Below, one piece after another: positions 1 through 61,636 of a stretch of 61,636 nt of DNA. Positions within the stretch are counted from its first letter, which is position 1. The number at the start of each line of letters is the position of its first letter. Both the position numbers and the translations under genes were made by a program. This DNA comes from Streptomyces sp. NRRL F-525 (GTDB lineage: Bacteria > Actinomycetota > Actinomycetes > Streptomycetales > Streptomycetaceae): the NCBI RefSeq assembly GCF_000716605.1, contig NZ_JNXE01000049.1:1-61636 (forward strand), given 5' to 3'. Under the pieces are notes generated by a model. The model saw nothing but the letters and a program-made list of their open reading frames with translations. It was not told where the DNA came from and ran no database searches.

Positions 1-95
1 CCCATAGCCCTACACATCGCACCCCACACACCCCCACCCACCCCCACGCCCCACCCCGGTCGCGCGCCCGCAATCCTGCTCATACGCTCCGAAAT
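1..95. other. C-rich intergenic DNA at the window edge
   Basis: No coding frame is supported here. Roughly positions 22-58 are a run of CCCCA/CACCC-like words, almost pure C and A on this strand, so the opposite strand is G-rich and could form G-quadruplex structures. It precedes the first gene and may be its leader or the end of an upstream unit that lies outside the window. Confidence 0.4.
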
Positions 96-149
96 GTGAC
101 GTCATCCTTGATACGGGGCCGGCCGCGGCGCGGGAGCTCCCACATATCC

Positions 150-1715
150 GTGCGGGTGGGGCATGCCGTGCTGGGTGGGGCGGTCGGGGTCGTGTGGCTG
201 GTGTTGCCGGTGATGACGATCAATGCGGAGGTTCCGGTTGCGGCCGCCCGGGGTGGGCCCGTCGCCGATGCGGGCGGACACCGGCAGCAGGTGGCCGAAG
301 GGGCGACCTCCGCCGACCTCGTCCTCCCCCTCGTCGCCCTCGGCGGAGTCGGCGTACTCGCGGGGTACGGGTACGTGCGGCGTACCCGTAGGGCCCGTAC
401 CCGTACGACTCCCGGTGTCGGTATCGGTATCGGTGTCGTGTCGACCCAACCTCCCGTCACTCCACTCCCCGTCCTCGAACGCCAAGCCGGTGCCGCCCTC
501 GTCCAGGCCGACGACTGCCTGCGCACCAGCCGTGAGGAACTCGCCTTCGCCGAGGCCCGGTTCGGGGCGACGGCCGTGGAACCGTTCCTACAGGCCCTGC
601 GGGACGCCGAGCGTGAGCTCTCCGCCGCCTTCGCGATACGCCTGCGCTACGACCGAGGCGTCCCGGAACCGAAAGAGGAAGCAGCCCGGCGGCAAGCCCT
701 CGCCGGCATCGTCGGACGGTGTGCCGAGGCCGGGCGGCGGTTGGATGCCGAAGCACCCGCCTTCGATCAACTCCGGGCGTTGGAGCAGGAGATGAACGAA
801 GCGCTCGGCATCGCGGAGACCCGGTTCCGCGAACTGGCCGCCCGCACAGGGAACGTCGACGCCACCCTCACCGACCTGCACGCCCGCTACCCGGCACCCG
901 CCGCCTCGACCGCGACCACCACCGTCACCGGGTACGTCGAACAGGCCAAGGACCGCCTCGTGTTCGCCACCACCCACCTCAACCAGGCCCGCCAAGCCGC
1001 CTACTTGGGACATACGGGCGAAGCCGTACGTTCCCTCCGCGCCGCCGAGGGCGCCATCAGCCAGGCCGACGCCCTCCTGAACGACGTCGACCGGCTCGCC
1101 AACTCACTCGCCGCAGCAGCGCAGTTGGTGCCCGCCACACTCACCGGCGCCGAATCCGAGATCGCACGGGCAACCACCAAGTCGCCGACAGGGCCGCTCC
1201 ACACCCACCTCACCCACGCCCACACCACCCTCGCCGCCGTACGGGAAGAACTCACCGGCGACCGCAACCGCGCCCACGCCCACGTCCACGACCCCCTCGA
1301 CGCCCTGCGCCGCATCGTCCAGGCCATGCTGCCGCTGAGCGGGGCACGTGACGGAGTCCTCGGCGCCGCCGCGTGGCTCGTCACGCGGAACGACGTCGGC
1401 TCGGCGGACGGTTTCGTGGCGACGCACCGGGGTGCCGTGGGCGTAGAAGCCCGGACCCGGCTCGCCGAAGCGGAGCTGCTGCTCGCAACCGACCCCGCCG
1501 CAGCCGACGAACCCGCGCTGGGGGCAAGGGAGTTGGCCGAGCAGGACGTCCGCGTGCACGGGAACCCGTACACCGGTACCGCCGACGAGCACACGAGCGG
1601 GGTCGGCGGGGCCGTCCTCGGCGGAATCCTCCTCGGCGAGGACCCGGACGGCGGCCCACCCCTCACCTTCGGCGGACCGGCCACACGAAAGCGCCGCGCG
1701 CTCCCACCGACGTAG
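150..1715 (+). CDS. Membrane-anchored coiled-coil protein, TPM-protein C-terminal half without the TPM domain
   Basis: This reads as the C-terminal portion of the long streptomycete TPM-domain proteins. It has an N-terminal hydrophobic segment (about residues 5-25), a short linker, a second membrane segment (about 55-75, LVLPLVALGGVGVLAGYGYV) followed by an Arg-rich stop-transfer stretch, then about 400 residues of Ala/Arg/Glu/Leu-rich helix. The family tail 'HRGAVGVEARTRLAEA ... EQDVR.(H/Y)GNPY' is present, but the usual Gly-rich C-terminus is short. Family members normally carry a roughly 150-residue TPM domain before the second membrane segment; here only about 30 residues lie there. I chose GTG 150 because it opens directly on the hydrophobic segment; GTG 96 is possible but has no ribosome site. 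Function unknown. Confidence 0.6.
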   Translation: MRVGHAVLGGAVGVVWLVLPVMTINAEVPVAAARGGPVADAGGHRQQVAEGATSADLVLPLVALGGVGVLAGYGYVRRTRRARTRTTPGVGIGIGVVSTQPPVTPLPVLERQAGAALVQADDCLRTSREELAFAEARFGATAVEPFLQALRDAERELSAAFAIRLRYDRGVPEPKEEAARRQALAGIVGRCAEAGRRLDAEAPAFDQLRALEQEMNEALGIAETRFRELAARTGNVDATLTDLHARYPAPAASTATTTVTGYVEQAKDRLVFATTHLNQARQAAYLGHTGEAVRSLRAAEGAISQADALLNDVDRLANSLAAAAQLVPATLTGAESEIARATTKSPTGPLHTHLTHAHTTLAAVREELTGDRNRAHAHVHDPLDALRRIVQAMLPLSGARDGVLGAAAWLVTRNDVGSADGFVATHRGAVGVEARTRLAEAELLLATDPAAADEPALGARELAEQDVRVHGNPYTGTADEHTSGVGGAVLGGILLGEDPDGGPPLTFGGPATRKRRALPPT

Positions 1716-1818
1716 AACACCACAGTCGACATCGACAGGCACACAGGTGCCGGCACCGACACCTGCCACCAGTCGGCCGCCCCCATGACAACGGAAGCAG
1801 CCGAAGTCACCGGAGCCC

Positions 1819-4533
1819 TCAGAACAAACTCAGCAACGCCTCCGCCGGATCCACCAACCCGTTCTCCCCGTCCGGCAACGGCAGTTCGAACCACACCGTC
1901 TTGCCGCGCGGCGTCCGGCGTGAGCCCCACGCCGCCGACAGCAGGCCGACCAGCTGCAACCCCCGGCCCCCCTCGTCCGTGTCACGGGCGCGGCGCCGGC
2001 GCGGCTGGACCAGCCCCGCGTCCCAGACCTCGCACACCAGCGTGCGGTCCAGCAGCAACCGCAGCCTGATCTCGCCCTCGCCGTACCGCAGCGCGTTCGT
2101 CACCAGCTCGCTGACCAGCAACTCGGCCGTGTCGATGAGGGGTTCCAGGTCCCAGGACTGGAGGCGGGCGCGGGCGTACTCGCGGGCGCGGCCCACACTG
2201 CGGGGTTCGCGCGGCAGCGTCCAGTCGCCGACCGAGTCCTCGGGCAGGCCCTGGACGCGGGCCATGAGGAGCGCGATGTCGTCCTCGCCGTGGTGGGTGT
2301 CGAGGGTGCTGAGGACGTGGTCGCAGACGTCCTCCAGGTCGCGGTGGGTCTCCGCGTTCAGGGCCGCCTTGGCGTGGGGGTGGTCGTCGGACGAGTTGCG
2401 CGTCGCCGGGTCGGTCAGCGCGCCCACGAACGCCTGGAGGCCCTCGTCCAGCGGGTGGTCGCGGGATTCGACCAGTCCATCCGTGTAGAGCGCCAGCAGT
2501 GCGCCTTCGGGGAGTTCGACCTCCACCTCCTCGAAGGGCTCGCCGCCGACCCCTAGGGGCATGCCGGGCGGGACGTCCAGCATCAGCGCGGCCTCGCCCG
2601 GTTCCACCAGGACCGGCGGGAGGTGGCCCGCGTTGGCGAAGGTGCAGCGCCTGGTCACCGAGTCGTAGACCGCGTAGATGCAGGTGGCGAGATATACCTC
2701 CGCCAGGTCCGCCTCGCGGGGGCGGCGGGCCGCCCGCGTCGCCTGCTGGACTCCACCCGGCGTGCCCAGGCCTCGCGCGATCTCGTCCAACGCCGAGAGC
2801 ACTTCGGCCGGTTCGAGGTCCAGGAGGGCCAACGTGCGGACGGCCGTGCGGAGTTCACCCATGGCCACCGCCGCGCGTAGACCCCGTCCCATCACGTCTC
2901 CCACCACCAACGCCGTGCGGTGGCCGGGCAGTTCGATGACGTCGAACCAGTCGCCGCCGACCTCCGTCGCCGCGTTCCCAGGGAGGTAGCGGCAGGCGAT
3001 GTCGAGGCCGGAGGCCTCCGGGTCGCCGGGCGGGAGCAGGGACCGCTGCAGTATCAACGCCCGTTCGTGCTCGCGGCGGTACAGCCGCGCGTTGTCGATA
3101 CAGACGGCGGCCCGCGCCGCCAGCTCCACCGCGAGATCCCGGTCCCGGTCCCCGAACGGCTCGCTCCCCTTCGTCCGGGCGAACTGCGCGAGTCCTACGA
3201 CGGTGTCGTGGGCGACCATCGGCACGGCCAGCGTGGACTGGACCGGGCCGCCCTCCTCGGCGGGGACGTACTGCGGGCGGGCGGTGCGCAAAGCGTCCGC
3301 GCAGGGCGAGTTGAAGGGGTAGTGGTGGACCGCGCCCACGGCCACGGGAGCGCCGCCGCCCACGAAGGGGGCGTCCGAGACCGCGCTGGCGAAGGCGACC
3401 CGGCGGAGTTCCGCGCTGCCGTCGGCGCGCCCCGGCGGGGTCTCGTCGCCGGCCAGGAGGCCCTGGTAGAGGTCGACGGTCGCGAGGTCGCAGAAGCCGG
3501 GGACGACGACGTCGAGGAGTTCGCGGGCCGTGGTCTCCAGGTCGAGGGAGTTCCCGATGCGGGCGCCGGCCTCGTTCAGAAGGGCGAGATTGCGCCGCGC
3601 GGAGGCGGCCTCGCGGGCGGCGGCGCGGCGGGCGGTGACGTCGGTGCCGAGCCAGGCGATGCCGATGGGGCGGCCGCTGCCGCTGTGCACGCGGTAGAGG
3701 TTGATGGACCAGTGGCGGCGTTCCTCGGAACCCGGCACGAAGCCGGTGACGTGCATGTCCGTGATGGAGTTGCCGGTCTCCAGGACCCGGCGCAGGGTCG
3801 CGGTGACCCGCTCGGCCTCGGGGCTCTGCAGATAGTCCTGGACGCCGTTGCCGCGGTGGTCGTCGGGGCTGCCGCCGAAGGTGTTGGCGATCTGCTGGTT
3901 GGCCCGGCGGACCCGCAGGTCGGGGTCGATCAGCAGGAACCCGAAAGGAGATTGACCGAATATCGACTGCGAGGCGGCGAGATCGGTCTCGATACGACGC
4001 AGGATGCGGACGTCGACGACGATGCAGACGGCGGCCCGCTCGCCCTCCTCGGTCCGGGTCGGCATGACGTAGACCTCGGCGAGGCCTTCCTTGCCCGGCT
4101 CGCCGTCCACGGTCTCCGGCACCTTGAAGGGGACCACTCCGGTCCACTCCCGGCCGTCCAGGATCTCGGCCATCTTCCGCTGGCCGCGCTCGTGCAGTTC
4201 GGGGTCGACGAACGCCTCGATGGGATCCATGCCCACCGCGCGCTCCGTGGGGATGCCGAACAACTGCTCGGCCCGCAGGCTCCACTGGTCGACGAGCCCG
4301 TCGGGGCCTATGGAGAAGGAGGCGACCTTGATGTAGTCGTAGATCGAACCGGGTGGGCTGCTCTGCCACATGGCGTCGCCGACGGTCATCGCGTCACCGC
4401 CGGGCACACCCGACATGACGTCGGCGGCGGACACTCCGTCGCCTCCGGGCACGTCGATGTAACCCGCGGCCTCAGCCCTCGCGCGGTCCGACGGGTCCTC
4501 GGACTCCGTGGCCTTCGCTGGTATCTCGCTCAC
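1819..4533 (-). CDS. PAS-PAS-GAF-SpoIIE (PP2C) serine phosphatase with C-terminal ATPase domain
   Basis: A 904-residue multi-domain signalling protein. In order: two PAS-like domains (about 60-165 and 175-295, the second ending 'AWLGTDVTARR'), a GAF domain (about 305-475), a SpoIIE/PP2C phosphatase domain (about 490-750, with metal-binding Asp in GGDWFD, GDVMGRG and YTDGLVE), and an RsbW-type histidine-kinase-like ATPase (about 760-885, with ELVTNALRYG as N-box and GRGLQLV as G-box). Such proteins dephosphorylate anti-anti-sigma factors, and here one chain also carries the opposing anti-sigma-type ATPase. The GTG start at 4533 follows TGGAGGGG with good spacing; the longer frame to 4728 lacks a site. 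A second RsbW-like gene lies upstream on the same strand, suggesting a shared partner-switching pathway. The family is certain; its signal and target are unknown. Confidence 0.93.
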   Translation of the reverse strand: MSEIPAKATESEDPSDRARAEAAGYIDVPGGDGVSAADVMSGVPGGDAMTVGDAMWQSSPPGSIYDYIKVASFSIGPDGLVDQWSLRAEQLFGIPTERAVGMDPIEAFVDPELHERGQRKMAEILDGREWTGVVPFKVPETVDGEPGKEGLAEVYVMPTRTEEGERAAVCIVVDVRILRRIETDLAASQSIFGQSPFGFLLIDPDLRVRRANQQIANTFGGSPDDHRGNGVQDYLQSPEAERVTATLRRVLETGNSITDMHVTGFVPGSEERRHWSINLYRVHSGSGRPIGIAWLGTDVTARRAAAREAASARRNLALLNEAGARIGNSLDLETTARELLDVVVPGFCDLATVDLYQGLLAGDETPPGRADGSAELRRVAFASAVSDAPFVGGGAPVAVGAVHHYPFNSPCADALRTARPQYVPAEEGGPVQSTLAVPMVAHDTVVGLAQFARTKGSEPFGDRDRDLAVELAARAAVCIDNARLYRREHERALILQRSLLPPGDPEASGLDIACRYLPGNAATEVGGDWFDVIELPGHRTALVVGDVMGRGLRAAVAMGELRTAVRTLALLDLEPAEVLSALDEIARGLGTPGGVQQATRAARRPREADLAEVYLATCIYAVYDSVTRRCTFANAGHLPPVLVEPGEAALMLDVPPGMPLGVGGEPFEEVEVELPEGALLALYTDGLVESRDHPLDEGLQAFVGALTDPATRNSSDDHPHAKAALNAETHRDLEDVCDHVLSTLDTHHGEDDIALLMARVQGLPEDSVGDWTLPREPRSVGRAREYARARLQSWDLEPLIDTAELLVSELVTNALRYGEGEIRLRLLLDRTLVCEVWDAGLVQPRRRRARDTDEGGRGLQLVGLLSAAWGSRRTPRGKTVWFELPLPDGENGLVDPAEALLSLF

Positions 4534-4795
4534 GCGAACCGTCCCCTCCAGCTCACCGCGTCCGGCACCGGTCACCGGGGGCGGCTGCCCGCAGTATCCA
4601 GCACTACGGCGCCGCACAACACGGTGTTCACGATCACAGGACAATCCCGATGCATTTCGGACCTGCCTGCGACAACACTCCCAGTCTTCTAACCAGCGGA
4701 CACGCAGTCGAACCACGCCGATCGACAACCGTCACAGGCCTGAACCAGTCGATGGACACGGCTGTCCGGTTCGTACAGCTGTGTTCGGCCCGGAT

Positions 4796-5224
4796 TCACC
4801 CGGGCACGGCCAGCTCGAACCACACGGTCTTGCCCGTCCCGCCGGGCCGCGTGCCCCAGCGGACGCAGGCGCCCGCGACGAGTTGGAGACCCCGGCCGCT
4901 CTCGTCCTCGGGGCGGGCGACGCGCTCGCGGGGCGGTTCGGGCAGCGGGTCGGAGACCTCGACCAGCAGTACACCGGCCGGGCCGACGGGCCGGACCAGC
5001 CGGACGCCGATGGGGCCGGTGGCGTGCCGCAGCGCGTTGGTCACCAGCTCGCTGACCAACAGCGCCGCGATGTCGGCGAGGGCGTCGAGGTCCCAGTCCC
5101 GCAACTGGCCGCGGACGGCGGTGCGTGCGGTGCGAACGGCTCCGGGATCCGCGGGAAAGGTCCACTCGGCGCAGTCGCCTTCGGTGTCGATCAAGCCGAT
5201 CACATCCCGGGCCAGCCAGCTCAC
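4796..5224 (-). CDS. RsbW-like ATP-binding (anti-sigma-type) protein
   Basis: A 142-residue single-domain protein of the GHKL ATPase superfamily, as in streptomycete anti-sigma regulatory kinases. The N-box is visible as ELVTNALRHATG (about residues 58-70), and the G-box as GRGLQLVAGACVRWG near residue 110, followed by the family ending 'GGTGKTVWFEL'. It resembles the last domain of the neighbouring SpoIIE protein, which lies about 260 bp downstream on the same strand. Members bind and phosphorylate STAS anti-anti-sigma proteins or sequester sigma factors; no STAS gene lies nearby, so the partner is unknown. Confidence 0.9.
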   Translation of the reverse strand: MSWLARDVIGLIDTEGDCAEWTFPADPGAVRTARTAVRGQLRDWDLDALADIAALLVSELVTNALRHATGPIGVRLVRPVGPAGVLLVEVSDPLPEPPRERVARPEDESGRGLQLVAGACVRWGTRPGGTGKTVWFELAVPG

Positions 5225-5396
5225 CCATGTCCGATTTCATGGGGTTAATGGGCACATACCCGATATTCAGGGCCCGGTACCGTCCCCAAGGGCGCACTGT
5301 GGCACGAACGGCGTACGACGGGTTCGGCACGCTCCGCCGTCCCGACTCACGACGACCTCAACGCGCCCCGCGGCAGGACGGACGGAGACGGCGACT

Positions 5397-5819
5397 TCAG
5401 CGGGCTCCCGCGTCGAGCAGCGCGAGTGTCTCCCGTACGGCGGGCACGTCCTGGTCGAGCCAGTCGACCGTCCAGATGTCGGCGGGAGCGAGCCAGCGCA
5501 GTTCGTCGTGGTCCTCGAGGGGTTCGGGCTCCGCCGAGCCGGGGAGCAGCCGGGCCGTCCAGACCTGGAGGACGTACGGCGGCTTCAGCGGCCACTGGCC
5601 CGGGACGCGCGCGACGGTCTCCGCGTCGACTCCGAGCTCCTCGCGCAACTCGCGCACCAGCGCGGCCTCGGGGCGCTCGCCGGGTTCGACCTTGCCGCCG
5701 GGAAGTTCCCAGCGCCCGGCCAGTTCGGGGGGTGCGCTGCGGCGCGCGGCGAGCAGTCGGCCGCCGTCGCTGCCGCCGTCGAACAGGGCGGCTCCGACCA
5801 CCACGATCCGTGTCGTCAT
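5397..5819 (-). CDS. NUDIX hydrolase (MutT-like)
   Basis: A 140-residue cytosolic pyrophosphohydrolase. The Nudix box is complete at about residues 41-63: [20 protein letters not shown] followed by ELG, matching GX5EX7REUXEEXGU with all metal-binding Glu residues. The strand 'GRWELPGGK' and the ending '[17 protein letters not shown]' resemble the 8-oxo-dGTP-type (MutT/NUDT1-like) subgroup, so sanitation of oxidised nucleotides is plausible but not proven. The SPOR mini-protein lies just upstream on the same strand with a 31-bp gap, so the two may be cotranscribed. Confidence 0.92.
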
Positions 5820-5850
5820 GCGGCGGAGCCTACGGGGTGCGGGGGCGCGG

Positions 5851-6048
5851 TCAGTTGCGGGTGGCGTCCTCGCTCTGCCCGATCCGCTCGACCCAGTACA
5901 GCTGCTTGTGCCCGCGGTCGTCGAGGCTGTCCGCGATCTTCTGGGCCTCGGCGCGGGTCGCGTACCGCCCCACGCGGTAGCGATTGCCGTTGTCGTCCTG
6001 CCGTATCACGAGCCAGGGAAGAGTGATCGTGCCGTCGTTCATCGCCAT
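5851..6048 (-). CDS. Small SPOR-domain-like protein
   Basis: A 65-residue protein. Its central part, '[20 protein letters not shown]' followed by a Gly/His turn and '[10 protein letters not shown]', resembles the SPOR fold, which binds denuded peptidoglycan glycan strands at septa. There is no signal peptide or membrane segment, unlike most SPOR proteins, so a cytoplasmic role or a different ligand is possible. I place the start at ATG 6048 (GGAGGGG shortly upstream); the ATG two codons later is equally compatible. It lies directly upstream of the NUDIX gene. Confidence 0.8.
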
Positions 6049-6203
6049 CGCGCCCCTCCGCCTCCCGCTCGCGGTTCGTGCCGTGCCCCACCCCATAAGG
6101 AAACCGCAATCCGCATATGCCGGAGCCTACGCCTAACCTTCACGCAGCGAATACGGGTTTTCACAAAGAGGTACGCAACCAGCCAGGACGGAGGGGGCGC
6201 ACG

Positions 6204-6320
6204 ATGACGAACGCGCCGTTGGCGCACCTCGATGCATCCGGTGAGAGGCACGCTACAGGCGCCGTGAACGACCTGCGAGAAAGACCGGAATCCAACGGCG
6301 CCCGGGACAGGGCGGATTGA
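6204..6320 (+). CDS. Possible 38-residue hydrophilic peptide
   Basis: A short open frame whose ATG at 6204 follows GGAGGGGGCGCACG, a strong streptomycete ribosome site. The product (MTNAPLAHLDASGERHATGA...) is hydrophilic, with no signal or membrane segment and no family I recognise. It lies between the divergently oriented SPOR gene and the convergent GntR gene. The ribosome site is the main support; conservation would decide whether it is real. Confidence 0.35.
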   Translation: MTNAPLAHLDASGERHATGAVNDLRERPESNGARDRAD

Positions 6321-6405
6321 CCGGTTCCGGCGACAAATGCCGCAAGGGGTGGACTACTTCACACGCAGCGCACTACTCGGTGCGCTGCTTGACGGGCGAG
6401 GCGCG

Positions 6406-7158
6406 CTACTTGACCGGCAGGTGGTAGGCGATCCGGTACCGGTCGGCCGGGACCACGACGTCGGCCGTCTCCACCGGGCGCCCCGAGGCGTAGTACGTGC
6501 GCTGGATGACGAGGACCACATGCCCGGGGACTCCCCCCAGGGCGAGCAACTCCTCGGCGAGACCGGGCCGGGCGCCGACCTCCTCGGTGACGTTGTCCAC
6601 GACGACGTCGATCGCGCGCATCCGCTCGACGACCCCCATGCCGCCCAGCGGCCCTTCCTCCGGGAGCATCACGGGCGTACGGCCGGTCACCGCGAGGGGC
6701 TCCCAGGACGTGGAGAGCATCATCGTCTCGCCGGCGTCCCGGAACACGTACTTCGTGCACATCACGCGCTCACCGGGCTGGAGCGCGAGCCGCTCGGCGA
6801 TGGTGACGCCGGCCTCGGCCTGCTCGCTGCTGGACTCCCAGGTGCCGCGCGCCTCCCCCTCGGCCTGCTCCTGCCGGAACGGGGTCGCGCCGGCCGGCGG
6901 CCGGAACCCGGAGCGGGAGACGCGCCGCGGCACGGGACGCTCGCGCACATACGTCCCCGACCCGGAACGGCCCTCGACCAGCCCCTCGGCCATCAGCACC
7001 TTGCGCGCCTCCAGCGCGACCGTGTCGGAGACCCCGTACTCCTCGCGGATCCTGGCCTGCGAGGGCAGCCGGGTGTGCGGGGGCAGCTGGCCGTCGACGA
7101 TCTTCTTGCGGAGATCACCCGCGACGCGCAGATACGCCGGCTGCTCACCGAATGTCAC
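6406..7158 (-). CDS. GntR-family (HutC/UTRA) transcriptional regulator
   Basis: A 250-residue DNA-binding repressor-type protein. The N-terminal winged helix-turn-helix (about 5-75) shows the GntR signature 'LPSQARIREEYGVSDTVALE ARKVLMAEGLV', and the C-terminal ~150 residues form a UTRA ligand-binding domain (ERVMCTKYVFRDAGETMML ... RPVETADVVVPADRYRI). Just upstream (about 7170-7190) lies gttgtacagacagcaac, a weak dyad that could be its own operator; this is a guess. No obvious target operon adjoins it. The ligand is unknown. Confidence 0.92.
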   Translation of the reverse strand: MTFGEQPAYLRVAGDLRKKIVDGQLPPHTRLPSQARIREEYGVSDTVALEARKVLMAEGLVEGRSGSGTYVRERPVPRRVSRSGFRPPAGATPFRQEQAEGEARGTWESSSEQAEAGVTIAERLALQPGERVMCTKYVFRDAGETMMLSTSWEPLAVTGRTPVMLPEEGPLGGMGVVERMRAIDVVVDNVTEEVGARPGLAEELLALGGVPGHVVLVIQRTYYASGRPVETADVVVPADRYRIAYHLPVK

Positions 7159-7305
7159 TGGCCGCTCCCATCAGGTTGTACAGACAGCAACAGCCTGGCA
7201 ACCGTGGGTTGTGCCATGCAAGCAAAGGCCAGAGAATCACTCGATGTGATGACTTATGCCCGGCGTGGGCTTTACCCAGGCACTTTCTCCCCGCTATAGG
7301 AGCCG

Positions 7306-8679
7306 TCACACCTCCATGCCGCCGGCGTCTCCCCCGCCGTCCCCGCCACCGTCGCTCCCGTCGTACGACGGAGGGGTCGTGGCGAGCCCCAGAGCCTCGC
7401 GGGCGGTGACCGACTTCTGGGGGTCGATCAGGTCGGCGCCCTTGTCGTAGTGCGCGTAGAACTCGTCGGCGTCGGAGGCCTTCGCCGCCTTCGCCCACTC
7501 CTTCTGCGCCGCCCGCAGATCCTTGACCAGGGCCGCGACCGGCTTCCCGGAACCGCCGAGCCACTCATGACGCTCCAGCAGATCGGCCTGCTGGGTGAGC
7601 GCGGTCGAGACCCGGCCCGCCCAGGCCTTGTGCCCCGGCAGGTCGTCCTCGACGTACCGCGCGTCGGGGGCCGTGTCCAGCGCCGAGTTGAGGACGTGGG
7701 CCGCCTTCAGATACGCGACCTGGTCGGAGTCGAGGGTCGTGGCGTCGTTGCGCAGCGAACCGCCGGGCAGGCTCGCCTTCTCGTCCGTGTTGCCGAACAC
7801 GCAGGTGATCTCGCGGTCGCCCAGGCTCCAGCTCTGCGCGGTCGGGGTCACGTAGTAGATGTCCACGTCGTCGGGCACGGCCCAGCCGTCCATGGCGTAG
7901 GCGTCCTGGAGGGCGTAGCACTTGTCGTCGGCGGTGGCGGTGACCTTCTTGTCCCCCGGGTACGAGCCGCTCCCCATCCGCACGACGGCGAACACCTCCC
8001 CGTCGTGCTCGCCCTCGCAGGACACCACGTCGAAGTCGTACGTCATGCCCTCCAGCGAACCGCTGGGCGCGTCGAAGCACTCGCCCTTCACCGGGGAGGC
8101 GCTCGAATTGTCCCGCGCGCTGTCCTTGACCTCGTCCCAGAACCCGGTCGCCGCGCCCGTCGCCCCGAGCACCCACACCATCAGCCCGAACGCCGACAGC
8201 ACCATCCCGGCCGCCGCCATGCTCCGCCCGCGCTCGCCCCGCTTCTTGATCTGGTTCAGCGAGATCAGCCCGAGGACGACCCCGACCCCCGGTATGCAGC
8301 ACAGGATGCCGAGCACGAGGGCGGCGACGGACATGCCGTTCAGGGGCGCGGGGTTGTTGTACGGGGTGTAGCCCTGGGACCAGGTCTGGTAGGGCTGCGG
8401 GCCGTAGGGGCCAGGGGGACCCTGAGGGATTTGGGAGGCCTGGGGGTACGGGGCGTAGGGGGTCTGCGGCGGTGTGCCGTAAGGGGGTTGGGGCTGCGCG
8501 CCGTAGGGGATGTGCGGGTCCTGCGCGGGCGGGGCGTACGGGTCCTGTGACGGCGGGGCGTACGGGTTGTACGGGGTGGATGCCTGCGGGGAGGGAGCCT
8601 GGGCCGGGGGCTGGTCCTGGGGGCTCTCGGGGCCCTGGGTGGGCGGACCTTGGGGCTCCGGGGGCGGGGGTATGGACAC
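7306..8679 (-). CDS. DUF4190 membrane protein with Pro/Tyr-rich N-terminus and septum-formation-like domain
   Basis: A 457-residue integral membrane protein. Residues 1-110 are cytoplasmic, disordered and rich in Pro, Gln and Tyr (repeats of the type YNPYAPP/DPYAPP). Two membrane helices of a DUF4190 unit follow (about 113-180, MSVAALVLGILCCIPGVGVV and a second helix). The rest is extracytoplasmic, with paired Cys (GECFDAP, VVSCEGEHDGEVF, KCYALQ, ITCVFG) like the 'septum formation' family found in actinobacterial membrane proteins, and a helical end. No enzymatic motif is visible. A role at the cell surface is inferred; the substrate or partner is unknown. Confidence 0.85.
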   Translation of the reverse strand: MSIPPPPEPQGPPTQGPESPQDQPPAQAPSPQASTPYNPYAPPSQDPYAPPAQDPHIPYGAQPQPPYGTPPQTPYAPYPQASQIPQGPPGPYGPQPYQTWSQGYTPYNNPAPLNGMSVAALVLGILCCIPGVGVVLGLISLNQIKKRGERGRSMAAAGMVLSAFGLMVWVLGATGAATGFWDEVKDSARDNSSASPVKGECFDAPSGSLEGMTYDFDVVSCEGEHDGEVFAVVRMGSGSYPGDKKVTATADDKCYALQDAYAMDGWAVPDDVDIYYVTPTAQSWSLGDREITCVFGNTDEKASLPGGSLRNDATTLDSDQVAYLKAAHVLNSALDTAPDARYVEDDLPGHKAWAGRVSTALTQQADLLERHEWLGGSGKPVAALVKDLRAAQKEWAKAAKASDADEFYAHYDKGADLIDPQKSVTAREALGLATTPPSYDGSDGGGDGGGDAGGMEV

Positions 8680-8794
8680 CGGTTACCGTGCTCCTGGTTC
8701 GGGCGGGGATCTCCGGAAGGAGAGCTGGAGATCTTCAGATGCGGAACTGACGTACGACTTGGCGCATGGTAAGCGTGAGGTGAGCGGGGGCGGA

Positions 8795-9994
8795 ATGCGG
8801 GTTGGGCGGGCGACCGTACGGGCGGTGAACGCGCTTACGGCGCGGTGGGCCGGGGTCGCCGACAGGGGCACGGTGTTCTCGGCGGCGGGGGTGTGGCCGC
8901 TGCTGGCCCTGCTGGCGGACGGTGCCGGGGGTGCGGCTCGGGCCGAGCTGGCGGACGCGGTGGGGCTGCCCGCGGATCAATCGGCCGCCGCGGCAAGGGA
9001 GTTGCTGGGCGGCCTGGCGGCGATGCGGGGCGTGGACTCGGCGCTCGGGCTGTGGACGAAGCGGACGCTGGAGCTGCGGGTGCCGTGGGCGGCGGGGCTG
9101 CCGGCCGAGGCGCACGGGGTACTCACGGGTGACCTCGACGCCGACCGCGCGGCCCTGGACGCGTGGGCGGCGAAACGCACCGGCGGCCTGATCGAGCGCA
9201 TGCCGGTCGCTCTGACCGACGCCACCGAACTGGTGCTGGCGAGCGCGCTGGCCCTGCGCACGGAGTGGCTGCGGCCGTTCGAGGAGGTGCCGATGGAGAG
9301 CGCGTTCTGGAGCGACCGAGTCCCGCTCGGCCTGTTCCGCAGCACGGCCGTCCTGGACCGGATCGGCGTCGCGGACACACCGGACGGCCATGTCACCCGG
9401 CTGAAGGTGCTGGGCAATGCTGCGGTCGACATCCATCTCCTGCTCGGGGAGGAGGGGATGACGCCCGGGCAGGTCCTCGGCGCGGGCGTGGGCATCCTGG
9501 ACGCCCGTCATCCCGTAGTACCCGGGGACCAACTCCCCTACGGGGAACCCGGCCCGGGCCTCAGCGTGGCGAAGGAACGCTGCACGAGCCCACAGCCACC
9601 CTCGCTCGACGTGACGACGGTGGCGTACGACATGAGCGCGCAGCATGATCTCCTGCGCCTGCATAACTTGTTCGGGCTCACGGCGGCGCGGGACTCCAGG
9701 GTGGGTCACTTCCCCGGGATCAGCGAGTTCCCGCTGGCCATCGGGTCGGCGGAACAGTCCACGATGGCGAGATTCGGCGCACGCGGCTTCCGCGCGGCGG
9801 CGGTGACGGCCTTCGCCGCCATCCCCGGCGGTGCCGCGCCCGCCCTGCGCTACGTGACCACCACCATCACCGCCCGCTACGACCGCCCCTTCGCGTTCCT
9901 CGCCCTGCACCGCCACACGGGGTTGGTACTGGCGGCGGGCTGGGTCACGGAACCGGAGCCGTACCCCGAGCAGGACCAGGGGGACTGGGGCTGA
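8795..9994 (+). CDS. Serpin-fold protein (first of a tandem pair)
   Basis: About 399 residues without a signal peptide. Serpin landmarks are visible: N-terminal helix A with 'GTVFSAAGVWPLLALLA', the 'LVLASALALRTEWLRPF' strand (breach region), and the C-terminal strand pair 'YDRPFAFLALHRHTGLVLAAG' equivalent to 'aDHPFlFxIrh..tg.iLFmG.v'. Serpins inhibit serine or cysteine proteases through a mobile reactive loop. Here the hinge reads GARGFRAAAVTAFAA, where a bulky Phe occupies the position usually held by Thr/Ser, and the loop is short. Classical inhibition is therefore doubtful. The ATG at 8795 follows GCGGGGGCGGA; GTG 8780 is an alternative. The next gene is a diverged copy. Confidence 0.85.
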   Translation: MRVGRATVRAVNALTARWAGVADRGTVFSAAGVWPLLALLADGAGGAARAELADAVGLPADQSAAAARELLGGLAAMRGVDSALGLWTKRTLELRVPWAAGLPAEAHGVLTGDLDADRAALDAWAAKRTGGLIERMPVALTDATELVLASALALRTEWLRPFEEVPMESAFWSDRVPLGLFRSTAVLDRIGVADTPDGHVTRLKVLGNAAVDIHLLLGEEGMTPGQVLGAGVGILDARHPVVPGDQLPYGEPGPGLSVAKERCTSPQPPSLDVTTVAYDMSAQHDLLRLHNLFGLTAARDSRVGHFPGISEFPLAIGSAEQSTMARFGARGFRAAAVTAFAAIPGGAAPALRYVTTTITARYDRPFAFLALHRHTGLVLAAGWVTEPEPYPEQDQGDWG

Positions 9995-10067
9995 GCGTCG
10001 GAGGCCGGGCGGGCGACGATAGCCTTCCCGTGCGCGATCTTGCGCTACGGCACTCACGGGGGCGGAA

Positions 10068-11282
10068 TTGGGAGCGGTTCAGGGCGCGGTGGCCGGGGGC
10101 ACGGCGGTCGGGGTGACGGTCGACGCGGTCAACCGGCTGACGGCGCGTTGGGCGGACGCGGTGACCGGCGGCTCGGTCTTCTCGGCGGCCGGGGTGTGGC
10201 CGCTGCTGGCGTTCCTCGCCGACGGGGCGTCGGGCGCCGCGCGGGCGGAGCTGGCGGACGCGGTGGGGCTGCCCGCCGACCAAGCGGCCGCCGCCGCACG
10301 GGAGTTGCTGGGCGCGATGGGGTCGATGCCCGGGCTGAACTCCGCGCTCGGCCTGTGGACCCGGCGCGAACTGGCCGTACGGGAGGAGTGGCGGGCGGGG
10401 CTGCCGGCAGGCACGCACGGTGTGCTCACCGAGGATCTCCCGGCCTCGCGGCGGGCGTTGGACGCGTGGGCGGCCGAGCGGACGGGCGGGCTGATCGAGC
10501 GAATGCCGGTCACGCTGGACGAGGACGTGCTGATGGTCCTGGCGAGCGCGCTCGCGCTCCGGACCGAATGGCCGCGTCCCTTCGACGAGTTGAGGCTCAG
10601 CCCGGACGCCGGGCCCTGGCAGGGACGGCAGTTGGCGGGCCTGCACCGCACCGGAGTCCGCCTCGACCGGGCCGGTGTGGTGAGCGGCCCGCACGGTTAC
10701 GTCACTGAGCTGAAGGTCCCCGGCGACAACGGGATCGACGTCCACCTGCTGCTCGGCGAGCAGCGCATGACGCCAGGTCAGGTGCTGGGCACGGGAGTTG
10801 ACGTGCTGGCCCGCCGACTGGCCGTCGTACCGAGTGGCCAACTCCCGTACGGGGACGTGGGTCCGGGCCTGCGCGTCGAGCAACAGCGGTGCGCCACACC
10901 GCAACCGCCCGAGCTGCGCGTCACGGCGGTGGCGTACGACATGCGGGCGCGGCACGATCTCCTGGACCTGCACGGCCTGTTCGGGCTCACCACGGCGATG
11001 GACACCCGGGACGGCCACTTCCCCGGCGTCAGCCCGACCCCGCTGGCGATCGGGCAGGCCGAACAGTCCGCGGTGGCCCAGTTCGGCGCGCTCGGCTTCC
11101 GTGCGGGCGCGGTGACCGCGATCGCGGGCTACGGCGCCGGGGCCCGGCCCGACCTCCGCCACACGACCACCGTCGTCACCGCCCATTTCGACCGCCCGTT
11201 CGGCTTCCTGGCCGCACACCGGGAGTCCCGGCTGATCCTGATGTCGGGCTGGGTCACCGATCCGACCCCTTACGGGAGGTAG
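10068..11282 (+). CDS. Serpin-fold protein (second of a tandem pair)
   Basis: A 404-residue paralogue of the preceding gene, matching it along its whole length (shared blocks include SAAGVWPLLAFLADGA, ELADAVGLPADQ, AWAAERTGGLIERMPV, EEQRMTPGQVLG-like, GWVTDPTP). The start is TTG 10068 by frame; the sequence GGGGGCGGAATTG aligns with GGGGGCGGAATG of the first copy, suggesting that the ATG of the duplicate decayed. The hinge is GALGFRAGAVTAIAGYGAGA, again with Phe where serpin inhibitors have a small residue. The gap to the first copy is 73 bp, so cotranscription is likely. Role unknown; protection from the cell's own proteases is one possibility. Confidence 0.82.
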   Translation: MGAVQGAVAGGTAVGVTVDAVNRLTARWADAVTGGSVFSAAGVWPLLAFLADGASGAARAELADAVGLPADQAAAAARELLGAMGSMPGLNSALGLWTRRELAVREEWRAGLPAGTHGVLTEDLPASRRALDAWAAERTGGLIERMPVTLDEDVLMVLASALALRTEWPRPFDELRLSPDAGPWQGRQLAGLHRTGVRLDRAGVVSGPHGYVTELKVPGDNGIDVHLLLGEQRMTPGQVLGTGVDVLARRLAVVPSGQLPYGDVGPGLRVEQQRCATPQPPELRVTAVAYDMRARHDLLDLHGLFGLTTAMDTRDGHFPGVSPTPLAIGQAEQSAVAQFGALGFRAGAVTAIAGYGAGARPDLRHTTTVVTAHFDRPFGFLAAHRESRLILMSGWVTDPTPYGR

Positions 11283-11368
11283 GGGGTTCGGGGCCGGGTG
11301 CGCTCCGTCCGTGGTAATCCCCCGCGCGCTTCCCGCCACCGTCCGGCGGGGCACCCCATCGTCGAACG

Positions 11369-13987
11369 GTGACCAAGCCGACCCGTCTGCTGCTCCCGCT
11401 CCTCGCCGCCGCGCTGCTCTTGCCCCTCCCTCCGGCGTCAGCCGCACCCCTCCCCCGCCCCCGCGACGACTGCGACGCGCGCGGCTGGGCGCCCTCGGCC
11501 ACCCGGATCGACCCGGCCGACACGTACCACCCCTACGTCGGCAACGGTTACCTCGGCACCCGGGTCCCGCCCGCCGGCGCCGGGTACGCCGCGTCCGGTG
11601 AGAAGACCGGCTGGCCGCTCTACACCCCGCGCTACGACGGCGCGTTCGTCTCCGGCCTCTATGCCCGGGGTCCCGCGAACACGGCCGGCCGCGAGGCCCT
11701 CGCCGCGCTGCCGAACTGGACCGGCCTCGACGTCACGGCGGGCGCCGAGACGTACGGCGGGGAGGGCGGCGGCCGGGTCAGCCACTACCGCCAGACCCTC
11801 AACCTCCGTTGCGGGTACGTCCGTACGTCCCTCACCTGGACCACCACCGACGGCCGCCGCACCGACCTCGTCTACGACGTCCTCGCCGCCCGCGACACCC
11901 CGCACACCGGCGCCGTGCACCTGAGCGTGACCCCGCACTGGGACGGCGAACTCACCCTCACCGACCGCCTCGACGGCCGCGGCGCCCGCCGTGTCACGCA
12001 GACCGATGGCGGGCACGTCGGCGAACACACCATCGGCGTGGCGTTCCGCACGGACGGGACGGGTGTCGACGGGGCCGTCGCGTCCGTGCTGGACGCACCC
12101 GGGACTCATCAACAGGCCGCCAGGCAGAGCGAGTTGAGTGCCAGTCAGGCCACCGTCATCCCCGTCCGCTCCGGCCGTACGTACACCGCCACCAAGTACG
12201 TCGGCGTCGACACCGCCCTCACCTCACGCGACCCCCGTTCCGCCGCACAGGACGCCGCCGGGGTGGCCGCGCGGCGGGGATGGGACGCGTTGCTCGCCTC
12301 GCACAGTGCCGCGTGGCGGGCGTTGTGGGCGGCGGACATCGAGGTTCCGGGGCATCCGGATCTCCAACTCTGGGCCCGTTCCGCGCAGTACGGGCTGTTG
12401 TCCGCGCTGCGCCCCGGCGCCCGGAACAGCATCGCGCCCGCCGGTCTGACCAGCGACAACTACGCCGGCATGGTGTTCTGGGACGCCGAGACCTGGATGT
12501 TCCCCTCGCTGCTCGCGACCCACCCCGACCTCGCCCGGCCGGTCCTCGAATACCGCTACCGCACCCGCACGGCCGCCGCCGAGAACGCCGCGAAGACCGC
12601 GGTGAAGGGCCTGTTCTTCCCGTGGACGAGCGCGAGTCACGGCCGGTTGTGGAGCGAGTGCCAGAGCTGGCAGCCGCCGCACTGCGTCACCCAGAACCAC
12701 CTCCAGGGCGACATCGCCCTCGCCGCCTGGCAGTACTACCTCGCCACCGGCGACCGCACCTGGCTCCGCACCCGAGGCTGGCCCCTCCTCAACGGCCTTG
12801 CCCAGTACTGGACTTCGAGGGCGACCAAGAACCCCGACGGCTCGTACTCCGTCAAGGAGGTCGCCGGACCCGACGAGTACAGCAACGGTGTCAACGACGG
12901 CGTCTACACCAACGCGGTCGCCGCCACCGCCCTGCGCGCCGCCACCGACGCGGCCCACGCCCTCGGCACCGACGCCCCCGCCGACTGGCTCACCGTCGCG
13001 AACCACCTGCGCATCCCCTACGACCCGAAGCGCAAGATCTTCCTCCAGTACGACGGCTACAACGGCTCCCAGATCAAGCAGGCCGACACCGTGCTGCTGA
13101 TCTACCCGCTGGAGTGGCCCATGCCGGCCGGTGCCGCGGCCGCCACCCTCGACTACTACGCCCAGCGCACCGACCCCGACGGCCCCGCCATGACCGACGC
13201 CGTCCACGCGATCGACGCGGCGGCGATCGGCGAACCGGGCTGTGCTGCGTACACCTTCCTGCGGCGGGCCTACCAGCCCTTCACGCGCGGTCCGTTCGCC
13301 CTCTTCTCCGAGTCGCGCGGCGACAAGGCGGGCGCGTCCGACCCCCTCGCGGGCTCCCCCGCCCAGGACTTCCTCACCGGCAAGGGCGGCTTCCTCCAGG
13401 TCTTCACCCACGGCCTCACCGGCCTGCGGCTGCGCCCGGACGCCCTCCACCTCGACCCGACCCTGCCGCCCCAACTCCCGGACGGCGTACGCCTGTCGGG
13501 GCTGCGCTGGCGCGGTCGTACGTACGACATCGCGATCGGGGCGAGGACGACGACGGTACGGCTGCGGTCCGGGGCGCCCTTCTCCCTGGACACCCCCGAG
13601 GGTCGCCGCACCCTCTCCGGCTCGGTCACCCTGAAGACCCGGCGCCCTGACCTCACCCCCACCACCGACCTGGCCCGCTGCCGCCCGGCAACGGCGACTT
13701 CCTCGACCTCCGGCCTCTACCCGGAGGCCGCCGTGGACGGCAGCCCCGCGACCGCCTGGTCCCCGGACGCCGACCGCGCCACCCTCACCGTCGACCTGGG
13801 GCGGGCGGTGCGCGTGGGGACGGTTCGGCCCACGTGGGCGAAGCAGCCGGGGTCGTACAGGGTCGAGGTCTCCGCGGACCGTCGTACCTGGCACACGCCC
13901 GACGGGACGCCCGCCCGGTACGTCCGCGTCACCGTGCGCAGTGGCGGCAAGGGCGCCGCTCTCGCCGAACTCAACGTGCGCTCGTGA
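11369..13987 (+). CDS. Secreted GH65-type glycoside hydrolase with C-terminal discoidin-like domain
   Basis: An 872-residue exported enzyme with a clear signal peptide (residues 1-26, KPTRLLLPLLAAALLLPLPP then ASAAP). The N-terminal beta-sandwich region (about 40-300) is followed by an (alpha/alpha)6 catalytic domain (about 310-680) with GH65 hallmarks: 'GMVFWDAETWMFPSLL', 'GLFFPWTSASHGRLWSE', and 'VAGPDEYSNGVNDGVYTN', whose Glu (about residue 503) is the expected general acid. A C-terminal F5/8 type C-like module (about 765-872) probably binds carbohydrate. Secreted GH65 proteins of this layout are mainly acid trehalases; disaccharide hydrolysis outside the cell is therefore the best guess, with other alpha-linked disaccharides possible. 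The start is GTG with no strong ribosome site. Confidence 0.88.
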   Translation: MTKPTRLLLPLLAAALLLPLPPASAAPLPRPRDDCDARGWAPSATRIDPADTYHPYVGNGYLGTRVPPAGAGYAASGEKTGWPLYTPRYDGAFVSGLYARGPANTAGREALAALPNWTGLDVTAGAETYGGEGGGRVSHYRQTLNLRCGYVRTSLTWTTTDGRRTDLVYDVLAARDTPHTGAVHLSVTPHWDGELTLTDRLDGRGARRVTQTDGGHVGEHTIGVAFRTDGTGVDGAVASVLDAPGTHQQAARQSELSASQATVIPVRSGRTYTATKYVGVDTALTSRDPRSAAQDAAGVAARRGWDALLASHSAAWRALWAADIEVPGHPDLQLWARSAQYGLLSALRPGARNSIAPAGLTSDNYAGMVFWDAETWMFPSLLATHPDLARPVLEYRYRTRTAAAENAAKTAVKGLFFPWTSASHGRLWSECQSWQPPHCVTQNHLQGDIALAAWQYYLATGDRTWLRTRGWPLLNGLAQYWTSRATKNPDGSYSVKEVAGPDEYSNGVNDGVYTNAVAATALRAATDAAHALGTDAPADWLTVANHLRIPYDPKRKIFLQYDGYNGSQIKQADTVLLIYPLEWPMPAGAAAATLDYYAQRTDPDGPAMTDAVHAIDAAAIGEPGCAAYTFLRRAYQPFTRGPFALFSESRGDKAGASDPLAGSPAQDFLTGKGGFLQVFTHGLTGLRLRPDALHLDPTLPPQLPDGVRLSGLRWRGRTYDIAIGARTTTVRLRSGAPFSLDTPEGRRTLSGSVTLKTRRPDLTPTTDLARCRPATATSSTSGLYPEAAVDGSPATAWSPDADRATLTVDLGRAVRVGTVRPTWAKQPGSYRVEVSADRRTWHTPDGTPARYVRVTVRSGGKGAALAELNVRS

Positions 13988-14012
13988 CGGCCGAACTCCC
14001 CTGAGGGAAACG

Positions 14013-16226
14013 TCAGTTGGTGGCCTCCGCCGCCAGTCTCCGCTGCTCCTCCTCCACGATGCGGCGGGCCAGCGTGGCGTCGGAGATGTCGATCGCGTCC
14101 GGGGTGGCGTCCGCCAGGGCGCTGCGCCGGGCGAAGGCGTCGAAGAGGCGGTCCTTGTTCTTGAGGATGGTCAGGAGCCGGTCGTCCACGCTGTCGGGGG
14201 CGAGCATGCGGTGCACCTGGACCGTGCGTATCTGGCCCATGCGGTGGACTCGGGCCACGGCCTGGTGCTCCACCGTCGGTTTGACCTGGGGTTCGCAGAG
14301 GATGACCAGGGAGGCGGCCTGGAGGTTGAGGCCGACCCCGCCCGCCTCGATCTGGGAGAGCAGGACGGCGTGGCCGGGAGCCTGGGTGAAGTCGTCGACG
14401 AACTGCTGGCGCCGGGCCGCCGGGACGCTTCCGGAGATGGGCCCGAACACGCCCTTCTCCAGGGCCTGTTCGACTGCCGCGAGGACGTCCCGGAAGTAGG
14501 AGAAGACCACCACCTTCACGCCGTTGTCCGCGGCCTCGGCGACCAGCTCCCGCAGGCGCTGCAGCTTCGCGGACTTCTCGGTGTCGGCGTAGGCGGCCCG
14601 GCGCATCGCCATGAAGTTGCCGTCGCCGACCGCGCGGGCGTACGCCTCGCGGTCGGCGACGCCGAGTTCCACCCACTCGTCGACCTGGACCAGGGCGGGC
14701 AGTTCGGTGAGCACGTCCTCCTGGTTGCGGCGCAGATAGGCCGGGGCGACGGACTTGCGGAAGGCGTGCGGTCCGGCCGCCGCCGTGCCGTTGCGGACGG
14801 TCGGCAGGAGGTCGGGGCGGAGGTGGCGGACGAGGGTGCGGAACTCCTCGACGTGGTTCTCCATGGGCGTCCCGGTGAGGAACAGCACGCGGTCGCAGCG
14901 CTCGGTCCACAGGGCGACCGACTTGGTGCGGCGGGTGTCCGGGTTCTTCACGTAGTGGGCCTCGTCCACGACGAGCATGCCCGGGGTGGGGCCGGGCGGC
15001 GCGTCGGCCTTCGCCCGCTTCCCCTTCGGTGATGTGTCGGCCGGCGTCGGCAAGGTGTGCAGCGTGTCGAAGGTCGTGATCGCGACCCCGCCCCGCTCAC
15101 CCCACTCCGCGTAGGCCTCGTGCCGGTCCGGGCCGTGCACCGGCAGCGCGCGCAGGGTGCTGCGGGCGCCGATCTCCCGGGTCCAGTTGATCAGCACGCT
15201 GGCCGGGCAGACCACCAGGAAGTGGCTCTGCCCCTCGGCCGCGAGATGGGCCAGCGCGGCAATGGCCTGGATGGTCTTGCCGAGTCCCATCTCATCCCCG
15301 AGGACGACCCGGCGCTGGGCAAGGGCGAAGCGCGCCCCGAAGGACTGGTATCCGCGCAGGGAGACCCGGCGGTGGGTGTCGTCCAGCGGCTGGGCGTGCA
15401 CGCGCTCGGCCAGTTCCGTCGGCAGGAAGCCCTCGCTCGCCGCGAGGTCCGGCTGCTGGCCGTCGACCTCGGCGAGCTGGCTGTAGTACTCGGCGGACCG
15501 CAGCTCGAAGTCGACCCACGCCTCGATGTCGGAGACCGGCGGCCGCAGGAGGTCGGTGGAGGCCTGGGCGATCAGCAGCCGTACGTCCTTGGCGGCCGGG
15601 TCGGCGACCAGTTCGTGGAGTTCGGCGACCGCCGCGAGCGCGCTCTCCCGGCGTTTGCGTCCGGCGAGCGCCATCAGCAGCCTGCTGCTGGCGGGCCGGG
15701 CCACGGGGAGCAGGGCGCCGAGCCGCTCGTCGAGCCGGTTCGCGGCGTCCAGGGCGCGGCGCAGCTCGGGCCCCGCCTCGACGAGCCGTTGCAGGGCGAT
15801 GACCAGGGCGGTGGTGCGGGGTTCGGGGTGGTCGACGTCGATGCGCACGGACACGGTCTCCGCGACGGCCCGCGCGATCTGCCGGGCGGCGGCGAGGGCC
15901 CGGTCGGCGGTCTGCTGTCCTACGCCGGGCAGTTGCCGCAGCTCGTACCGGCTCGCCTCGTGCACCGCGCGCACGGAGGTCAGCCCGGCCGCCTCCACGG
16001 CCCCGAGCCGCAGCCGCCCCTCGGTGACGTCCTTCAGCCTCGCTACCGGGATGGACTCCAGCTCCTGCGCGACGAGTTCGGCCCGCAGCGGCTCCAGTGC
16101 GGAGCGGACGGTGTCGAGCGCGCGGGTGTGGTCCTCACGCAGGGCGCGCGCCACGTCGTAGAGCCGCGTCCCCCGTGTGCACAGCTCCCTGGCCCGCCGT
16201 CCGGCCCGCGGAAACTCGCCCTCCAT
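14013..16226 (-). CDS. SNF2-family DEAD/DEAH helicase-like ATPase
   Basis: A protein of about 737 residues. The N-terminal ~260 residues are helical and include a helix-hairpin-helix-like stretch (SRYELRQLPGVGQQTADRAL). SNF2 motors follow: motif I LGDEMGLGKTIQAIAAL, motif Ia VVCPASVLINWTREI, motif II VVDEAHYVKN (DEAH), motif III FLTGTPMEN, motif V LLSQIEAGGVGLNL, motif VI QAVARVHRMGQ. It is an ATP-dependent double-stranded DNA translocase of the RapA/HepA-like bacterial group; target unknown. I use ATG 16226, preceded by a GGGGGG-containing site; upstream ATGs at 16265 and 16286 lack one. It is convergent with the GH65 gene, with a 25-bp gap. Confidence 0.93.
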   Translation of the reverse strand: MEGEFPRAGRRARELCTRGTRLYDVARALREDHTRALDTVRSALEPLRAELVAQELESIPVARLKDVTEGRLRLGAVEAAGLTSVRAVHEASRYELRQLPGVGQQTADRALAAARQIARAVAETVSVRIDVDHPEPRTTALVIALQRLVEAGPELRRALDAANRLDERLGALLPVARPASSRLLMALAGRKRRESALAAVAELHELVADPAAKDVRLLIAQASTDLLRPPVSDIEAWVDFELRSAEYYSQLAEVDGQQPDLAASEGFLPTELAERVHAQPLDDTHRRVSLRGYQSFGARFALAQRRVVLGDEMGLGKTIQAIAALAHLAAEGQSHFLVVCPASVLINWTREIGARSTLRALPVHGPDRHEAYAEWGERGGVAITTFDTLHTLPTPADTSPKGKRAKADAPPGPTPGMLVVDEAHYVKNPDTRRTKSVALWTERCDRVLFLTGTPMENHVEEFRTLVRHLRPDLLPTVRNGTAAAGPHAFRKSVAPAYLRRNQEDVLTELPALVQVDEWVELGVADREAYARAVGDGNFMAMRRAAYADTEKSAKLQRLRELVAEAADNGVKVVVFSYFRDVLAAVEQALEKGVFGPISGSVPAARRQQFVDDFTQAPGHAVLLSQIEAGGVGLNLQAASLVILCEPQVKPTVEHQAVARVHRMGQIRTVQVHRMLAPDSVDDRLLTILKNKDRLFDAFARRSALADATPDAIDISDATLARRIVEEEQRRLAAEATN

Positions 16227-16316
16227 GTCACCCCCCGCTCCCCATGCGTCTCGCCGTGTACCCATCGTGGCACGCGGCACTGACAACGGGAGCGGGCCCG
16301 GCCTCTCAGCCCTCCG

Positions 16317-17147
16317 TCACGCGTCGAACCCCGTCGCCCGGGTCCGCTTCTCCCAGGCCGCGATGTCGCCGCGCACCTGCTCCAGGTGCCCGAGCACGGC
16401 GTCGACCGCGTCCTCGCCGAGCGGCAGGCGGAGCGGGGTCTCCTCGGCGTCGAGGGCGGCGAGGATGAGGGCCGCCGCCTTGGCCGGGTCGCCGGGCTGG
16501 ACGCCGTGGCTGCCGGCGGCGGCGTCGCGGGTCGCGCTCACGTTGGCGTACACCCCGCTGTCGGCACTGGCCCTCGCCCGGCCGCTGTCGAAGAAGGACG
16601 TCCGGAAGGCGCCCGGCTCGACGATCAGCACCTTGACGCCGTACTCGGCGACCTCGTCCGCGAGCCCCTCGGACAGTCCCTCCAGGGCGAACTTCGTTCC
16701 GCTGTACGCCGATACGCCCGCGAAGGACATCTGCCCGCCCATGCTGCTCATCTGCACGATCGCCCCGGAGCGCCGTTCCCGCATGAACGGCAGCACCGCG
16801 CGCGTGAGGGCCGCCGGCCCGAAGACATGCAGGTCGAACAGGTCCCGCAGCTCCTGCTCGGTCGTCTCCTCGAAGGCCCCGACGAGCGCGCGCCCCGCGT
16901 TGTTGACGAGCACGTCGATCCGCCCGTGCCGCGCCACCACGTCCCGTACGGCCGCCTCCGCCGCGCCCGTGTCGGTGACGTCGAGGCGCAGCGCCTCCAT
17001 CTGGTCGGGCCGCGCGGCCACCAGGTCGTCCAGACCCTCGGTCCGCCGGGCCGCACCCACGACCACGTCACCGGCCGCGAGCGCCGCCTCGACGATCGCC
17101 CGCCCGAACCCGCTGCTCGCACCGGTGACCAGCCACACCTTGTTCAT
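16317..17147 (-). CDS. Short-chain dehydrogenase/reductase (classical SDR)
   Basis: A 276-residue cytosolic NAD(P)-dependent oxidoreductase. The Rossmann signature is TGASSGFGRAIVEAAL (residues 7-22), NNAGRAL follows strand 4, and the catalytic set is Ser in MSSMGG and Tyr/Lys in YSGTKFALEGLSEGLA. Basic residues in GAARRTEGL favour NADP. It is divergent from the LysR regulator with a 90-bp gap that contains a dyad overlapping the regulator start, so it is the probable target of that regulator. The substrate cannot be inferred. Confidence 0.95.
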   Translation of the reverse strand: MNKVWLVTGASSGFGRAIVEAALAAGDVVVGAARRTEGLDDLVAARPDQMEALRLDVTDTGAAEAAVRDVVARHGRIDVLVNNAGRALVGAFEETTEQELRDLFDLHVFGPAALTRAVLPFMRERRSGAIVQMSSMGGQMSFAGVSAYSGTKFALEGLSEGLADEVAEYGVKVLIVEPGAFRTSFFDSGRARASADSGVYANVSATRDAAAGSHGVQPGDPAKAAALILAALDAEETPLRLPLGEDAVDAVLGHLEQVRGDIAAWEKRTRATGFDA

Positions 17148-17230
17148 GACGTCTCCCCTTGAGATCCCCTGTTGTCCATCTGCCGACCAGCCTGCTCCCG
17201 CCCCCGATCACCCGTCCAAGACCTACGCTG

Positions 17231-17245
17231 ATAACCAATGGCTAT
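17231..17245. promoter_or_regulatory. Putative LysR operator overlapping the regulator start codon
   Basis: ATAACCAATGGCTAT is a near-perfect dyad (arms ATAACCA and TGGCTAT, one mismatch) and fits the T-N11-A form of LysR-type sites. It includes the first ATG (17238) of the LysR gene. Just upstream TACGCT (17224-17229) fits a -10 hexamer placing transcription start at or beside that ATG, so the mRNA may be leaderless and directly repressible by its own product. Confidence 0.45.
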
Positions 17246-18146
17246 GACGACGGACGTCCACGTACGGGACCTGCGCTACTTCGTCGCGGTCGCCGAGGAG
17301 CTCCACTTCACGCGCGCGGCCGAGCGGCTGTACGTCTCGCAGCCCGCCCTGAGCAAGCAGATCCGGGCGCTGGAACGGCAGTTGGGCGCCGAACTGTTCC
17401 GGCGTGACCGGCAGGGCGTGGCGCTCACGGCCGCCGGTGCGGCCCTACTGCCGTACGCCGAGCGGGTGTTGGCGGTCTGGGCGGAGGGCGCGGCCGCGCT
17501 GGCGGAGGTGAGCGCGGCCGGGCGCAGCACCCTGGTGGTCGGTATGAGCACCAGCCCCGGCCGGGGTGGCCTGCTGCCCGCGATCCGCTCCCGCTTCACG
17601 GCCGCGCGTCCGGAGGCGAACGTACGGCTGCGGCAGGTGAGTTGGGACGATCCGACGGCGGGTCTCGCGGACGGCGACGCGGACGTGGCGTTCGTCTGGC
17701 TGCCGCTGCCCGACGCGGAGCGCTACGACTGGACGGTCGTGGCCGAGGAACCCCGCCTGGTCGCGCTACCGGACACCCATCCGCTGGCCGCCCGCGCCGA
17801 GGTCGACTTCGCGGATCTCGTCGACGAGCCGTTCCTCGCCCTGCCGTCCGACGCGGGCCCGTTGCGCGACCACTGGCTCGCCCTCGACGAACGCGATGGC
17901 CAACTCCCGCGCATCGGCGCCGAGATCGCGAGCACGGAGGAGACGTACGAGGCGCTGGTCGCCGGTCTCGGCGTCTGCCTGGTGGCCACGGGCAACGCCC
18001 ATCTGATCACTCTCGGCGGTGTCATCACCCGCCCGGTGCACGGGATTTCGCCGAGCCGTTACGCCCTGGCCTGGCGGCGGGAGGACGGCGGACGGCCGCT
18101 GGTCCGGGCGTACGCGGAGGCGTGCCGTCCGGTGGCGGGGCGCTGA
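17238..18146 (+). CDS. LysR-family transcriptional regulator
   Basis: A 302-residue regulator. The winged helix-turn-helix (about 8-65) carries the family signature 'LRYFVAVAEELHFTRAAERL' and 'SQPALSKQIRALERQLGAEL'. The effector-binding domain (about 95-295) has the periplasmic-binding-protein-like fold (TLVVGMSTSPGRGGLLPAIR). It is divergent from the SDR gene, the typical arrangement for a LysR regulator and its target. There is no Shine-Dalgarno sequence before ATG 17238, and a dyad covers that codon; ATG 17244 is an alternative start. The inducer is unknown. Confidence 0.95.
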   Translation: MAMTTDVHVRDLRYFVAVAEELHFTRAAERLYVSQPALSKQIRALERQLGAELFRRDRQGVALTAAGAALLPYAERVLAVWAEGAAALAEVSAAGRSTLVVGMSTSPGRGGLLPAIRSRFTAARPEANVRLRQVSWDDPTAGLADGDADVAFVWLPLPDAERYDWTVVAEEPRLVALPDTHPLAARAEVDFADLVDEPFLALPSDAGPLRDHWLALDERDGQLPRIGAEIASTEETYEALVAGLGVCLVATGNAHLITLGGVITRPVHGISPSRYALAWRREDGGRPLVRAYAEACRPVAGR

Positions 18147-18224
18147 TCGAACGCGTCCGCGGCACGGTTACGATGAGCCGTTTTCGGGGGTTGGGATTCA
18201 GGGTTCGGGGCTCGGAGGGGAATC

Positions 18225-19838
18225 ATGTCCACAGGGGGAAGCATGTCCGTACGACGGACGAGACGCACGCCGGTCGCATCGCTCGCGTTCGTCGGAGTGG
18301 CCGCGCTCGCGGGGCCGTTGCTCGTTCCGGCCGCGTCCGCGCAGGCTGCGTCGGGCTCGCTGACCGTGACCACGCTGGGGCGGCACGGCGCCAAGGTCGC
18401 GACGACGATCACCGTCGTCAACGCGTCGTCGGGTGAGACGCGTACCGTCAAGTCGGGCAAGCGGCTCAGCCTGCCGGCGGGCAAGTACCTCGCGATGACC
18501 GACATCTACGAGAGCGCCACCGACGGTCTGGGCACCGACACGATCGGCGCGCAGGTGGTGACGGTGTCGGGGGCCAAGTCCGTGACGCTGGACGCCCGTA
18601 AGGGCAAGGTCGTGAAGGTGTCGCTGGACACCCCGGCCGATGTGACGCAGCCGGCCCGGATCAGCGCGCAGGTGTGCGCCGCGGACATGGACATGCCCTC
18701 CGCGTTCAGCGCGGGCGGCTGGAACGACGCGGGGTCGCTCTACGCGATCCCCAACTCCTCCAAACTGCTCCAGTTCGGGTACCTGGCGCAGTGGTCGGGC
18801 GACGACAGCTATGTCGCAGTCAAGAAGACGACCGGTATCCCGACCGCGCCCGGCGGTTCGTTCAAGCGGTCGCAGCTGGCGACGCTGCGGTTCTCGGTGC
18901 GCGCCGGGACGCAGATGGGCACGCAGAACGACACCGCCCTCCAGGCCGCGCCCAAGGTCGACGACTGCACGACCGACCTGTACGCCAACGTCACCGACGA
19001 CACCGCGCCGTTCAGCACCGCGGTCCATGTGACGCCCGGGACCTGGCAGCCGCGCGACGACGTGATCGCGAACAACGGCGATGTCGTCAGTGGCGGTTTC
19101 CCGGCGACCAGGACGCTGAAGGCGGGGCAGAGCTTCACCCAGTCGTTCGGGCGGGCCGTGTGGAGCCCGCTGCACTATCTGCCCTTCGTCTGGCAGAAGT
19201 CCGTGAACTTCATCCCGGACGCGCTGATCGGCGACCCCGACGTGGGCGTCTGGGGCGCCGACCCGACGAAGGAGACGGTGGTCCTGACCAAGGGGAGCAC
19301 CACCGTCAAGAAGCAGACCCTGACCAACTGGGGCTCCTCGGCCAGTGACTCGTTCGCCGCCCGTATCCACTCGGCCGGCACCTACCGGCTGACCGTGGAC
19401 GCCCACCGCTACCACCCGGGCATCACCTTCCCGTCCGGCATGCTGTCCTCGCGCGTCACCCTGGACTGGCGGTTCAAGGCCGACCCGGCCAAGTCGGTGG
19501 TCGCCCCGGTCTTCATGACCCGCTTCCTGCCCGCCGGCCTCGACAGCCGCAACCGCGCCAAGGCGAGCAGCACCACCTCGGTCACGGTCAGCGCGGGCCG
19601 CGGATCCCAGGGCCCGGACGTCAAGTTCACCAAGTCGACGGTCAAGTCCCTGAAGGTCTGGGCGTCTTCGGACGGCGGCACGACCTGGAAGGCCGCTACG
19701 GTCACCCGCTCCGGTTCCTCCTGGAAGGCCGCCGTGCACAACCCGGCCTCCGGCGCGGTCGCCCTGCGTTCACAGGTGACCGACTCCGCCGGCGGCACGT
19801 CAGTGGAGACCGTCTACCGCGCCTACGCCATCGGCTGA
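18225..19838 (+). CDS. Secreted protein of unknown function
   Basis: 537 residues with an N-terminal signal peptide (RRTRRTPVASLAFVGVAALA, probable cleavage after about residue 42, ASAQA-A). The mature protein is beta-rich, with many Thr/Ser/Gly residues and no catalytic motif I recognise. It begins with an Ig-like segment (GSLTVTTLGRHGAKVATTIT) and ends with another (VKSLKVWASSDGGTTWKAA). This layout recalls the non-catalytic C-terminal parts of secreted subtilisin-like proteases, but no protease domain is present. GGAGGGG precedes ATG 18225. Its 3' end overlaps the convergent sigma-factor gene by 39 bp. Confidence 0.85.
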   Translation: MSTGGSMSVRRTRRTPVASLAFVGVAALAGPLLVPAASAQAASGSLTVTTLGRHGAKVATTITVVNASSGETRTVKSGKRLSLPAGKYLAMTDIYESATDGLGTDTIGAQVVTVSGAKSVTLDARKGKVVKVSLDTPADVTQPARISAQVCAADMDMPSAFSAGGWNDAGSLYAIPNSSKLLQFGYLAQWSGDDSYVAVKKTTGIPTAPGGSFKRSQLATLRFSVRAGTQMGTQNDTALQAAPKVDDCTTDLYANVTDDTAPFSTAVHVTPGTWQPRDDVIANNGDVVSGGFPATRTLKAGQSFTQSFGRAVWSPLHYLPFVWQKSVNFIPDALIGDPDVGVWGADPTKETVVLTKGSTTVKKQTLTNWGSSASDSFAARIHSAGTYRLTVDAHRYHPGITFPSGMLSSRVTLDWRFKADPAKSVVAPVFMTRFLPAGLDSRNRAKASSTTSVTVSAGRGSQGPDVKFTKSTVKSLKVWASSDGGTTWKAATVTRSGSSWKAAVHNPASGAVALRSQVTDSAGGTSVETVYRAYAIG

Positions 19839-21419
19839 TCCGCTCCCGTTCCCGTCCTGGCCCCCGGCGCCGGCTCCGTCCGGACAGGGCTGGTCGCCGG
19901 TCGGGGCGGACGGTTCGGGTGTGGGTGACGTCGAGGGGTCGGACGGGGTCGTGGGCTCGGACGGAGTCGTGGGCTCCGGTGTGGTGACGGGATCCGGAGT
20001 CTCCTCCACGGGAGTGCTCGGCTCCGGCGTCGGCTCCTCGCTCTTCGGAGGCGTGGGAGCGGGCTCCGTCGGCGCCGGGTCCGTCGGTGTCGGGTCCGTC
20101 GGTGTCGGGTCCGGCTTCGGTTCCGGCTTCGGTTCCGTGACCACCGGCGGTGTGGGAGTCGGCTCGGGCTCCGGCTTCGTGGTCACCGGCGGAGCAGGAG
20201 TCGGAGGCGGGGTCGGAGCCGGAGTCGGCTCGGTAATCACCGGCGGCGGCTCAACAGGCGCCGTAGGAACCGGAGTTGCCCCACCACCACCCACCGGCAC
20301 TACGACCGACCCGCCCCCGGTGCCGCCAAGTGCGGCCGGAGACACGGAACTTATGGACCCGTCCGCCGCGGGCGCCGTAGAACCCGTACTCCTGCCCGGC
20401 GACTTCGAGGGCTTCCCCGTGCGCGGCTCGGAGGCCACCGGCGCCTGGGAGACCGGGACTTCGGCCACCGGGCCCTTCGCGACCGGGACTTCAGTGGCGT
20501 CGCCGCCGCCGAGGAGGACGACGACCGCGACGGCGCCCGCCACGGCCGTACCGACGGCGGCCGCCATCTGTGTCTTCGAGGCGCCGACTGCCGCGTGCCG
20601 TACGCCGTGCAGCAGTCCGGCACCATGGCCACCCGTCGCGGCCGTGGCCGCTCCCGCGGAACCCGCGCCGAACGCGGCGAGCAGGAACTTGCCCGTGCCG
20701 CCGAGCACGAACACCAGCAGGGCCGGGGCGACGATCGCGGGCAGGCGGTCGTTGGCGCGCATCAGGGCCGCGAGGCGGGCGGCGCAGTCGTCGCACGCGT
20801 CGACGTGGCCGAGGAGGCGTTCGGACTGCCGCTCGGTGGCGCCGCCGCGCACGTACGCGGGCATACGGGCCCAGTGGACCTGGCACGCGGGATCGTCCGG
20901 GGCACCGGTCTGCTCACGCAGGAACGCCTGCCGCATGCCCTCGCGCGCACGGTGCAGCAGGACGGCCGTCGCGCCCTGCTTGGTGCCGAGCTGAGGGCCG
21001 ATCGCGGCGAGCGGCAGGCCCTCCGCCTCGGCCAGCCACAGCGCTTTCACCCAGCGTTCGGGCAGTTGCTCAAGTACCCGTACCAGCAGGTCGGTTGAGG
21101 ACACCTGCTCGGCCGGGTCGCCCCCGTGGACGTGCGCGTGGCTCGCGTCCGCCCGCTCGTCCGCCTGCGGATCGCGCGGTGTCTCGCGCGCGGCGCTCCC
21201 CGCGGCCGTGGCGAGGTGCTTCACGGTCGTCATGAGGTACGCCGGTACGTTGTCGATCTCATGGCCGGCGGACAGCCTGCGCCACACCCTGAAGTGCGCC
21301 TCGGCGACGAGGTCTTCGGCGACCCAGGTGTTCCGGGTGAGCGAGCGGGCGTAGGCGACGAGGCGCGGCTGCTGCTCCTCGTAGATCCGGGCGTACGCGG
21401 CGGTGGGACCGTCGTTCAT
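19800..21419 (-). CDS. ECF sigma factor fused to zinc-finger anti-sigma-like, membrane and Pro/Thr-rich segments
   Basis: 539 residues. Sigma region 2 (about 8-80, QPRLVAYARSLTRNTWVAED) and region 4 (about 110-165, LEQLPERWVKALWLAEAEGL) are followed by an HC2-type zinc-finger (HVDACDDC near residue 210), as in anti-sigma factors. Hydrophobic segments follow (about 230-250, and MAAAVGTAVAGAVAVVVLLGG near 290), then ~210 residues of Pro/Thr/Glu/Lys repeats (PTDPTPTDPAPTEPAP type) that would lie outside the membrane and could span cell wall. A built-in, membrane-tethered sigma controlled by proteolysis or surface sensing is the likely design, as in sigma factors with large C-terminal extensions. 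Divergent from the SsgA-like gene; a palindrome lies between them. Confidence 0.88.
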   Translation of the reverse strand: MNDGPTAAYARIYEEQQPRLVAYARSLTRNTWVAEDLVAEAHFRVWRRLSAGHEIDNVPAYLMTTVKHLATAAGSAARETPRDPQADERADASHAHVHGGDPAEQVSSTDLLVRVLEQLPERWVKALWLAEAEGLPLAAIGPQLGTKQGATAVLLHRAREGMRQAFLREQTGAPDDPACQVHWARMPAYVRGGATERQSERLLGHVDACDDCAARLAALMRANDRLPAIVAPALLVFVLGGTGKFLLAAFGAGSAGAATAATGGHGAGLLHGVRHAAVGASKTQMAAAVGTAVAGAVAVVVLLGGGDATEVPVAKGPVAEVPVSQAPVASEPRTGKPSKSPGRSTGSTAPAADGSISSVSPAALGGTGGGSVVVPVGGGGATPVPTAPVEPPPVITEPTPAPTPPPTPAPPVTTKPEPEPTPTPPVVTEPKPEPKPDPTPTDPTPTDPAPTEPAPTPPKSEEPTPEPSTPVEETPDPVTTPEPTTPSEPTTPSDPSTSPTPEPSAPTGDQPCPDGAGAGGQDGNGSGSADGVGAVDGLH

Positions 21420-21477
21420 GGCAGCAACGCTCCAGTTGCCAAGGGGGGCGGGGAAGATTTGTAAGCCTAGATGCCGA

Positions 21478-21494
21478 AACTTTCAACTAAAGTT
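21478..21494. promoter_or_regulatory. Palindrome between the sigma-fusion and SsgA-like genes
   Basis: AACTTT-CAACT-AAAGTT is a perfect inverted repeat with 6-bp arms; within it CAACTAAAGTTG forms a second, nested dyad. It lies 59 bp upstream of the sigma-factor start in a notably AT-rich patch (about 21455-21540) that must hold the divergent promoters. A repressor of MarR- or TetR-type is a reasonable binder; none is encoded next to it. Confidence 0.4.
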
Positions 21495-21627
21495 GCAGCG
21501 ACAACAGAAGGTGACCCAGATCACATCAACCTTCTTGCGCAACGGCGTAATCAAGCGCCCCTCCGCGCGCTCAAGGAGGGTGAGTCGGCACAACCGGCCG
21601 CCGTCCCACCCGAATCGGAGACCGCCC

Positions 21628-22044
21628 ATGCGCCACGTCACCCTGGAACAGCCCACCAGCGCCCGCCTGATCGCCGACGACGACCAGGAGTTGGCGGTGA
21701 CGGTCACCCTGCGCTACTCCTCAGGCGACCCCTTCGCCGTCCAACTCCTGTTCCCCGCCTGGATATCGCTCGACGGCAAGAAGGTGACGTGGACCTTCGC
21801 ACGGGCGCTGCTGGAGGAGGGGCTCGCCACCCCGGCCGGGATGGGCAACGTGCACATCCGTCCCTACGGCCCCGCCCACACCGCCGTCGAGTTCCACTCG
21901 CCGGAGGGCATCGCGATGATCCGCTTCGACTCAGTCGCGCTGCACCACTTCCTGCGCCGGACGTACCGGGTGACCGAGCCGGGCCGGGAAGCCCTGGAAC
22001 CGTCCCTCGACCGGGGGCTCGCCTCGCTGCTGGACGGCGCGTGA
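21628..22044 (+). CDS. SsgA-like sporulation/cell-division regulator (SALP family)
   Basis: 138 residues, the usual length of SALPs (SsgA-SsgG), small proteins unique to morphologically complex actinomycetes that steer septum placement and peptidoglycan remodelling. Family features: 'LRYSSGDPFAVQLLF', 'VTWTFARALLEEGLATPAGMG' and 'IRFDSVALHHFLRRTYRVTEPG'. GGAG with 7-nt spacing precedes ATG 21628; the frame extends upstream but without a ribosome site. I cannot assign it to a particular SALP. Its promoter region is shared with the divergent sigma-factor fusion. Confidence 0.92.
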   Translation: MRHVTLEQPTSARLIADDDQELAVTVTLRYSSGDPFAVQLLFPAWISLDGKKVTWTFARALLEEGLATPAGMGNVHIRPYGPAHTAVEFHSPEGIAMIRFDSVALHHFLRRTYRVTEPGREALEPSLDRGLASLLDGA

Positions 22045-22167
22045 GGCCGACGGCCCCGTTCCGGTCCCCTTGCGATTGGCATATTCTGCGAGGCCTCTTG
22101 ATGTGATCCGGTTCGCCGGTACCCCTGCCACGCACGAACGGTGCCCGTCTGGAGAAAGCAGCCCCTC

Positions 22168-23604
22168 ATGAGCGAATCGCCGCACAGGACAGCCCGGTTT
22201 TCCACCCGTGCCGTCGTCGTCGGAGGCAGCCTCGCCGGCATGCTCGCCGCCGCCGCCGTGAGGGACTTCGTCGACAGCGTCGAGATCATCGAGGCGCACG
22301 GCCTGCCCGAGGGGCCCGAGGCACGTCCGGGCGTTCCCCAAGCCGCCCATTTCCACGTCCTGTTGTCGGGCGGGGCCAACGCGATCGAGGAGCTGCTGCC
22401 GGGCACGCTCAAGGAGTTGCTGTCCGCGGGCGCCAACCGGGTGCCCATGACGACCAACATGCTGATCTACTCGCCCGAGGGCTGGTACCGCCGTTGGCAG
22501 CGTGACAGCCACTATCTGATCACCGCGAGCCGCGACCTCACGGACTCCGTCGTCCGCGGACAGGTGCTGAAGGACCCGCGCGTCGGCGCCCGCCCGCACA
22601 CCAAAGTCACGGCCCTGCTGGGGAGTTCGGACCGCGTCACCGGCGTAAGGCTGCGCGCGGCGGACGGCACCGAGTCGGACCTGACCGCGGACCTGGTGAT
22701 CGACGCGTCCGGACGAGCGTCCCGAACCCCCCAGTGGCTGGGCGAGTTGGGCATCCAGGGCCCGGCCGAGGACCGCATCGACTCCGGCATCGCGTACGCC
22801 AGCCGTATCTACCGCGCCCCGGTCCCCACCCTCAACTGGCCCGTGATCAACGTCCAGGCCGACCCGCGATCGGGCGCACCCGGCCGCACGGGCGGCATCG
22901 TCCCGATCGAGAACGGCCGCTGGCACGTCAGCCTGATCGGCACCCCGGGCGCCCAACCCACCCGCGAGGCAGCGGAGTTCGAGCCCTACGCCCGCACCCT
23001 CCGCCACCCCGTAGTCGCCGACCTCCTCTCCCACGCCGAGCCCCTCACCGACGTCGCCCTGACCCACAGCACGGTCAACCGCCGCTACTACTACGAACGC
23101 CTGAAGTCCTGGCCCGAGGGCCTGGTCGCCCTGGGCGACTCGGTCGCCGCGTTCAACCCCATCTACGGCCACGGCATGTCGGTGGCGGCCCTCGGCGCGG
23201 TGGCGCTCCGCGCCCAACTGGCGTCCGCGGGCCTCACCAACGGCCTCTCCCGCAAGGCCCAACGGGCCATCGCGAGACCTGTCGAACTCGCCTGGAGCCT
23301 CGCCGTGGGCCAGGACATCCACTACGGGACGACACAGGGCCGGAGCGCGGGCACGGCCGACCGCCTCCTCCAGCGCTACGTCAGCCGGCTGTCCCATACC
23401 GCCACGGGCTCGTACCGCGTGGCGACCGCGATGACGGAGGTCCTGACCCTCCAGTCGCCGGGCACGGCACTGCTCCGGCCAAGTGTGCTCGCGGCGGCGG
23501 CAGTTGGGCCGCTGCGGCCGCAGCTGGACGGGCCTACGTTCACGGGTGGGGAGCGGCGGTTGCTGGCGGAGGCGGGGATCTCGTTGCCGGGGATTGCCGA
23601 GTAG
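22168..23604 (+). CDS. FAD-dependent oxidoreductase (flavin monooxygenase-like)
   Basis: 478 residues. The FAD-binding fold starts with VVVGGSLAGMLAAAAVRDF (a G-S-L-A-G variant of GxGxxG), continues with an ATG/GD-type motif LVIDASGRASRTPQWL, and has the ribose-binding GD motif LVALGDSVAAFNPIYGHGMS. This combination is typical of squalene-epoxidase-like and geranylgeranyl-reductase-like flavoproteins; the substrate is not readable. GGAGAAAG with 9-nt spacing supports ATG 22168 over the in-frame GTG at 22141. A small hypothetical gene follows after 39 bp and may be cotranscribed. Confidence 0.88.
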   Translation: MSESPHRTARFSTRAVVVGGSLAGMLAAAAVRDFVDSVEIIEAHGLPEGPEARPGVPQAAHFHVLLSGGANAIEELLPGTLKELLSAGANRVPMTTNMLIYSPEGWYRRWQRDSHYLITASRDLTDSVVRGQVLKDPRVGARPHTKVTALLGSSDRVTGVRLRAADGTESDLTADLVIDASGRASRTPQWLGELGIQGPAEDRIDSGIAYASRIYRAPVPTLNWPVINVQADPRSGAPGRTGGIVPIENGRWHVSLIGTPGAQPTREAAEFEPYARTLRHPVVADLLSHAEPLTDVALTHSTVNRRYYYERLKSWPEGLVALGDSVAAFNPIYGHGMSVAALGAVALRAQLASAGLTNGLSRKAQRAIARPVELAWSLAVGQDIHYGTTQGRSAGTADRLLQRYVSRLSHTATGSYRVATAMTEVLTLQSPGTALLRPSVLAAAAVGPLRPQLDGPTFTGGERRLLAEAGISLPGIAE

Positions 23605-23643
23605 CGCGCCGGGATTGTCAGTGGCGGCTGCTTCCATGAGGTC

Positions 23644-24276
23644 ATGAGCACCGTGTACGAGGCCGCCGCCCTCCTCCCCGACCCTGCCGAACTCCGCGTC
23701 CATCTGCGGGCGTTGGCGGTCCTGGACGCCACGATCGGCGACGATCCGCAGTTCTGCGTATACGCCTTCAACGCCGACTGGGGCCCGGGCGAGGAGGCGG
23801 CCCTGATGGACAACGGCTCCGGGGACGACTTCTCGGTCCTCTTCGCACCGGCCGGCGTGCTCATCCGCGGCTTCGACCACGAGTCGGCGATGAGCCCGTA
23901 CGGGACGGACGACGAGGAGGTCTGGCCCGGTGTCGTCGACGAAGTGCCCGCCGCGCTGCTCCCGTTGCTGGACGATCCGGCCTTCCGCGACGAGGGCCTG
24001 GGCTTCACGCGCGTCACCGTCTGTCTGTGGCGCGAGACCGGCGACACCGCGTGGCGCGCCGGCTCGGCCATCGACTTCCCCGTGGGCCACGAGAGCCCGG
24101 ACGGTTCCGGCTTCCTCTTCCACCTCCTCACCGACCGCTCCCCGGAGACCGTCCAGGCCCACTTCGAGGACTACTACGAGCGCCCCGTCCCGCTCGACGC
24201 GGTCCGCCATGTCCTCGCCGGACACCCCGTGACCCCCGCCATCGCGGCGGCCCTCAGCCCGGCCGAGGTCAGCTAG
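23644..24276 (+). CDS. Hypothetical acidic protein (DUF3885-like)
   Basis: 210 residues, acidic, soluble, no signal peptide. The pattern '[20 protein letters not shown]', '[13 protein letters not shown]' and '[15 protein letters not shown]' is that of a small family of uncharacterised actinobacterial proteins. It resembles DUF3885-type proteins in acidity and the 'RGFDHES' turn, but I am not sure of that assignment. It follows the FAD oxidoreductase closely; its last 8 bp overlap the convergent axeA gene. Confidence 0.75.
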
Positions 24277-24532
24277 CCGTACAAGACACCGTCGGCCAGG
24301 TCCAGTTGCCGTTCGGCTGGATCGTCACGCCCCAGTTGTTGCCGGCGCCGTTGGGTTTGGCGGTCAGTACCTGTGAACTGGGGTACGTGGCGGCGATGTT
24401 CCAGGTGGAGAGGATCTTCGCCGGGGACGGGACGTTCATCGTCACGGTCCACGTACTGGAGCCGGTGACCGCGACGTTGAGGTTGTAGCGGTCGCTCCAC
24501 TGCGTACCGGCGGACAGGGTCGCCGTACAACT
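24269..24532. repeat. CBM2-coding direct repeat, copy 1 (in axeA)
   Basis: This segment, coding for the cellulose/xylan-binding module of axeA, is nearly identical at the nucleotide level to 25292-25555 in xlnB, same orientation, about 1 kb apart. Long stretches match exactly, including silent positions. Direct repeats of this kind invite gene conversion or deletion of the DNA between them. Confidence 0.85.
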
Positions 24533-25252
24533 GCCGCCGCCCCCACCGCCGTTGCCGCTGCCGTCGGGGGCCACCGCGCGGCCCGTGGTCGGGGAGATCA
24601 TTCCGGCGCAGAGGTTGCGGGCGGCCAGGCCCTGGGCGATGCGGGGGATCGCCGCGACCGTGTTGGCGGGCCAGTCGTGCATGAGGATGATCTGGCCGTT
24701 GGTGAGCCGGGCGGCCGCCGCGACGATCGCGTCGGTGCTCGCGCCGTTCCAGTCCTGGGAGTCGACGTCCCAGATGATCTCCGTCAGGCCGTACTTGGCC
24801 TCCACGGCCTTCACCGTCGCGTTGGTCTCGCCGTACGGCGGGCGGAAGAGCTTGGGGGTGCCGCCGCCCGCGGCCGCGACGGCCTGCTGGGTCCGGGAGA
24901 TCTCCGAGTCGATCGTGGCCTGGGTCTGCGTGGTCAGGTGCGGGTGGGTGTAGCTGTGGTTGCCGACCCACATACCGGCGTCCACCTGGGCCTTGACCTG
25001 CGCCGGGTACGCGGCCGCGTACTGGCCCTCGTTGAACATCGTGGCCCGGAGACCGTTCTGCTTCAGGGCGTTGAGCAGGGTGGGGGTGTTGCCGGACGGG
25101 CCGTCGTCGAAGGTGAGGCCGACGTACCCGCTGCAAGTGGCCGCCTGCGCGGGGGTGTTCACGCCGACGGCGAGGGTGCCCGCGGCGGCCAGGGCGATGA
25201 CGGCCAGCCTGGCGACCAGGGAGCGTAACGAGAAGTGCGGTGCGGATGCCAT
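24269..25252 (-). CDS. axeA: Secreted CE4 acetylxylan esterase / polysaccharide deacetylase with CBM2
   Basis: 327 residues. A signal peptide (about 1-38, ending NTPAQAA) is followed by a NodB-homology deacetylase domain (about 39-225). Its metal-binding and catalytic motifs are LTFDDGPSG (Asp-Asp, residues 49-50), HSYTH (His 99 and 103), RPPYGE, DVDSQDW and [11 protein letters not shown] Gly-rich linker leads to a family 2 binding module (about 242-327). It removes acetyl groups from xylan. In S. lividans the axeA gene lies directly downstream of xlnB, exactly as here (39-bp gap). Leu9 is encoded by TTA (25226-25228), making translation dependent on the bldA tRNA. Confidence 0.93.
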
Positions 25253-25291
25253 GTGAAGTGGTCCTCCAGCCTTGGGAGTTGGGGGGAGCGG

Positions 25292-25555
25292 TCAGCTCGC
25301 CGTGCAGGACACCGTCGGCCAGGTCCAGTTGCCGTTCGGCTGGATCGTCACGCCCCAGTTGTTGCCGGCGCCGTTGGGTTTCGCGGACAGCACCTGCGAA
25401 CTCGGGTACGTGGCCGCGGTGTTCCAGGTGGAGAGGATCTTCGCCGGGGACGGGACGTTCATCGTCACGGTCCAGTTGCTGGAGCCGGTCACCGCGACGT
25501 TGAGGTTGTAGCGGTCGCTCCACTGCGTGCCGGCGGACAGCGTCGCCGTGCAGCC
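25292..25555. repeat. CBM2-coding direct repeat, copy 2 (in xlnB)
   Basis: Partner of the repeat in axeA (24269-24532). The two encoded modules differ at only a few residues (for example [16 protein letters not shown] versus [16 protein letters not shown]), far less than is usual for paralogous modules of different enzymes. Confidence 0.85.
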
Positions 25556-26266
25556 GCTGGTGCCGCCGCCCGAACTCGTCCCGCCCACCGTGATGTTGGA
25601 GTTCCCGCTGCTCTGGTAGCCCTCGGTCGCGAGGATCATGTAGTAGCTGAAACTGCCGAGCGGCATCCCGGCGCGGGCCCACGCGTCGAAGTGGTTGCCG
25701 GTGGTGATGGTGCCGCCGGTGCGCTTCGTCTGCCGGACGCTCCAGTACTGGTCGAAGGTCTTCGTGCCCTCCACCGAAGGGGCGTTGTAGCGCGTGGTCT
25801 TGTAGATGTCGTACGTGCCGCCGTCGCTGGTGACGGTGCCCATGTACGTGCCCGTCGGCCGGTAGGTGCCCCAGTTGTCGACGATGTAGTACTCGACGAG
25901 CGGGTTCGAGGTCCAGCCGTACAGCGACAGATAGCCGTTGCCGGACGGGTTGAAGGTCCCCGAGTACGTCACGCTGCGGCGGCCGCCGGTGCTCCAGCCC
26001 TTGCCGGCGACGAAGTTGCCGGTGTTGCTCCACGTGGTGCTGTAGTTGCCGCCGGAGCCGAGGTTCATGGAGACCGAACCCTGCGTGTCGGTCCAGAACG
26101 AGTAGTAGTAGCCGTTGTTGGTGCCGGTCTGGTTCGTGGTGACGACCGTGTCGGCACTGGCGCTGCCGGGCAGGGTCATCATCGCCAGAAGGGCCAGCAG
26201 CAGGGCGCAGGCGCCGCTGACGGAGAGCCTTAAGTGTTTCGACGTGCGTGCGGGTGTGTTGTCCAT
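25292..26266 (-). CDS. xlnB: Secreted GH11 endo-1,4-beta-xylanase with CBM2
   Basis: 324 residues. A signal peptide (about 1-39, ending GSASA-D) is followed by a beta-jelly-roll GH11 catalytic domain (about 40-225). The nucleophile is Glu125 in [11 protein letters not shown] and the acid/base is Glu215 in [12 protein letters not shown] Gly/Ser linker and a family 2 xylan/cellulose-binding module follow. It cleaves internal xylan bonds and forms an operon with axeA, which deacetylates the same polymer. Leu12, inside the signal peptide, is a TTA codon (26231-26233), so expression should need bldA. A cluster of TTTCG/CGAAA elements lies upstream. Confidence 0.96.
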
Positions 26267-26306
26267 GGCGCGTCAGTTTTGGTCTGCCCCTGCCAACTGT
26301 CAATAG

Positions 26307-26344
26307 TTTCGGTGCCGAGTACGAAATATTCGCCGCTCGCGAAT
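26307..26344. promoter_or_regulatory. TTTCG/CGAAA operator cluster upstream of xlnB
   Basis: TTTCG (26307-26311) faces CGAAA (26322-26326) across 10 bp; CGAAATATTCG (26322-26332) is itself a dyad, and ATTCG (26328-26332) faces CGAAT (26340-26344). Streptomycete xylanase genes are known to carry CGAAA/TTTCG-type inverted elements for repression in the absence of xylan products. Position, 40-80 bp before the xlnB start, fits such a role. It also lies upstream of the divergent carboxypeptidase gene. Confidence 0.5.
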
Positions 26345-26411
26345 GCGGGGCGCTTTATCAAATTCCCCAGCTCATAGCCGCTATTGAACGATTCACGCCG
26401 GGAGGTCACCC

Positions 26412-27797
26412 ATGGATCGCCGACAATCAAGATCCGACCGTCGAATGTTTTCGCCCGAATGTTTCGAAGAATTCCCCGATCATACGGACCGCTATCCCAC
26501 CGTCGCCGAAGTCACCGAGTCCGCACGGCAGTTGGTCTCGCGGTATCCCGGCGTCTGCCGACTGGGCCGGATCGGCAGCTCCCGCGCGGGCCGCCCGATC
26601 CGGATGCTGTCGGTGGGACACGGGCCGCGCCACGTCCTCGTGGTCGCCGGACCCCACCCCGACGAACCGGTCGGCGGCGCGACCGCGCTCGTACTGGCGG
26701 AGCAAGTGGCGCGCGGAGAGCGGCTGTTCGCGGCGACCGACCCCACCCTCATCACCTGGGACTTCGTCCTGTGCCTCGACCCGGACGGTGCCGCCGTGAG
26801 CGAGGCCGGAACCGAAGACACCGCAGCCACGGCCGCCCCCACCCTGCGGAGCTACTACCGCACCACCTACCGCCCGATCGCCGCCGAGCAACCGGAGTGG
26901 GCCCCGATCGTCGGCCGCCAACTCCCGGAGAGCGAGGCGCTGTTCGCGACGATCGACGCCCTGCGGCCGTTCCTCCAGTGCTCGCTGCACAGCACCGACG
27001 TGGGCGGCAGCTGGGTCCAGTTGACCCGCGACCTCCCCGAACTGGCCGCGCCCTTCCGCGCATCCGCCGCCGAACTCGGCATCCCCCTCCAGCACGGCAC
27101 GTACGACGCCCTGTACTGGGAGAACCCCAGCCCCGCGGTCTACGTCCTGCCCGCACCGGACAACACCGCACGCCTGGCGGCCGGTTCGGAGAACATCGGC
27201 GCGTCCACCTGGTGTGCGCCCCTGCGGTACGGCGGCGTCACCGCGATCGTCGAAGTCCCCATGTGGGCAAGCGACTTGGCCGAGGACCTGTCCCCGCACC
27301 CGGACGCCGGACACGCCCTCCGCGACCTGGCCGGCCTGGTCCTCGACGGCGGCCGCCAGGTGACCGCCGTACTCGAGAAGGCACGCGCCTTCCTGCCGTC
27401 GCCCCAACACGACCCGCTCAGGCGGGTGGTGGAGTGGATGGCCGACGGCCTCTACGACATGGTCGCCGACTCCTGGGAACCACTGGCCCGTCAGGCAGCC
27501 GCCGCGTCGGCCGACGACGACCCGCGGCGCCTGACAACGGCCCAGGTCGCGGCCCTGAACATCGTCGCCCGCCGCCAACCCATCCGCGCGGCAGGGCTGT
27601 TGCTACGGCTGCTGCAGGCGTCGGACGACAAGGCGGCCCCCGCGCTGTACCGCGAACTCGACGAACTCTTCACGGCGTGGTGCACGGACGCCGAAGATGC
27701 CCTACGGGTGCGCTGGGTGCCGGTCCGCCACCAGGTGGAACACCAGGCGCGCACGGTGCTGGCCGGTGCCGAGAGCGCGCTGAAGGCGCTTCGCTGA
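26412..27797 (+). CDS. M14-family zinc carboxypeptidase-like protein
   Basis: 461 residues, no signal peptide. The zinc ligands of the carboxypeptidase A fold are visible: His and Glu in GPHPDEPVGG (HxxE, about residues 80-90) and the third His in CSLHSTDVGG (about 195). A Glu in AIVEVPMW (about 285) fits the catalytic Glu. The C-terminal ~130 residues are helical and family-specific. It probably trims a peptide or peptidoglycan-derived substrate in the cytoplasm. The start follows GGGAGGT. Divergent from xlnB; a functional link is not evident. Confidence 0.85.
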   Translation: MDRRQSRSDRRMFSPECFEEFPDHTDRYPTVAEVTESARQLVSRYPGVCRLGRIGSSRAGRPIRMLSVGHGPRHVLVVAGPHPDEPVGGATALVLAEQVARGERLFAATDPTLITWDFVLCLDPDGAAVSEAGTEDTAATAAPTLRSYYRTTYRPIAAEQPEWAPIVGRQLPESEALFATIDALRPFLQCSLHSTDVGGSWVQLTRDLPELAAPFRASAAELGIPLQHGTYDALYWENPSPAVYVLPAPDNTARLAAGSENIGASTWCAPLRYGGVTAIVEVPMWASDLAEDLSPHPDAGHALRDLAGLVLDGGRQVTAVLEKARAFLPSPQHDPLRRVVEWMADGLYDMVADSWEPLARQAAAASADDDPRRLTTAQVAALNIVARRQPIRAAGLLLRLLQASDDKAAPALYRELDELFTAWCTDAEDALRVRWVPVRHQVEHQARTVLAGAESALKALR

Positions 27798-27854
27798 ACG
27801 CGTGACGGACCCCTCGGCAGACCCGCCCTCACCCGAGCCCGGAGGCCCTCCCCC

Positions 27855-28469
27855 TCACCGCCTCCCGGCGAGCAGCGCCGCCACCCCGAACTCGTACCGC
27901 TCCTCGAACGACGCCGGTGCGAGATGACCGGCCACCCGATGCAGCGCGGGGTGAGTCGTCTCGGAGATCGCCCGCGCCAGGATGTCGCCCAACGGCCGGT
28001 GATCCACGGCCTGTTCCTCCTGGGTGAGGCCGAGGGCGAAGTAGACGACGGCCCATGAGGTCCACGCGGCCTCGCGGTCGCCCAGGCCGCACGCGAGCAG
28101 CGCCTCGACCAGGGCCTCCGCGAAAGCCAGGGTCATGGGCTCGGCGGCGTAGGTGCCGACGACGAGTGCCGCGCCGTCGCGGTGGGACAGCAGGGCGCGG
28201 CGGAACCGGCGGGCCAGTTCGCGGGCCCGTTCGGCGGGGACTTCCGGCAGGTCGGTGAGCGGGATCTCGCCAAGTACGGCGTCCGCCATCAGCTCCAGCA
28301 TCCGGGCCTTGGTCTTCACATGCCACTGCACGGTGTTGATCCGCACGCCGAGCCGGTCGGCGACCGCGCGCGTGGACACCGCGTCCAGGCCCTTCTCGTC
28401 CAGGAGGGCCAGGCCCGCGCGGATCACCGTGGCCGGATCCAGTCGGTCGCTCTGTTGCTTGTTGGTCAC
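27855..28469 (-). CDS. TetR-family repressor (TetR_C type)
   Basis: 204 residues. The N-terminal helix-turn-helix (about 12-57: DPATVIRAGLALLDEKGLDA, then LGVRINTVQWHVKTKARML) and a C-terminal helical ligand domain ('GLGDREAAWTSWAVVYFALGLTQEEQ') place it near the TetR proper/TetR_C class. It starts with GTG at 28469, with no ribosome site; a CTGACC-18 nt-TAAACT promoter on its strand would start transcription at the GTG, suggesting a leaderless mRNA. It is divergent from the FAD hydroxylase; two copies of one dyad lie in the 46-bp gap, one covering its start codon. Confidence 0.93.
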   Translation of the reverse strand: MTNKQQSDRLDPATVIRAGLALLDEKGLDAVSTRAVADRLGVRINTVQWHVKTKARMLELMADAVLGEIPLTDLPEVPAERARELARRFRRALLSHRDGAALVVGTYAAEPMTLAFAEALVEALLACGLGDREAAWTSWAVVYFALGLTQEEQAVDHRPLGDILARAISETTHPALHRVAGHLAPASFEERYEFGVAALLAGRR

Positions 28470-28510
28470 TGACCTAGTTTACTTCACCCGAAGACTCTAG
28501 GTCAGCGACC
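28464..28510. promoter_or_regulatory. Duplicated TetR operator between regulator and hydroxylase
   Basis: GGTCA-C-TGACC (28464-28474, perfect) and GGTCA-G-CGACC (28500-28510, one mismatch) are two copies of one dyad, centres 36 bp apart. In addition TGACCTAG (28470-28477) and CTAGGTCA (28497-28504) are perfect inverted arms. The left copy overlaps the repressor's GTG start, and the right copy ends 5 bp before the hydroxylase ATG, so one protein could shut both divergent promoters. Confidence 0.7.
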
Positions 28511-28515
28511 AAGAA

Positions 28516-30051
28516 ATGGGTGGTCTCATGGGTGCACAGCAGGTGGAAGCAGAGCAGGCGGGGACACAGCGAGTGGAAACCGCGCAGGTCGTCATCTCGG
28601 GAGGCGGCCCCGTAGGCCTCTGGCTCGCCGCCGAACTCCGGCTGAACGGCATCTCCGTCACCGTCCTGGAACTCCGCACGGAGATCGACAACCGCTCCAA
28701 GGCGCTCACCGTGCACCCGCGCGGCGTCGAGGTGCTGGCCTCGCGCGGGATCCACCAGCGGTTCCTCGACGAGAGCCTGAAGATCTCCACCGGGCACTTC
28801 GCCAACCTGTCCAACCGGCTCGACTTCTCGGTCATGGACACCCCGTTCCCGTACACCCTCTTCATCCCGCAGGCCCGTACCGAGGCGCTCTTCGAGGAGT
28901 ACGCCCGCGGGCTCGGCGCGACGATCCGGCGTGGGCACCGCGTCACCGGCTTCACCGAGCACGCGGACTCGGTGACCGTCCGGGTCGAGGGGCCAAAGGG
29001 GCCGTACGCGATCGAGGCGGAGTACATCGCGGGCTGCGACGGCACGCGGAGCACCGTGCGCGACGTCGCCGGGATCGAGTTCCCCGGCACGGACTCGCGC
29101 TATCTCGGCTGGCTCGGTGACGTCCTCTTCGACAACCCGCCGGCGCCCGGCTTCAGCCGCTTCACCGAGCGCGGCGGCCTGATGATCGTGCCGCTGCCCG
29201 ACAACCGCTGGCGCATCGCGGGCACCAGCCCCGACAGCGCGACCACCGAGTGGCCCGGCGACTTCACGATGGACGAACTGCGGCAGAAGGTGACCGACAT
29301 CGCCGGCGAGGACTTCGGCATGCGCGACCCGTCCTGGCTCTCCCGCTACGGCAACGCCACCCGCCTCGCCTCCCACTACCGGCGTGGCCGCGTCGTGCTC
29401 GCGGGCGATGCCGCGCACCAGCACTACCCCACCGGCGGTGTCGGCATGAACGTCGGTTTCCAGGACGCCTTCAACCTCGGCTGGAAGCTGGCCGCGACGA
29501 TCGACGGCTGGGCCTCGGACGGGCTCCTCGACAGCTACCACACCGACCGCCACCCGGTCGGCGAGCAGCTGATGGAGCACAGCCGCGCGCAGACCTACCT
29601 GTTCCACGCCTTCACGCCGGAGGGGCTCGCGCTGCGTGACCTGCTGAGCCGGATGGTCCCGGAATCACGGGAGTTCAGCGATGTCCTGGCCGGCCGGCTG
29701 ACCGCGCTCGACGTCGCCTACCCGAGCGCCGACCCGACGGCCCACCCGGTGACCGGCACCCGCGCCCCCGACCTGCCCCTCACCGACACGGACGGCACGC
29801 TGTTCGGCGCGCTGCGGGCGGACTCGTACATCCTGCTCGACCTGACGGCGGAGGGCGCGCTGGCCGACCGCGCTCGGCAGCGGGTCACCGTGCACTCCGG
29901 TGCGCCCGACGGGACACGGCCCGCGTGGGCGGACGTACGAGCGGCCCTGATCCGCCCCGACGGACACGTCACGTGGGCATGGACGGACGAGGACGACACG
30001 AAGCTGGCGGCGGGGGTCGACGCGGTCGTCGCCACGACCCTCGGACTCTAG
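28516..30051 (+). CDS. FAD-dependent aromatic hydroxylase / monooxygenase
   Basis: 511 residues, class A flavoprotein monooxygenase. Motifs: FAD-binding SGGGPVGLWLAAELRLNG (about 25-42), the DG motif AGCDGTRSTVRDVAG, and the GD motif VLAGDAAHQHYPTGGVGMNV followed by QDAFNLGWKLA. The C-terminal ~110 residues form the thioredoxin-like domain of the rifampicin-monooxygenase/PgaE-type subgroup. It hydroxylates an aromatic substrate with NAD(P)H and O2. Adjacent TetR control suggests a detoxification or resistance role triggered by the compound; the substrate is not known. An SDR gene follows after 19 bp. Confidence 0.93.
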   Translation: MGGLMGAQQVEAEQAGTQRVETAQVVISGGGPVGLWLAAELRLNGISVTVLELRTEIDNRSKALTVHPRGVEVLASRGIHQRFLDESLKISTGHFANLSNRLDFSVMDTPFPYTLFIPQARTEALFEEYARGLGATIRRGHRVTGFTEHADSVTVRVEGPKGPYAIEAEYIAGCDGTRSTVRDVAGIEFPGTDSRYLGWLGDVLFDNPPAPGFSRFTERGGLMIVPLPDNRWRIAGTSPDSATTEWPGDFTMDELRQKVTDIAGEDFGMRDPSWLSRYGNATRLASHYRRGRVVLAGDAAHQHYPTGGVGMNVGFQDAFNLGWKLAATIDGWASDGLLDSYHTDRHPVGEQLMEHSRAQTYLFHAFTPEGLALRDLLSRMVPESREFSDVLAGRLTALDVAYPSADPTAHPVTGTRAPDLPLTDTDGTLFGALRADSYILLDLTAEGALADRARQRVTVHSGAPDGTRPAWADVRAALIRPDGHVTWAWTDEDDTKLAAGVDAVVATTLGL

Positions 30052-30070
30052 AAGGGACCGGACCGGACTC

Positions 30071-30826
30071 ATGGATCTCGGACTGAGGAACAAGGTGTAC
30101 GTCGTCACCGGCGGCACCCGCGGACTCGGCCACGCCGTCGCCCGCGAACTGGTCGCCGACGGCGCCAAGGTGCTCGTCACCGGCCGCGACGAGAAGCGCG
30201 CGGCGGAGGCAGCGGCCGAGCTGGGCCCGAACGCGGCCGGCGTCGCCGTGGACAACTCCGACCCGCGGGCCCCGCGCCAACTGATCGCCACGGCAAGGGA
30301 GTTGTACGGCGGCTTCGACGGCGTCCTCGTCAGCGTCGGCGGCCCGCCCGCGGGCGACGTGGCGGCCACCACCGACGAACAGTGGCGGGCGGCCTTCGAG
30401 TCGGTGTTCCTGGGCGCGGTACGGCTGGCCCGAACAGCCGCGGCGGAGTTGGGAGTTGGGGGTGTGATCGGCTTCGTCCTGTCCGGCACGGCCCACGAAC
30501 CGGCCCCCGGCATGGCCATCTCCAACGGCCTGCGCCCCGGCCTGGCCGGCTTCGCCAAGTCCCTGGCCGACGAGTTGGGCCCCCGCGGCATCCGCGTCGT
30601 CGGCGTCCTCCCGGGCCGTATCGCCACGGACCGCATGCGCGAACTGGACGGCCTGGCCCCCGACCCCGACGCCAGGCGGGCCGCCAACGAGTCGGCGATT
30701 CCGCTGGGGCGGTACGGGACGCCGGAGGAGTTCGGGCGCGTGGGCGCCTTCGTGCTGTCGCCGGCGGCCTCGTACGTCACCGGGGTGATGGTGTCGGCGG
30801 ACGGCGGGGCTCGGCGGGGGTTCTGA
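30071..30826 (+). CDS. SDR-fold oxidoreductase lacking the catalytic Tyr/Lys
   Basis: 251 residues. The N-terminal cofactor motif TGGTRGLGHAVAREL and Arg in VTGRDEKRAAE suggest NADP binding. Where classical SDRs have YxxxK, this protein reads MAISNGLRPGLAGFAKSLAD, so Tyr and Lys are not at their usual places. This matches a divergent subgroup annotated as ketoacyl-reductase-like SDRs with an imperfect catalytic tetrad. It is in an operon with the preceding hydroxylase and under the same TetR operator; it may act on that enzyme's product or use a different mechanism. Confidence 0.88.
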   Translation: MDLGLRNKVYVVTGGTRGLGHAVARELVADGAKVLVTGRDEKRAAEAAAELGPNAAGVAVDNSDPRAPRQLIATARELYGGFDGVLVSVGGPPAGDVAATTDEQWRAAFESVFLGAVRLARTAAAELGVGGVIGFVLSGTAHEPAPGMAISNGLRPGLAGFAKSLADELGPRGIRVVGVLPGRIATDRMRELDGLAPDPDARRAANESAIPLGRYGTPEEFGRVGAFVLSPAASYVTGVMVSADGGARRGF

Positions 30827-30834
30827 GACCGGTC

Positions 30835-30881
30835 GGCCCTGGGGCGCGGGGCGCTTCCCCGGTACCCCGCGCCCCAGGGCC
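30835..30881. terminator. Bidirectional terminator hairpin
   Basis: GGCCCTGGGGCGCGGGG (30835-30851) pairs perfectly with 30865-30881: a 17-bp stem with a 13-nt loop and no U tract, typical of streptomycete terminators. It lies between the convergent SDR gene and the ChW-repeat membrane protein gene and can serve both. Confidence 0.85.
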
Positions 30882-30909
30882 GTAGCTCACGCGGTGGTGC
30901 TTCGGCCGC

Positions 30910-32490
30910 TCACACCCAGAGCTTGACGGCCTCCAGCCAGCGGGTGTTGTCCAGGGTGCCCCCGAAGATGTAGCCGGGGCGTGGCTGGGCGCAGTCCGAA
31001 CTGCCCCAGTCGTAGCCGTGGACGATGGCGGACCGGCAGACCTGCCCGGTGCCGATGTTGATGGCGAAGCCCGTCATGTAGGGGGCGCCCGACTTCGTGC
31101 TGCCGACGTAGTTGTTCTTGCCGTCGCCGATGACGGCCGTCCACTGCGGTTCCCATTTGCCCTGCCCGCTGGTCGACTTGGCGTCGTGCACGAAGGCGTT
31201 GGCGGCCGAGCCGCCACCGCCGTACACCGCGATGTTGAGGGCCTGGATCGGGTGGGTGCCGCTCGTCGTTCCGGCGAGCGTGCCGTCGCAGACGGGCTTC
31301 TGCCAGCCCTGTCCGGTGAGGTAGGCGCGGTAGCAGATGTGCCGTCCGGACGGGTCGCTCCGGTGCAGCCGGTTCACCGCGGTGGCGGCGGTGTCCTGCG
31401 CGGGTTTGGCGGTCACGGTGGCGCGCGGCGGCTTCGCGGTCACGGTGACGGTGACGCCCGCCAGTCCTCCTGTTCCTCCTCCCGTCCCTCCCCCGCCCTT
31501 CGGGGCCTTCGCGCCCTTCGAGGTCTTCGGCTTGGCCGAGGAGGAGGCTGTCGCGCTGGGCGGCGGGAGCGGTGTGCTCGCGGTCGAGGAGTCGGTCGGC
31601 GCCGTCTCCTCGGCCAGCGGAGTCCCGCTCGTCTCGGCACCCGAGCGCGCGGTCTGCTTCTGGCGCCCCCCGTCGTCCGGTGAGCCGCTGCCCAGGATCA
31701 CCAGCGGAACGATGACGAGAGCGGCCACGCCGATGGCCACCGGGCCGACGACCAGGGGCTTGTGGAGCAGCCCGGGCGACGCGTACTCGTCGTCCGACTG
31801 GCGCCGTCCGTTCCCCGGGGCGACCCTCGAGACCGGGCGGACGGTGGGCGAGGGCGGAGGCGGGGGCGGCCCCGCGAGCCGGCGCTCCCTCTGCTGCTCG
31901 AGTGTGTACGCCTCGACGTCGAAGGGGTCGTCACCGTCGTCGCGGTCGCCGTCCCTGTCGTCATCGCCGTCGTCCTCGGCGTGGTCGAGGTCGTCGTCGG
32001 GGTCGTCGAGGTCGTCGTCGCCCGTGGAGGGGCCGGCCTCCTCCATCGGTCCGTACGGCTCCGGGCGCACCGCCTCCTCGGCGGGCTCGGCGTCTCCCAG
32101 TGGCGGCCGGACGGGTCCCAACTCCTCGGCCGGTTCCGGCAGTTGCCCCTCCTGCTCCAGAAGGCTGCTCGAACCGTCGGGGGCGACCTCGACGAACGCC
32201 ACGTATCCCGCGGCGGGATCGGAGATGGTCGCCGTCACGGTGGTGTTCCGGTCACGGGCGTATGCGTGCAGTCTGTCGAGGATCGCGGCGTCGACCGACT
32301 CTCCTTCCGCCGGCCGTACGGGTTCGCCGTCGATGGCGGCCGAGCCGTCTCCGGAGATGACCACCGCGTGGCGCGGCGGCGGCCCGGACGGCTCCCCGGC
32401 GGATTCCGGTTCGCTGAGATCCACCGGCTCACCGGACACGGCGTGGTCGTCCCCCGCGATCGGCTCGTCCGTCTCTTCACCCCGGCTCAT
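30910..32490 (-). CDS. Membrane protein with acidic cytoplasmic domain and two ChW-like surface repeats
   Basis: 526 residues. An N-terminal domain (about 40-120) resembles the N-terminus of the gene at 53767-54612 (shared pattern G.(A/E)IDG.P..P..G.SV..A.LD.L..YA..R and VSPDGSS-like VAPDGSS). A very Asp-rich stretch follows (about 150-200), then one membrane helix (about 260-285, VVGPVAIGVAALVIVPLVIL), a Ser/Thr/Pro/Gly linker, and an outside region (about 375-526). The latter contains 'AYLTGQGWQKPVCDGTLAGT ... IQALNIAVYG', a good ChW (hydrophobic-W) motif, and a second similar unit ending 'GTLDNTRWLEAVKLWV'. ChW repeats are cell-surface modules. It carries the locus-wide TGAACC/CCGTTG promoter. 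GAGAGGAAG precedes ATG 32490. Confidence 0.8.
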   Translation of the reverse strand: MSRGEETDEPIAGDDHAVSGEPVDLSEPESAGEPSGPPPRHAVVISGDGSAAIDGEPVRPAEGESVDAAILDRLHAYARDRNTTVTATISDPAAGYVAFVEVAPDGSSSLLEQEGQLPEPAEELGPVRPPLGDAEPAEEAVRPEPYGPMEEAGPSTGDDDLDDPDDDLDHAEDDGDDDRDGDRDDGDDPFDVEAYTLEQQRERRLAGPPPPPPSPTVRPVSRVAPGNGRRQSDDEYASPGLLHKPLVVGPVAIGVAALVIVPLVILGSGSPDDGGRQKQTARSGAETSGTPLAEETAPTDSSTASTPLPPPSATASSSAKPKTSKGAKAPKGGGGTGGGTGGLAGVTVTVTAKPPRATVTAKPAQDTAATAVNRLHRSDPSGRHICYRAYLTGQGWQKPVCDGTLAGTTSGTHPIQALNIAVYGGGGSAANAFVHDAKSTSGQGKWEPQWTAVIGDGKNNYVGSTKSGAPYMTGFAINIGTGQVCRSAIVHGYDWGSSDCAQPRPGYIFGGTLDNTRWLEAVKLWV

Positions 32491-32565
32491 GGCGCTTCCT
32501 CTCTTCTGACGTCTCCCGGCCGACATGGCCCCGGTCGGGAACGGCGTGACGGTCCCCGGACAGCG

Positions 32566-32592
32566 CAACGGGTGCCGTAGGGGAACGGTTCA
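32566..32592 (-). promoter_or_regulatory. ECF-type promoter P1 (ChW-repeat membrane protein)
   Basis: On the minus strand: TGAACC (32592-32587), 15 nt, CCGTTG (32571-32566). Predicted start near 32559, giving a leader of about 70 nt to ATG 32490. A member of the repeated promoter series of this locus. Confidence 0.75.
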
Positions 32593-32685
32593 ATTCCTCG
32601 GTCACGGGCCCGCATCGATCGAACAGAAATCCACACACTCCGTCAGGTGCCTTGTGGCGCAAGGGTGTTGAGTACAGTCCGGGGC

Positions 32686-35613
32686 GTGAACGGCTACGAA
32701 GACTCCCTCCGTTTCGCCGTGCTGGGACCGGTCCGCGCATGGCGCGGTGAACAGGAACTGGACCTCGGTTCGCCCCAGCAGCGGTCGGTCCTGGCCGCGC
32801 TGCTGCTGCGGCGGGGACACGCTGTCGCGCTCGCCGAACTCCTCGACGCGGTCTGGGGCGAGGAGCAGCCGCAGGCCGCCGTGTCCGTCCTGCGGACCTA
32901 TGTGTCGCGCCTCCGGAAAGTGCTGGAGCCGGGCCGGGAGGCGGCCGACCTCCCCCGGGTGGTCGTGTCGGTCGGCGACGGATATCTGGTCCGCCTGCCG
33001 GCACACGGCCTGGATCTCGCCGTGTTCGAGCGGCGCGTCGCGGAGGCGAAGGAGCTGCGCGCCACCGGGCGGCCGGCCGCCGCCGCGGAGCTGCTGCGCG
33101 TGGCGCTCGACGGGTGGCAAGGGGCGGCACTGGCGGGACTCCCCGGACCGCTGGCCGAGTCCGAGGGCTCCCGGCTGGACGAGGAGCGGCTGACCGCGCT
33201 CGAGACCTGGCTGGACATCGAGGTCGACCGCGGCCGCCACGCCGAAGTGATCGCCGAACTGGTCTCGTTGACCGGCCGGTACCCGCTGCGGGAGCAGCTG
33301 TGCCGGCTGCTCATGCTGGCGCTCTACCGTTCCGGGAGGCAGGCCGAGGCGCTGGCCGCCTACCGCGGTGCGCGCAGCACCCTGGTGGCCGAGCTGGGCA
33401 TCGAACCCGGTACGGCGCTGCGGGACCTGCACGACCGCATACTGGCGGCCGACGCGACCCTGGACCCCGGCCCGCCCGGGCGGCCCCCTCCGCCGCCGGA
33501 GCCGGACTCCCCGGCGCCAACGGCCTCCCCCGCAGCCGTACATGCGGCCCGGCCCGCTCAACTGCCCGCCGATCTGCCGACGTTCGTCGGCCGGTGCGCC
33601 GAACTCGACCGGGCCCGGGCCCTGTTGCCCGAGCGGGGCGGCGCCCCGGCCACCGTGGTGATCACCGCGATCGGCGGGATGGCCGGCATCGGCAAGACCA
33701 CCCTGGCCGTGCACTGGGCGCACGAGGTCGCCGACCGCTTCCCCGACGGACAGCTCTACGTCAATCTGCGCGGCTTCGATCCGACCGGCTCGCTGGTGAC
33801 GCCGGACGAGGCCATCCGCGCCTTCCTCGGCGCGCTCGGCGTCCCCCCGATGCGGATCCCCTCCGGCCTCGACGCCCAGACCGCGCTGTACCGCAGCATG
33901 CTCGCCCAGCGGCGGATGCTGGTCCTCCTGGACAACGCCCGTGACACCGACCAGGCCCGCCCGTTGCTGCCCGGCTCCCCCGGCTCCCTGGTCATCGTCA
34001 CCAGCCGCAACCAGCTCACCGGCCTGGTCGCCGGCGAAGGGGCGCATCCGCTGACCCTGGACCAGCTGACGCCCGCCGAGGCGCACGGCCTGCTGACGAG
34101 CCGGCTCGGCACCGAGCGGCCGGCGGCGGAACCGCGGGCGGCGGACGAGATCATCACGCGGTGCGCCCGGCTGCCGCTGGCCCTGGCCATCGTCGCCGCC
34201 CACGCCGTCGCCCACCCCGGCTTCCCGCTGAGCGCCATCGCCGGGGAACTGCGCGACAGCCACGGCAGCCTCGACGCCTTCGCCTCCGGCGACGACATCA
34301 CCACCGACGTACGGGCCGTCTTCTCCTGGTCGTACAAGGCGGTGTCCGCGCCGGCCGCGCGCGTGTTCCATCTGCTGGGCCTGCACTCCGGACCCGACAT
34401 CTCCGCGCCCGCCGCGGCCGCCCTCGCCGGGCTCCCGGTGCGGGAGACCCGCGGGCTGCTCGTCGAGCTCACCCGCGCCCACCTGCTGACCGAACACTTC
34501 CCGGGCCGCTACGCCCTGCACGACCTGCTGCGCGTCTACGCCGCCGAACGCGTGCGCGCCGAGGAGACACCGCGGGAGCGGGAGCGGGCCGTGGAGCGGC
34601 TGCTCGCCTGGTATCTGCACACCGCCGACGCGGCCTACCCGCACATCACCCCGCAGCGTCGCCGGATCCCGCTCGAACCGCTGCCGGCCCTGTGCCGGCC
34701 CCTGGAGTTCACGACGCACGACCAGGCGCTGGACTGGTGCGAGACCGAACGGGCCAACCTGGTCACCGCCGTGCACCAGGCGGCCGGGTCGGGCAGACCG
34801 GGTGTCGCCTGGCGGCTGCCCGCCGTCCTGTGGGGGTTCTTCTACCTGCGCAGCCACACGCACGACTGGGTGGACACCGCGCAGGTGGGCCTGACCGCCG
34901 CCCGCGCGGACAACGACCGCTGGGGCGAGGCGCAGGGCCTCGCGGACCTGGCCGCCGCGCTGCGCGGCTCGGGCCGGCTCATCGAGGCGGCCGAACAGTT
35001 CCGGCTGGCGATGGTCGCCTACCGGGAGCTCGGGGACGCCGAGGCCAGAGGGTCGGCCGTGACCAATCTGGGCGACACCTATCTGGAGGCCGGCCGGCTC
35101 GGCAAGGCCGTCGAGTACATCCGCAGGGGATTGGCGATCGAGCAGGTCATCGGCAGCGCCTGGGGGGAGGGCATCTCCCTGTGCAACCTGGGCGACGTCT
35201 ACCAGCGGCTCGGCCGGTTCGACGAGGCCGTCGGCTGCCTGGAGCAGGCGCTGGACCTCCTGCGGGCCAACGGCAACCGCTGGGTCGAAGGGGTCACCCT
35301 CGACATCCTGGGCACGGCCCACCGCCGGCTCCAGCGCCACGACGACGCCGTCGAGTACTACCACCAGGCGCTCAGGACCCACCGGGACATCGGCAACCGG
35401 TGGGGGGAGGGCCACACCCTGGGCAACCTCGGTGACGCCCAACTGGCCGCCGGTGAACCGGAGTCCGCCCGTGACAGCTGGCGGCAGGCACTGGCGATCT
35501 TCGTGGAGTTCGACCACCGGGACGCCGCGAAGATCCGCGAGCGCCTCGGCCGGCTGGAGGAGGGTCAGCCGCACACCGACGCGCGACGGGCCGCGCCGGA
35601 GCGGGCCGCCTGA
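32686..35613 (+). CDS. AfsR-like SARP regulator with NB-ARC and TPR domains (left copy)
   Basis: About 975 residues. A SARP OmpR-like DNA-binding domain (about 8-100, LRFAVLGPVRAWRGEQELDL; SVGDGYLVRLP) is followed by a bacterial activation domain (about 105-260), a Pro-rich linker, an NB-ARC/STAND ATPase (about 290-560, P-loop GGMAGIGKTTLAVHWAH, then LVLLDNARD) and C-terminal TPR repeats (about 730-960, repeated 'LGDVYQRLGRFDEAVGCLEQ' type units). AfsR-like proteins activate transcription next to sigma-factor sites when their sensor is engaged. I start at GTG 32686 because it begins the SARP domain. Divergent from the ChW-repeat membrane protein. No TTA codon seen, unlike its right-hand counterpart. 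Ends 24 bp before a shared hairpin. Confidence 0.93.
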   Translation: MNGYEDSLRFAVLGPVRAWRGEQELDLGSPQQRSVLAALLLRRGHAVALAELLDAVWGEEQPQAAVSVLRTYVSRLRKVLEPGREAADLPRVVVSVGDGYLVRLPAHGLDLAVFERRVAEAKELRATGRPAAAAELLRVALDGWQGAALAGLPGPLAESEGSRLDEERLTALETWLDIEVDRGRHAEVIAELVSLTGRYPLREQLCRLLMLALYRSGRQAEALAAYRGARSTLVAELGIEPGTALRDLHDRILAADATLDPGPPGRPPPPPEPDSPAPTASPAAVHAARPAQLPADLPTFVGRCAELDRARALLPERGGAPATVVITAIGGMAGIGKTTLAVHWAHEVADRFPDGQLYVNLRGFDPTGSLVTPDEAIRAFLGALGVPPMRIPSGLDAQTALYRSMLAQRRMLVLLDNARDTDQARPLLPGSPGSLVIVTSRNQLTGLVAGEGAHPLTLDQLTPAEAHGLLTSRLGTERPAAEPRAADEIITRCARLPLALAIVAAHAVAHPGFPLSAIAGELRDSHGSLDAFASGDDITTDVRAVFSWSYKAVSAPAARVFHLLGLHSGPDISAPAAAALAGLPVRETRGLLVELTRAHLLTEHFPGRYALHDLLRVYAAERVRAEETPRERERAVERLLAWYLHTADAAYPHITPQRRRIPLEPLPALCRPLEFTTHDQALDWCETERANLVTAVHQAAGSGRPGVAWRLPAVLWGFFYLRSHTHDWVDTAQVGLTAARADNDRWGEAQGLADLAAALRGSGRLIEAAEQFRLAMVAYRELGDAEARGSAVTNLGDTYLEAGRLGKAVEYIRRGLAIEQVIGSAWGEGISLCNLGDVYQRLGRFDEAVGCLEQALDLLRANGNRWVEGVTLDILGTAHRRLQRHDDAVEYYHQALRTHRDIGNRWGEGHTLGNLGDAQLAAGEPESARDSWRQALAIFVEFDHRDAAKIRERLGRLEEGQPHTDARRAAPERAA

Positions 35614-35636
35614 CCCGCGCCCGCGGCGGGAACACG

Positions 35637-35675
35637 GCCTGGCCGTGCCCCCGGGGGGCGGGTACACGGCCAGGC
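35637..35675. terminator. Hairpin between the left AfsR-like gene and the thaumatin-GH128 gene
   Basis: GCCTGGCCGTG (35637-35647) pairs with CACGGCCAGGC (35665-35675); the 17-nt loop is mostly C then G and can pair internally. It suits both convergent genes. On the minus strand it would also follow at once after the start site of the orphan promoter at 35686-35712. Confidence 0.75.
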
Positions 35676-35685
35676 TGCACCCGTA

Positions 35686-35712
35686 CAACGGGCGGGGGGT
35701 GGGGACGGTTCA
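35686..35712 (-). promoter_or_regulatory. Orphan ECF-type promoter P10
   Basis: On the minus strand: TGAACC (35712-35707), 15 nt, CCGTTG (35691-35686). It is a full match to the series but has no gene in front of it: the next feature leftward is the hairpin at 35675-35637, and beyond that the opposite strand of the AfsR-like gene. It could make a short structured RNA or an antisense RNA, or be a relic of a lost gene. Confidence 0.55.
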
Positions 35713-35721
35713 ACCCCGGGG

Positions 35722-37314
35722 TCAGCTCGCGTCGTGGTAGACACGGCCGCTGGCGTTGGCGGTCGTCCCGTCGTAGAGACCGGTCGGGCTGGTCTGCGTG
35801 GAGAGCGTGAACCACGCGTAGCGCTCCAGGAAGTCCAGGCCGTCCAGCATCCGCGTCGACGACGTGATGAAGGCGGTCTGTTCCTGCTCGCTGGGGTAGC
35901 GGGGGGTGCCCTGGGAGAAGTCGATGAGGCCGTACTCGGTCAGCCAGACCGGCTTGTGGTAGCGGTCCCAGACGGCCTGCAGATAGCCGCGCAGCTGGTC
36001 GGCGGCGCCGGGTCCGAAGTCGGAGCCGTACCAGTGCACGGGGATGAAGTCGACGCGCAGACCGCGGTCGGCGGCGCCCTTCATGAAGCGGTCCAGCCAG
36101 CCGCCGTCGACGTCGGCGCCGGCGGACACCGCGGGCGCGCCCAGCCGCAGCCCGGTGGACTCCAGCCGGGGCCACAGGTCCAGGGCCTGTTCGGGCGTCA
36201 TGTTGGACTGCCCCGCGTTGTCGGGCTCGTTGAAGCCGAGGAGTTCCTTGCTGCCGTTCTGGACGGCCGCGCCGAGTTCGGCGTCGGTGACGGAGCCGGG
36301 GCCCCAGATCATGGGGACGAAGTCGACGCCGTCCGGCTTGGTGACCGCGCCGGTGGAGGACGCCCAGTCGAAGTACCAGGACGCGCCGGAGTCGGCCAGT
36401 GCCTGGGAGGCGCCGTCGACGGGGTTGAGGCTGACGCCCTTGCGGGTCGGGGCGGCCGTGGTGACGGGGTTGGTGACCGGGGCGGGCTGCGTGGTGGCCG
36501 GGTCGGCCGGGGCGGGGCTGCCGGTTCCGAACGCGACGGTCAGGCCGCTGCACTTGGTGCACTGGTACATGACCTTGTTGCCCGGTTCGGCGTCCTGCTT
36601 GGACCAGGCGTACGCGGTCGGGCACTTCTGGTTGATCATGTCGCTGTAGGAGGTCTTCGCGTCCCGGTTCGGGTTGACGCAGACCAGCGACCGGCCGGTG
36701 GCCTGGTCCTTGGTCAGGTCCTCGGCCGGGCAGGCGGACAGCAGATCCTCGGCGCACCCGGCCACCGCGCACTCTCCGCTCGCGGGCGGCGTCACGTCGT
36801 TCGGCGTGATGGTGACGGGCGCGGCGACGGCGTCAACGTAGCTGACGTCGTACCAGGGGGCCAGGGAATCGGCCGGGTCGAAGTTGAACTCGGCGAGCCC
36901 GGTGGGCTGTTGGCCGAGGGTGCAGTGGTCGACGTAGGGTCCGCAGTCCCCGACGGCGCAGTGGAACGTGCTCCCGTCGTCGCCGCCGCACCCCTGACGG
37001 GCGAAGAAGGTGCCGCGCCAGTGCCCGGCGCCCTCGTGCTCCGGGACGGTGACGGTGGCGGACTGGCCCGGGTCCAGCGTCGGCAGCCCGGTGAGCGCGG
37101 CCGAGCCGTCGGCGTTGACCTCGCTGCCGACCCAGATGCGGCTGTCGGTGTTGTTCCGCAGGGTGACTGTGTGGTCGGCGGTGCCTACGTCGGCGGCCGG
37201 GGTTCCGTCGAGGTTCGTGCTGCTGGAGCGGTGCGTCTGGATCGCTATGGCGGTGCCTGACACACCGACGATGACCAGGAGCAGGGCGAGGAGGAGTGAG
37301 GTGCGTCTGCGCAT
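35722..37314 (-). CDS. Membrane-anchored or secreted thaumatin-like domain fused to a GH128 glycoside hydrolase
   Basis: 530 residues. An N-terminal signal/anchor (about 4-25, SLLLALLLVIVGVSGTAIAI) is followed by a thaumatin-like domain (about 45-270: VTLRNNTDSRIWVGS, GTFFARQGCGG, FHCAVGDCGPY, GLAEFNFD, WYDVSYVDA, GRSLVCVNP and many paired Cys). After a Pro/Thr linker comes a GH128/Asl1-type (beta/alpha)8 domain (about 290-530). Probable catalytic Glu residues lie in LLGFNEPDNAGQ and VWLTEYGLIDF. Both domains are known for beta-1,3-glucan binding or cleavage, so the protein may attack fungal or other glucan walls. It has the locus ECF promoter and so is probably co-expressed with the secretion genes. 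Confidence 0.87.
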   Translation of the reverse strand: MRRRTSLLLALLLVIVGVSGTAIAIQTHRSSSTNLDGTPAADVGTADHTVTLRNNTDSRIWVGSEVNADGSAALTGLPTLDPGQSATVTVPEHEGAGHWRGTFFARQGCGGDDGSTFHCAVGDCGPYVDHCTLGQQPTGLAEFNFDPADSLAPWYDVSYVDAVAAPVTITPNDVTPPASGECAVAGCAEDLLSACPAEDLTKDQATGRSLVCVNPNRDAKTSYSDMINQKCPTAYAWSKQDAEPGNKVMYQCTKCSGLTVAFGTGSPAPADPATTQPAPVTNPVTTAAPTRKGVSLNPVDGASQALADSGASWYFDWASSTGAVTKPDGVDFVPMIWGPGSVTDAELGAAVQNGSKELLGFNEPDNAGQSNMTPEQALDLWPRLESTGLRLGAPAVSAGADVDGGWLDRFMKGAADRGLRVDFIPVHWYGSDFGPGAADQLRGYLQAVWDRYHKPVWLTEYGLIDFSQGTPRYPSEQEQTAFITSSTRMLDGLDFLERYAWFTLSTQTSPTGLYDGTTANASGRVYHDAS

Positions 37315-37395
37315 GGGGCGTGCGTCTCCATTGACTTGCGCGGGTTGGGGTTCGGGGTTTCTCAGGTCGACGATCAGTTCTCGCCACCGCCGGCA

Positions 37396-37422
37396 CGACG
37401 GATAGGGGTGGGGGACGGTTCA
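37396..37422 (-). promoter_or_regulatory. ECF-type promoter P2 (thaumatin-GH128)
   Basis: Minus strand: TGAACC (37422-37417), 15 nt, CCGTCG (37401-37396); one base differs from the series -10. Predicted start near 37389, leader about 75 nt to ATG 37314. Confidence 0.65.
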
Positions 37423-37438
37423 GTGGGCGAGGACGTAT

Positions 37439-38659
37439 TCACCGTCCGCGGACGGCCTTCGACTGGCCGCCGTTGCTGGTGCTGTTCTGCCGAACTGGCT
37501 TCGGAGAATGCGCGTGTGACGGACCGTCACCAGTGCTCTGGGTCGGGGTCGGTGAAGGGCTGCGGAGAAACGAGCGGTCGTTGGCGATGTCCAGGCCCGT
37601 GGGGCTGAGCAGGGGCGACACCGGATAGGTCGAGTCGCCGGGGGTGCTGAACGCCATGCCGATTTCGTCCGGCAGGGACGACACCGGCGCTCCCAGGGGC
37701 CAGTCCGTGCGGCCGGTGTGATCGACCGACTGGAGCGGGGTCAACTGTGCGGCGCTCGCCCTGAGCGCTCTCTCCGTCTCGGCCACGTTGAAGCCATGGG
37801 CGTCGTGTTCCTCGCCCGGGCTCGGACTCACGGTGGCGTCACTCCGTCGTCGCGCCGCGTCGGCGGAGTGGGCGTCGAGAGGTTCGTTGGCGCGCGGATC
37901 CTGGAAACTTGGCCGCGGCGATGGCTCCGGTGACGGCACCCGTGGCGGAGCCGGTGGTGGCACCTGACGCTCCCAGCGTTGCCGGTTTTCCTCACTCGGT
38001 TGTCGTCTGGGTGTCGCGGCCTGTCGTTCTTTGATGTCCGCGGCCTGGATCGCGTCGACGATCATGGCCTTTTCCTGTGCCTCCAGCCGGAGGGCGTCGT
38101 GCGGCCGTTCCCGAAACGACTCCCGCTCCTGCGCGTTGGCGACGGACTGCCACACCAGGGGCATAGTGGCGCGGGATTCCTGGAACGCCTTCACCAATGT
38201 GGCGTTCTTGGGTTTCCTCAGCTCACTCAGGAGCGTGTCCTCGAAGGCCCAGCGTTCCGTGTCCGAGAGCAGGCCGATCCGCTTCTCGATGCGGTGCATA
38301 CGCTGGAGCAGTGCCTGGGACTCCTCCGTGAGCACCGGCCGCTGTTCGGGCGGCGGCCCCTGCGCCTGCTCGCCCCCGCCTTGCCCCTGTGGGCCCTGGC
38401 CGGCCTCCTGTCCACCGCCGGGTGCCGCGCCTCCACCGCCCGACCCCGACCGTGACCGGCTCCAGATGCGATCCAGGGCGCTCCGCAGGAGGTCCCACAT
38501 CCCCTCGAAGATGTCCGGTTCCGGTGGGCCCGCCGCACGGAACCTCGGGCCGCCGAGCAGCTTGGACTGGGTCTTCAGCAGGTCTCGCGCCAGTCCCGTC
38601 CGGGACCTCGTCCTGGTCAGCCGCTTCCGGCCCTGGGAAGCAGTGTTGTCGAATGCCAC
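37439..38659 (-). CDS. Hypothetical Pro/Arg-rich protein of the secretion locus
   Basis: 406 residues that I do not recognise. There is no signal peptide or membrane segment. The first ~50 residues are basic (GRKRLTRTRSRTGLARDLLK). Residues about 70-105 are Gly/Gln/Pro-rich. A helical, charged core follows (about 110-220, MHRIEKRIGLLSDTERWAFE; FRERPHDALRLEAQEKAMIV), then ~180 residues of disordered Pro/Ser/Arg sequence ending with a basic tail (SKAVRGR). A long disordered, basic C-terminus is a feature of many type IV secretion substrates. It has the locus ECF promoter and stands alone between terminator-like elements. A secreted-effector role is only a suggestion. Confidence 0.75.
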   Translation of the reverse strand: MAFDNTASQGRKRLTRTRSRTGLARDLLKTQSKLLGGPRFRAAGPPEPDIFEGMWDLLRSALDRIWSRSRSGSGGGGAAPGGGQEAGQGPQGQGGGEQAQGPPPEQRPVLTEESQALLQRMHRIEKRIGLLSDTERWAFEDTLLSELRKPKNATLVKAFQESRATMPLVWQSVANAQERESFRERPHDALRLEAQEKAMIVDAIQAADIKERQAATPRRQPSEENRQRWERQVPPPAPPRVPSPEPSPRPSFQDPRANEPLDAHSADAARRRSDATVSPSPGEEHDAHGFNVAETERALRASAAQLTPLQSVDHTGRTDWPLGAPVSSLPDEIGMAFSTPGDSTYPVSPLLSPTGLDIANDRSFLRSPSPTPTQSTGDGPSHAHSPKPVRQNSTSNGGQSKAVRGR

Positions 38660-38698
38660 GTTGCCCCGCTCTCGAGTCGGAGGTGCTGACGCGGGTCA

Positions 38699-38726
38699 CA
38701 ACGGGCCGTCGGAGGACGGTGGTTCA
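38699..38726 (-). promoter_or_regulatory. ECF-type promoter P3 (406-residue hypothetical)
   Basis: Minus strand: TGAACC (38726-38721), 16 nt, CCGTTG (38704-38699). Predicted start near 38692, leader about 33 nt to 38659. The -35 and spacer lie inside the hairpin at 38701-38760. Confidence 0.75.
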
Positions 38727-38760
38727 ACGCCAGACGCTCAACCACCGCACGACGGCCCGT
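38701..38760. terminator. Large hairpin ending the 88-residue gene
   Basis: ACGGGCCGTC (38701-38710) pairs with GACGGCCCGT (38751-38760), and CGGTGGTT (38717-38724) pairs with AACCACCG (38740-38747), giving a two-part stem with a 15-nt loop. It begins 2 bp after the stop of the minus-strand gene at 38763-39029. It overlaps promoter P3 of the next gene. Confidence 0.75.
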
Positions 38761-38762
38761 GA

Positions 38763-39029
38763 TCAGCCTGCCGCTGTGTGCGGGTCGAACCCCGCCGGCA
38801 GCGGCAACAACCCGACAGGCAGCGGCGATCGGGAAAGCCAATGGACCCCGCCGACCGGTCGCGCCGAAGCCTGCCCCGAGAAGTTCCCGTAGTACGTTCC
38901 GGTCCCGGGCCGCCGACGTCTCAACAGCCCCGCCGGCGCGAACCGCCCGGCACCGGTGGCCACCCGGCTTGGCTCCCCGTATCCCACCACGCTGTCAAGT
39001 CCGCCGAGTACGTCGACCGTGTACGTCAT
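38763..39029 (-). CDS. Hypothetical 88-residue protein
   Basis: I do not recognise this short protein (MTYTVDVLGGLDSVVGYGEP...). It is Gly/Arg/Pro-rich with no signal peptide or membrane segment. GAGGGGG with 8-nt spacing precedes the ATG, and a strong hairpin follows the stop, both supporting a real gene. No promoter of the locus series is found upstream; only an isolated CAACGG (39080-39085) without a matching -35. A hairpin lies at 39082-39108. Confidence 0.65.
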   Translation of the reverse strand: MTYTVDVLGGLDSVVGYGEPSRVATGAGRFAPAGLLRRRRPGTGTYYGNFSGQASARPVGGVHWLSRSPLPVGLLPLPAGFDPHTAAG

Positions 39030-39081
39030 GCCGGTGCCCCCTCGTGTCGGCGGCCTGGACCGCCTCGGTGTTCGAGACGCA

Positions 39082-39108
39082 ACGGCCGCACCAGGAAGGT
39101 GCGGCCGT
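39082..39108. other. Perfect hairpin upstream of the 88-residue gene
   Basis: ACGGCCGCACC (39082-39092) and GGTGCGGCCGT (39098-39108) form an 11-bp perfect stem with loop AGGAA. It sits about 50 bp before the gene start on the minus strand, downstream of another terminator, and could be a second terminator or a leader structure. Confidence 0.6.
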
Positions 39109-39181
39109 GCGAGCCGAGTTGGCGGGTGGGATTACCGGCAGCTGCCATGTGCGTCCGGTTTCCTGCCCTTGCCCGACAGGA

Positions 39182-39246
39182 AAGGCTCCCGGTGGTCGCG
39201 GTGCCGGCCGGTCCGCGACGGGCCGATCCGGACCACCGGGAGCCTT
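39182..39246. terminator. Terminator of the 399-residue hypothetical gene
   Basis: AAGGCTCCCGGTGGTC (39182-39197) pairs perfectly with GACCACCGGGAGCCTT (39231-39246), a 16-bp stem around a 33-nt GC-rich loop that can fold further. It begins 22 bp after the stop of the minus-strand gene at 39269. Confidence 0.8.
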
Positions 39247-39268
39247 CCTCAGTCCCGTGCGGACCTGT

Positions 39269-40468
39269 TCACCTGGCATGCCCCTGCTGTGCGGCGTACC
39301 GCTCGGCGGCCCTCCGCTCCTTCCGCTCGGCATGCGACTCCTGCGTTCGCGCGCCTTCGGGTGGGTTGTACTGCCCCGCCCCCGTCGGGTCGCCGTGCTG
39401 CTGGTACTGGGGGTAGTGCTGGCCCTCGTACGGGTTGCCGCTCTGGTAGTACGGGGCGGCGTAGGCCCCCGCTGTAGTTGTCGTCGCGGGGGTTTCGTAC
39501 GACGACGTGTAAGTCTGCGTCGTAGGCATGGGGTTGTAACGCGCCGTCAGCGAGGGGCTTTCGAACGCCGACGTCAAGCCCATCGTCGTAGTCAGGGCGC
39601 TGTAGTCACCGGCCGACGTCACCGGTATCGAGTACTGACCCGCGACTATCGGGGGTGTGTACTCCGCCTGCGTCGTCGGCGGGAAGTACCCGTCATGGTC
39701 TCCTGTGTACCGGCCCGGTGATTCGTAGCCCGGCGACGTGACGTAGTCCAGGTTCATCCCGGTCTGGCTCGGGTGCCGTTCGTCGAGCTGGGTGCCCAAA
39801 GCGTAGTTGGGCGTTTGGAACGTCGGCGCCGCGTTCGCCTTCTCGTACGCCTTGTAGGCGTTGGCTCCGAGCCCGCCCAGGGTCGCCGTTTGCGACAAAC
39901 CCGTTGACACGTCACCGGTCGTCAATGAGCCGGCCACGCCGAGACTTGCCGAGAGACCGGCGAGAACCTTGCCCGTGTACGGAGGACCGGCTTGGTACCC
40001 GTCCCAGAGGTCCTTCCCCACGCGCGCAGCAGCCCCGCCCCCGGCCACGTACTTCCCCACGGTGGGATCCACCAGCTGTACGAGCCTGCCCCCTTCGGAG
40101 ATCAGTTCAGGGGCGTAGGGCGCGACGACCTTAGCAGCCTGTACGGCATAGCCGAGCCACGTTTTCGACGTTTCGGCTACCCACGCCCCTTGCTTGCTGG
40201 ACCACTTCGCGATGGACCACGTACCGTCCTCATTCGCCTGGGCAGCGAAGGATGACTTCCTCCTTGTTTCCCTACCCTTTGCGTCTGCTGCCTGCTCTTC
40301 AATATCGAAGAGACGGTTGTGCCCCGCCGGCGGGGGGGTACTCGGGCCCTCGCGGAAGCCCCCCATGTCGACTACGGTGGAGCGCCTTCGCGCCCCGGGC
40401 CGTGCGTCCACGCTGAATTTTCGATACCCAGCGGGTTGGGCAGAGCTGGTGGAACTTTCTCCGGCCAT
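39269..40468 (-). CDS. Hypothetical Tyr/Pro/Thr-rich protein of the secretion locus
   Basis: 399 residues without a recognised family. The basic N-terminus (GYRKFSVDARPGARRRSTVV) has no signal peptide. The middle (about 70-215) holds moderately hydrophobic, Gly/Ala-rich stretches (AAKVVAPYAPELISEGG; LAGLSASLGVAGSLTTGDVS) that could insert into a membrane after export. Residues about 230-370 are disordered with repeated Tyr/Pro/Thr/Gln (YETPATTTT, YYQSGNPYEGQHYPQYQQHG). The end is basic and charged (ESHAERKERRAAERYAAQQG). AAGGAG precedes ATG 40468 ideally. It has its own ECF promoter and terminator. The layout would suit an exported effector or surface protein, but that is inference. Confidence 0.75.
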   Translation of the reverse strand: MAGESSTSSAQPAGYRKFSVDARPGARRRSTVVDMGGFREGPSTPPPAGHNRLFDIEEQAADAKGRETRRKSSFAAQANEDGTWSIAKWSSKQGAWVAETSKTWLGYAVQAAKVVAPYAPELISEGGRLVQLVDPTVGKYVAGGGAAARVGKDLWDGYQAGPPYTGKVLAGLSASLGVAGSLTTGDVSTGLSQTATLGGLGANAYKAYEKANAAPTFQTPNYALGTQLDERHPSQTGMNLDYVTSPGYESPGRYTGDHDGYFPPTTQAEYTPPIVAGQYSIPVTSAGDYSALTTTMGLTSAFESPSLTARYNPMPTTQTYTSSYETPATTTTAGAYAAPYYQSGNPYEGQHYPQYQQHGDPTGAGQYNPPEGARTQESHAERKERRAAERYAAQQGHAR

Positions 40469-40515
40469 TCGTTGATCTCCTTGTGTGGAATAGAAGACCT
40501 GCTTTGCAGAGAGCA

Positions 40516-40542
40516 CAACGGGACCGGATCTCGGACGGTTCA
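40516..40542 (-). promoter_or_regulatory. ECF-type promoter P4 (399-residue hypothetical)
   Basis: Minus strand: TGAACC (40542-40537), 15 nt, CCGTTG (40521-40516). Predicted start near 40509, leader about 41 nt to ATG 40468. Confidence 0.75.
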
Positions 40543-40621
40543 CCGGACGCCGAAACGAATCACCCCGAGGATCGTCGACGCGGGCGCGGCGGGAAGGTGC
40601 CACAGGCTGCACGTGTCTGCG

Positions 40622-40654
40622 GCGCCGGAAAGCGGTTCACCCGCGTTCCGGCGC
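40622..40654. terminator. Terminator of the DUF4913 gene
   Basis: GCGCCGGAA (40622-40630) pairs with TTCCGGCGC (40646-40654), with further CG pairs inside; it lies 38 bp after the stop at 40692 on the minus strand. Confidence 0.65.
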
Positions 40655-40691
40655 GCCACCATGCGAAGAGCTGGGGTGATCGTGGCCTTCG

Positions 40692-41201
40692 TCAGGCCGG
40701 TGGGGGCACCGGCCCGAAGGGGTCGACAGCCGCGACGGTGGGCGATTCCTTCGGGCGGTGCATATTGGGCTTGCAGCCGGCGAAGGGGCCCTGGGGGGCC
40801 CGCAGGTGGTCCAGGACGTTGTACAGGTAGTCCCGGTGCCAGTTGGCGGGTCCGGTCATCGTGGAGCCGGGGCCGGTCAGGTCACCCCAGGCGAGCCAGA
40901 GGCCGTGCAGGAGAGCTACCGCTTCGGGGTGCTCCCACCAGCGGGCGCACCAGGGTGCCGCGGACGTGACTTCCCTGCCGTAGACCGGCAGCAGCACGTG
41001 GTGAGTCCACAGGGTCAGTTGACGCAGTGAGTGCGCGTAGGCCGGCCCCTCCAGGTAGAGGATGAACTGCGGCGGAGTCGGAGGCTTCTTCTCTTCGGCG
41101 GCCGGCACTTCCGGCTCGGCCTCGGGCCGCCGTCGTTCAAAAGACGCGTCCCGCTCCGCCCCGGCAGCCCGAGGCGGCTTCTCCGTCGGCATGGTTGACA
41201 T
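40692..41201 (-). CDS. DUF4913-like protein of the secretion locus
   Basis: 169 residues, cytosolic. After a charged N-terminal ~45 residues the core reads 'FILYLEGPAYAHSLRQLTLW', 'VYGREVTSAAPWCARWWEHP', 'LHGLWLAWGDLTGPGSTMTG' and 'WHRDYLYNVLDHLRAPQGPF', the Trp-rich pattern of DUF4913, a family found beside actinobacterial conjugation and plasmid genes. Its biochemical role is unknown. GGGAGAG precedes ATG 41201. Its ECF promoter overlaps the stop codon of the NlpC/P60 gene upstream. Confidence 0.82.
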   Translation of the reverse strand: MSTMPTEKPPRAAGAERDASFERRRPEAEPEVPAAEEKKPPTPPQFILYLEGPAYAHSLRQLTLWTHHVLLPVYGREVTSAAPWCARWWEHPEAVALLHGLWLAWGDLTGPGSTMTGPANWHRDYLYNVLDHLRAPQGPFAGCKPNMHRPKESPTVAAVDPFGPVPPPA

Positions 41202-41252
41202 GACTCTCCCGCTGTCGCTCGGCAGTTGTGCTGCACCCCCGCTCACGCGGCA

Positions 41253-41280
41253 CAACGGAGGCCACCCCGCCGCCGGTTCA
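41253..41280 (-). promoter_or_regulatory. ECF-type promoter P5 (DUF4913)
   Basis: Minus strand: TGAACC (41280-41275), 16 nt, CCGTTG (41258-41253). The TGA of the -35 element is also the stop codon of the preceding NlpC/P60 gene. Predicted start near 41246, leader about 45 nt. Confidence 0.75.
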
Positions 41281-42312
41281 AGCGTCCGGCCGCACCACCC
41301 CCAATATCCGCATCGACGCCGCCGGCGACACATACACATCCCGCCCCGGCCGAGGCGCCGAGATGATGTCCCCGCCCCCGACATAGATCGCCACATGGCT
41401 CGCGTCGGAGAAGTACACGATCAGGTCCCCGGGCCGCATGTCCTCGATCGGGACGTGCTTCAGCCGGGCCCACTGCGACTCCGACGTGCGGGGAATGGCG
41501 ACGCCCGCGTGCAGCCAGGCCTGGGACGTGAGGCCCGAGCAGTCGTAGGAGTCGGGGCCCTCGGCGCCCCAGACGTACGGCTTGCCGATCTGCTTGACGG
41601 CGAAGGCGATGGCCTTCCGGCCGGCGGTCGTCGCGTCGGTGCCGACCTTCTTGAGGATGCCCGTGCTCTCCCACTTCGCCTGGGCCCGGTCGGACTCCGT
41701 CTTCTCCAGGTCGGCGAGGCGGGCCCGCTCCTTCGCCGCCAGCGAGGACTCCAACGCCCGCGCCTCGGCGATGTGTTGCTCGATCGTCCGGCGCTGCGCC
41801 GCCATCGCGCGCCGGCTCGCCCGCAGGCGCTTCAGCTCGGCAGCCGCCTCGTCCGTGCGGGTGCGCAAGGACGCCTTCGTCGTCTTCAGGTCCGTCAGGA
41901 GGTTCTGCGTGTTCTGCTGGGCCTGGAGCGCCAACCCCGCGTTGTCCAGGGCCCGTCCGGGGTCACTGGCCAGCGCGAACTGCAGCTCGGCGGGCACGCC
42001 CCCGCCGCGGTACTGGGCCCTGGCCGCCGCTCCGGCAAGGGAGTTGAGGCGGGTCAGTCTCGCCTCGGCCGTGCGGACCTGGGAGGTGAGTGAACCGACA
42101 CGCTTCTGCTGTGCCGTCACCCTGCCGTCGGCCGCGTCGTACTTGTCGGTCGCCACCTCCGCCTGGTGGTACAGGCTTTCCAGCTGGTGCTGTACCTCGG
42201 TGAGGGTCCGGGGGTCGGCCTGGGCGCCCTGTTGGCTCGCCGCCGTCAGGGCGCAGGCCAGGGCGACGGCTGCCGCCGCCCGGTGGTTGTGTGTGCGCGG
42301 GGGCCGTCTCAT
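41278..42312 (-). CDS. Secreted NlpC/P60 (C40) peptidoglycan endopeptidase with coiled-coil domain
   Basis: 344 residues. A signal peptide (about 1-32, VALACALTAASQQGAQA) is followed by a long coiled coil (about 35-215), as in RipA-type hydrolases, and a C-terminal NlpC/P60 domain (about 230-344). Catalytic Cys is in DSYDCSGLTSQAW and His in DASHVAIYVG; the third polar residue follows. It cuts stem peptides of peptidoglycan. Next to a type IV secretion machine it may open the wall for assembly, alongside the VirB1-like protein at 52925. It has the locus ECF promoter, back to back with that of the DUF3592-DUF418 pair. Confidence 0.95.
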   Translation of the reverse strand: MRRPPRTHNHRAAAAVALACALTAASQQGAQADPRTLTEVQHQLESLYHQAEVATDKYDAADGRVTAQQKRVGSLTSQVRTAEARLTRLNSLAGAAARAQYRGGGVPAELQFALASDPGRALDNAGLALQAQQNTQNLLTDLKTTKASLRTRTDEAAAELKRLRASRRAMAAQRRTIEQHIAEARALESSLAAKERARLADLEKTESDRAQAKWESTGILKKVGTDATTAGRKAIAFAVKQIGKPYVWGAEGPDSYDCSGLTSQAWLHAGVAIPRTSESQWARLKHVPIEDMRPGDLIVYFSDASHVAIYVGGGDIISAPRPGRDVYVSPAASMRILGVVRPDA

Positions 42313-42358
42313 CTGGGCCGGAGTTCCCTTCGTACGCGTCGGTGAGGATGCGTACGCA

Positions 42359-42386
42359 CAACGGCCGCCACCCGTACGGCGGTTCA
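42359..42386 (-). promoter_or_regulatory. ECF-type promoter P6 (NlpC/P60)
   Basis: Minus strand: TGAACC (42386-42381), 16 nt, CCGTTG (42364-42359). Predicted start near 42352, leader about 40 nt. Confidence 0.75.
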
Positions 42387-42403
42387 GTGCGGAGGTGACG
42401 GCG

Positions 42404-42430
42404 TGAACCCGTGGCGCGCGGCAGACGTTG
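42404..42430 (+). promoter_or_regulatory. ECF-type promoter P7 (DUF3592-DUF418 operon)
   Basis: Plus strand: TGAACC (42404-42409), 15 nt, ACGTTG (42425-42430). Predicted start near 42437, leader about 31 nt to ATG 42468. The -35 elements of P6 and P7 are only 17 bp apart, back to back. Confidence 0.7.
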
Positions 42431-42467
42431 TGCGCGAAGAGGTACGACGGCCGGTGAAGGGGACCGT

Positions 42468-42860
42468 ATGGACGCCAGGTTGCTGCTGCTCGCGCTGTGC
42501 ACGGGGGTGGGTCTCGGGTTTCTCCTGCTCGCCGTACGGCAGTTGGTGACCGTGGCGCGGCTGTGGGTGCGCGGGGTGCTGGTGACGGGCACCGTGATCC
42601 CGCGGATCGCGGGCGACCGGCGGCGGACCGGGCTCGTGGTCTTCACCGACCACCTGGGGCGGCCCGCCGTCCTCGATCCGGGGGCGTACGGGACGCTGCG
42701 CGGACTGCCGCCGGTCGGCGGGACGGTGCCCGTGTGCTACCCGCGCGACCGGCCCGCGGCGGCCCGGCTCTGGACCCCGCGGTATCTGCTGTCGCCGACG
42801 TTCGGGTGGTTCCTGACGGCGACCGTGGCCTTCGTCTGCGGGACCCGGCTGACCCGGTGA
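42468..42860 (+). CDS. DUF3592-like membrane protein
   Basis: 130 residues with two membrane helices (about 2-25, LLLLALCTGVGLGFLLLAV, and about 105-125, PTFGWFLTATVAFVCGT) flanking a small beta domain (GVLVTGTVIPRIAGDRRRTG ... GRPAVLDPG), the DUF3592 arrangement. Function unknown. GAAGGGGAC precedes ATG 42468. Its TGA overlaps the GTG start of the next gene (GTGA), so the two are translationally coupled. Confidence 0.82.
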   Translation: MDARLLLLALCTGVGLGFLLLAVRQLVTVARLWVRGVLVTGTVIPRIAGDRRRTGLVVFTDHLGRPAVLDPGAYGTLRGLPPVGGTVPVCYPRDRPAAARLWTPRYLLSPTFGWFLTATVAFVCGTRLTR

Positions 42861-44098
42861 GCGGGCGCGAGACGGCCGGTACCGGGCGGGTCCAGGACGT
42901 CGATGTGCTGCGCGGGTTCGCCCTGTTCGGCATCCTGCTCGTCAACTCCCAGTTGATGGCGGGTCCTTACACCGCGTTCGGCGGCGGGCCGGACGCCACC
43001 GCCGTCGACCGGGCCGCCGCCTGGGCGGTGACCGCGACCACCACCCTCTACCAGCTGTTCTCGTTCCTCTTCGGCTACAGCTTCGTCCTCCAGGAGCGCG
43101 GTGCCGGGAAGCCGGACGGCGGCGGCTCCGCCGGGCGCCAACTCCGGCGTACGGCAGGGCTGTTCGGCCTCGGACTGCTGCACGCGGTGCTGCTCTACCC
43201 CGGCGACATCCTCATGACGTACGCCGTGCTGGGACTGGTCCTGTACGGCCTGCGCGGGCTGCGTCCCCGGGCCGCGCTGCGGGTCGCGGTCTGCCTGGTG
43301 GCGGGCCTCGCGGTGCTGCTGCTCGGGTACGGGCTGCTCACCGTCGCCCTCACCCGGCCGGTCACCCCGGCGCAGTACGCCCCCGAGGTCGCGCGCAGTG
43401 CGGCCGCCTACCGCGGCGGCTTCCTCTCGGTCGTAGGGGCGCATCTGCGCGAACTGCCGTCGACCGTGGGCGCGAACGTGCTGTACGCCCCCGACATGCT
43501 GGCCGCGTTCCTGGCCGGCCTCGCGGCGGCGAAGACGGGCCTGGTGGAACGGCGCGGCCGGGACCGGGCGTGGCTCAAGCGGGTCGTCGTACGGTGGCTG
43601 CCGGTCGGCCTGGCCGGCGGGATCGTCACCGCGTGCTGTGCGAACGGGCCGCTGGACAGCCGCTGGTTCCTGGTCGGCCACGCGGTGTCGCTGCTGACCG
43701 CGCCCGCGCTCACGGCGTCGTACGCCTGCGGCCTGCTCCTGCTGACCGGCGCGCGGCGCCCGGCGGCGGGCCGAGTCCTGGCCGCCACCGGGCGCATGGC
43801 CCTCACGCAGTACCTCTCCCAGTCACTGGTCCTCGCGCTCGTCTTCACCGGTTACGGCCTCGGTCTCTACGACCGGGTCGGCACCGCCGTCGTCCTCGCC
43901 GGGTGCGTGGTGCTGTACGGCGCCCAACTCGCCCTGGGCGTACGGCTGATGGGGCGGGTGCGGTACGCGCCGGCCGAGCTGGTGCTGCGGACCGTCACGC
44001 TGTGGCGGCGTCCCGGTAGTCGTCCATCTCCACGACGTTGTCCTTCTCCAGGGTCAGCCCCAGGCCCGGCAGCAGACGGGCCGCGGCGCGTTCGGTGA
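42857..44098 (+). CDS. DUF418 multi-pass membrane protein
   Basis: 413 residues with about ten membrane helices. The opening 'RVQDVDVLRGFALFGILLVN' and the later 'AATGRMALTQYLSQSLVLAL' are DUF418 signatures, a family distantly related to acyltransferase-type or transport membrane proteins without firm biochemistry. GTG 42857 overlaps the preceding stop. The last ~30 codons (43995-44098) run into the 3' end of the convergent coupling-protein gene, a 104-bp overlap; the C-terminal tail there (basic, Pro/Ser-rich) is not part of the conserved domain. It is under promoter P7. Confidence 0.88.
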   Translation: MSGRETAGTGRVQDVDVLRGFALFGILLVNSQLMAGPYTAFGGGPDATAVDRAAAWAVTATTTLYQLFSFLFGYSFVLQERGAGKPDGGGSAGRQLRRTAGLFGLGLLHAVLLYPGDILMTYAVLGLVLYGLRGLRPRAALRVAVCLVAGLAVLLLGYGLLTVALTRPVTPAQYAPEVARSAAAYRGGFLSVVGAHLRELPSTVGANVLYAPDMLAAFLAGLAAAKTGLVERRGRDRAWLKRVVVRWLPVGLAGGIVTACCANGPLDSRWFLVGHAVSLLTAPALTASYACGLLLLTGARRPAAGRVLAATGRMALTQYLSQSLVLALVFTGYGLGLYDRVGTAVVLAGCVVLYGAQLALGVRLMGRVRYAPAELVLRTVTLWRRPGSRPSPRRCPSPGSAPGPAADGPRRVR

Positions 44099-45809
44099 TC
44101 GCCGCCGTCTCCGCCTTCGCCGCCGCCGAGATGACATCGGCGCCGGGCTCCTTGTACCAGGGGCGCAACCGGATCAGGGCCGGCTTGACGCCGGTGGCCA
44201 GGAGCAGGGCGGTGCCCTTGGGGAGGGCGCGGATCCTGTCGGGCGGCAGGACGGACTCCTGACGGTAGGAGTACGAGCGTGAAGTCCCGTCCTTGCTGCG
44301 GGAGATGCTCGGGGTCTTCACGTCGTGCTGGCCGACCAGGGTGGAGATCTTCTGCACGAAGTCGGCGTCGTCCAGGCCCGCACCGAGGAGTTTGACGGTC
44401 GCCGCGCTCCACAGCGCGTCCATCCCGACCTCGCCCCACACGCGGGCGCCCTGGCGGTAACTCTGCAGCAGGGTCACGACGTTGATGCCGCGCGAGCCGA
44501 AGTGCGAGTACAGGTCGGGGAGATCGGAGATGCGGCACACGTTGGCCGCCTCGTCGAGGACGGCGGTCAGCGGCGGGTCGAGCCGGCCGCCCATGCGCTC
44601 CGCCGCTACGACACCCGCCCGCATCGTCGCGTCGGCGAGACCCGCGATGACGCCGGCCGCCGAGCCGCCGCCGTCCTTGGAGAGGAGGTAGAGGGTGTCG
44701 GTGCCCAGGACGTGCTCGTGCGGGCGGAACTCCGGGAGCCGGGGGTCGGGGGTGACCCAGGCGAGGATCTCCGGGTCGAGGAGGCAGGACGCGGTCTGGC
44801 GGGCGGTCTCGTAGATGCCGTCCCGGGTCTCCACCGCGCCGCGCACCGTGCCCTGCAACTGCTCGGCCATCGCGACGAGTCCGACCTCGCGGAGCAGGTC
44901 GACGGGGGTGCGGTCGGCGGGGTCGGCGAGCCAGGCCAGCAGGTCGGTCAGCGGGGCCCGGCCGCGGGCGGCGGCCAGGAACAGCGCGGTCAGGGTGTTC
45001 TGGGCGGCCGAGATCCAGAAGTCCTTCTTCGCGGTGTCGTCGTTGACCGACGCCACGAAGTGACCGGCCATCCGGCGGGCGCCCTCGATGGTGTGGCACT
45101 CGCCGAGGATGTTCCACCACATGGCGCGCGGGGCGTGGGCGATGCCCTGCGGGTCGAACGTCCACACCGTGCCCGCCTTCTCACGCTGGGCGCGGGTGAC
45201 GGCGTAGACGTCGGACTTGTTGGAGGTGAGCAGGACCGCGCCCTGCGCGCGCAGCACCCGGGGGACGGCGATGCCGGTGGACTTGCCGGCCCGGGGCGCC
45301 ATCAGGTCGAGCTCCACGTCCTCGTAACTGCTGCGCAGTTCGGGGCCCTTGGGGTCGAGGTCGCCGAGGAGGTTGCCGGTCTCGTCGGGGTGGACCTGCT
45401 CGCGGCCCCGGAGGGTGGGGCGCAGTTCACGGGCGCGGGCCTCGATGCCCTTGGGGCACATGGCGGCGAGTTCGCGCTTCCCGGCGAGGCCCTTGGGCGC
45501 TTTCCCGCGGTCCATGAAGAAGTTGACGGCGAGGGCGGCGGGCACGGTGACGATCGCCAGGACGCCGAACATGCCCGCGTAGAGCACGGCGGCCGGGGTG
45601 CCCGGCCACAGCGCGGTCGGCCCGTCGGAGACCAGGGTGGAGACGGTGGACATGGCGAACGGCGGGGCGTCCCAGCCGTAGCCGGCGAGGCCGGCGCCGA
45701 AGGTGCCGCCGGCCCAGACCATGGTGAAGGCGAGGATGCCGAAGGCGGCCAGCGCGGCGATGGCCCACTGCAGCTGGTCGCCGAGGTCGGTGCTGCGGGG
45801 TCCGCTCAC
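43995..45809 (-). CDS. VirD4/TraG-like type IV secretion coupling ATPase
   Basis: 604 residues. Two or three N-terminal membrane helices (about 12-35, 55-90: WAIAALAAFGILAFTMVWAG; VLYAGMFGVLAIVTVPAALA) precede a cytoplasmic FtsK/VirD4-like motor. A Walker A-like MAPRAGKSTGIAV lies near residue 175, then LLTSNKSDVYAVT, Walker B LTAVLDEAANVC near 415, and the sensor VVTLLQSYRQGARVWGE. Coupling proteins select and feed substrates into the channel. It is the last gene of the leftward operon and overlaps the VirB4-like gene by GTGA. A longer frame exists upstream but belongs to another reading frame of that gene. Confidence 0.92.
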   Translation of the reverse strand: MSGPRSTDLGDQLQWAIAALAAFGILAFTMVWAGGTFGAGLAGYGWDAPPFAMSTVSTLVSDGPTALWPGTPAAVLYAGMFGVLAIVTVPAALAVNFFMDRGKAPKGLAGKRELAAMCPKGIEARARELRPTLRGREQVHPDETGNLLGDLDPKGPELRSSYEDVELDLMAPRAGKSTGIAVPRVLRAQGAVLLTSNKSDVYAVTRAQREKAGTVWTFDPQGIAHAPRAMWWNILGECHTIEGARRMAGHFVASVNDDTAKKDFWISAAQNTLTALFLAAARGRAPLTDLLAWLADPADRTPVDLLREVGLVAMAEQLQGTVRGAVETRDGIYETARQTASCLLDPEILAWVTPDPRLPEFRPHEHVLGTDTLYLLSKDGGGSAAGVIAGLADATMRAGVVAAERMGGRLDPPLTAVLDEAANVCRISDLPDLYSHFGSRGINVVTLLQSYRQGARVWGEVGMDALWSAATVKLLGAGLDDADFVQKISTLVGQHDVKTPSISRSKDGTSRSYSYRQESVLPPDRIRALPKGTALLLATGVKPALIRLRPWYKEPGADVISAAAKAETAAITERAAARLLPGLGLTLEKDNVVEMDDYRDAATA

Positions 45810-47572
45810 GCCGTCCACCCCCCGGCCTCTCCGGCGAGGGCGCCCGGGTCGCCGGGGAAACCGAGGGGTCCCTCCTGAGCGACCCGTGCGACCTCTTCGG
45901 CGGCGCGGGCCGCGGCCTGCTCGATGGCCGCCTCGTTGGTCGTCCAGCGGGTGTTGGTGTTGTGCAGGTCGCGCTCGGCGTCGGTGATGGCGACCTTGAT
46001 CGGGATGCCGGGGCGGCCGCCGACCTTGATGAGGAAGCGGCCGCGGCCCGGCGGCTCCTCGTCCTCGCCGCGGACGCCCCAGCCGGGCGGCGAGGACCAG
46101 GACGAGACGAGTTCGATCTCGCGGCGGGAGAGTCCGACGACCTTGCCGAGATCCTCCATCTCGGTCTTCGGCAGTCCGGCGCAGACGACCATGCCGGCCC
46201 GCTCGACGAAGCCGCGCGCCTTGGCGCGGTCGGCGTCGGTGCCGAGGGCCTCGGCGTCCTTGAGGGTGTGGGTGATCTTGGCGTCGCCGAGACCGAGGGA
46301 GCGGTTGAGGCGGGTGAGCGCGTCGATGCGGTCGACGATGCCGGAGGCCGCGCGCAGCGGGCGCCACAGCTCGTCGAGGACGGTGAAGAACCAGCGCCGG
46401 GGCGCGAGTCCGGCGTCCGCGAGGGCGTGCGAGGCGGCGACCGTGCCGAGCCCGTCGGACCAGGCGGCGAGCATCGCGGCGGCGGTGAGCTGGGTGTCGG
46501 CCTCGCCGATGCCGGAGATGTCGATGCACACGGCGGGCGCGTTCGCGTCGATGCGGGTGGACGTCTCGGAGGCGAAGGTGTCGCCGAGCGGACCGTCGAG
46601 GATGCCGAGCAGGGAGCGGTGCAGCGGGTCCACGGCGTCCCGGTAGCGGGTGTCGTCGCCGCGGTCGAGGGTGACCGCGCGGACCCGGTCGGGGCCCTCG
46701 GTGAGGACCCGCAGCACGTCGGGCAGCAGCACGCTGCGGCCGGGAGGGGTGCGTTCGCGCAGGTGGTGCAGGACGGCGGAGAGCACGGACTGCTCGTGGT
46801 CGTCCATGGGCCGGCCGCGCACGATGGTGATGAGCGCGGCGACCATGTTCAGCACCCGGCCGTGGGCCTCGGCCTTCAGGACCTCGCCGGCCTCGCCGCC
46901 GACCTTCGCGGCGGCCTCGCCCATGGCGCCCGGGTCGAGGACGTTGATGCCGCCCCGGCCGCGGCCGATGGAGATGACCTGGCCGCCGAGCGCGCGGACG
47001 GTGTCGGCGTAGTCGGGCTTGAGGTCGCCGAGGACCAGCGGGACGACACCGGTCGCGGCGAGCCCGATCAGCATCCGGTTGATGAGCGTCGACTTGCCCA
47101 GGCCCGGCATGCCGAGCATGAACAGGGAGGGGTTGGAGATGTAGCGGGCCCGGGTGAACCAGTTCAGCGGGTCGCCGCAGACCGTGGCACCGGTGAACAG
47201 GTGCTGGCCGAGCGGCACTCCGGTCATGGGCGAGCCCGAACCGGCGGCGAACGGCCACATGCCGCAGGCCTGCACGGTGGTGGCGCGCCACATGGTGGGC
47301 GGGTCCATATATCCGACGCGGCCCCCGCCGGCGCCCTCCCAGCCGCGGGCCGGGATGTACAGCTCGCGGGGCTTGGCCGGGGCCTTGCCCTTGCCGGCGC
47401 GCCTGGCGTCGGACTTCGCCCGGGCCTTCGCGGACTTCGTCGCGGCGGCCTCGGCGCCGGATCCGTCCAGGCCGACCAGGCCCGGCCCGCCCGCGGCCAG
47501 GTCCCGGAGCGCCCGTTCCTCGGCCAGCAGGTCGGCGCGCTCGGCCAGCTTCTCCTCGCTACGACGGCTCAC
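45806..47572 (-). CDS. VirB4-like type IV secretion ATPase
   Basis: 588 residues. A charged N-terminus with Ala/Lys-rich stretch (about 40-70) is followed by 'SNPSLFMLGMPGLGKSTLIN' (Walker A near 157), VVPLVLGDLKPDYADTVRAL, VCIDISGIGEADTQL, and Walker B FTVLDELWRPLRA near 397, then ITHTLKDAEALG and AGMVVCAGLPKTEME. This is the C-terminal motor half of VirB4; the N-terminal half is probably the separate SCO6880-family protein encoded just upstream. GGAGG with 4-nt spacing precedes GTG 47572, which overlaps the upstream stop (GTGA). It energises assembly or substrate transfer. Confidence 0.92.
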   Translation of the reverse strand: MSRRSEEKLAERADLLAEERALRDLAAGGPGLVGLDGSGAEAAATKSAKARAKSDARRAGKGKAPAKPRELYIPARGWEGAGGGRVGYMDPPTMWRATTVQACGMWPFAAGSGSPMTGVPLGQHLFTGATVCGDPLNWFTRARYISNPSLFMLGMPGLGKSTLINRMLIGLAATGVVPLVLGDLKPDYADTVRALGGQVISIGRGRGGINVLDPGAMGEAAAKVGGEAGEVLKAEAHGRVLNMVAALITIVRGRPMDDHEQSVLSAVLHHLRERTPPGRSVLLPDVLRVLTEGPDRVRAVTLDRGDDTRYRDAVDPLHRSLLGILDGPLGDTFASETSTRIDANAPAVCIDISGIGEADTQLTAAAMLAAWSDGLGTVAASHALADAGLAPRRWFFTVLDELWRPLRAASGIVDRIDALTRLNRSLGLGDAKITHTLKDAEALGTDADRAKARGFVERAGMVVCAGLPKTEMEDLGKVVGLSRREIELVSSWSSPPGWGVRGEDEEPPGRGRFLIKVGGRPGIPIKVAITDAERDLHNTNTRWTTNEAAIEQAAARAAEEVARVAQEGPLGFPGDPGALAGEAGGWTA

Positions 47573-49062
47573 AGCGCCTCCTGCAGTTCGTGCGGGACGA
47601 GGGTCTGTTCCCACGGAAGGATCCCGGCGGGCAGGGTGCAGCTGAACGCGGCCGCCTGCATCCGGTCGGCGGGGCGCATGAGCACCCGGGACGCCGCGGT
47701 CAGGTTGCGTACGGTGACGCTGGCGTCGGCGAGTTCCGCCAGGGTGTCGACGGTGACCGTCAGCATCAGCGAGAACTCCACGAGCCCGGCGCCGGACGCC
47801 TCCTCGGCGGCGGTCTGTTCGGCCGCCCGCACCTCTGAGGCGGCGCGCGCCTGGACCATGCCCTTGCCGGACGTGGCCATGAACTGGGCGCTGCGCCGGT
47901 CGGCCTCGACGATGCGGGCCGAGGTGGCGGGGTCGATGGCCCGGTAGACCAGGGCGACCCGCTTGCGCCGGGTGCCGGGGGCGGCCTCCAGCATGCCGCG
48001 CAGCACCGAGGAGCGGACGGTGCCGCGGGGTGCCAGGGTGAGCATCCAGGTGCGGGAGACACCCGAGTCGTGCTGGTAGGCGTTGACCGTCTCGACGGCG
48101 GCGGCGGGACCGGCGTCGTCCCACTCCAGGCCCGTTCCGCCTTCCAGGGCACGGGCGTTGAGGACGTCGGCGGCGACGGCGGGGTCGTAGGCGACCCGGA
48201 CTACCTCGGCGATCCGCTCGGCCGACAGCGGGTAGGCGGCACCGCCGCCGGCCGCGACGAGCCCGCTGAGCAGGCCGGGGATGCGGATGGCCAGTTCGGT
48301 CATCACGTCCTCCTTCCTGCGCTTCTGGCCGGCCGGGTTGCCGTAGGTGAGGGTGACGTAGGTGTGCATCTCGGAGGAGGCGCTCGGGTAGCGCTCGACG
48401 ACCTCCTCCATCACGGCGCGGGCGGCGGCCGGCGCGTTCGGGTGGATGCGGGGCAGCACCTCGTGGGCGAGCCGGGTGCCGGGGTCGGGGGCGGTCTCCA
48501 CGATCACGGTGGCGCCCTTGAGACCGGGTTCGTGGGAGAGCCGGGCCAGCCACTCGCCCCACAGCGCGACCCAGACGTCGACCTGGTCCGGGTCGATGAG
48601 CGAACCGCCGTCGGGGTCGCAGCCCAGGACGATCGTGTACAGGTCGCGCTGCGGGTGGTGCAGGATCCCGAAGGGGCGGTCGTAGGCGTCGCGGCCCTCG
48701 CTCGCGGTGACCTTGTTGAGCAGGCCCGGCGGGCGGAACCGGCCGCCGGGGCGCGCGGACAGCGGGCCCGAGACGTAGAGGTGCGAGCCGGCGGCCTTCC
48801 TGCGCCACCAGCCGACGCGCAGGGCGAAGAGCTGGTAGACGTTGCGGCCGTCCTGGGTGCGGATGGTCAGCGGGATGAGGAACAGGACGACCGGCACGAA
48901 CACGACGAGCGCCGCGTACAGCGAGATCAGCGAGGCGAGCAGGGTGGCGACGAGGCCGCCGAAGATCACGAAGGTGCCGACGAGTCCGAGCGGTCCGAGC
49001 CCCGCGCGCCTCGGCCTGCGCCAGTTCCCGTAGGTCGGGTGGGAGACGGCTTCCGTGGACAT
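47569..49062 (-). CDS. SCO6880-family membrane protein (VirB3/VirB4-N-like)
   Basis: 497 residues. Two close N-terminal membrane helices (about 25-65, LVGTFVIFGGLVATLLASLI; LVVFVPVVLFLIPLTI) in a PrgI/VirB3-like position are followed by a large cytoplasmic domain with a helical end (SAQFMATSGKGMVQARAASE). It matches the actinobacterial family named after SCO6880, found beside VirB4- and VirD4-like ATPases in conjugation-type loci. I infer that it supplies the VirB3 and VirB4 N-terminal functions. AAGGA lies before ATG 49062; it is followed by the coupled ATPase gene. Confidence 0.87.
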   Translation of the reverse strand: MSTEAVSHPTYGNWRRPRRAGLGPLGLVGTFVIFGGLVATLLASLISLYAALVVFVPVVLFLIPLTIRTQDGRNVYQLFALRVGWWRRKAAGSHLYVSGPLSARPGGRFRPPGLLNKVTASEGRDAYDRPFGILHHPQRDLYTIVLGCDPDGGSLIDPDQVDVWVALWGEWLARLSHEPGLKGATVIVETAPDPGTRLAHEVLPRIHPNAPAAARAVMEEVVERYPSASSEMHTYVTLTYGNPAGQKRRKEDVMTELAIRIPGLLSGLVAAGGGAAYPLSAERIAEVVRVAYDPAVAADVLNARALEGGTGLEWDDAGPAAAVETVNAYQHDSGVSRTWMLTLAPRGTVRSSVLRGMLEAAPGTRRKRVALVYRAIDPATSARIVEADRRSAQFMATSGKGMVQARAASEVRAAEQTAAEEASGAGLVEFSLMLTVTVDTLAELADASVTVRNLTAASRVLMRPADRMQAAAFSCTLPAGILPWEQTLVPHELQEAL

Positions 49063-49228
49063 GTGACCGGTTTCCTTTCGTGAGGTGACGGTGGTGCGGC
49101 GTGGGCCGGGACCGGTGGGGAGACCGCCGGACGCCCCGGGGGAGGGCGCCCGGCGGCCGTTCGTCAGGGGAGGCGACGCCGGGCGGGGCTACGGGCGTAC
49201 GGCCCCGGTGTCGTGGACTCCCCCGGGC

Positions 49229-50473
49229 TCACTTGTTGTTGCCGAGTTCTCCGTCGGCCCCCTCGACGGCGCCGGAGACGGTCGAGCTCGCGACCTGGGT
49301 CGCGGCCACGGCCGCGAGGATCGCCATGCCGGCGGGGCCGCCCATCGCCGCCGCGGCTTCCTTGCCCGCACCGCCCGCGGCCTTGCCGGCACCGCCACCG
49401 CCACCGCTCTTGCCCGCACCGCTCGGACCGCCCGAGCCGGACGCGCCGTCGGAACCGCTGCCGCCGGACGCGCCGTCCGAGCCGCTCCCGCCGGACGCGC
49501 CGCCGGTGCCGCTGGCTCCGCTCGGGCCCTTCTGCGCGCCACCGCCACCGCCGCCGCCGGACGCGCCGCTCATGGCGCCGACCTGCACGGCACCGCTGGC
49601 CAGCTGGCTGCCCGCCTGGCCCATGGAGGCCATCGGGTTGCCGGTGCCCATGGCAGCGGCGGCGGGTACGACGAGCTTCAGCAGCGCGGGGAGCGCGATG
49701 GCGGACAGCAGCATCACGCCGATACCGGCGATACGGGTGTTGACGTTGGCGCCCGTCGGGCTGTTCTGGCCTTCGGTGATCATCGCCATACCGGCGTTCA
49801 GCACGAGGGCGACCGCGGGTTTGTACAACAGCCAGGAGATCATCCAGCCGATGTGCTTGCGCCACCAGCCGGCGCCCCAGTCCGTCATCGAGGCCGCGGC
49901 GGCCATCGGGAGGGTGCCGAGCATGATCATCATGACGCCGAGCCGGATGTACATCAGGATCGTGTGCAGGATGCCCGCGAGCAGCAGCAGGAAGGCGAGG
50001 ATCAGCAGCAGGAAGGACTCGATGCCGGTGCTGTCGCCGCAGGCGCCGATGTGGTCCAGCGCCTTCTGCACCGAGTCGTCGAAGAGGTAGGTGGAGTAGT
50101 TGTCCGCGACCCTGGCGGCGGCCACGCAGATGGTGGTGGCGGCGCCCGAGACGAGGACGACCCGCATGATGCCCTTCAGGGCGGTGACACCCGCGGTGCC
50201 CCTGCGCTCGATCGCCATCTTGCCGGCCGCGAACAGCAGGGAACCGACGGCCAGATAGACCACGATCCACGATGTCTTGTTGCTGAGGTCGTGCGAGGTG
50301 GTCGTGTCGTCCAGGGTCGGGACACTCTCGGCCAGCCCCGCGAACACGGCGATCGCGGCGGCGAGGATCGTCTTCGCGATCAGACTGATGACCGTCCCGA
50401 CGGGGTCGCCGAGAAAGCTGAAGAACCCGGTGATCGCGTCCGCGAGCGGATTCCCGGTACTGCAGGCCGCCAT
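49229..50473 (-). CDS. TrbL/VirB6-like polytopic channel protein
   Basis: 414 residues. Six or so membrane helices in the first 290 residues (LIAKTILAAAIAVFAGLAES; FLLLILAFLLLLAGILHTIL; LGVMMIMLGTLPMAAAA; IAGIGVMLLSAIALPALLKL) and a cytoplasmic or outside loop with Cys residues precede a low-complexity Gly/Ser/Ala tail (about 310-395). The tail contains tandem 9-residue units GGSGSDGAS. This layout is that of TrbL/VirB6 channel subunits. The ATG at 50473 lies immediately after the upstream gene's stop; GGGGGGCC is the ribosome site. Confidence 0.88.
   Translation of the reverse strand: MAACSTGNPLADAITGFFSFLGDPVGTVISLIAKTILAAAIAVFAGLAESVPTLDDTTTSHDLSNKTSWIVVYLAVGSLLFAAGKMAIERRGTAGVTALKGIMRVVLVSGAATTICVAAARVADNYSTYLFDDSVQKALDHIGACGDSTGIESFLLLILAFLLLLAGILHTILMYIRLGVMMIMLGTLPMAAAASMTDWGAGWWRKHIGWMISWLLYKPAVALVLNAGMAMITEGQNSPTGANVNTRIAGIGVMLLSAIALPALLKLVVPAAAAMGTGNPMASMGQAGSQLASGAVQVGAMSGASGGGGGGGAQKGPSGASGTGGASGGSGSDGASGGSGSDGASGSGGPSGAGKSGGGGGAGKAAGGAGKEAAAAMGGPAGMAILAAVAATQVASSTVSGAVEGADGELGNNK
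49438..49517. repeat. 27-bp tandem repeat in the TrbL-like gene
   Basis: About three units of 27 bp (49438-49464, 49465-49491 and a partial third), each coding for GGSGSDGAS on the minus strand. Such repeats can change copy number and hence the length of the protein's flexible tail. Confidence 0.75.
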
Positions 50474-50474
50474 G

Positions 50475-51230
50475 TCAGGCCCCCCAGAGTGTGTAGCCGA
50501 CGGCGCTCTGCTCGGAGGCCAGCTGCGAGTACAGTCCGCCGCTTTCGTCGGGCTGGATCTTCCAGTCGCCACCGCTCCAGCGCACGTAGACGGTGGTCCT
50601 GGCATAGCCCTGGTCGTTCTTGATCAACAGCCCGACGGTCGCCGCCTTTCCGGTGTACGAGGTCACCTGGAACCCGGCGTACGACGAGGTGGTCGGGGCG
50701 GTGTTCGAGCCGTCCGTGTCCGGCACGGCGGTGCGCTGGAACACGAACAGCTCGCGTTCCTGCCCGGCGACCACCTGCTGGTCGGTGACGGTGCGCCACT
50801 GGGACCCGCTCATCTGGGTGGGGATGTCGGTGGCGGCCAGTACGGCACCCATGGGGGTGTGCGCGAAGCACCACCACACGGCGCCCTGGATCTTCGTCGG
50901 CCCCGCCGAGGCGGAGACCGGCACCCGCCCGACGTCGAGCGTGTGCCACGTGATGTCCTTCGGCACGGACGTGGGGATCGCGTCGCCCGCGCTGTCGTCG
51001 GTACGGCAGCCGCCGGGACGGCTGTCCTTCGTGGTGACGGTGCCGGACAGCGGGCCCTTGGACGCCGGAGCCTCAGCACCGTCACCGGAGCCCGATCCGG
51101 ACGTCAGCGTGGCGGTCACGCCCATGACGACGACCAGCGCGAGGAACCCCGCCGACGCCTGCCAGCTGCGCTGTTTCCAGTACGGCCCGGACTCCTCGGA
51201 CCGCTGTTCTCCGCGCTTGAGTATGCCCAC
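50475..51230 (-). CDS. Single-pass membrane protein of the type IV secretion operon (VirB8-like by layout)
   Basis: 251 residues: a short basic cytoplasmic part (GILKRGEQRSEESGPYWKQR), one membrane helix (about 25-45, SAGFLALVVVMGVTATLT), then a ~200-residue outside domain with a few Cys (GCRTDD, WWCFAH) and a mixed alpha/beta character ending 'VRWSGGDWKIQPDESG'. This size and topology, between the channel and the pilin-like genes, is that of VirB8/TcpC-type scaffold proteins with NTF2-like folds; sequence similarity is not obvious to me. GTG 51230 follows GAGGG. Confidence 0.78.
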   Translation of the reverse strand: MGILKRGEQRSEESGPYWKQRSWQASAGFLALVVVMGVTATLTSGSGSGDGAEAPASKGPLSGTVTTKDSRPGGCRTDDSAGDAIPTSVPKDITWHTLDVGRVPVSASAGPTKIQGAVWWCFAHTPMGAVLAATDIPTQMSGSQWRTVTDQQVVAGQERELFVFQRTAVPDTDGSNTAPTTSSYAGFQVTSYTGKAATVGLLIKNDQGYARTTVYVRWSGGDWKIQPDESGGLYSQLASEQSAVGYTLWGA

Positions 51231-51243
51231 TGCCCCGCGCCCT

Positions 51244-51531
51244 CTAGTTGAAGACGAACTGGACGAGCGGGCCGGCCGTGGCCACCAGGACACAGCCGCC
51301 GAGCACCATGCCGAGGCGGCTCATGTGCTCCGAACTCTCGCCCCGCTTCACGGAGATGGCCATCATCGCGCCGGTCACCAGCACGCCGCAGACACCGGCG
51401 GCGGTGCCGGCCCAGGCGAGGATGCCGAGGACGAGGTCGACCTTGGTGGTCAGTTCGGACGGGGCGTTGCTCGTCGGCTGTGGAACGGTGGCGGCGAGGA
51501 TGCTGGCGGTTTCGTGAAGCGGTGCGGACAT
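51244..51531 (-). CDS. Small two-helix membrane protein, VirB2/TrbC pilin-like (copy A)
   Basis: 95 residues. After ~28 polar residues come two membrane helices (about 32-60, LVLGILAWAGTAAGVCGVLV; about 72-92, LGMVLGGCVLVATAGPLVQF) joined by a basic loop SVKRGESSEHMS. This is the size and topology of VirB2/TrbC-type pilins, and of the paralogue encoded next. GGAGAG precedes ATG 51531. It probably forms a surface filament or channel ring. Confidence 0.8.
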   Translation of the reverse strand: MSAPLHETASILAATVPQPTSNAPSELTTKVDLVLGILAWAGTAAGVCGVLVTGAMMAISVKRGESSEHMSRLGMVLGGCVLVATAGPLVQFVFN

Positions 51532-51611
51532 GAGGTCTCTCCGAGGAGTCGGCGCCCGGCGCGAGCGGTGGGCGAAAGGGTGAACGGGCAGTACGGGAAG
51601 GCCTGTTGGGC

Positions 51612-51896
51612 TCAGGGACCTTGCAGGGTCAGGTCGCCGAGGAACTTGACGATCGGGTAGGCCGAGGTGGCGACCACGCAGGCGAGGACGACGAAGAAGA
51701 CCCCGCGGAAGTGCTCACCGCCCTCGCCCGGGTCGCCGCGGCGCAGCTGGAGCGCCATCTGCATGCCGACGATGATCAGTCCGGCGACACCGCAGGCCGA
51801 GGCGCACCAGGAGAGGGTGTCGATGATCAGGTGGCCGTCGCCGCCCGGGTCGAACCCGTCGGCCAAGTACCGCGTGGCGGTGAGGAGTTGACTCAC
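51612..51896 (-). CDS. Small two-helix membrane protein, VirB2/TrbC pilin-like (copy B)
   Basis: 94 residues with the same plan as the neighbouring gene: helices LIIDTLSWCASACGVAGLII and GVFFVVLACVVATSAYPIVK joined by LQLRRGDPGEGGEHF. The pair are diverged paralogues (shared 'L.W...A.GV.G..., ...(K/R)RG..., ...V.L..CV.AT...P.V.F'). GTG 51896 overlaps the stop of the upstream gene (GTGA), so translation is coupled. Two different pilin-like subunits may form a mixed ring or filament. Confidence 0.8.
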   Translation of the reverse strand: MSQLLTATRYLADGFDPGGDGHLIIDTLSWCASACGVAGLIIVGMQMALQLRRGDPGEGGEHFRGVFFVVLACVVATSAYPIVKFLGDLTLQGP

Positions 51897-52747
51897 GACA
51901 TGGCTCCCTCGCCGTAGACGTCGCTGCCCACCAGCCGGGAGAGCGTGACCAGTTGCCGGGGGACGTACTTCATCGGGCCGTCCGTGCGCCACGCCGGGAT
52001 CCACGGCACGCGGTGCACGCGGGCGACGGAGCGCAGTACCCGGATGCGGCGCAGCAGGCTGAGCGGCAGCCGGCCGGGGGCGTCGGCGACGAGCACCACG
52101 GCCAGCAGTTCGAGCCCCTGCGGGGCGTCGCCGTCCTCGAACGCGCCGAGCGCCTGGGACACGGACCGCAGTCCGCTCGCGCTGGTCCGGCCGACCAGGA
52201 CGACCCGGTACGGCTCGCCCCGCGCGGGCTCCGGCCAGCGGGCGCCCATGTCCACGCCGCCGAGGGCCTCGGCCAGCGAGGTCGCGCCGGAGCCGCCGTG
52301 CGCCTTGACCCACCCGACGTCCTCACGCGGCCTGCCACGCCCCACCGTCCTGGGCCGCCTCGGCTGGCCCAGGCCCGAACTGGCCTTGCGCGCGGGCGCG
52401 TTGGGCCGGGGTGCGGCCTGCCGCGGGGCGGGCGCCACGGTCCGGGGGGCGGTGGTCTGCCGTACGGCGGGGGCCGCGGGCCGCGGAGCCACGGGCCGCG
52501 GGGCGGGCTGTACGACGGTCTGCGCCCCCTGCCGTACGGGCGCGGACGGCAGCCCGCCGCCGAAGCCCTGGTGCGGGGAGTACGCCGTCTGCCCGACGGG
52601 GGCCTGGTATCCGGCGGGGGCGGGGGGTCCGACGGGGGCGGCCGTGCCGCCGTCCGTCGCCGGGCGGGCCGACTGCTCGGACTGTGTGGACCTGGGTCCC
52701 CGTACCCATGACCGCGGGCCCGGCTGTGGTGCCGAAGGAGTGCCCAT
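51893..52747 (-). CDS. First gene of the secretion operon: Pro-rich protein with P-loop-like domain (DUF6668-like)
   Basis: 284 residues (from ATG 52747; ATG 52798 would add 17). The first ~140 residues are Pro/Ala/Arg-rich and disordered. The folded part starts with 'VGWVKAHGGSGATSLAEALG', where GGSGATS looks like a deviant P-loop of ParA/MinD-type ATPases, and continues YRVVLVGRTSASGLRSVSQAL, LLAVVLVADAPGRLPLSLLR. Such a protein may place or orient the machine. I think it belongs to DUF6668 but cannot verify. Arg AGG and Gln CAA codons in the 17-codon extension argue for the shorter form. Promoter P8 drives it. Confidence 0.75.
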   Translation of the reverse strand: MGTPSAPQPGPRSWVRGPRSTQSEQSARPATDGGTAAPVGPPAPAGYQAPVGQTAYSPHQGFGGGLPSAPVRQGAQTVVQPAPRPVAPRPAAPAVRQTTAPRTVAPAPRQAAPRPNAPARKASSGLGQPRRPRTVGRGRPREDVGWVKAHGGSGATSLAEALGGVDMGARWPEPARGEPYRVVLVGRTSASGLRSVSQALGAFEDGDAPQGLELLAVVLVADAPGRLPLSLLRRIRVLRSVARVHRVPWIPAWRTDGPMKYVPRQLVTLSRLVGSDVYGEGAMS

Positions 52748-52814
52748 GACGTTCTTCCCGCCCCCCTCTTGCCTCGTGCTTCCGCTGTTCTGGCTCATCC
52801 GGTTTCCACTGGTT

Positions 52815-52841
52815 TGAACTTTTTCGCCACGGGGCCCGTTT
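52815..52841 (+). promoter_or_regulatory. ECF-type promoter P9 (VirB1-like gene)
   Basis: Plus strand: TGAACT (52815-52820), 15 nt, CCGTTT (52836-52841); each hexamer differs by one base from the series. Predicted start near 52848, leader about 77 nt to ATG 52925. It faces promoter P8. Confidence 0.6.
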
Positions 52842-52867
52842 CGGTCTACCGGGCCCGTCGGACAGCA

Positions 52868-52895
52868 CAACGGGCCATGTGGCCACAGCGGTTCA
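52868..52895 (-). promoter_or_regulatory. ECF-type promoter P8 (main secretion operon)
   Basis: Minus strand: TGAACC (52895-52890), 16 nt, CCGTTG (52873-52868). Predicted start near 52861. It drives the leftward operon of eight genes. P8 and P9 point toward each other, so their transcripts would overlap by roughly a dozen bases at the 5' ends. Confidence 0.78.
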
Positions 52896-52924
52896 AGACG
52901 AGCCGAAGAAGGCGGAGGACGCGG

Positions 52925-53755
52925 ATGGGTGCGGGAGAGAGCGAGGACGGCGCGGGCTCGAAGGCCGTCATGTACGGCGTGGCCGGCGCCGGCGTGGGCG
53001 GCTGCGTGATGATCCCGCTCGCCGTGGCGGGCGCCGTGCCGCTGATCATCGTCTTCGGCGGGCTCGGGGTCCTGCTGGCCCCGCTCATCGCGCTGATCCT
53101 GTTCTTCGGAGGAGGCGGCGGCAGCGCCGACGACTACAGCGGCGACAACGACACCGCGAACCAGACGATCGTCATCCTCCAGGGCGACGGGAAGGGCGAG
53201 CTGGACACCGCGACCGTCCCCGCGGACCTGGTGGACCCCATCCAGAAGGCCGGCGAGCAGTGCGAGGCGATCGGCCCGATCGTCATCGCCTCCCAGCTGG
53301 AGAAGGCGTCCGGCTTCAACTCGACCCTGGTCGGCCCGCACGGCGAGACGGGCATCTCACAACTGACGCCGGACATCTTCGCCAAGTACGGCAAGGACGA
53401 CGACGGCAACGGCAAGACGCAGGCGACGGACAACAAGGACTCGGTCATGGCCCTGGGCCGCTACATGTGCGATCTCGCGGGCCAGGGACAGACGTTGCTC
53501 GACAACGGCACGGTCGTGAAGACCACCGACAAGGACGGCAACACCACCAACAGCGTCCTGGACCTCGCCCTGGCCGGCTACGCCATCGGCATGGACGCCG
53601 TGAAGGCGGCCAAGGGCGTCCCGCAGTCGAACGACGCCCTGAGCTACGTCCTCGCCATCCGCGCCCAGTTCGCCAAGTACCAGGGCGTCGGCGCCCCGCC
53701 CGACGGCGCCACCCCCGGCGTCACGCCCACCGACACCGCCACTTCCGGCACATGA
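52925..53755 (+). CDS. Membrane-anchored lytic transglycosylase-like (VirB1-like) protein
   Basis: 276 residues. A long membrane hairpin or helix pair (about 15-65, VMIPLAVAGAVPLIIVFGGL; LLAPLIALILFFGGGGG) is followed by an outside lysozyme-like SLT domain (about 100-255). The catalytic Glu lies in IVIASQLEKASGFNSTLVGP, followed by the conserved GISQLTPDIFAKYG and a C-terminal helix LDLALAGYAIGMDAVKAAKG. It would cleave peptidoglycan strands to let the secretion channel cross the wall. GGAGGACG precedes ATG 52925. Divergent from the main operon under promoter P9. Confidence 0.9.
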   Translation: MGAGESEDGAGSKAVMYGVAGAGVGGCVMIPLAVAGAVPLIIVFGGLGVLLAPLIALILFFGGGGGSADDYSGDNDTANQTIVILQGDGKGELDTATVPADLVDPIQKAGEQCEAIGPIVIASQLEKASGFNSTLVGPHGETGISQLTPDIFAKYGKDDDGNGKTQATDNKDSVMALGRYMCDLAGQGQTLLDNGTVVKTTDKDGNTTNSVLDLALAGYAIGMDAVKAAKGVPQSNDALSYVLAIRAQFAKYQGVGAPPDGATPGVTPTDTATSGT

Positions 53756-53766
53756 GGAGGACAGCC

Positions 53767-54612
53767 ATGCAGACGATGGTCATGAAGACGACGGTCATGG
53801 ACCAGTTCAAGGTGCGCATCTCCGACGACGGACTCGCCGAGATCGACGGACACCCGCTCGTCCCGGTGCCGGGGCAGTCCGTGCACGAGGCCGTACTGGA
53901 CCAGTTGCAGCGGTACGCGCAGGAGCGCGCCGCCGCCGTCGAGGCGACGGTGAACGACGGTCCCGGCGCCGCCCACTTCGTCCTCCAGGTGTCGCCGGAC
54001 GGCTCCAGCCGCGTCCTCGACATGGAGGAAACGGCACCCCCGGAACCCGAGGCAACCCCCGCCGCCCCCGCCCCTGTCTCCGCCGTCGCCTCCGCGGTCG
54101 CCCGCGCCCGTGCCATGGCCGCCGCCCGTGCCTCCGCCCCCGCACCCGCGCCCGCCGCCGACGACCTTCCACCCGAACTCGCCGAACGGCTCGGCCGTAT
54201 CAACGCGTTGGGGGTCGCGGGCCGGCTCGACGAGGCGTTCGCCGACGCGACCGCGCTGCGCGAGAGCCTGACCGGTTCGGTGGGCGCCGAGCACCCGCAC
54301 GCGGTGGAGGCCCGGGCCGTGGAGGCGTACCTCGCGCATCTGCGCGGCGACTACCGCGAGGCCGTCGTCCTGGCGCTGGCCGTGGCCCGGATCCGGTGCG
54401 GGGCCGGGGACGAGCGGGCGGCGACGGAGGTGGCGCGGGCCGCGGCGGCCTGGCAGCAGCTCGACGACTCGCGGACCGCCGTCGCCCATGGACGCGAACT
54501 GCTGCACATGTGGGGCGTGTTGAACCGTCGCGGTCCGCTGCCGCCGGGCCACGTCGAACTCGCCGAACAGGTCCACAGATACGTGCGGGCGCTGGAGGCG
54601 GCCTACGCCTGA
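53767..54612 (+). CDS. Protein sharing an N-terminal domain with the ChW membrane protein
   Basis: 281 residues, cytosolic. The N-terminal ~80 residues (DQFKVRISDDGLAEIDGHPL ... VHEAVLDQLQRYAQERAAAV) match the N-terminal domain of the ChW-repeat protein at 30910-32490. A Pro/Ala linker follows, then a helical TPR-like domain (about 140-281, RINALGVAGRLDEAFADATA; AVVLALAVARIRCG). GAGGAGG with 6-nt spacing precedes ATG 53767. It is cotranscribed with the VirB1-like gene (11-bp gap). The shared domain suggests that both proteins contact the same partner. Function otherwise unknown. Confidence 0.8.
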   Translation: MQTMVMKTTVMDQFKVRISDDGLAEIDGHPLVPVPGQSVHEAVLDQLQRYAQERAAAVEATVNDGPGAAHFVLQVSPDGSSRVLDMEETAPPEPEATPAAPAPVSAVASAVARARAMAAARASAPAPAPAADDLPPELAERLGRINALGVAGRLDEAFADATALRESLTGSVGAEHPHAVEARAVEAYLAHLRGDYREAVVLALAVARIRCGAGDERAATEVARAAAAWQQLDDSRTAVAHGRELLHMWGVLNRRGPLPPGHVELAEQVHRYVRALEAAYA

Positions 54613-54767
54613 ACCCCGCGTACCGGCACTGACCGGCCCGTCAATCGCCTCGTACAGCGGGCGTCAAACGGACGTGGACCGTCCCTCGGAACACTCCCTT
54701 CCCCAGGAGACCCGGCTCCGGCCCGCATCGGCCGGAGCCGGTCAGGCGGAGAAGCAGGAGCATGTCC

Positions 54768-55352
54768 ATGAACGTCACGGCCATCGGATCGGCGAGCGCG
54801 GTCTCGCCCGAGGAACGGGCGCTGCGCGACCTCTACTTGGAACACGGCCCGGCCCTCTACTCGTACGTGCTGCGCATGCTGGACGGTGACACCCACCGCG
54901 CGGAGGACGTCCTCCAGGAGACGCTGCTGCGCTGCTGGAACAACGGGAACCTGACCGACGGCGAGGGGATGGCCGTACGGCCCTGGATGTTCCGGGTCGC
55001 CCGCAACCTCGTCATCGACGCGCACCGGACCCGGCTGGCGCGCCCGCTGGAGATCAGCGGCACCAACTGGCTGGGCGACATGTGCGCCGAGGTGGACGAC
55101 ATCGAACGGATGCTGTCGTCGATGGTGCTGCACAAGGCCCTGCAGATGCTGACGCCCGCGCACCGCGAGGTGCTTCGCGCGACGTTCTTCGCGGACCGCA
55201 CCACCCAGCAGGCCGCGGAGGACCTGGGGATTCCGCGGGGCACCGTGAAGTCCCGCGTGTACTACGCCCTGCGCAGCCTGCGCCTGGCCCTGCGGGAACA
55301 CGGGGTGGTGGTGGAGGACCTGCGGGAGGAGGCGCCGGACGTGGCCTGTTGA
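54768..55352 (+). CDS. ECF RNA polymerase sigma factor (right end of the locus, first)
   Basis: 194 residues. Region 2 (about 20-90: LYLEHGPALYSYVLRMLDGD, then HRAEDVLQETLLRCWNN, VRPWMFRVARNLVIDAHRTR) and region 4 (about 125-180: LTPAHREVLRATFFADRTTQ, QAAEDLGIPRGTVKSRVYYA) are intact; it resembles SigK/SigL-type ECF factors. I prefer ATG 54768 because AGGAG lies 7 nt before it; ATG 54762 is too close to that site. No anti-sigma gene adjoins it. I see no copy of the TGAACC/CCGTTG promoter upstream. It is one of two candidates for reading that promoter series. Its stop abuts the convergent AfsR-like gene. Confidence 0.94.
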   Translation: MNVTAIGSASAVSPEERALRDLYLEHGPALYSYVLRMLDGDTHRAEDVLQETLLRCWNNGNLTDGEGMAVRPWMFRVARNLVIDAHRTRLARPLEISGTNWLGDMCAEVDDIERMLSSMVLHKALQMLTPAHREVLRATFFADRTTQQAAEDLGIPRGTVKSRVYYALRSLRLALREHGVVVEDLREEAPDVAC

Positions 55353-58235
55353 TCAGCCGAGCAGGATCCCGCGCACGTCCTCGGCGTCCGGGTGGCCGGT
55401 CTCCTCCAGCAGCGCGAGGGCCGACCGCAGCGCCTCGCGGGCCGCGTCGCGGTCGCCGGTGGCGCGGTGGGTGTCGGCGAGGTGACGCAGGACGTCGGCC
55501 TCGAGATAGCGGTCGCCCATCGCGGCGAACAGGCGCGCCGACCGCTCGAACCGCTCGACGGCCTCGGCGTACCGGCCGAGGTGGTGGTAGGCGTAACCGA
55601 TGGTGTCCTGCGTCGAGGCCGATCCGTAGGGGTCGCCCGTCTCGTCGTAGAGGAGGAGGCTCTCCCGGCAGCGGTCGAGGGCTGTCGCGTGGTCGCCGAT
55701 CAGGATGTACGTCCAGGCGACCTGGTTGAGCACCCCGGCTTCGCCGTTGCGGTCGCCCTCGGCCCGGAACAGCGCGCGGGCCTGTGCGTAGTGGTCGACG
55801 GCGGCGGTGCGCCGGTCCGTCCGGTTGGCCAGGTAGGCGAGGGCACGATGGACGCGGGCCCGGCCGAGCGGGTCGCCGACGGCACGGAACAGGTCCAGCG
55901 CGCGTTCGAGGCAGCCCGCCGCGGGCTCCGCGTGGTGGAACTGCGCGTGGGCCATGCCCAGGCCGCACAGGGAGTACGCCTGGCCGAGGGGGTCGCCGAG
56001 CCGCTGGGCCGCCGCCAGCGCCGCGCTGTTGATCTCCAGGAGGTCGTGCCAGAAGCCGAGCCGGTTGAAGTAGACGTCCAGGGCCGCGGCGGTGCGCCAG
56101 GCGTGTTCGTCGTAGCCGTGGGCGGCGGCGTGCCCGACGATCGCGCGCAGGACGTACCGCTCCGTGCGCAGCCAGGCGGTCGCCCGCGCCCGGTCGTCGA
56201 ACCGCAGGGGCTCGCTGCCCGTCGCACCCGGCGGCAGGGCGATCGGCTCGCGGAACGGATCGAGCACCGAGGAGGCGTTGTGGGCGGTGCGCAGGAAGTG
56301 GTCGTGCATCCTCAGCAGCGCCGCGCCGCGGGTGCTCCCGTCGTCCTCGGCGTCGGCGAGTTCCCCGGCGTAGGCGCGCAGCAGGTCGTGCAGGACGAAC
56401 CGGCCCGGGGCCCGTTCGATGAGCAGGCTCGCCCCGGTCAACTCGCTCAGCAGGGCGCGGACTTCACGGGGTGGCGCACCGGTCAGCGCGGTGGCCGCGG
56501 CGGTGGTGATGTCGGGGCCGGGATGCAGGGCGAGCCGGCGGAAGAGTCCGGCCGCCCCGGGCGACAGCGCCCGGTACGACCAGGAGAACACGGCGCGGGC
56601 GTCGGTCCCGGCGTCGTCGCCGACGAACGCGTCGAGGCTGCCGTGGTGGTAGCGGAGTTCCCCGACGACGTCGGCGAGCCGGAAACCGGGGTGGTGGGCG
56701 GCGCGGGCCGCGACGATGGCCAGGGCCAGCGGCAGCCGGGCGCACAGGTCGGCGATCGCGGCGGCGGCCTCCGGTTCGGCGTCGACCCGGGCGCGGCCCA
56801 GCCGCCGGGTCAGTAACTCGTACGCTTCCCCGGCGCTGAGCAGACCCAGCGTGAGCGGATGCGCCCCGTGCCCCGCGACCAGGCCGCCGAGCCGGCTGCG
56901 GCTGGTGACGACGACGAGGCTGCCGGGTGTGCCGGGCAGCAGCGGCCGTACCTGCCCGGCGTCCCGGGCGTTGTCCAGCACGATCAGGACGCGCCGGTCG
57001 GCGAGGACGCTGCGGTAGAGGGCGGCCCGCGCGTCGAGTCCCTCCGGGACGGCCTGCGGGGCGACGCCGAGCGCCACGAGGAACATCTCGATCGCGGAGC
57101 CGGGCAGCATCCGGGAGCCGTGCGGGTCGTAGCCGCGGAGGTTGACGTAGAGGCTGCCGTCGGGGAAGCGGCGGGCGATCCGGTGGGCCCAGTGCACGGC
57201 GAGCGTGGTCTTGCCGGCCCCCGCCAGGCCGTCGACGACGGCGACGACCGCGGTGCCGGGCGGGCCGTCGCCCTCGGGCAACAGCGCGGCGACGTGGTCG
57301 AGTTCGGCACGGCGACCGGTGAACAGGGGGAGATCGGCGGGGAGTTGGGCAGGGCCTGCGGCTCCGGTCCGGCGGGCCGGAGCGGGCGGGTCCGGTTCCG
57401 GAGGGGGCCCGGCACCGGAACCGGGCGGGGCGGGGGTGCCACCGGGCGCTCCGGCGAGCGCGGGGTCCCCGGCCAGCAGCCGTGCGTGGACGGCGCGCAG
57501 GGAGGGGCCCGGCTCGATGCCGAGTTCGTCGACCAGCGTGCGGCGCGTCCTCGCGTAGGCCTCCAGCGCCTCGGCCCGCCGGCCGCACCGGTACAGGGCG
57601 GTCAGCAGCAGTTCGCTCACGGCCTCGCGCAGCGGATGCGCCTCGCGCAGTGCCAGCAGTTCCGGCACCACCGCCTCGTGGCGGCCCAGTTCCAGCTCCA
57701 GGGACAGCCTCAACTCCTGGGCGCCCAGCCGCCGTTCGGCAAGGTCGGCCCGCGCGGCCCCGGCGTACGGACCCGGCACTCCGGCCAGGGCCGTACCGTC
57801 CCCGGCAGGCGGCACCGTACGCAGCGACCGGACCGCGCCGGGCCGGTCACCGGCGGCCCGGCGGCGCTCCGCCTCCGCCACCGCCTCCTCGAACTCGGCC
57901 AGGTCGCTCACGACGCTGGCGGTCCGCAGGGCGTATCCGTCCCCGATGGAGACCAGGAGGTCGGACGGCCGCCCCGATGTCCGCCCCGGCTCCAGTAGCT
58001 TGCGGAGCCGGGAGACGTAGGTGCGCACCATCGCGACAGCGCCCGGCGGCGGCCGCGTGCCCCAGACCCCGTCCACGAGATCGGCCACGGCGACCGCCTG
58101 TCCCCGGCTCAGCAGCAGCAGCGCGAGCACGGCACGCTGCTGCGGGGAGCCGAGCACCAGTTCGGCGGGACCCCGCCAGGCCCGCAGCGGGCCGAGCAGG
58201 GAGAACCGGAGGGCCTCTGGTCCACTTTCCTCCAC
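55353..58235 (-). CDS. AfsR-like SARP regulator with NB-ARC and TPR domains (right copy), TTA-containing
   Basis: 960 residues with the same plan as the left copy: SARP DNA-binding domain (about 9-105, LRFSLLGPLRAWRGPAELVL; SIGDGYALRTA), activation domain (about 110-260), Pro-rich linker, NB-ARC ATPase (P-loop DGLAGAGKTTLAVHWAHRIA near 335-345; VLIVLDNARDAGQ) and TPR repeats (about 700-950, YAEAVERFERSARLFAAMGD type). Residue 474 (within EAYELLTRRLG) is a TTA codon (56814-56816), so full translation should require the bldA tRNA. It ends 1 bp after the convergent ECF gene stop and is divergent from the second ECF gene. Confidence 0.94.
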   Translation of the reverse strand: MEESGPEALRFSLLGPLRAWRGPAELVLGSPQQRAVLALLLLSRGQAVAVADLVDGVWGTRPPPGAVAMVRTYVSRLRKLLEPGRTSGRPSDLLVSIGDGYALRTASVVSDLAEFEEAVAEAERRRAAGDRPGAVRSLRTVPPAGDGTALAGVPGPYAGAARADLAERRLGAQELRLSLELELGRHEAVVPELLALREAHPLREAVSELLLTALYRCGRRAEALEAYARTRRTLVDELGIEPGPSLRAVHARLLAGDPALAGAPGGTPAPPGSGAGPPPEPDPPAPARRTGAAGPAQLPADLPLFTGRRAELDHVAALLPEGDGPPGTAVVAVVDGLAGAGKTTLAVHWAHRIARRFPDGSLYVNLRGYDPHGSRMLPGSAIEMFLVALGVAPQAVPEGLDARAALYRSVLADRRVLIVLDNARDAGQVRPLLPGTPGSLVVVTSRSRLGGLVAGHGAHPLTLGLLSAGEAYELLTRRLGRARVDAEPEAAAAIADLCARLPLALAIVAARAAHHPGFRLADVVGELRYHHGSLDAFVGDDAGTDARAVFSWSYRALSPGAAGLFRRLALHPGPDITTAAATALTGAPPREVRALLSELTGASLLIERAPGRFVLHDLLRAYAGELADAEDDGSTRGAALLRMHDHFLRTAHNASSVLDPFREPIALPPGATGSEPLRFDDRARATAWLRTERYVLRAIVGHAAAHGYDEHAWRTAAALDVYFNRLGFWHDLLEINSAALAAAQRLGDPLGQAYSLCGLGMAHAQFHHAEPAAGCLERALDLFRAVGDPLGRARVHRALAYLANRTDRRTAAVDHYAQARALFRAEGDRNGEAGVLNQVAWTYILIGDHATALDRCRESLLLYDETGDPYGSASTQDTIGYAYHHLGRYAEAVERFERSARLFAAMGDRYLEADVLRHLADTHRATGDRDAAREALRSALALLEETGHPDAEDVRGILLG

Positions 58236-58500
58236 GGTGCAGGACAGTAGCGGCCGCGATGCCGACCGTCAGGCGAAGAGGCGATCCGGTGCCGGCCACG
58301 GCCCCGCCGCCCACACGGCACCGGACCGCGGACCAACCGGACCGAAGATACTGTTATCCCTTCTCATTTTCTCATTCAAACGAAGGAAGGGTGTGATGCG
58401 CGGGTTAACCACCTCCCCCCAGGGCAGAAAGCCGTTGTTTCCGCCGGAGAATGAAAAGGAAGGGCGCGGGGGTGGAAAGAGTGGAGGGGATTTTCGTGCC
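58236..58500. promoter_or_regulatory. Divergent regulatory region, unusually AT-rich in its right half
   Basis: 265 bp between the right AfsR-like gene and the TTA-containing ECF gene. Positions about 58345-58395 (gaagatactgttatccc, ttctcattttctcattc) are far more AT-rich than the surroundings. I see no copy of the TGAACC/CCGTTG promoter here. The region must hold both divergent promoters and is a likely binding place for regulators. Confidence 0.5.
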
Positions 58501-59067
58501 ATGAGGGCATGCGTGAACCCAATCGCCGGGAACATTTCTTTCGTTCGATCATTGGTGATACGCATGCACTTATGCCGCGATTCCTACTGGACTGAGGTCC
58601 TTCAGCATCGCGAGCGCCTCCTGCGTCTGGTGCGGCGCCGGCTGCCCAATCCACACGACGCCGAGGACTGCGTCCAGGAGGCCATGCTGCGGGCGGCGAC
58701 CCACCGTGACCTGGACCGCGACCGGCTCGGGGCGTTCCTGACCACGGTCGCCATGCGGCTGTGCATCGACAGCTACCGGGAACGCGAGCGCTGGCAGCGG
58801 CTGCTGCTGCGCATCACCGACGGGGAGCCGGAGATGCTGGAGGAAGCCGTCTGCGACCAGGAATTCGGTCGCTGGCTGCTCCGGCAGGCCGGCCAGCTCC
58901 GGGGCCGTGAGCGGCAGGTGATGCTCGCGCGGGCCGACGGTATCTCCATCGTCGAGTTCGCCCGCATCAACCAGATCTCCGTAAAGGCCGCCGAGGGTGC
59001 TTTCACACGTGGCAGAGCGAGGCTCCGGCACATGTGCACCCAGTCTCTGGGCGAATCCTGCGGATGA
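58501..59067 (+). CDS. ECF RNA polymerase sigma factor, TTA-containing
   Basis: 188 residues from ATG 58501 (GGAGGGG about 11 nt upstream); ATG 58564 and GTG 58555 are alternatives that would start closer to the sigma domain but lack a site. Region 2 (HRERLLRLVRRRLPNPHDAE, DCVQEAMLRAATHRDLDRD, LTTVAMRLCIDSYRERERW) and region 4 (GRERQVMLARADGISIVEFA, RINQISVKAAEGAFTRGRAR) are clear. Leu24 is TTA (58570-58572), the third codon after the internal ATG, so translation depends on bldA whichever start is used. No anti-sigma gene adjoins. It is the second candidate to read the locus promoter series. The gene ends 14 bp before a hairpin. Confidence 0.92.
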   Translation: MRACVNPIAGNISFVRSLVIRMHLCRDSYWTEVLQHRERLLRLVRRRLPNPHDAEDCVQEAMLRAATHRDLDRDRLGAFLTTVAMRLCIDSYRERERWQRLLLRITDGEPEMLEEAVCDQEFGRWLLRQAGQLRGRERQVMLARADGISIVEFARINQISVKAAEGAFTRGRARLRHMCTQSLGESCG

Positions 59068-59080
59068 CCGAAAAATGGTT

Positions 59081-59108
59081 GGGCATTCTGGCCTGTTCCA
59101 GAATGCCC
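59081..59108. terminator. Hairpin after the TTA-containing sigma gene
   Basis: GGGCATTCTGG (59081-59091) and CCAGAATGCCC (59098-59108) form a perfect 11-bp stem with a 6-nt loop, 14 bp after the sigma stop and 23 bp before the next start. It may terminate the sigma transcript or act as an intercistronic or leader structure for the next gene. Confidence 0.75.
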
Positions 59109-59130
59109 CTAGGGAAGGACACCCGAAAAA

Positions 59131-59745
59131 GTGGCTGACAAACCGAGCACGCAGGACACCATCAAGAACTTACTCGGCGACATCGCCGACAGTTCCAACA
59201 AGGCGTTCAACGATTTCCTCGACCCGCCGAACAAGTCGAAGAAGTCCGACTTCCCGGACTGGTTCGGCTCCGGCAATCCGATGGCGGCCCTCGCCGGGAC
59301 GCCCCTCGGGGCGCTCCAGGCGATGGCGGCGTTCGGCGGCATGAACCCCGTGGCCGCGCTCGCCGGCGCCAACCCGCTCGCCCTCCTGGCGGGCGCCTCC
59401 TCCGACCGGGGCTCCGGCTCGGTGAACCCCCTGGCCGCCCTCGCGAACGCCAACCCGCTCGCCGCGCTGGCGGGCGCGACCCATCCGGCGGCGGCCCTCG
59501 CCGGGCTGGCCGGCGCGTCCAACTCCTCCAACAATCCCCTCGCGGCCTTCGGCCAGCTCGCCGGCGCGGCGGCCGGACTGCCCGGTGCCGTGGGCGGTCT
59601 CGGCGGCCTGGCCGAGTCCCTGGCGACCCTGCCCCAGCAGATCGCCAAACTGACCGACCTGCTCTCCACGCTGGTCGGCGCCCTGGACACCATCAGCGAT
59701 GTCGCGGCGAGTGCCGGAGTCCGTCCGCCGGCCAAGAAGGGATGA
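59131..59745 (+). CDS. Ala/Leu/Pro repeat protein of unknown function, TTA-containing
   Basis: 204 residues, no signal peptide. A polar N-terminus (MADKPSTQDTIKNLLGDIAD, with SKKSDFPDWFG near 36) is followed by repeated units of the type NPLAALAGA / NPVAALAGANPLALLAGA (about residues 49-150), an amphipathic Gly/Ala/Leu helix, and a C-terminal helix (LPQQIAKLTDLLSTLVGALD). I know no family. Tandem short hydrophobic repeats could form a solenoid or bind membranes or granules, a little like phasins. Leu14 is TTA (59170-59172). The GTG start has only a distant AAGGA site. The AarF-like kinase gene follows after 93 bp. Confidence 0.78.
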   Translation: MADKPSTQDTIKNLLGDIADSSNKAFNDFLDPPNKSKKSDFPDWFGSGNPMAALAGTPLGALQAMAAFGGMNPVAALAGANPLALLAGASSDRGSGSVNPLAALANANPLAALAGATHPAAALAGLAGASNSSNNPLAAFGQLAGAAAGLPGAVGGLGGLAESLATLPQQIAKLTDLLSTLVGALDTISDVAASAGVRPPAKKG

Positions 59746-59838
59746 CCGACGCCGTCCTGTCACCAGGCCGTTGACCCGCGGTCCGGGCCCGGTGCGCCGG
59801 GCCGGCTGCCGCAGAACCCTTAGGAGGGAACCCGCGTC

Positions 59839-61392
59839 GTGAGGACCTTGATCGGCGACCGGCTCCGGCTGGTCGTGAAGGTGCTGGGCAGTCTGATCGC
59901 CGACGAGGTCGGTCATACGGCGCGGGAACGCGGCAGATCCAAGGGGAACGGCCGGTCCCCGGCGGAGGAGGAGGAATCCGCCGCCGGGGACGCCCAACGA
60001 CGAGCCAGGGCCGTACGAAAAGCCCTGGAGAGCCTCGGCCCCTTCTACGTGAAGCTCGGCCAGATCCTCTCCACCCGGCCGGACATGGTGCCGCCCTCGA
60101 TGATCGCCGAGTTCCAGAACCTGCACGACCAGGTCGACGTGCAGCCGTTCTCCCTGTTCGAGCCGGTCCTGGAGAGGGATCTCGGACCGGACTGGAAGCT
60201 CAGGTTCGACGACATCGACACCACCAAGCCCCTCGGGGCGGCCTCGCTGGCCCAGGTCTACAAGGTGACCCTGCCCGGGGGCAGACCGGCCGTGGTGAAG
60301 ATCCAGCGGCCGGAGATCCGCGAGGCGGTCCGGGCCGACATGGCCCTGCTGCGCCGGGCCTCCCGCATCGTGGCCCGCGCGGCACCCCGCTTCAACGAGG
60401 TCATCGACGTCGAGGCGATGCTGGGCTCGATCTTCGACGCCATGGAACCCGAACTGGACTTCACCGGCGAGGCCCGCAACATGGAGGAGGGCCGGGAGGC
60501 GGCCCGCGACTTCAGCACCCTGGCCGTCCCCGAGGTCCTCCTGGCCACACCCCGGGTGCTGGTGCAGTCGATGGCTCCCGGCATGTCCGTACGGCATCTG
60601 GACCCCAGGTCGTTCAGCGACAGCGAGCGCACCGACATCGGCAAGGACCTGCTGCGGTTCATGTACCGCGGCTACTTCGTGCAGCGGACGTTCCACGCGG
60701 ACCCGCACGCGGGCAACGTCTTCGCGCTGCCCGGGGGTCCCGCGACCCTGATCGACTGGGGCATGGTCGGACGCCTGGACAAGCGGACCAGCCTCCAACT
60801 GCTGCCGCTGCTCATGGCGTTGGCGCAGAACGACGGACACGGACTGGCCCGCGCCTGGGCCGACATGGGCAAACTCACCGCGTGGGCGAACCTGCCGGCG
60901 TTCGCCGCCGACATGGCGGCGCTGGTCCCCAAGATCTCCAGCGCCTCGCTGGGCGAACTCAACTTCGGCGTATCGCTCACCACGGTGCTGGAGAAGGCCA
61001 CCAAGCGGGGCATCGGCTCGGCGCCCTCGATCTCCCTGCTGGGCAAGTCCTTCGCCAACCTCGAAGGCTCGGTGCGCTGCCTGGCGCCCGAGCTGTCGCT
61101 CGCGGAGATCTTCAAGGGCGAGGTCCGCGGCATCGTGATGTCCCTGCTGGGCGAGTTCATCTCGCTGGAGCAACTGGGCCGTACGGCAATGGACTTGATG
61201 GTCACGGCCACCACCAGCCCCGAGCAGCTGCGCGGCCTGCTGGCCGACGCGTCCAACCGGCGCTTCGCCCTCCAGGTCCACCACCCGAGGACCCCGGCCG
61301 CCCTGGGAGGCGAACGCGGCTCCTCCTACGCGGGGTTGATCGCCCTGGGCGCCATGGCCCTGCTGCTGGACCACCGCCGTCGGTCCCGCTGA
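59839..61392 (+). CDS. ABC1/AarF/UbiB-family atypical kinase
   Basis: 517 residues. The family motifs are all present: KxGQ region 'FYVKLGQILSTRPDMVP' (about 72-90), the Ala-rich loop PLGAASLAQVYKV (about 133-145), invariant Lys in AVVKIQRPE, catalytic THFHADPHAGNVF-like TFHADPHAGNVFALP (about 290), and LIDWGMVGRL for metal binding. A C-terminal hydrophobic segment (YAGLIALGAMALLL) anchors it in the membrane. Such kinases/ATPases support lipid or isoprenoid-quinone metabolism. AGGAGGG precedes GTG 59839. Whether it works with the repeat protein upstream is unknown. Confidence 0.94.
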   Translation: MRTLIGDRLRLVVKVLGSLIADEVGHTARERGRSKGNGRSPAEEEESAAGDAQRRARAVRKALESLGPFYVKLGQILSTRPDMVPPSMIAEFQNLHDQVDVQPFSLFEPVLERDLGPDWKLRFDDIDTTKPLGAASLAQVYKVTLPGGRPAVVKIQRPEIREAVRADMALLRRASRIVARAAPRFNEVIDVEAMLGSIFDAMEPELDFTGEARNMEEGREAARDFSTLAVPEVLLATPRVLVQSMAPGMSVRHLDPRSFSDSERTDIGKDLLRFMYRGYFVQRTFHADPHAGNVFALPGGPATLIDWGMVGRLDKRTSLQLLPLLMALAQNDGHGLARAWADMGKLTAWANLPAFAADMAALVPKISSASLGELNFGVSLTTVLEKATKRGIGSAPSISLLGKSFANLEGSVRCLAPELSLAEIFKGEVRGIVMSLLGEFISLEQLGRTAMDLMVTATTSPEQLRGLLADASNRRFALQVHHPRTPAALGGERGSSYAGLIALGAMALLLDHRRRSR

Positions 61393-61514
61393 CGCGTCCG
61401 GCTCCCGCCGCGCACCCAGCCGCGACCACCCGACAGGAACCCGTCCCGGACGTCCCCCGGGCTCCCGCCCCGACCGCCCGCCGGACTCCCGCCTGAGGCA
61501 TCCACTCGGCCCCT

Positions 61515-61636
61515 GCCTCGACCACCGGCCAGCCACCCGCCTCAGGCACCCTCCAGGCCCCGCCTCGACCACCCGCCAGCCACCCCGCCTCAGGCATCCG
61601 CCAGGCCCCTGCCACAGCCCCCCGCCAGGCTCCCGC
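61515..61636. repeat. Tandem 47-49-bp repeat at the window end
   Basis: Two near-identical units (61515-61561 and 61562-61610), each reading GCCTCGACCACC(G/C)GCCAGCC and continuing to GCCTCAGGCA(C/T)CC(T/G)CCAGGCCCC, then a diverged partial third unit to the window edge. It lies downstream of the AarF-like gene. The minus strand has an open frame across it, but I see no start context or family, so I treat it as non-coding. Confidence 0.65.

What the first reader, a model, noticed from the sequence alone, without database searches (positions are those of the whole stretch)
32566..52895. One ECF-type promoter, TGAACC-15/16-CCGTTG, in front of nine transcription units
Reading the gaps between genes shows the same pair of words each time, oriented with the gene: minus strand at 32566-32592, 37396-37422, 38699-38726, 40516-40542, 41253-41280, 42359-42386 and 52868-52895; plus strand at 42404-42430 and 52815-52841. 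The -35 is TGAACC in eight (TGAACT once). The -10 is CCGTTG in six, with one-base variants CCGTCG, ACGTTG and CCGTTT. Spacing is 15 or 16 nt, and predicted leaders are about 30-115 nt. GAAC/CGTT is the known shape of ECF-sigma promoters. The genes served are the secretion operon, a VirB1-like enzyme, NlpC/P60, DUF4913, thaumatin-GH128, the ChW membrane protein and two unknowns. This defines a single-sigma regulon that includes proteins not otherwise linkable to secretion.
Basis: partly seen in the sequence, partly recalled or inferred. Interest (0 to 1): 0.88.

Follow-up and report, generated by a model that had tools for sequence, protein, structure and literature searches.

The report
One promoter series runs a secretion locus
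Ten copies of one two-part promoter sit in a 20-kb Streptomyces locus that encodes a type IV secretion-like machine, cell-wall enzymes, its own sigma factor and fast-changing proteins that look like its cargo; the same series recurs at the matching locus of related species, so the promoter probably marks one dedicated switch and a list of candidate exported proteins.

Summary
A tenth, exact site at 35686-35712(-) was missed. The stricter form TGAACC-N15/16-NCGTTGT occurs 7 times in the 10.94-Mb genome, all 7 inside 17 kb of this window. In 40 related loci a loose form is found 211 times against 1 for its reversed control. The likely reader is the ECF sigma factor at 54768 (SIG1), a SigL-like paralogue without a neighbouring zinc-finger anti-sigma. 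The 11 of 199 genus genomes with a close SIG1 orthologue carry 4-11 strict sites (median 7); 183 others have median 1. The other ECF gene (58501) is not a conserved driver. The regulon is the locus, not the genome. It includes variable, non-secretory proteins with a basic, disordered C-terminus (29 of 34 at +3 or more in the last 20 residues), a plausible secretion tail. The machine and sigma promoters face each other at a fixed distance. No transcript was measured; the sigma-promoter link and secretion are inferred.

The parts
32566..32592 (-). promoter TGAACC-15-CCGTTG before the ChW membrane protein gene
   Evidence: leader 75 nt
37396..37422 (-). promoter TGAACC-15-CCGTCG before the thaumatin-GH128 gene
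   Evidence: leader 81 nt
38699..38726 (-). promoter TGAACC-16-CCGTTG before unknown A
   Evidence: leader 39 nt
40516..40542 (-). promoter TGAACC-15-CCGTTG before unknown B
   Evidence: leader 47 nt
41253..41280 (-). promoter TGAACC-16-CCGTTG before DUF4913
   Evidence: leader 51 nt
42359..42386 (-). promoter TGAACC-16-CCGTTG before NlpC/P60
   Evidence: leader 46 nt; motif before NlpC in 27 of 28 related loci, the other cut by an end
42404..42430 (+). promoter TGAACC-15-ACGTTG before the 130-aa membrane protein and DUF418 genes, back to back with the NlpC promoter
   Evidence: leader 37 nt; 28 of 28 related loci
52815..52841 (+). promoter TGAACT-15-CCGTTT before the SLT - TPR protein - sigma genes; faces 52868-52895(-), 26 nt between the -10 words
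   Evidence: leader 83 nt
52868..52895 (-). promoter TGAACC-16-CCGTTG before the secretion operon
   Evidence: leader 69 nt to an ATG at 52798
54768..55352 (+). SIG1, SigL-like ECF sigma factor, the likely reader of the series
   Evidence: Pfam sigma regions 2 and 4; best NCBIfam PRK09645 198.2 bits, cut-off 202; best PDB match Mtb SigL
43995..45818 (-). VirD4/TraG-type coupling protein
   Evidence: PF02534, PF12696 above cut-off
45806..47572 (-). VirB4-like ATPase
   Evidence: no Pfam match; NCBIfam VirB4-type models, far below cut-off
47569..49062 (-). SCO6880-family protein
   Evidence: NCBIfam SCO6880_fam 506.8 bits, cut-off 60
49229..50473 (-). VirB6-like membrane protein, weak SCO6881-family match
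   Evidence: 25.1 bits, cut-off 325
50475..51230 (-). protein with one hydrophobic segment, VirB8-like by position and layout only
   Evidence: no Pfam or NCBIfam match; inference
51244..51531 (-). TrbC/VirB2-like pilin
   Evidence: PF04956 20.7 bits, below cut-off 27.9
51612..51896 (-). second small membrane protein
   Evidence: sequence; no Pfam match; inference
51893..52798 (-). first gene of the secretion operon, DUF6668-like
   Evidence: PF20373 26.2 bits, cut-off 27; start set
52925..53755 (+). SLT lytic transglycosylase, VirB1-like
   Evidence: PF01464 18.2 bits, below cut-off 21.3
53767..54612 (+). TPR protein with an N-terminal domain shared with the ChW membrane protein
30910..32490 (-). 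ChW membrane protein
   Evidence: PF07538; membrane segment by eye
35722..37314 (-). thaumatin-GH128 protein with an N-terminal hydrophobic segment
   Evidence: PF00314, PF11790; segment by eye
37439..38659 (-). unknown A, candidate substrate, basic C-terminus (+5 in last 20)
39269..40468 (-). unknown B, candidate substrate (+3 in last 20), no homologue but itself found
40692..41201 (-). DUF4913 protein, possible substrate partner (inference)
   Evidence: PF16259; model
41278..42312 (-). NlpC/P60 peptidase, probably secreted (signal-like N-terminus by eye)
   Evidence: PF00877
32686..35613 (+). SARP-type BTAD/NB-ARC/TPR regulator; no site before it in related loci (0 of 27, 10 of them cut by an end)

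Best explanation
The ten sites are promoters of one ECF holoenzyme whose sigma subunit is SIG1 (54768-55352). Inferred course: a signal that raises active SIG1 starts transcription at the facing pair 52815(+)/52868(-), making more SIG1 through the SLT - TPR protein - SIG1 genes and making the secretion machine. The same holoenzyme fires the promoters of the cell-wall enzymes (NlpC/P60, thaumatin-GH128), membrane proteins, DUF4913 and the variable proteins A and B, so machine, wall-opening enzymes and candidate cargo appear together. SIG1 is a SigL-like paralogue with no zinc-finger anti-sigma beside it, so its control must be different, perhaps through the TPR protein or the flanking SARP/STAND regulators (inference). 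Shown: sites, specificity, conservation, co-occurrence with SIG1. Inferred: that SIG1 reads them, autoregulation, and that the variable proteins are translocated substrates.
For: Strict motif 7 of 7 genome-wide inside this locus, control 0. Loose motif 211 against 1 control in 805 kb of 40 loci; before the 130-aa membrane protein gene 28 of 28, NlpC 27 of 28, SLT 26 of 30, unknown A 9 of 11, thaumatin-GH128 12 of 16. Around the machine/sigma gap, 37 stretches examined: machine-side site in 36, sigma-side site in 34, both in 33; the -10 words are 25-26 nt apart in 27 of these 33, namely all with a SIG1 of 66% or more and three whose SIG1 lies outside the stretch, 36-37 nt (one DNA turn more) in 5 distant ones, and otherwise placed in one. 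In orthologous promoters the T after CCGTTG, which was not in the search pattern, is invariant at the NlpC, 130-aa, machine, thaumatin and antisense sites, not at ChW and SLT, while spacers average 0.6-1.1 bits. The 11 genomes of 199 with a 70% or better SIG1 have 4-11 strict sites, median 7; Mann-Whitney P = 4e-9 against the 188 others (counts copied by hand). Four distant secretion loci with no SIG1 found in the fetched stretch have 0, 0, 0 and 1 sites (L131-L134), and a Micromonospora locus with a 40% SIG1 has 0 (L129). SIG1's closest solved relative is M. tuberculosis SigL (E 3e-33), for which CG followed by T at the -10 is reported (PMC6372665, passages), as in CGT here.
Against: No transcript 5' ends or mutants. 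Species are related, so the P value overstates independence. SIG1 and the machine travel together, so co-occurrence alone cannot say which gene of the locus is responsible. The M. tuberculosis SigL -10 consensus has G at its most specific position (-11), where this series has T or C. Not every unit keeps a site: DUF4913 7 of 28, ChW 13 of 33 (that row includes hits to the domain shared with the TPR protein). Machine operon: 15 of 33, where the distance window from a BLAST start was too short; 36 of 37. A wide form of the motif is also over-represented in the whole genome (148 against 32 for the reversed control), which is unexplained.
Confidence: 0.8

Rival explanations
1. Another ECF factor reads the series, above all the SigL-like gene on contig C43 (54% identical to SIG1, with a zf-HC2 protein next to it), and SIG1 has a different target set.
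For: The paralogue is close to SIG1 and has the usual sigma/anti-sigma layout.
Against: 150 of 199 genus genomes match SIG1 at E 1e-40, most listed matches at 49-57% identity (list cut), so such paralogues are common, yet the 183 genomes outside my two SIG1 groups have a median of 1 strict site.
Confidence: 0.12
2. The two-part word is the site of a DNA-binding activator or repressor, for example one of the SARP regulators, and the promoters are of ordinary type.
For: Two SARP-type regulators lie in or beside the regulon.
Against: Fixed order and orientation towards the gene, 15/16-nt spacers of free sequence, GAAC/CGTT halves and 37-83 nt to the start codon are promoter features. No comparison with SARP sites was run.
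Confidence: 0.05
3. SIG1 drives the series (as in the best explanation), but the regulon makes an envelope or developmental complex like Cmd of S. coelicolor and exports nothing; the basic-tailed proteins are surface- or nucleic-acid-associated.
For: cmdABCDEF, a related cluster, affects sporulation and chromosome segregation, and null mutants of SCO6878 or SCO6881 showed neither defective sporulation nor pigment over-production on the medium tried (PMC2782261, abstract and Discussion).
Against: A full VirD4/TraG coupling protein is present, and candidate cargo turns over quickly while the machine is conserved.
Confidence: 0.4

Closest known systems
M. tuberculosis SigL regulon (SigL-RslA)
   Same: SIG1's closest solved relative; ECF type; CGT at the start of the -10 region. 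A TGAACC -35 for SigL is recalled, not seen in a call
   Different: -10 continues TGT instead of the published G-N-C/A-A-G pattern; no zf-HC2 protein found beside SIG1; targets are a secretion locus
cmdABCDEF (SCO4126-4131) and SCO6871-6884 clusters of S. coelicolor
   Same: SCO6880-family protein, VirB4-like ATPase and membrane proteins in one operon
   Different: the window's locus has a dedicated ECF gene, wall enzymes and variable proteins under one promoter word; no sigma factor is named in the two parts of that paper that I read
Bacteria-killing VirB/D4 type IV systems (such as those of Xanthomonas and Stenotrophomonas)
   Same: chromosomal machine with coupling protein and several variable candidate cargo genes (the likeness is inferred)
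   Different: Gram-positive host, so no outer-membrane parts expected; their known signal domain was not sought; comparison rests on search listings and recall
Brucella ECF effect on its T4SS (PMC8315932)
   Same: an ECF factor affects T4SS expression (title and start of abstract only)
   Different: there part of a stress response; here the strict promoter word is confined to the secretion locus

Membership tests
ECF sigma promoter | GAAC-type -35 and CGT-type -10 with about 15-17 nt between | tested here: met
ECF sigma promoter | transcript starts a few nt after the -10 | not testable with these tools
   no transcript data
ECF sigma factor (SIG1) | sigma regions 2 and 4 only, about 200 aa | tested here: met
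   PF04542, PF04545 above cut-off; 194 aa
SigL (PRK09645; the name SigL for this model is recalled) | curated family score of 202 bits | tested here: not met
   198.2 bits; so SigL-like, not filed as SigL
SigL | adjacent zinc-finger anti-sigma | tested here: not met
   none among the 30 window proteins scanned, which include all neighbours from 24269 to 61392 that I called except one at 25292-26266; present next to the C43 paralogue
SigL | -10 with G at -11 | tested here: not met
   T at that place in nine of the ten window sites, C in the CCGTCG site
Type IV secretion system | VirD4/TraG coupling protein | tested here: met
   PF02534, PF12696
Type IV secretion system | VirB4 ATPase | tested here: inconclusive
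   VirB4-type NCBIfam models match below cut-off
Type IV secretion system | VirB2, VirB6, VirB1 parts | tested here: inconclusive
   TrbC 20.7 bits, SLT 18.2 bits, SCO6881 25.1 bits, all below cut-off
Conjugation element | relaxase gene | tested here: inconclusive
   none among 30 window proteins scanned, all right of 24269; the left part was not scanned
SCO6880/Cmd-type cluster | SCO6880-family protein | tested here: met
   506.8 bits, cut-off 60
T4SS substrate | C-terminal, basic, unstructured translocation signal shown to be needed (hallmark recalled) | tested here: inconclusive
   composition fits, but not against the small in-locus control; function not testable here

The most novel reading that the evidence does not exclude
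A SigL-type ECF factor that parted from its anti-sigma has become the private switch of a chromosomal, protein-translocating type IV system in Streptomyces. Its promoter word acts as an address label: a gene that lands behind it joins the regulon, so a cassette of fast-changing effectors with basic C-terminal tails, partnered by DUF4913, is renewed beside a conserved machine. Two facing promoters of the same type, held at 25-26 nt or one DNA turn more, make polymerase choose between more sigma factor and more machine, and an antisense promoter at the end of the SARP regulator gene closes a feedback loop.
Probability: 0.35. Interest if true: 0.87.

Novelty: new variant of a known kind. Interest (0 to 1): 0.74.

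Why it matters
Chromosomal type IV-like clusters of Streptomyces are known, in what I read, mainly from knock-out phenotypes; what they carry and when they are made is open. A promoter word confined to such a locus gives an inducer gene to test (SIG1) and a short list of candidate substrates that sequence similarity alone could not link to secretion; 28 of the 40 named loci fetched carry the conserved NlpC/130-aa promoter pair region.

Tried and rejected
Chance: rejected by shuffles, reversed control and genome count. Genome-wide regulon: not supported; outside the locus the exact words are mostly inside genes (9 of 14), and the form TGAACN-N15/16-NCGTYGTG finds 21 matches, 7 here and 14 scattered, control 3. 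A wider form gives 148 against 32; its list was cut before this contig, I did not place those matches, and the excess is unexplained. ECF gene 58501 as driver: rejected (17 of 199 genomes match at E 1e-40, of the 11 SIG1 genomes only this one).

Fewer in-frame antisense stops in site-bearing loci (0.82 against 2.56 per 1000 codons) is also seen for VirB4 (0.80 against 2.00), so it is no evidence of coding.

Weak sides of the basic-tail test. With soluble, C-terminally disordered proteins of the same loci as control (n = 13, mean +3.15) the difference is not significant (P 0.15); marks 6 of the 13 as lying in the variable region of a secretion locus (one of these is a DUF4913 protein), so that control is mixed, and I made another from 20 unrelated stretches of the same genome. 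The 34 proteins (46 before a 50% identity filter) fall in 16 families by BLASTP, so they are not 34 independent cases. Genes at stretch ends, proteins under 120 aa and five distant loci were dropped before the count. Five of 34 are below +3 (two at -1 and -4); one of the 34 is a membrane protein by hydropathy and one a member of the small Pro-rich family. All genes come from a simple coding-score caller of mine, not from annotation.
Full report
What was checked. The nine sites were read directly and are as described. With start codons set on the sequence, the leaders after the -10 word are 75, 81, 39, 47, 51, 46, 37, 69 and 83 nt for ChW, thaumatin-GH128, unknown A, unknown B, DUF4913, NlpC/P60, the 130-aa membrane protein, the secretion operon and SLT. 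The secretion operon's first gene starts at 52798, earlier than the ORF used at first.

Specificity. The window shows 7 exact matches where 0.01 are expected. In the genome of 10.94 Mb the exact pair has 21 matches, reversed control 1. Of the 14 outside the window 9 lie inside genes by a simple coding-score caller, 5 do not, and only 2 of these have a same-strand start within 300 nt. Adding the T that follows the -10 word and freeing its first base leaves 7 matches in the whole genome, all 7 here, control 0. A wide form (TGAACY, VCGTYK) gives 148 against 32; its list was cut before this contig and that excess is not explained.

Conservation. A protein search for the coupling protein in named genomes gave 40 loci. 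After turning them to the window's orientation, the loose motif occurs 211 times against 1 for its reverse in 805 kb; upstream of the 130-aa gene in 28 of 28 loci that have it, NlpC 27 of 28 (the other is cut by a contig end), SLT 26 of 30, unknown A 9 of 11, thaumatin-GH128 12 of 16, secretion operon 15 of 33 (distance window too short, see below), ChW 13 of 33, DUF4913 7 of 28, SARP regulator 0 of 27 with 10 cut by an end. Column counts at orthologous sites are conditioned on the search words, except for the base after CCGTTG, which is T without exception at five classes of site and mostly C at ChW and C or G at SLT; spacers vary. Twenty-two stretches from 13 genomes, the window included, were laid out gene by gene (the output was cut in the middle of one).

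Pair geometry. The secretion-operon and sigma-operon promoters face each other with 26 nt between the -10 words in the window. In 37 stretches where an SLT gene lies on the plus strand (one further locus of other orientation was dropped), the machine-side site is found in 36, the sigma-side site in 34 and both in 33. The gap is 25-26 nt in 27 of the 33, 36-37 nt in five from the clade with 52-55% SIG1, and the two are otherwise arranged in one. The two gap classes differ by about one turn of DNA. Both polymerases would use the same DNA, so the two starts should exclude each other at any moment; this and any role of helical phase are inferences. The NlpC and 130-aa promoters stand back to back.

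Which sigma. The window has two ECF genes. In 199 genomes of the genus, 11 hold a SIG1 relative of 70% identity or more; their strict-motif counts are 7, 6, 8, 8, 6, 5, 8, 11, 6, 10 and 4 (G000, G189, G130, G095, G197, G011, G131, G160, G176, G106, G014). Five genomes with 54-57% relatives that I set apart (G122, G032, G105, G088, G138; a cut of my own, relatives at 53% stayed in the rest) have 7, 7, 10, 2 and 3. The other 183 have median 1, maximum 4, and 5 of them reach 4. In one search's list the sites sit together: 5 of 5 in 14 kb (G011), 6 of 6 in 15 kb (G197), 6 of 8, 6 of 8 and 7 of 10 on one contig (G095, G131, G106); that list is not complete for all genomes. The second ECF gene has relatives in 17 of 199 genomes and in none of the other 10 SIG1 genomes at E 1e-40. 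The C43 paralogue is 54% identical and has a zf-HC2 protein beside it; no such protein was found beside SIG1. SIG1 is third in line behind 52815(+), so positive feedback is likely.

What the regulon holds. Conserved members are the machine, SLT, NlpC/P60 and small membrane proteins, and in many loci thaumatin-GH128 and DUF4913. Between NlpC and the SARP gene lies a region whose genes differ from species to species and often start behind the motif (12 loci laid out). Thirty-four non-redundant proteins of this class (46 found) in 16 families were compared with 291 proteins from 20 unrelated stretches of this genome. The mean charge of the last 20 residues is +3.88 against 0.00; against soluble proteins with a disordered end (n = 24) it is +3.88 against -0.29, P = 8e-9; 29 of 34 reach +3; all 34 have K or R in the last four residues; one has a TM-like segment. 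A small control from the same loci did not separate (P 0.15; see Tried and rejected). A basic, unstructured C-terminus is the recalled hallmark of VirB/D4 substrates; that comparison comes from no call. Unknown A has 7 relatives other than itself among the candidates scored, none with a functional name; unknown B has none.

Relation to the literature. I read the abstract and Discussion of PMC2782261 (cmdABCDEF) and passages of PMC6372665 (SigL structure), PMC9205884 (S. coelicolor sigma regulons), PMC4821874 and PMC12857230 (T4SS review). In that review the Streptomyces passages found concern TraB-type DNA transfer. Searches for an ECF factor tied to a type IV system in Streptomyces listed none that I recognised as such (only the top was shown), and DUF4913 is in no held paper. 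Most subscription papers are missing from the library.

Verdict. I rate it a new variant of a known kind: an ECF regulon confined to one secretion locus, with an address-label promoter that points to candidate substrates.

Noticed in passing
35686-35712(-) and 14 of 22 non-redundant loci, the window included: Conserved site of the series pointing antisense into the 3' end of the SARP/NB-ARC gene; in 12 of the 14 an RBS-ATG overlaps the SARP stop codon, but not in the window.
   Followed up: partly
52815-52895: Two promoters of the same type face each other, 25-26 nt between -10 words in 27 loci and 36-37 nt in five distant ones; possible mutual exclusion between sigma operon and machine operon.
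   Followed up: partly
53767-54612 and 30910-32490: The TPR protein next to SIG1 and the ChW membrane protein share an N-terminal domain of about 75 residues (47% identical); both ends of the regulon carry it.
   Followed up: partly
L089/L090, L087/L088, L085 (stretches of G138, G105, G032): A second, diverged secretion operon (VirB4 54-56% identical where it was reached) lies next to the first and has a site of the series before its own SLT-like gene.
   Followed up: no
38763-39029 and six related loci: Small proteins of about 65-130 aa rich in Pro and Leu lie between the variable genes; in the six loci they start behind the motif, in the window not; function unknown.
   Followed up: no
G189 joined locus 36975 and G095 joined locus 36656: A site of the series lies antisense inside the second SARP gene at a similar place in two species; the window has only a degenerate form at 56198-56224.
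   Followed up: no
58501-59067: Second ECF gene, matched in 17 of 199 genus genomes at E 1e-40 and unrelated to the series; next to an Ala-rich 204-aa protein.
   Followed up: partly
39269-40468: Unknown B has no relative but itself among the 7994 candidates scored from 5.8 billion proteins.
   Followed up: yes
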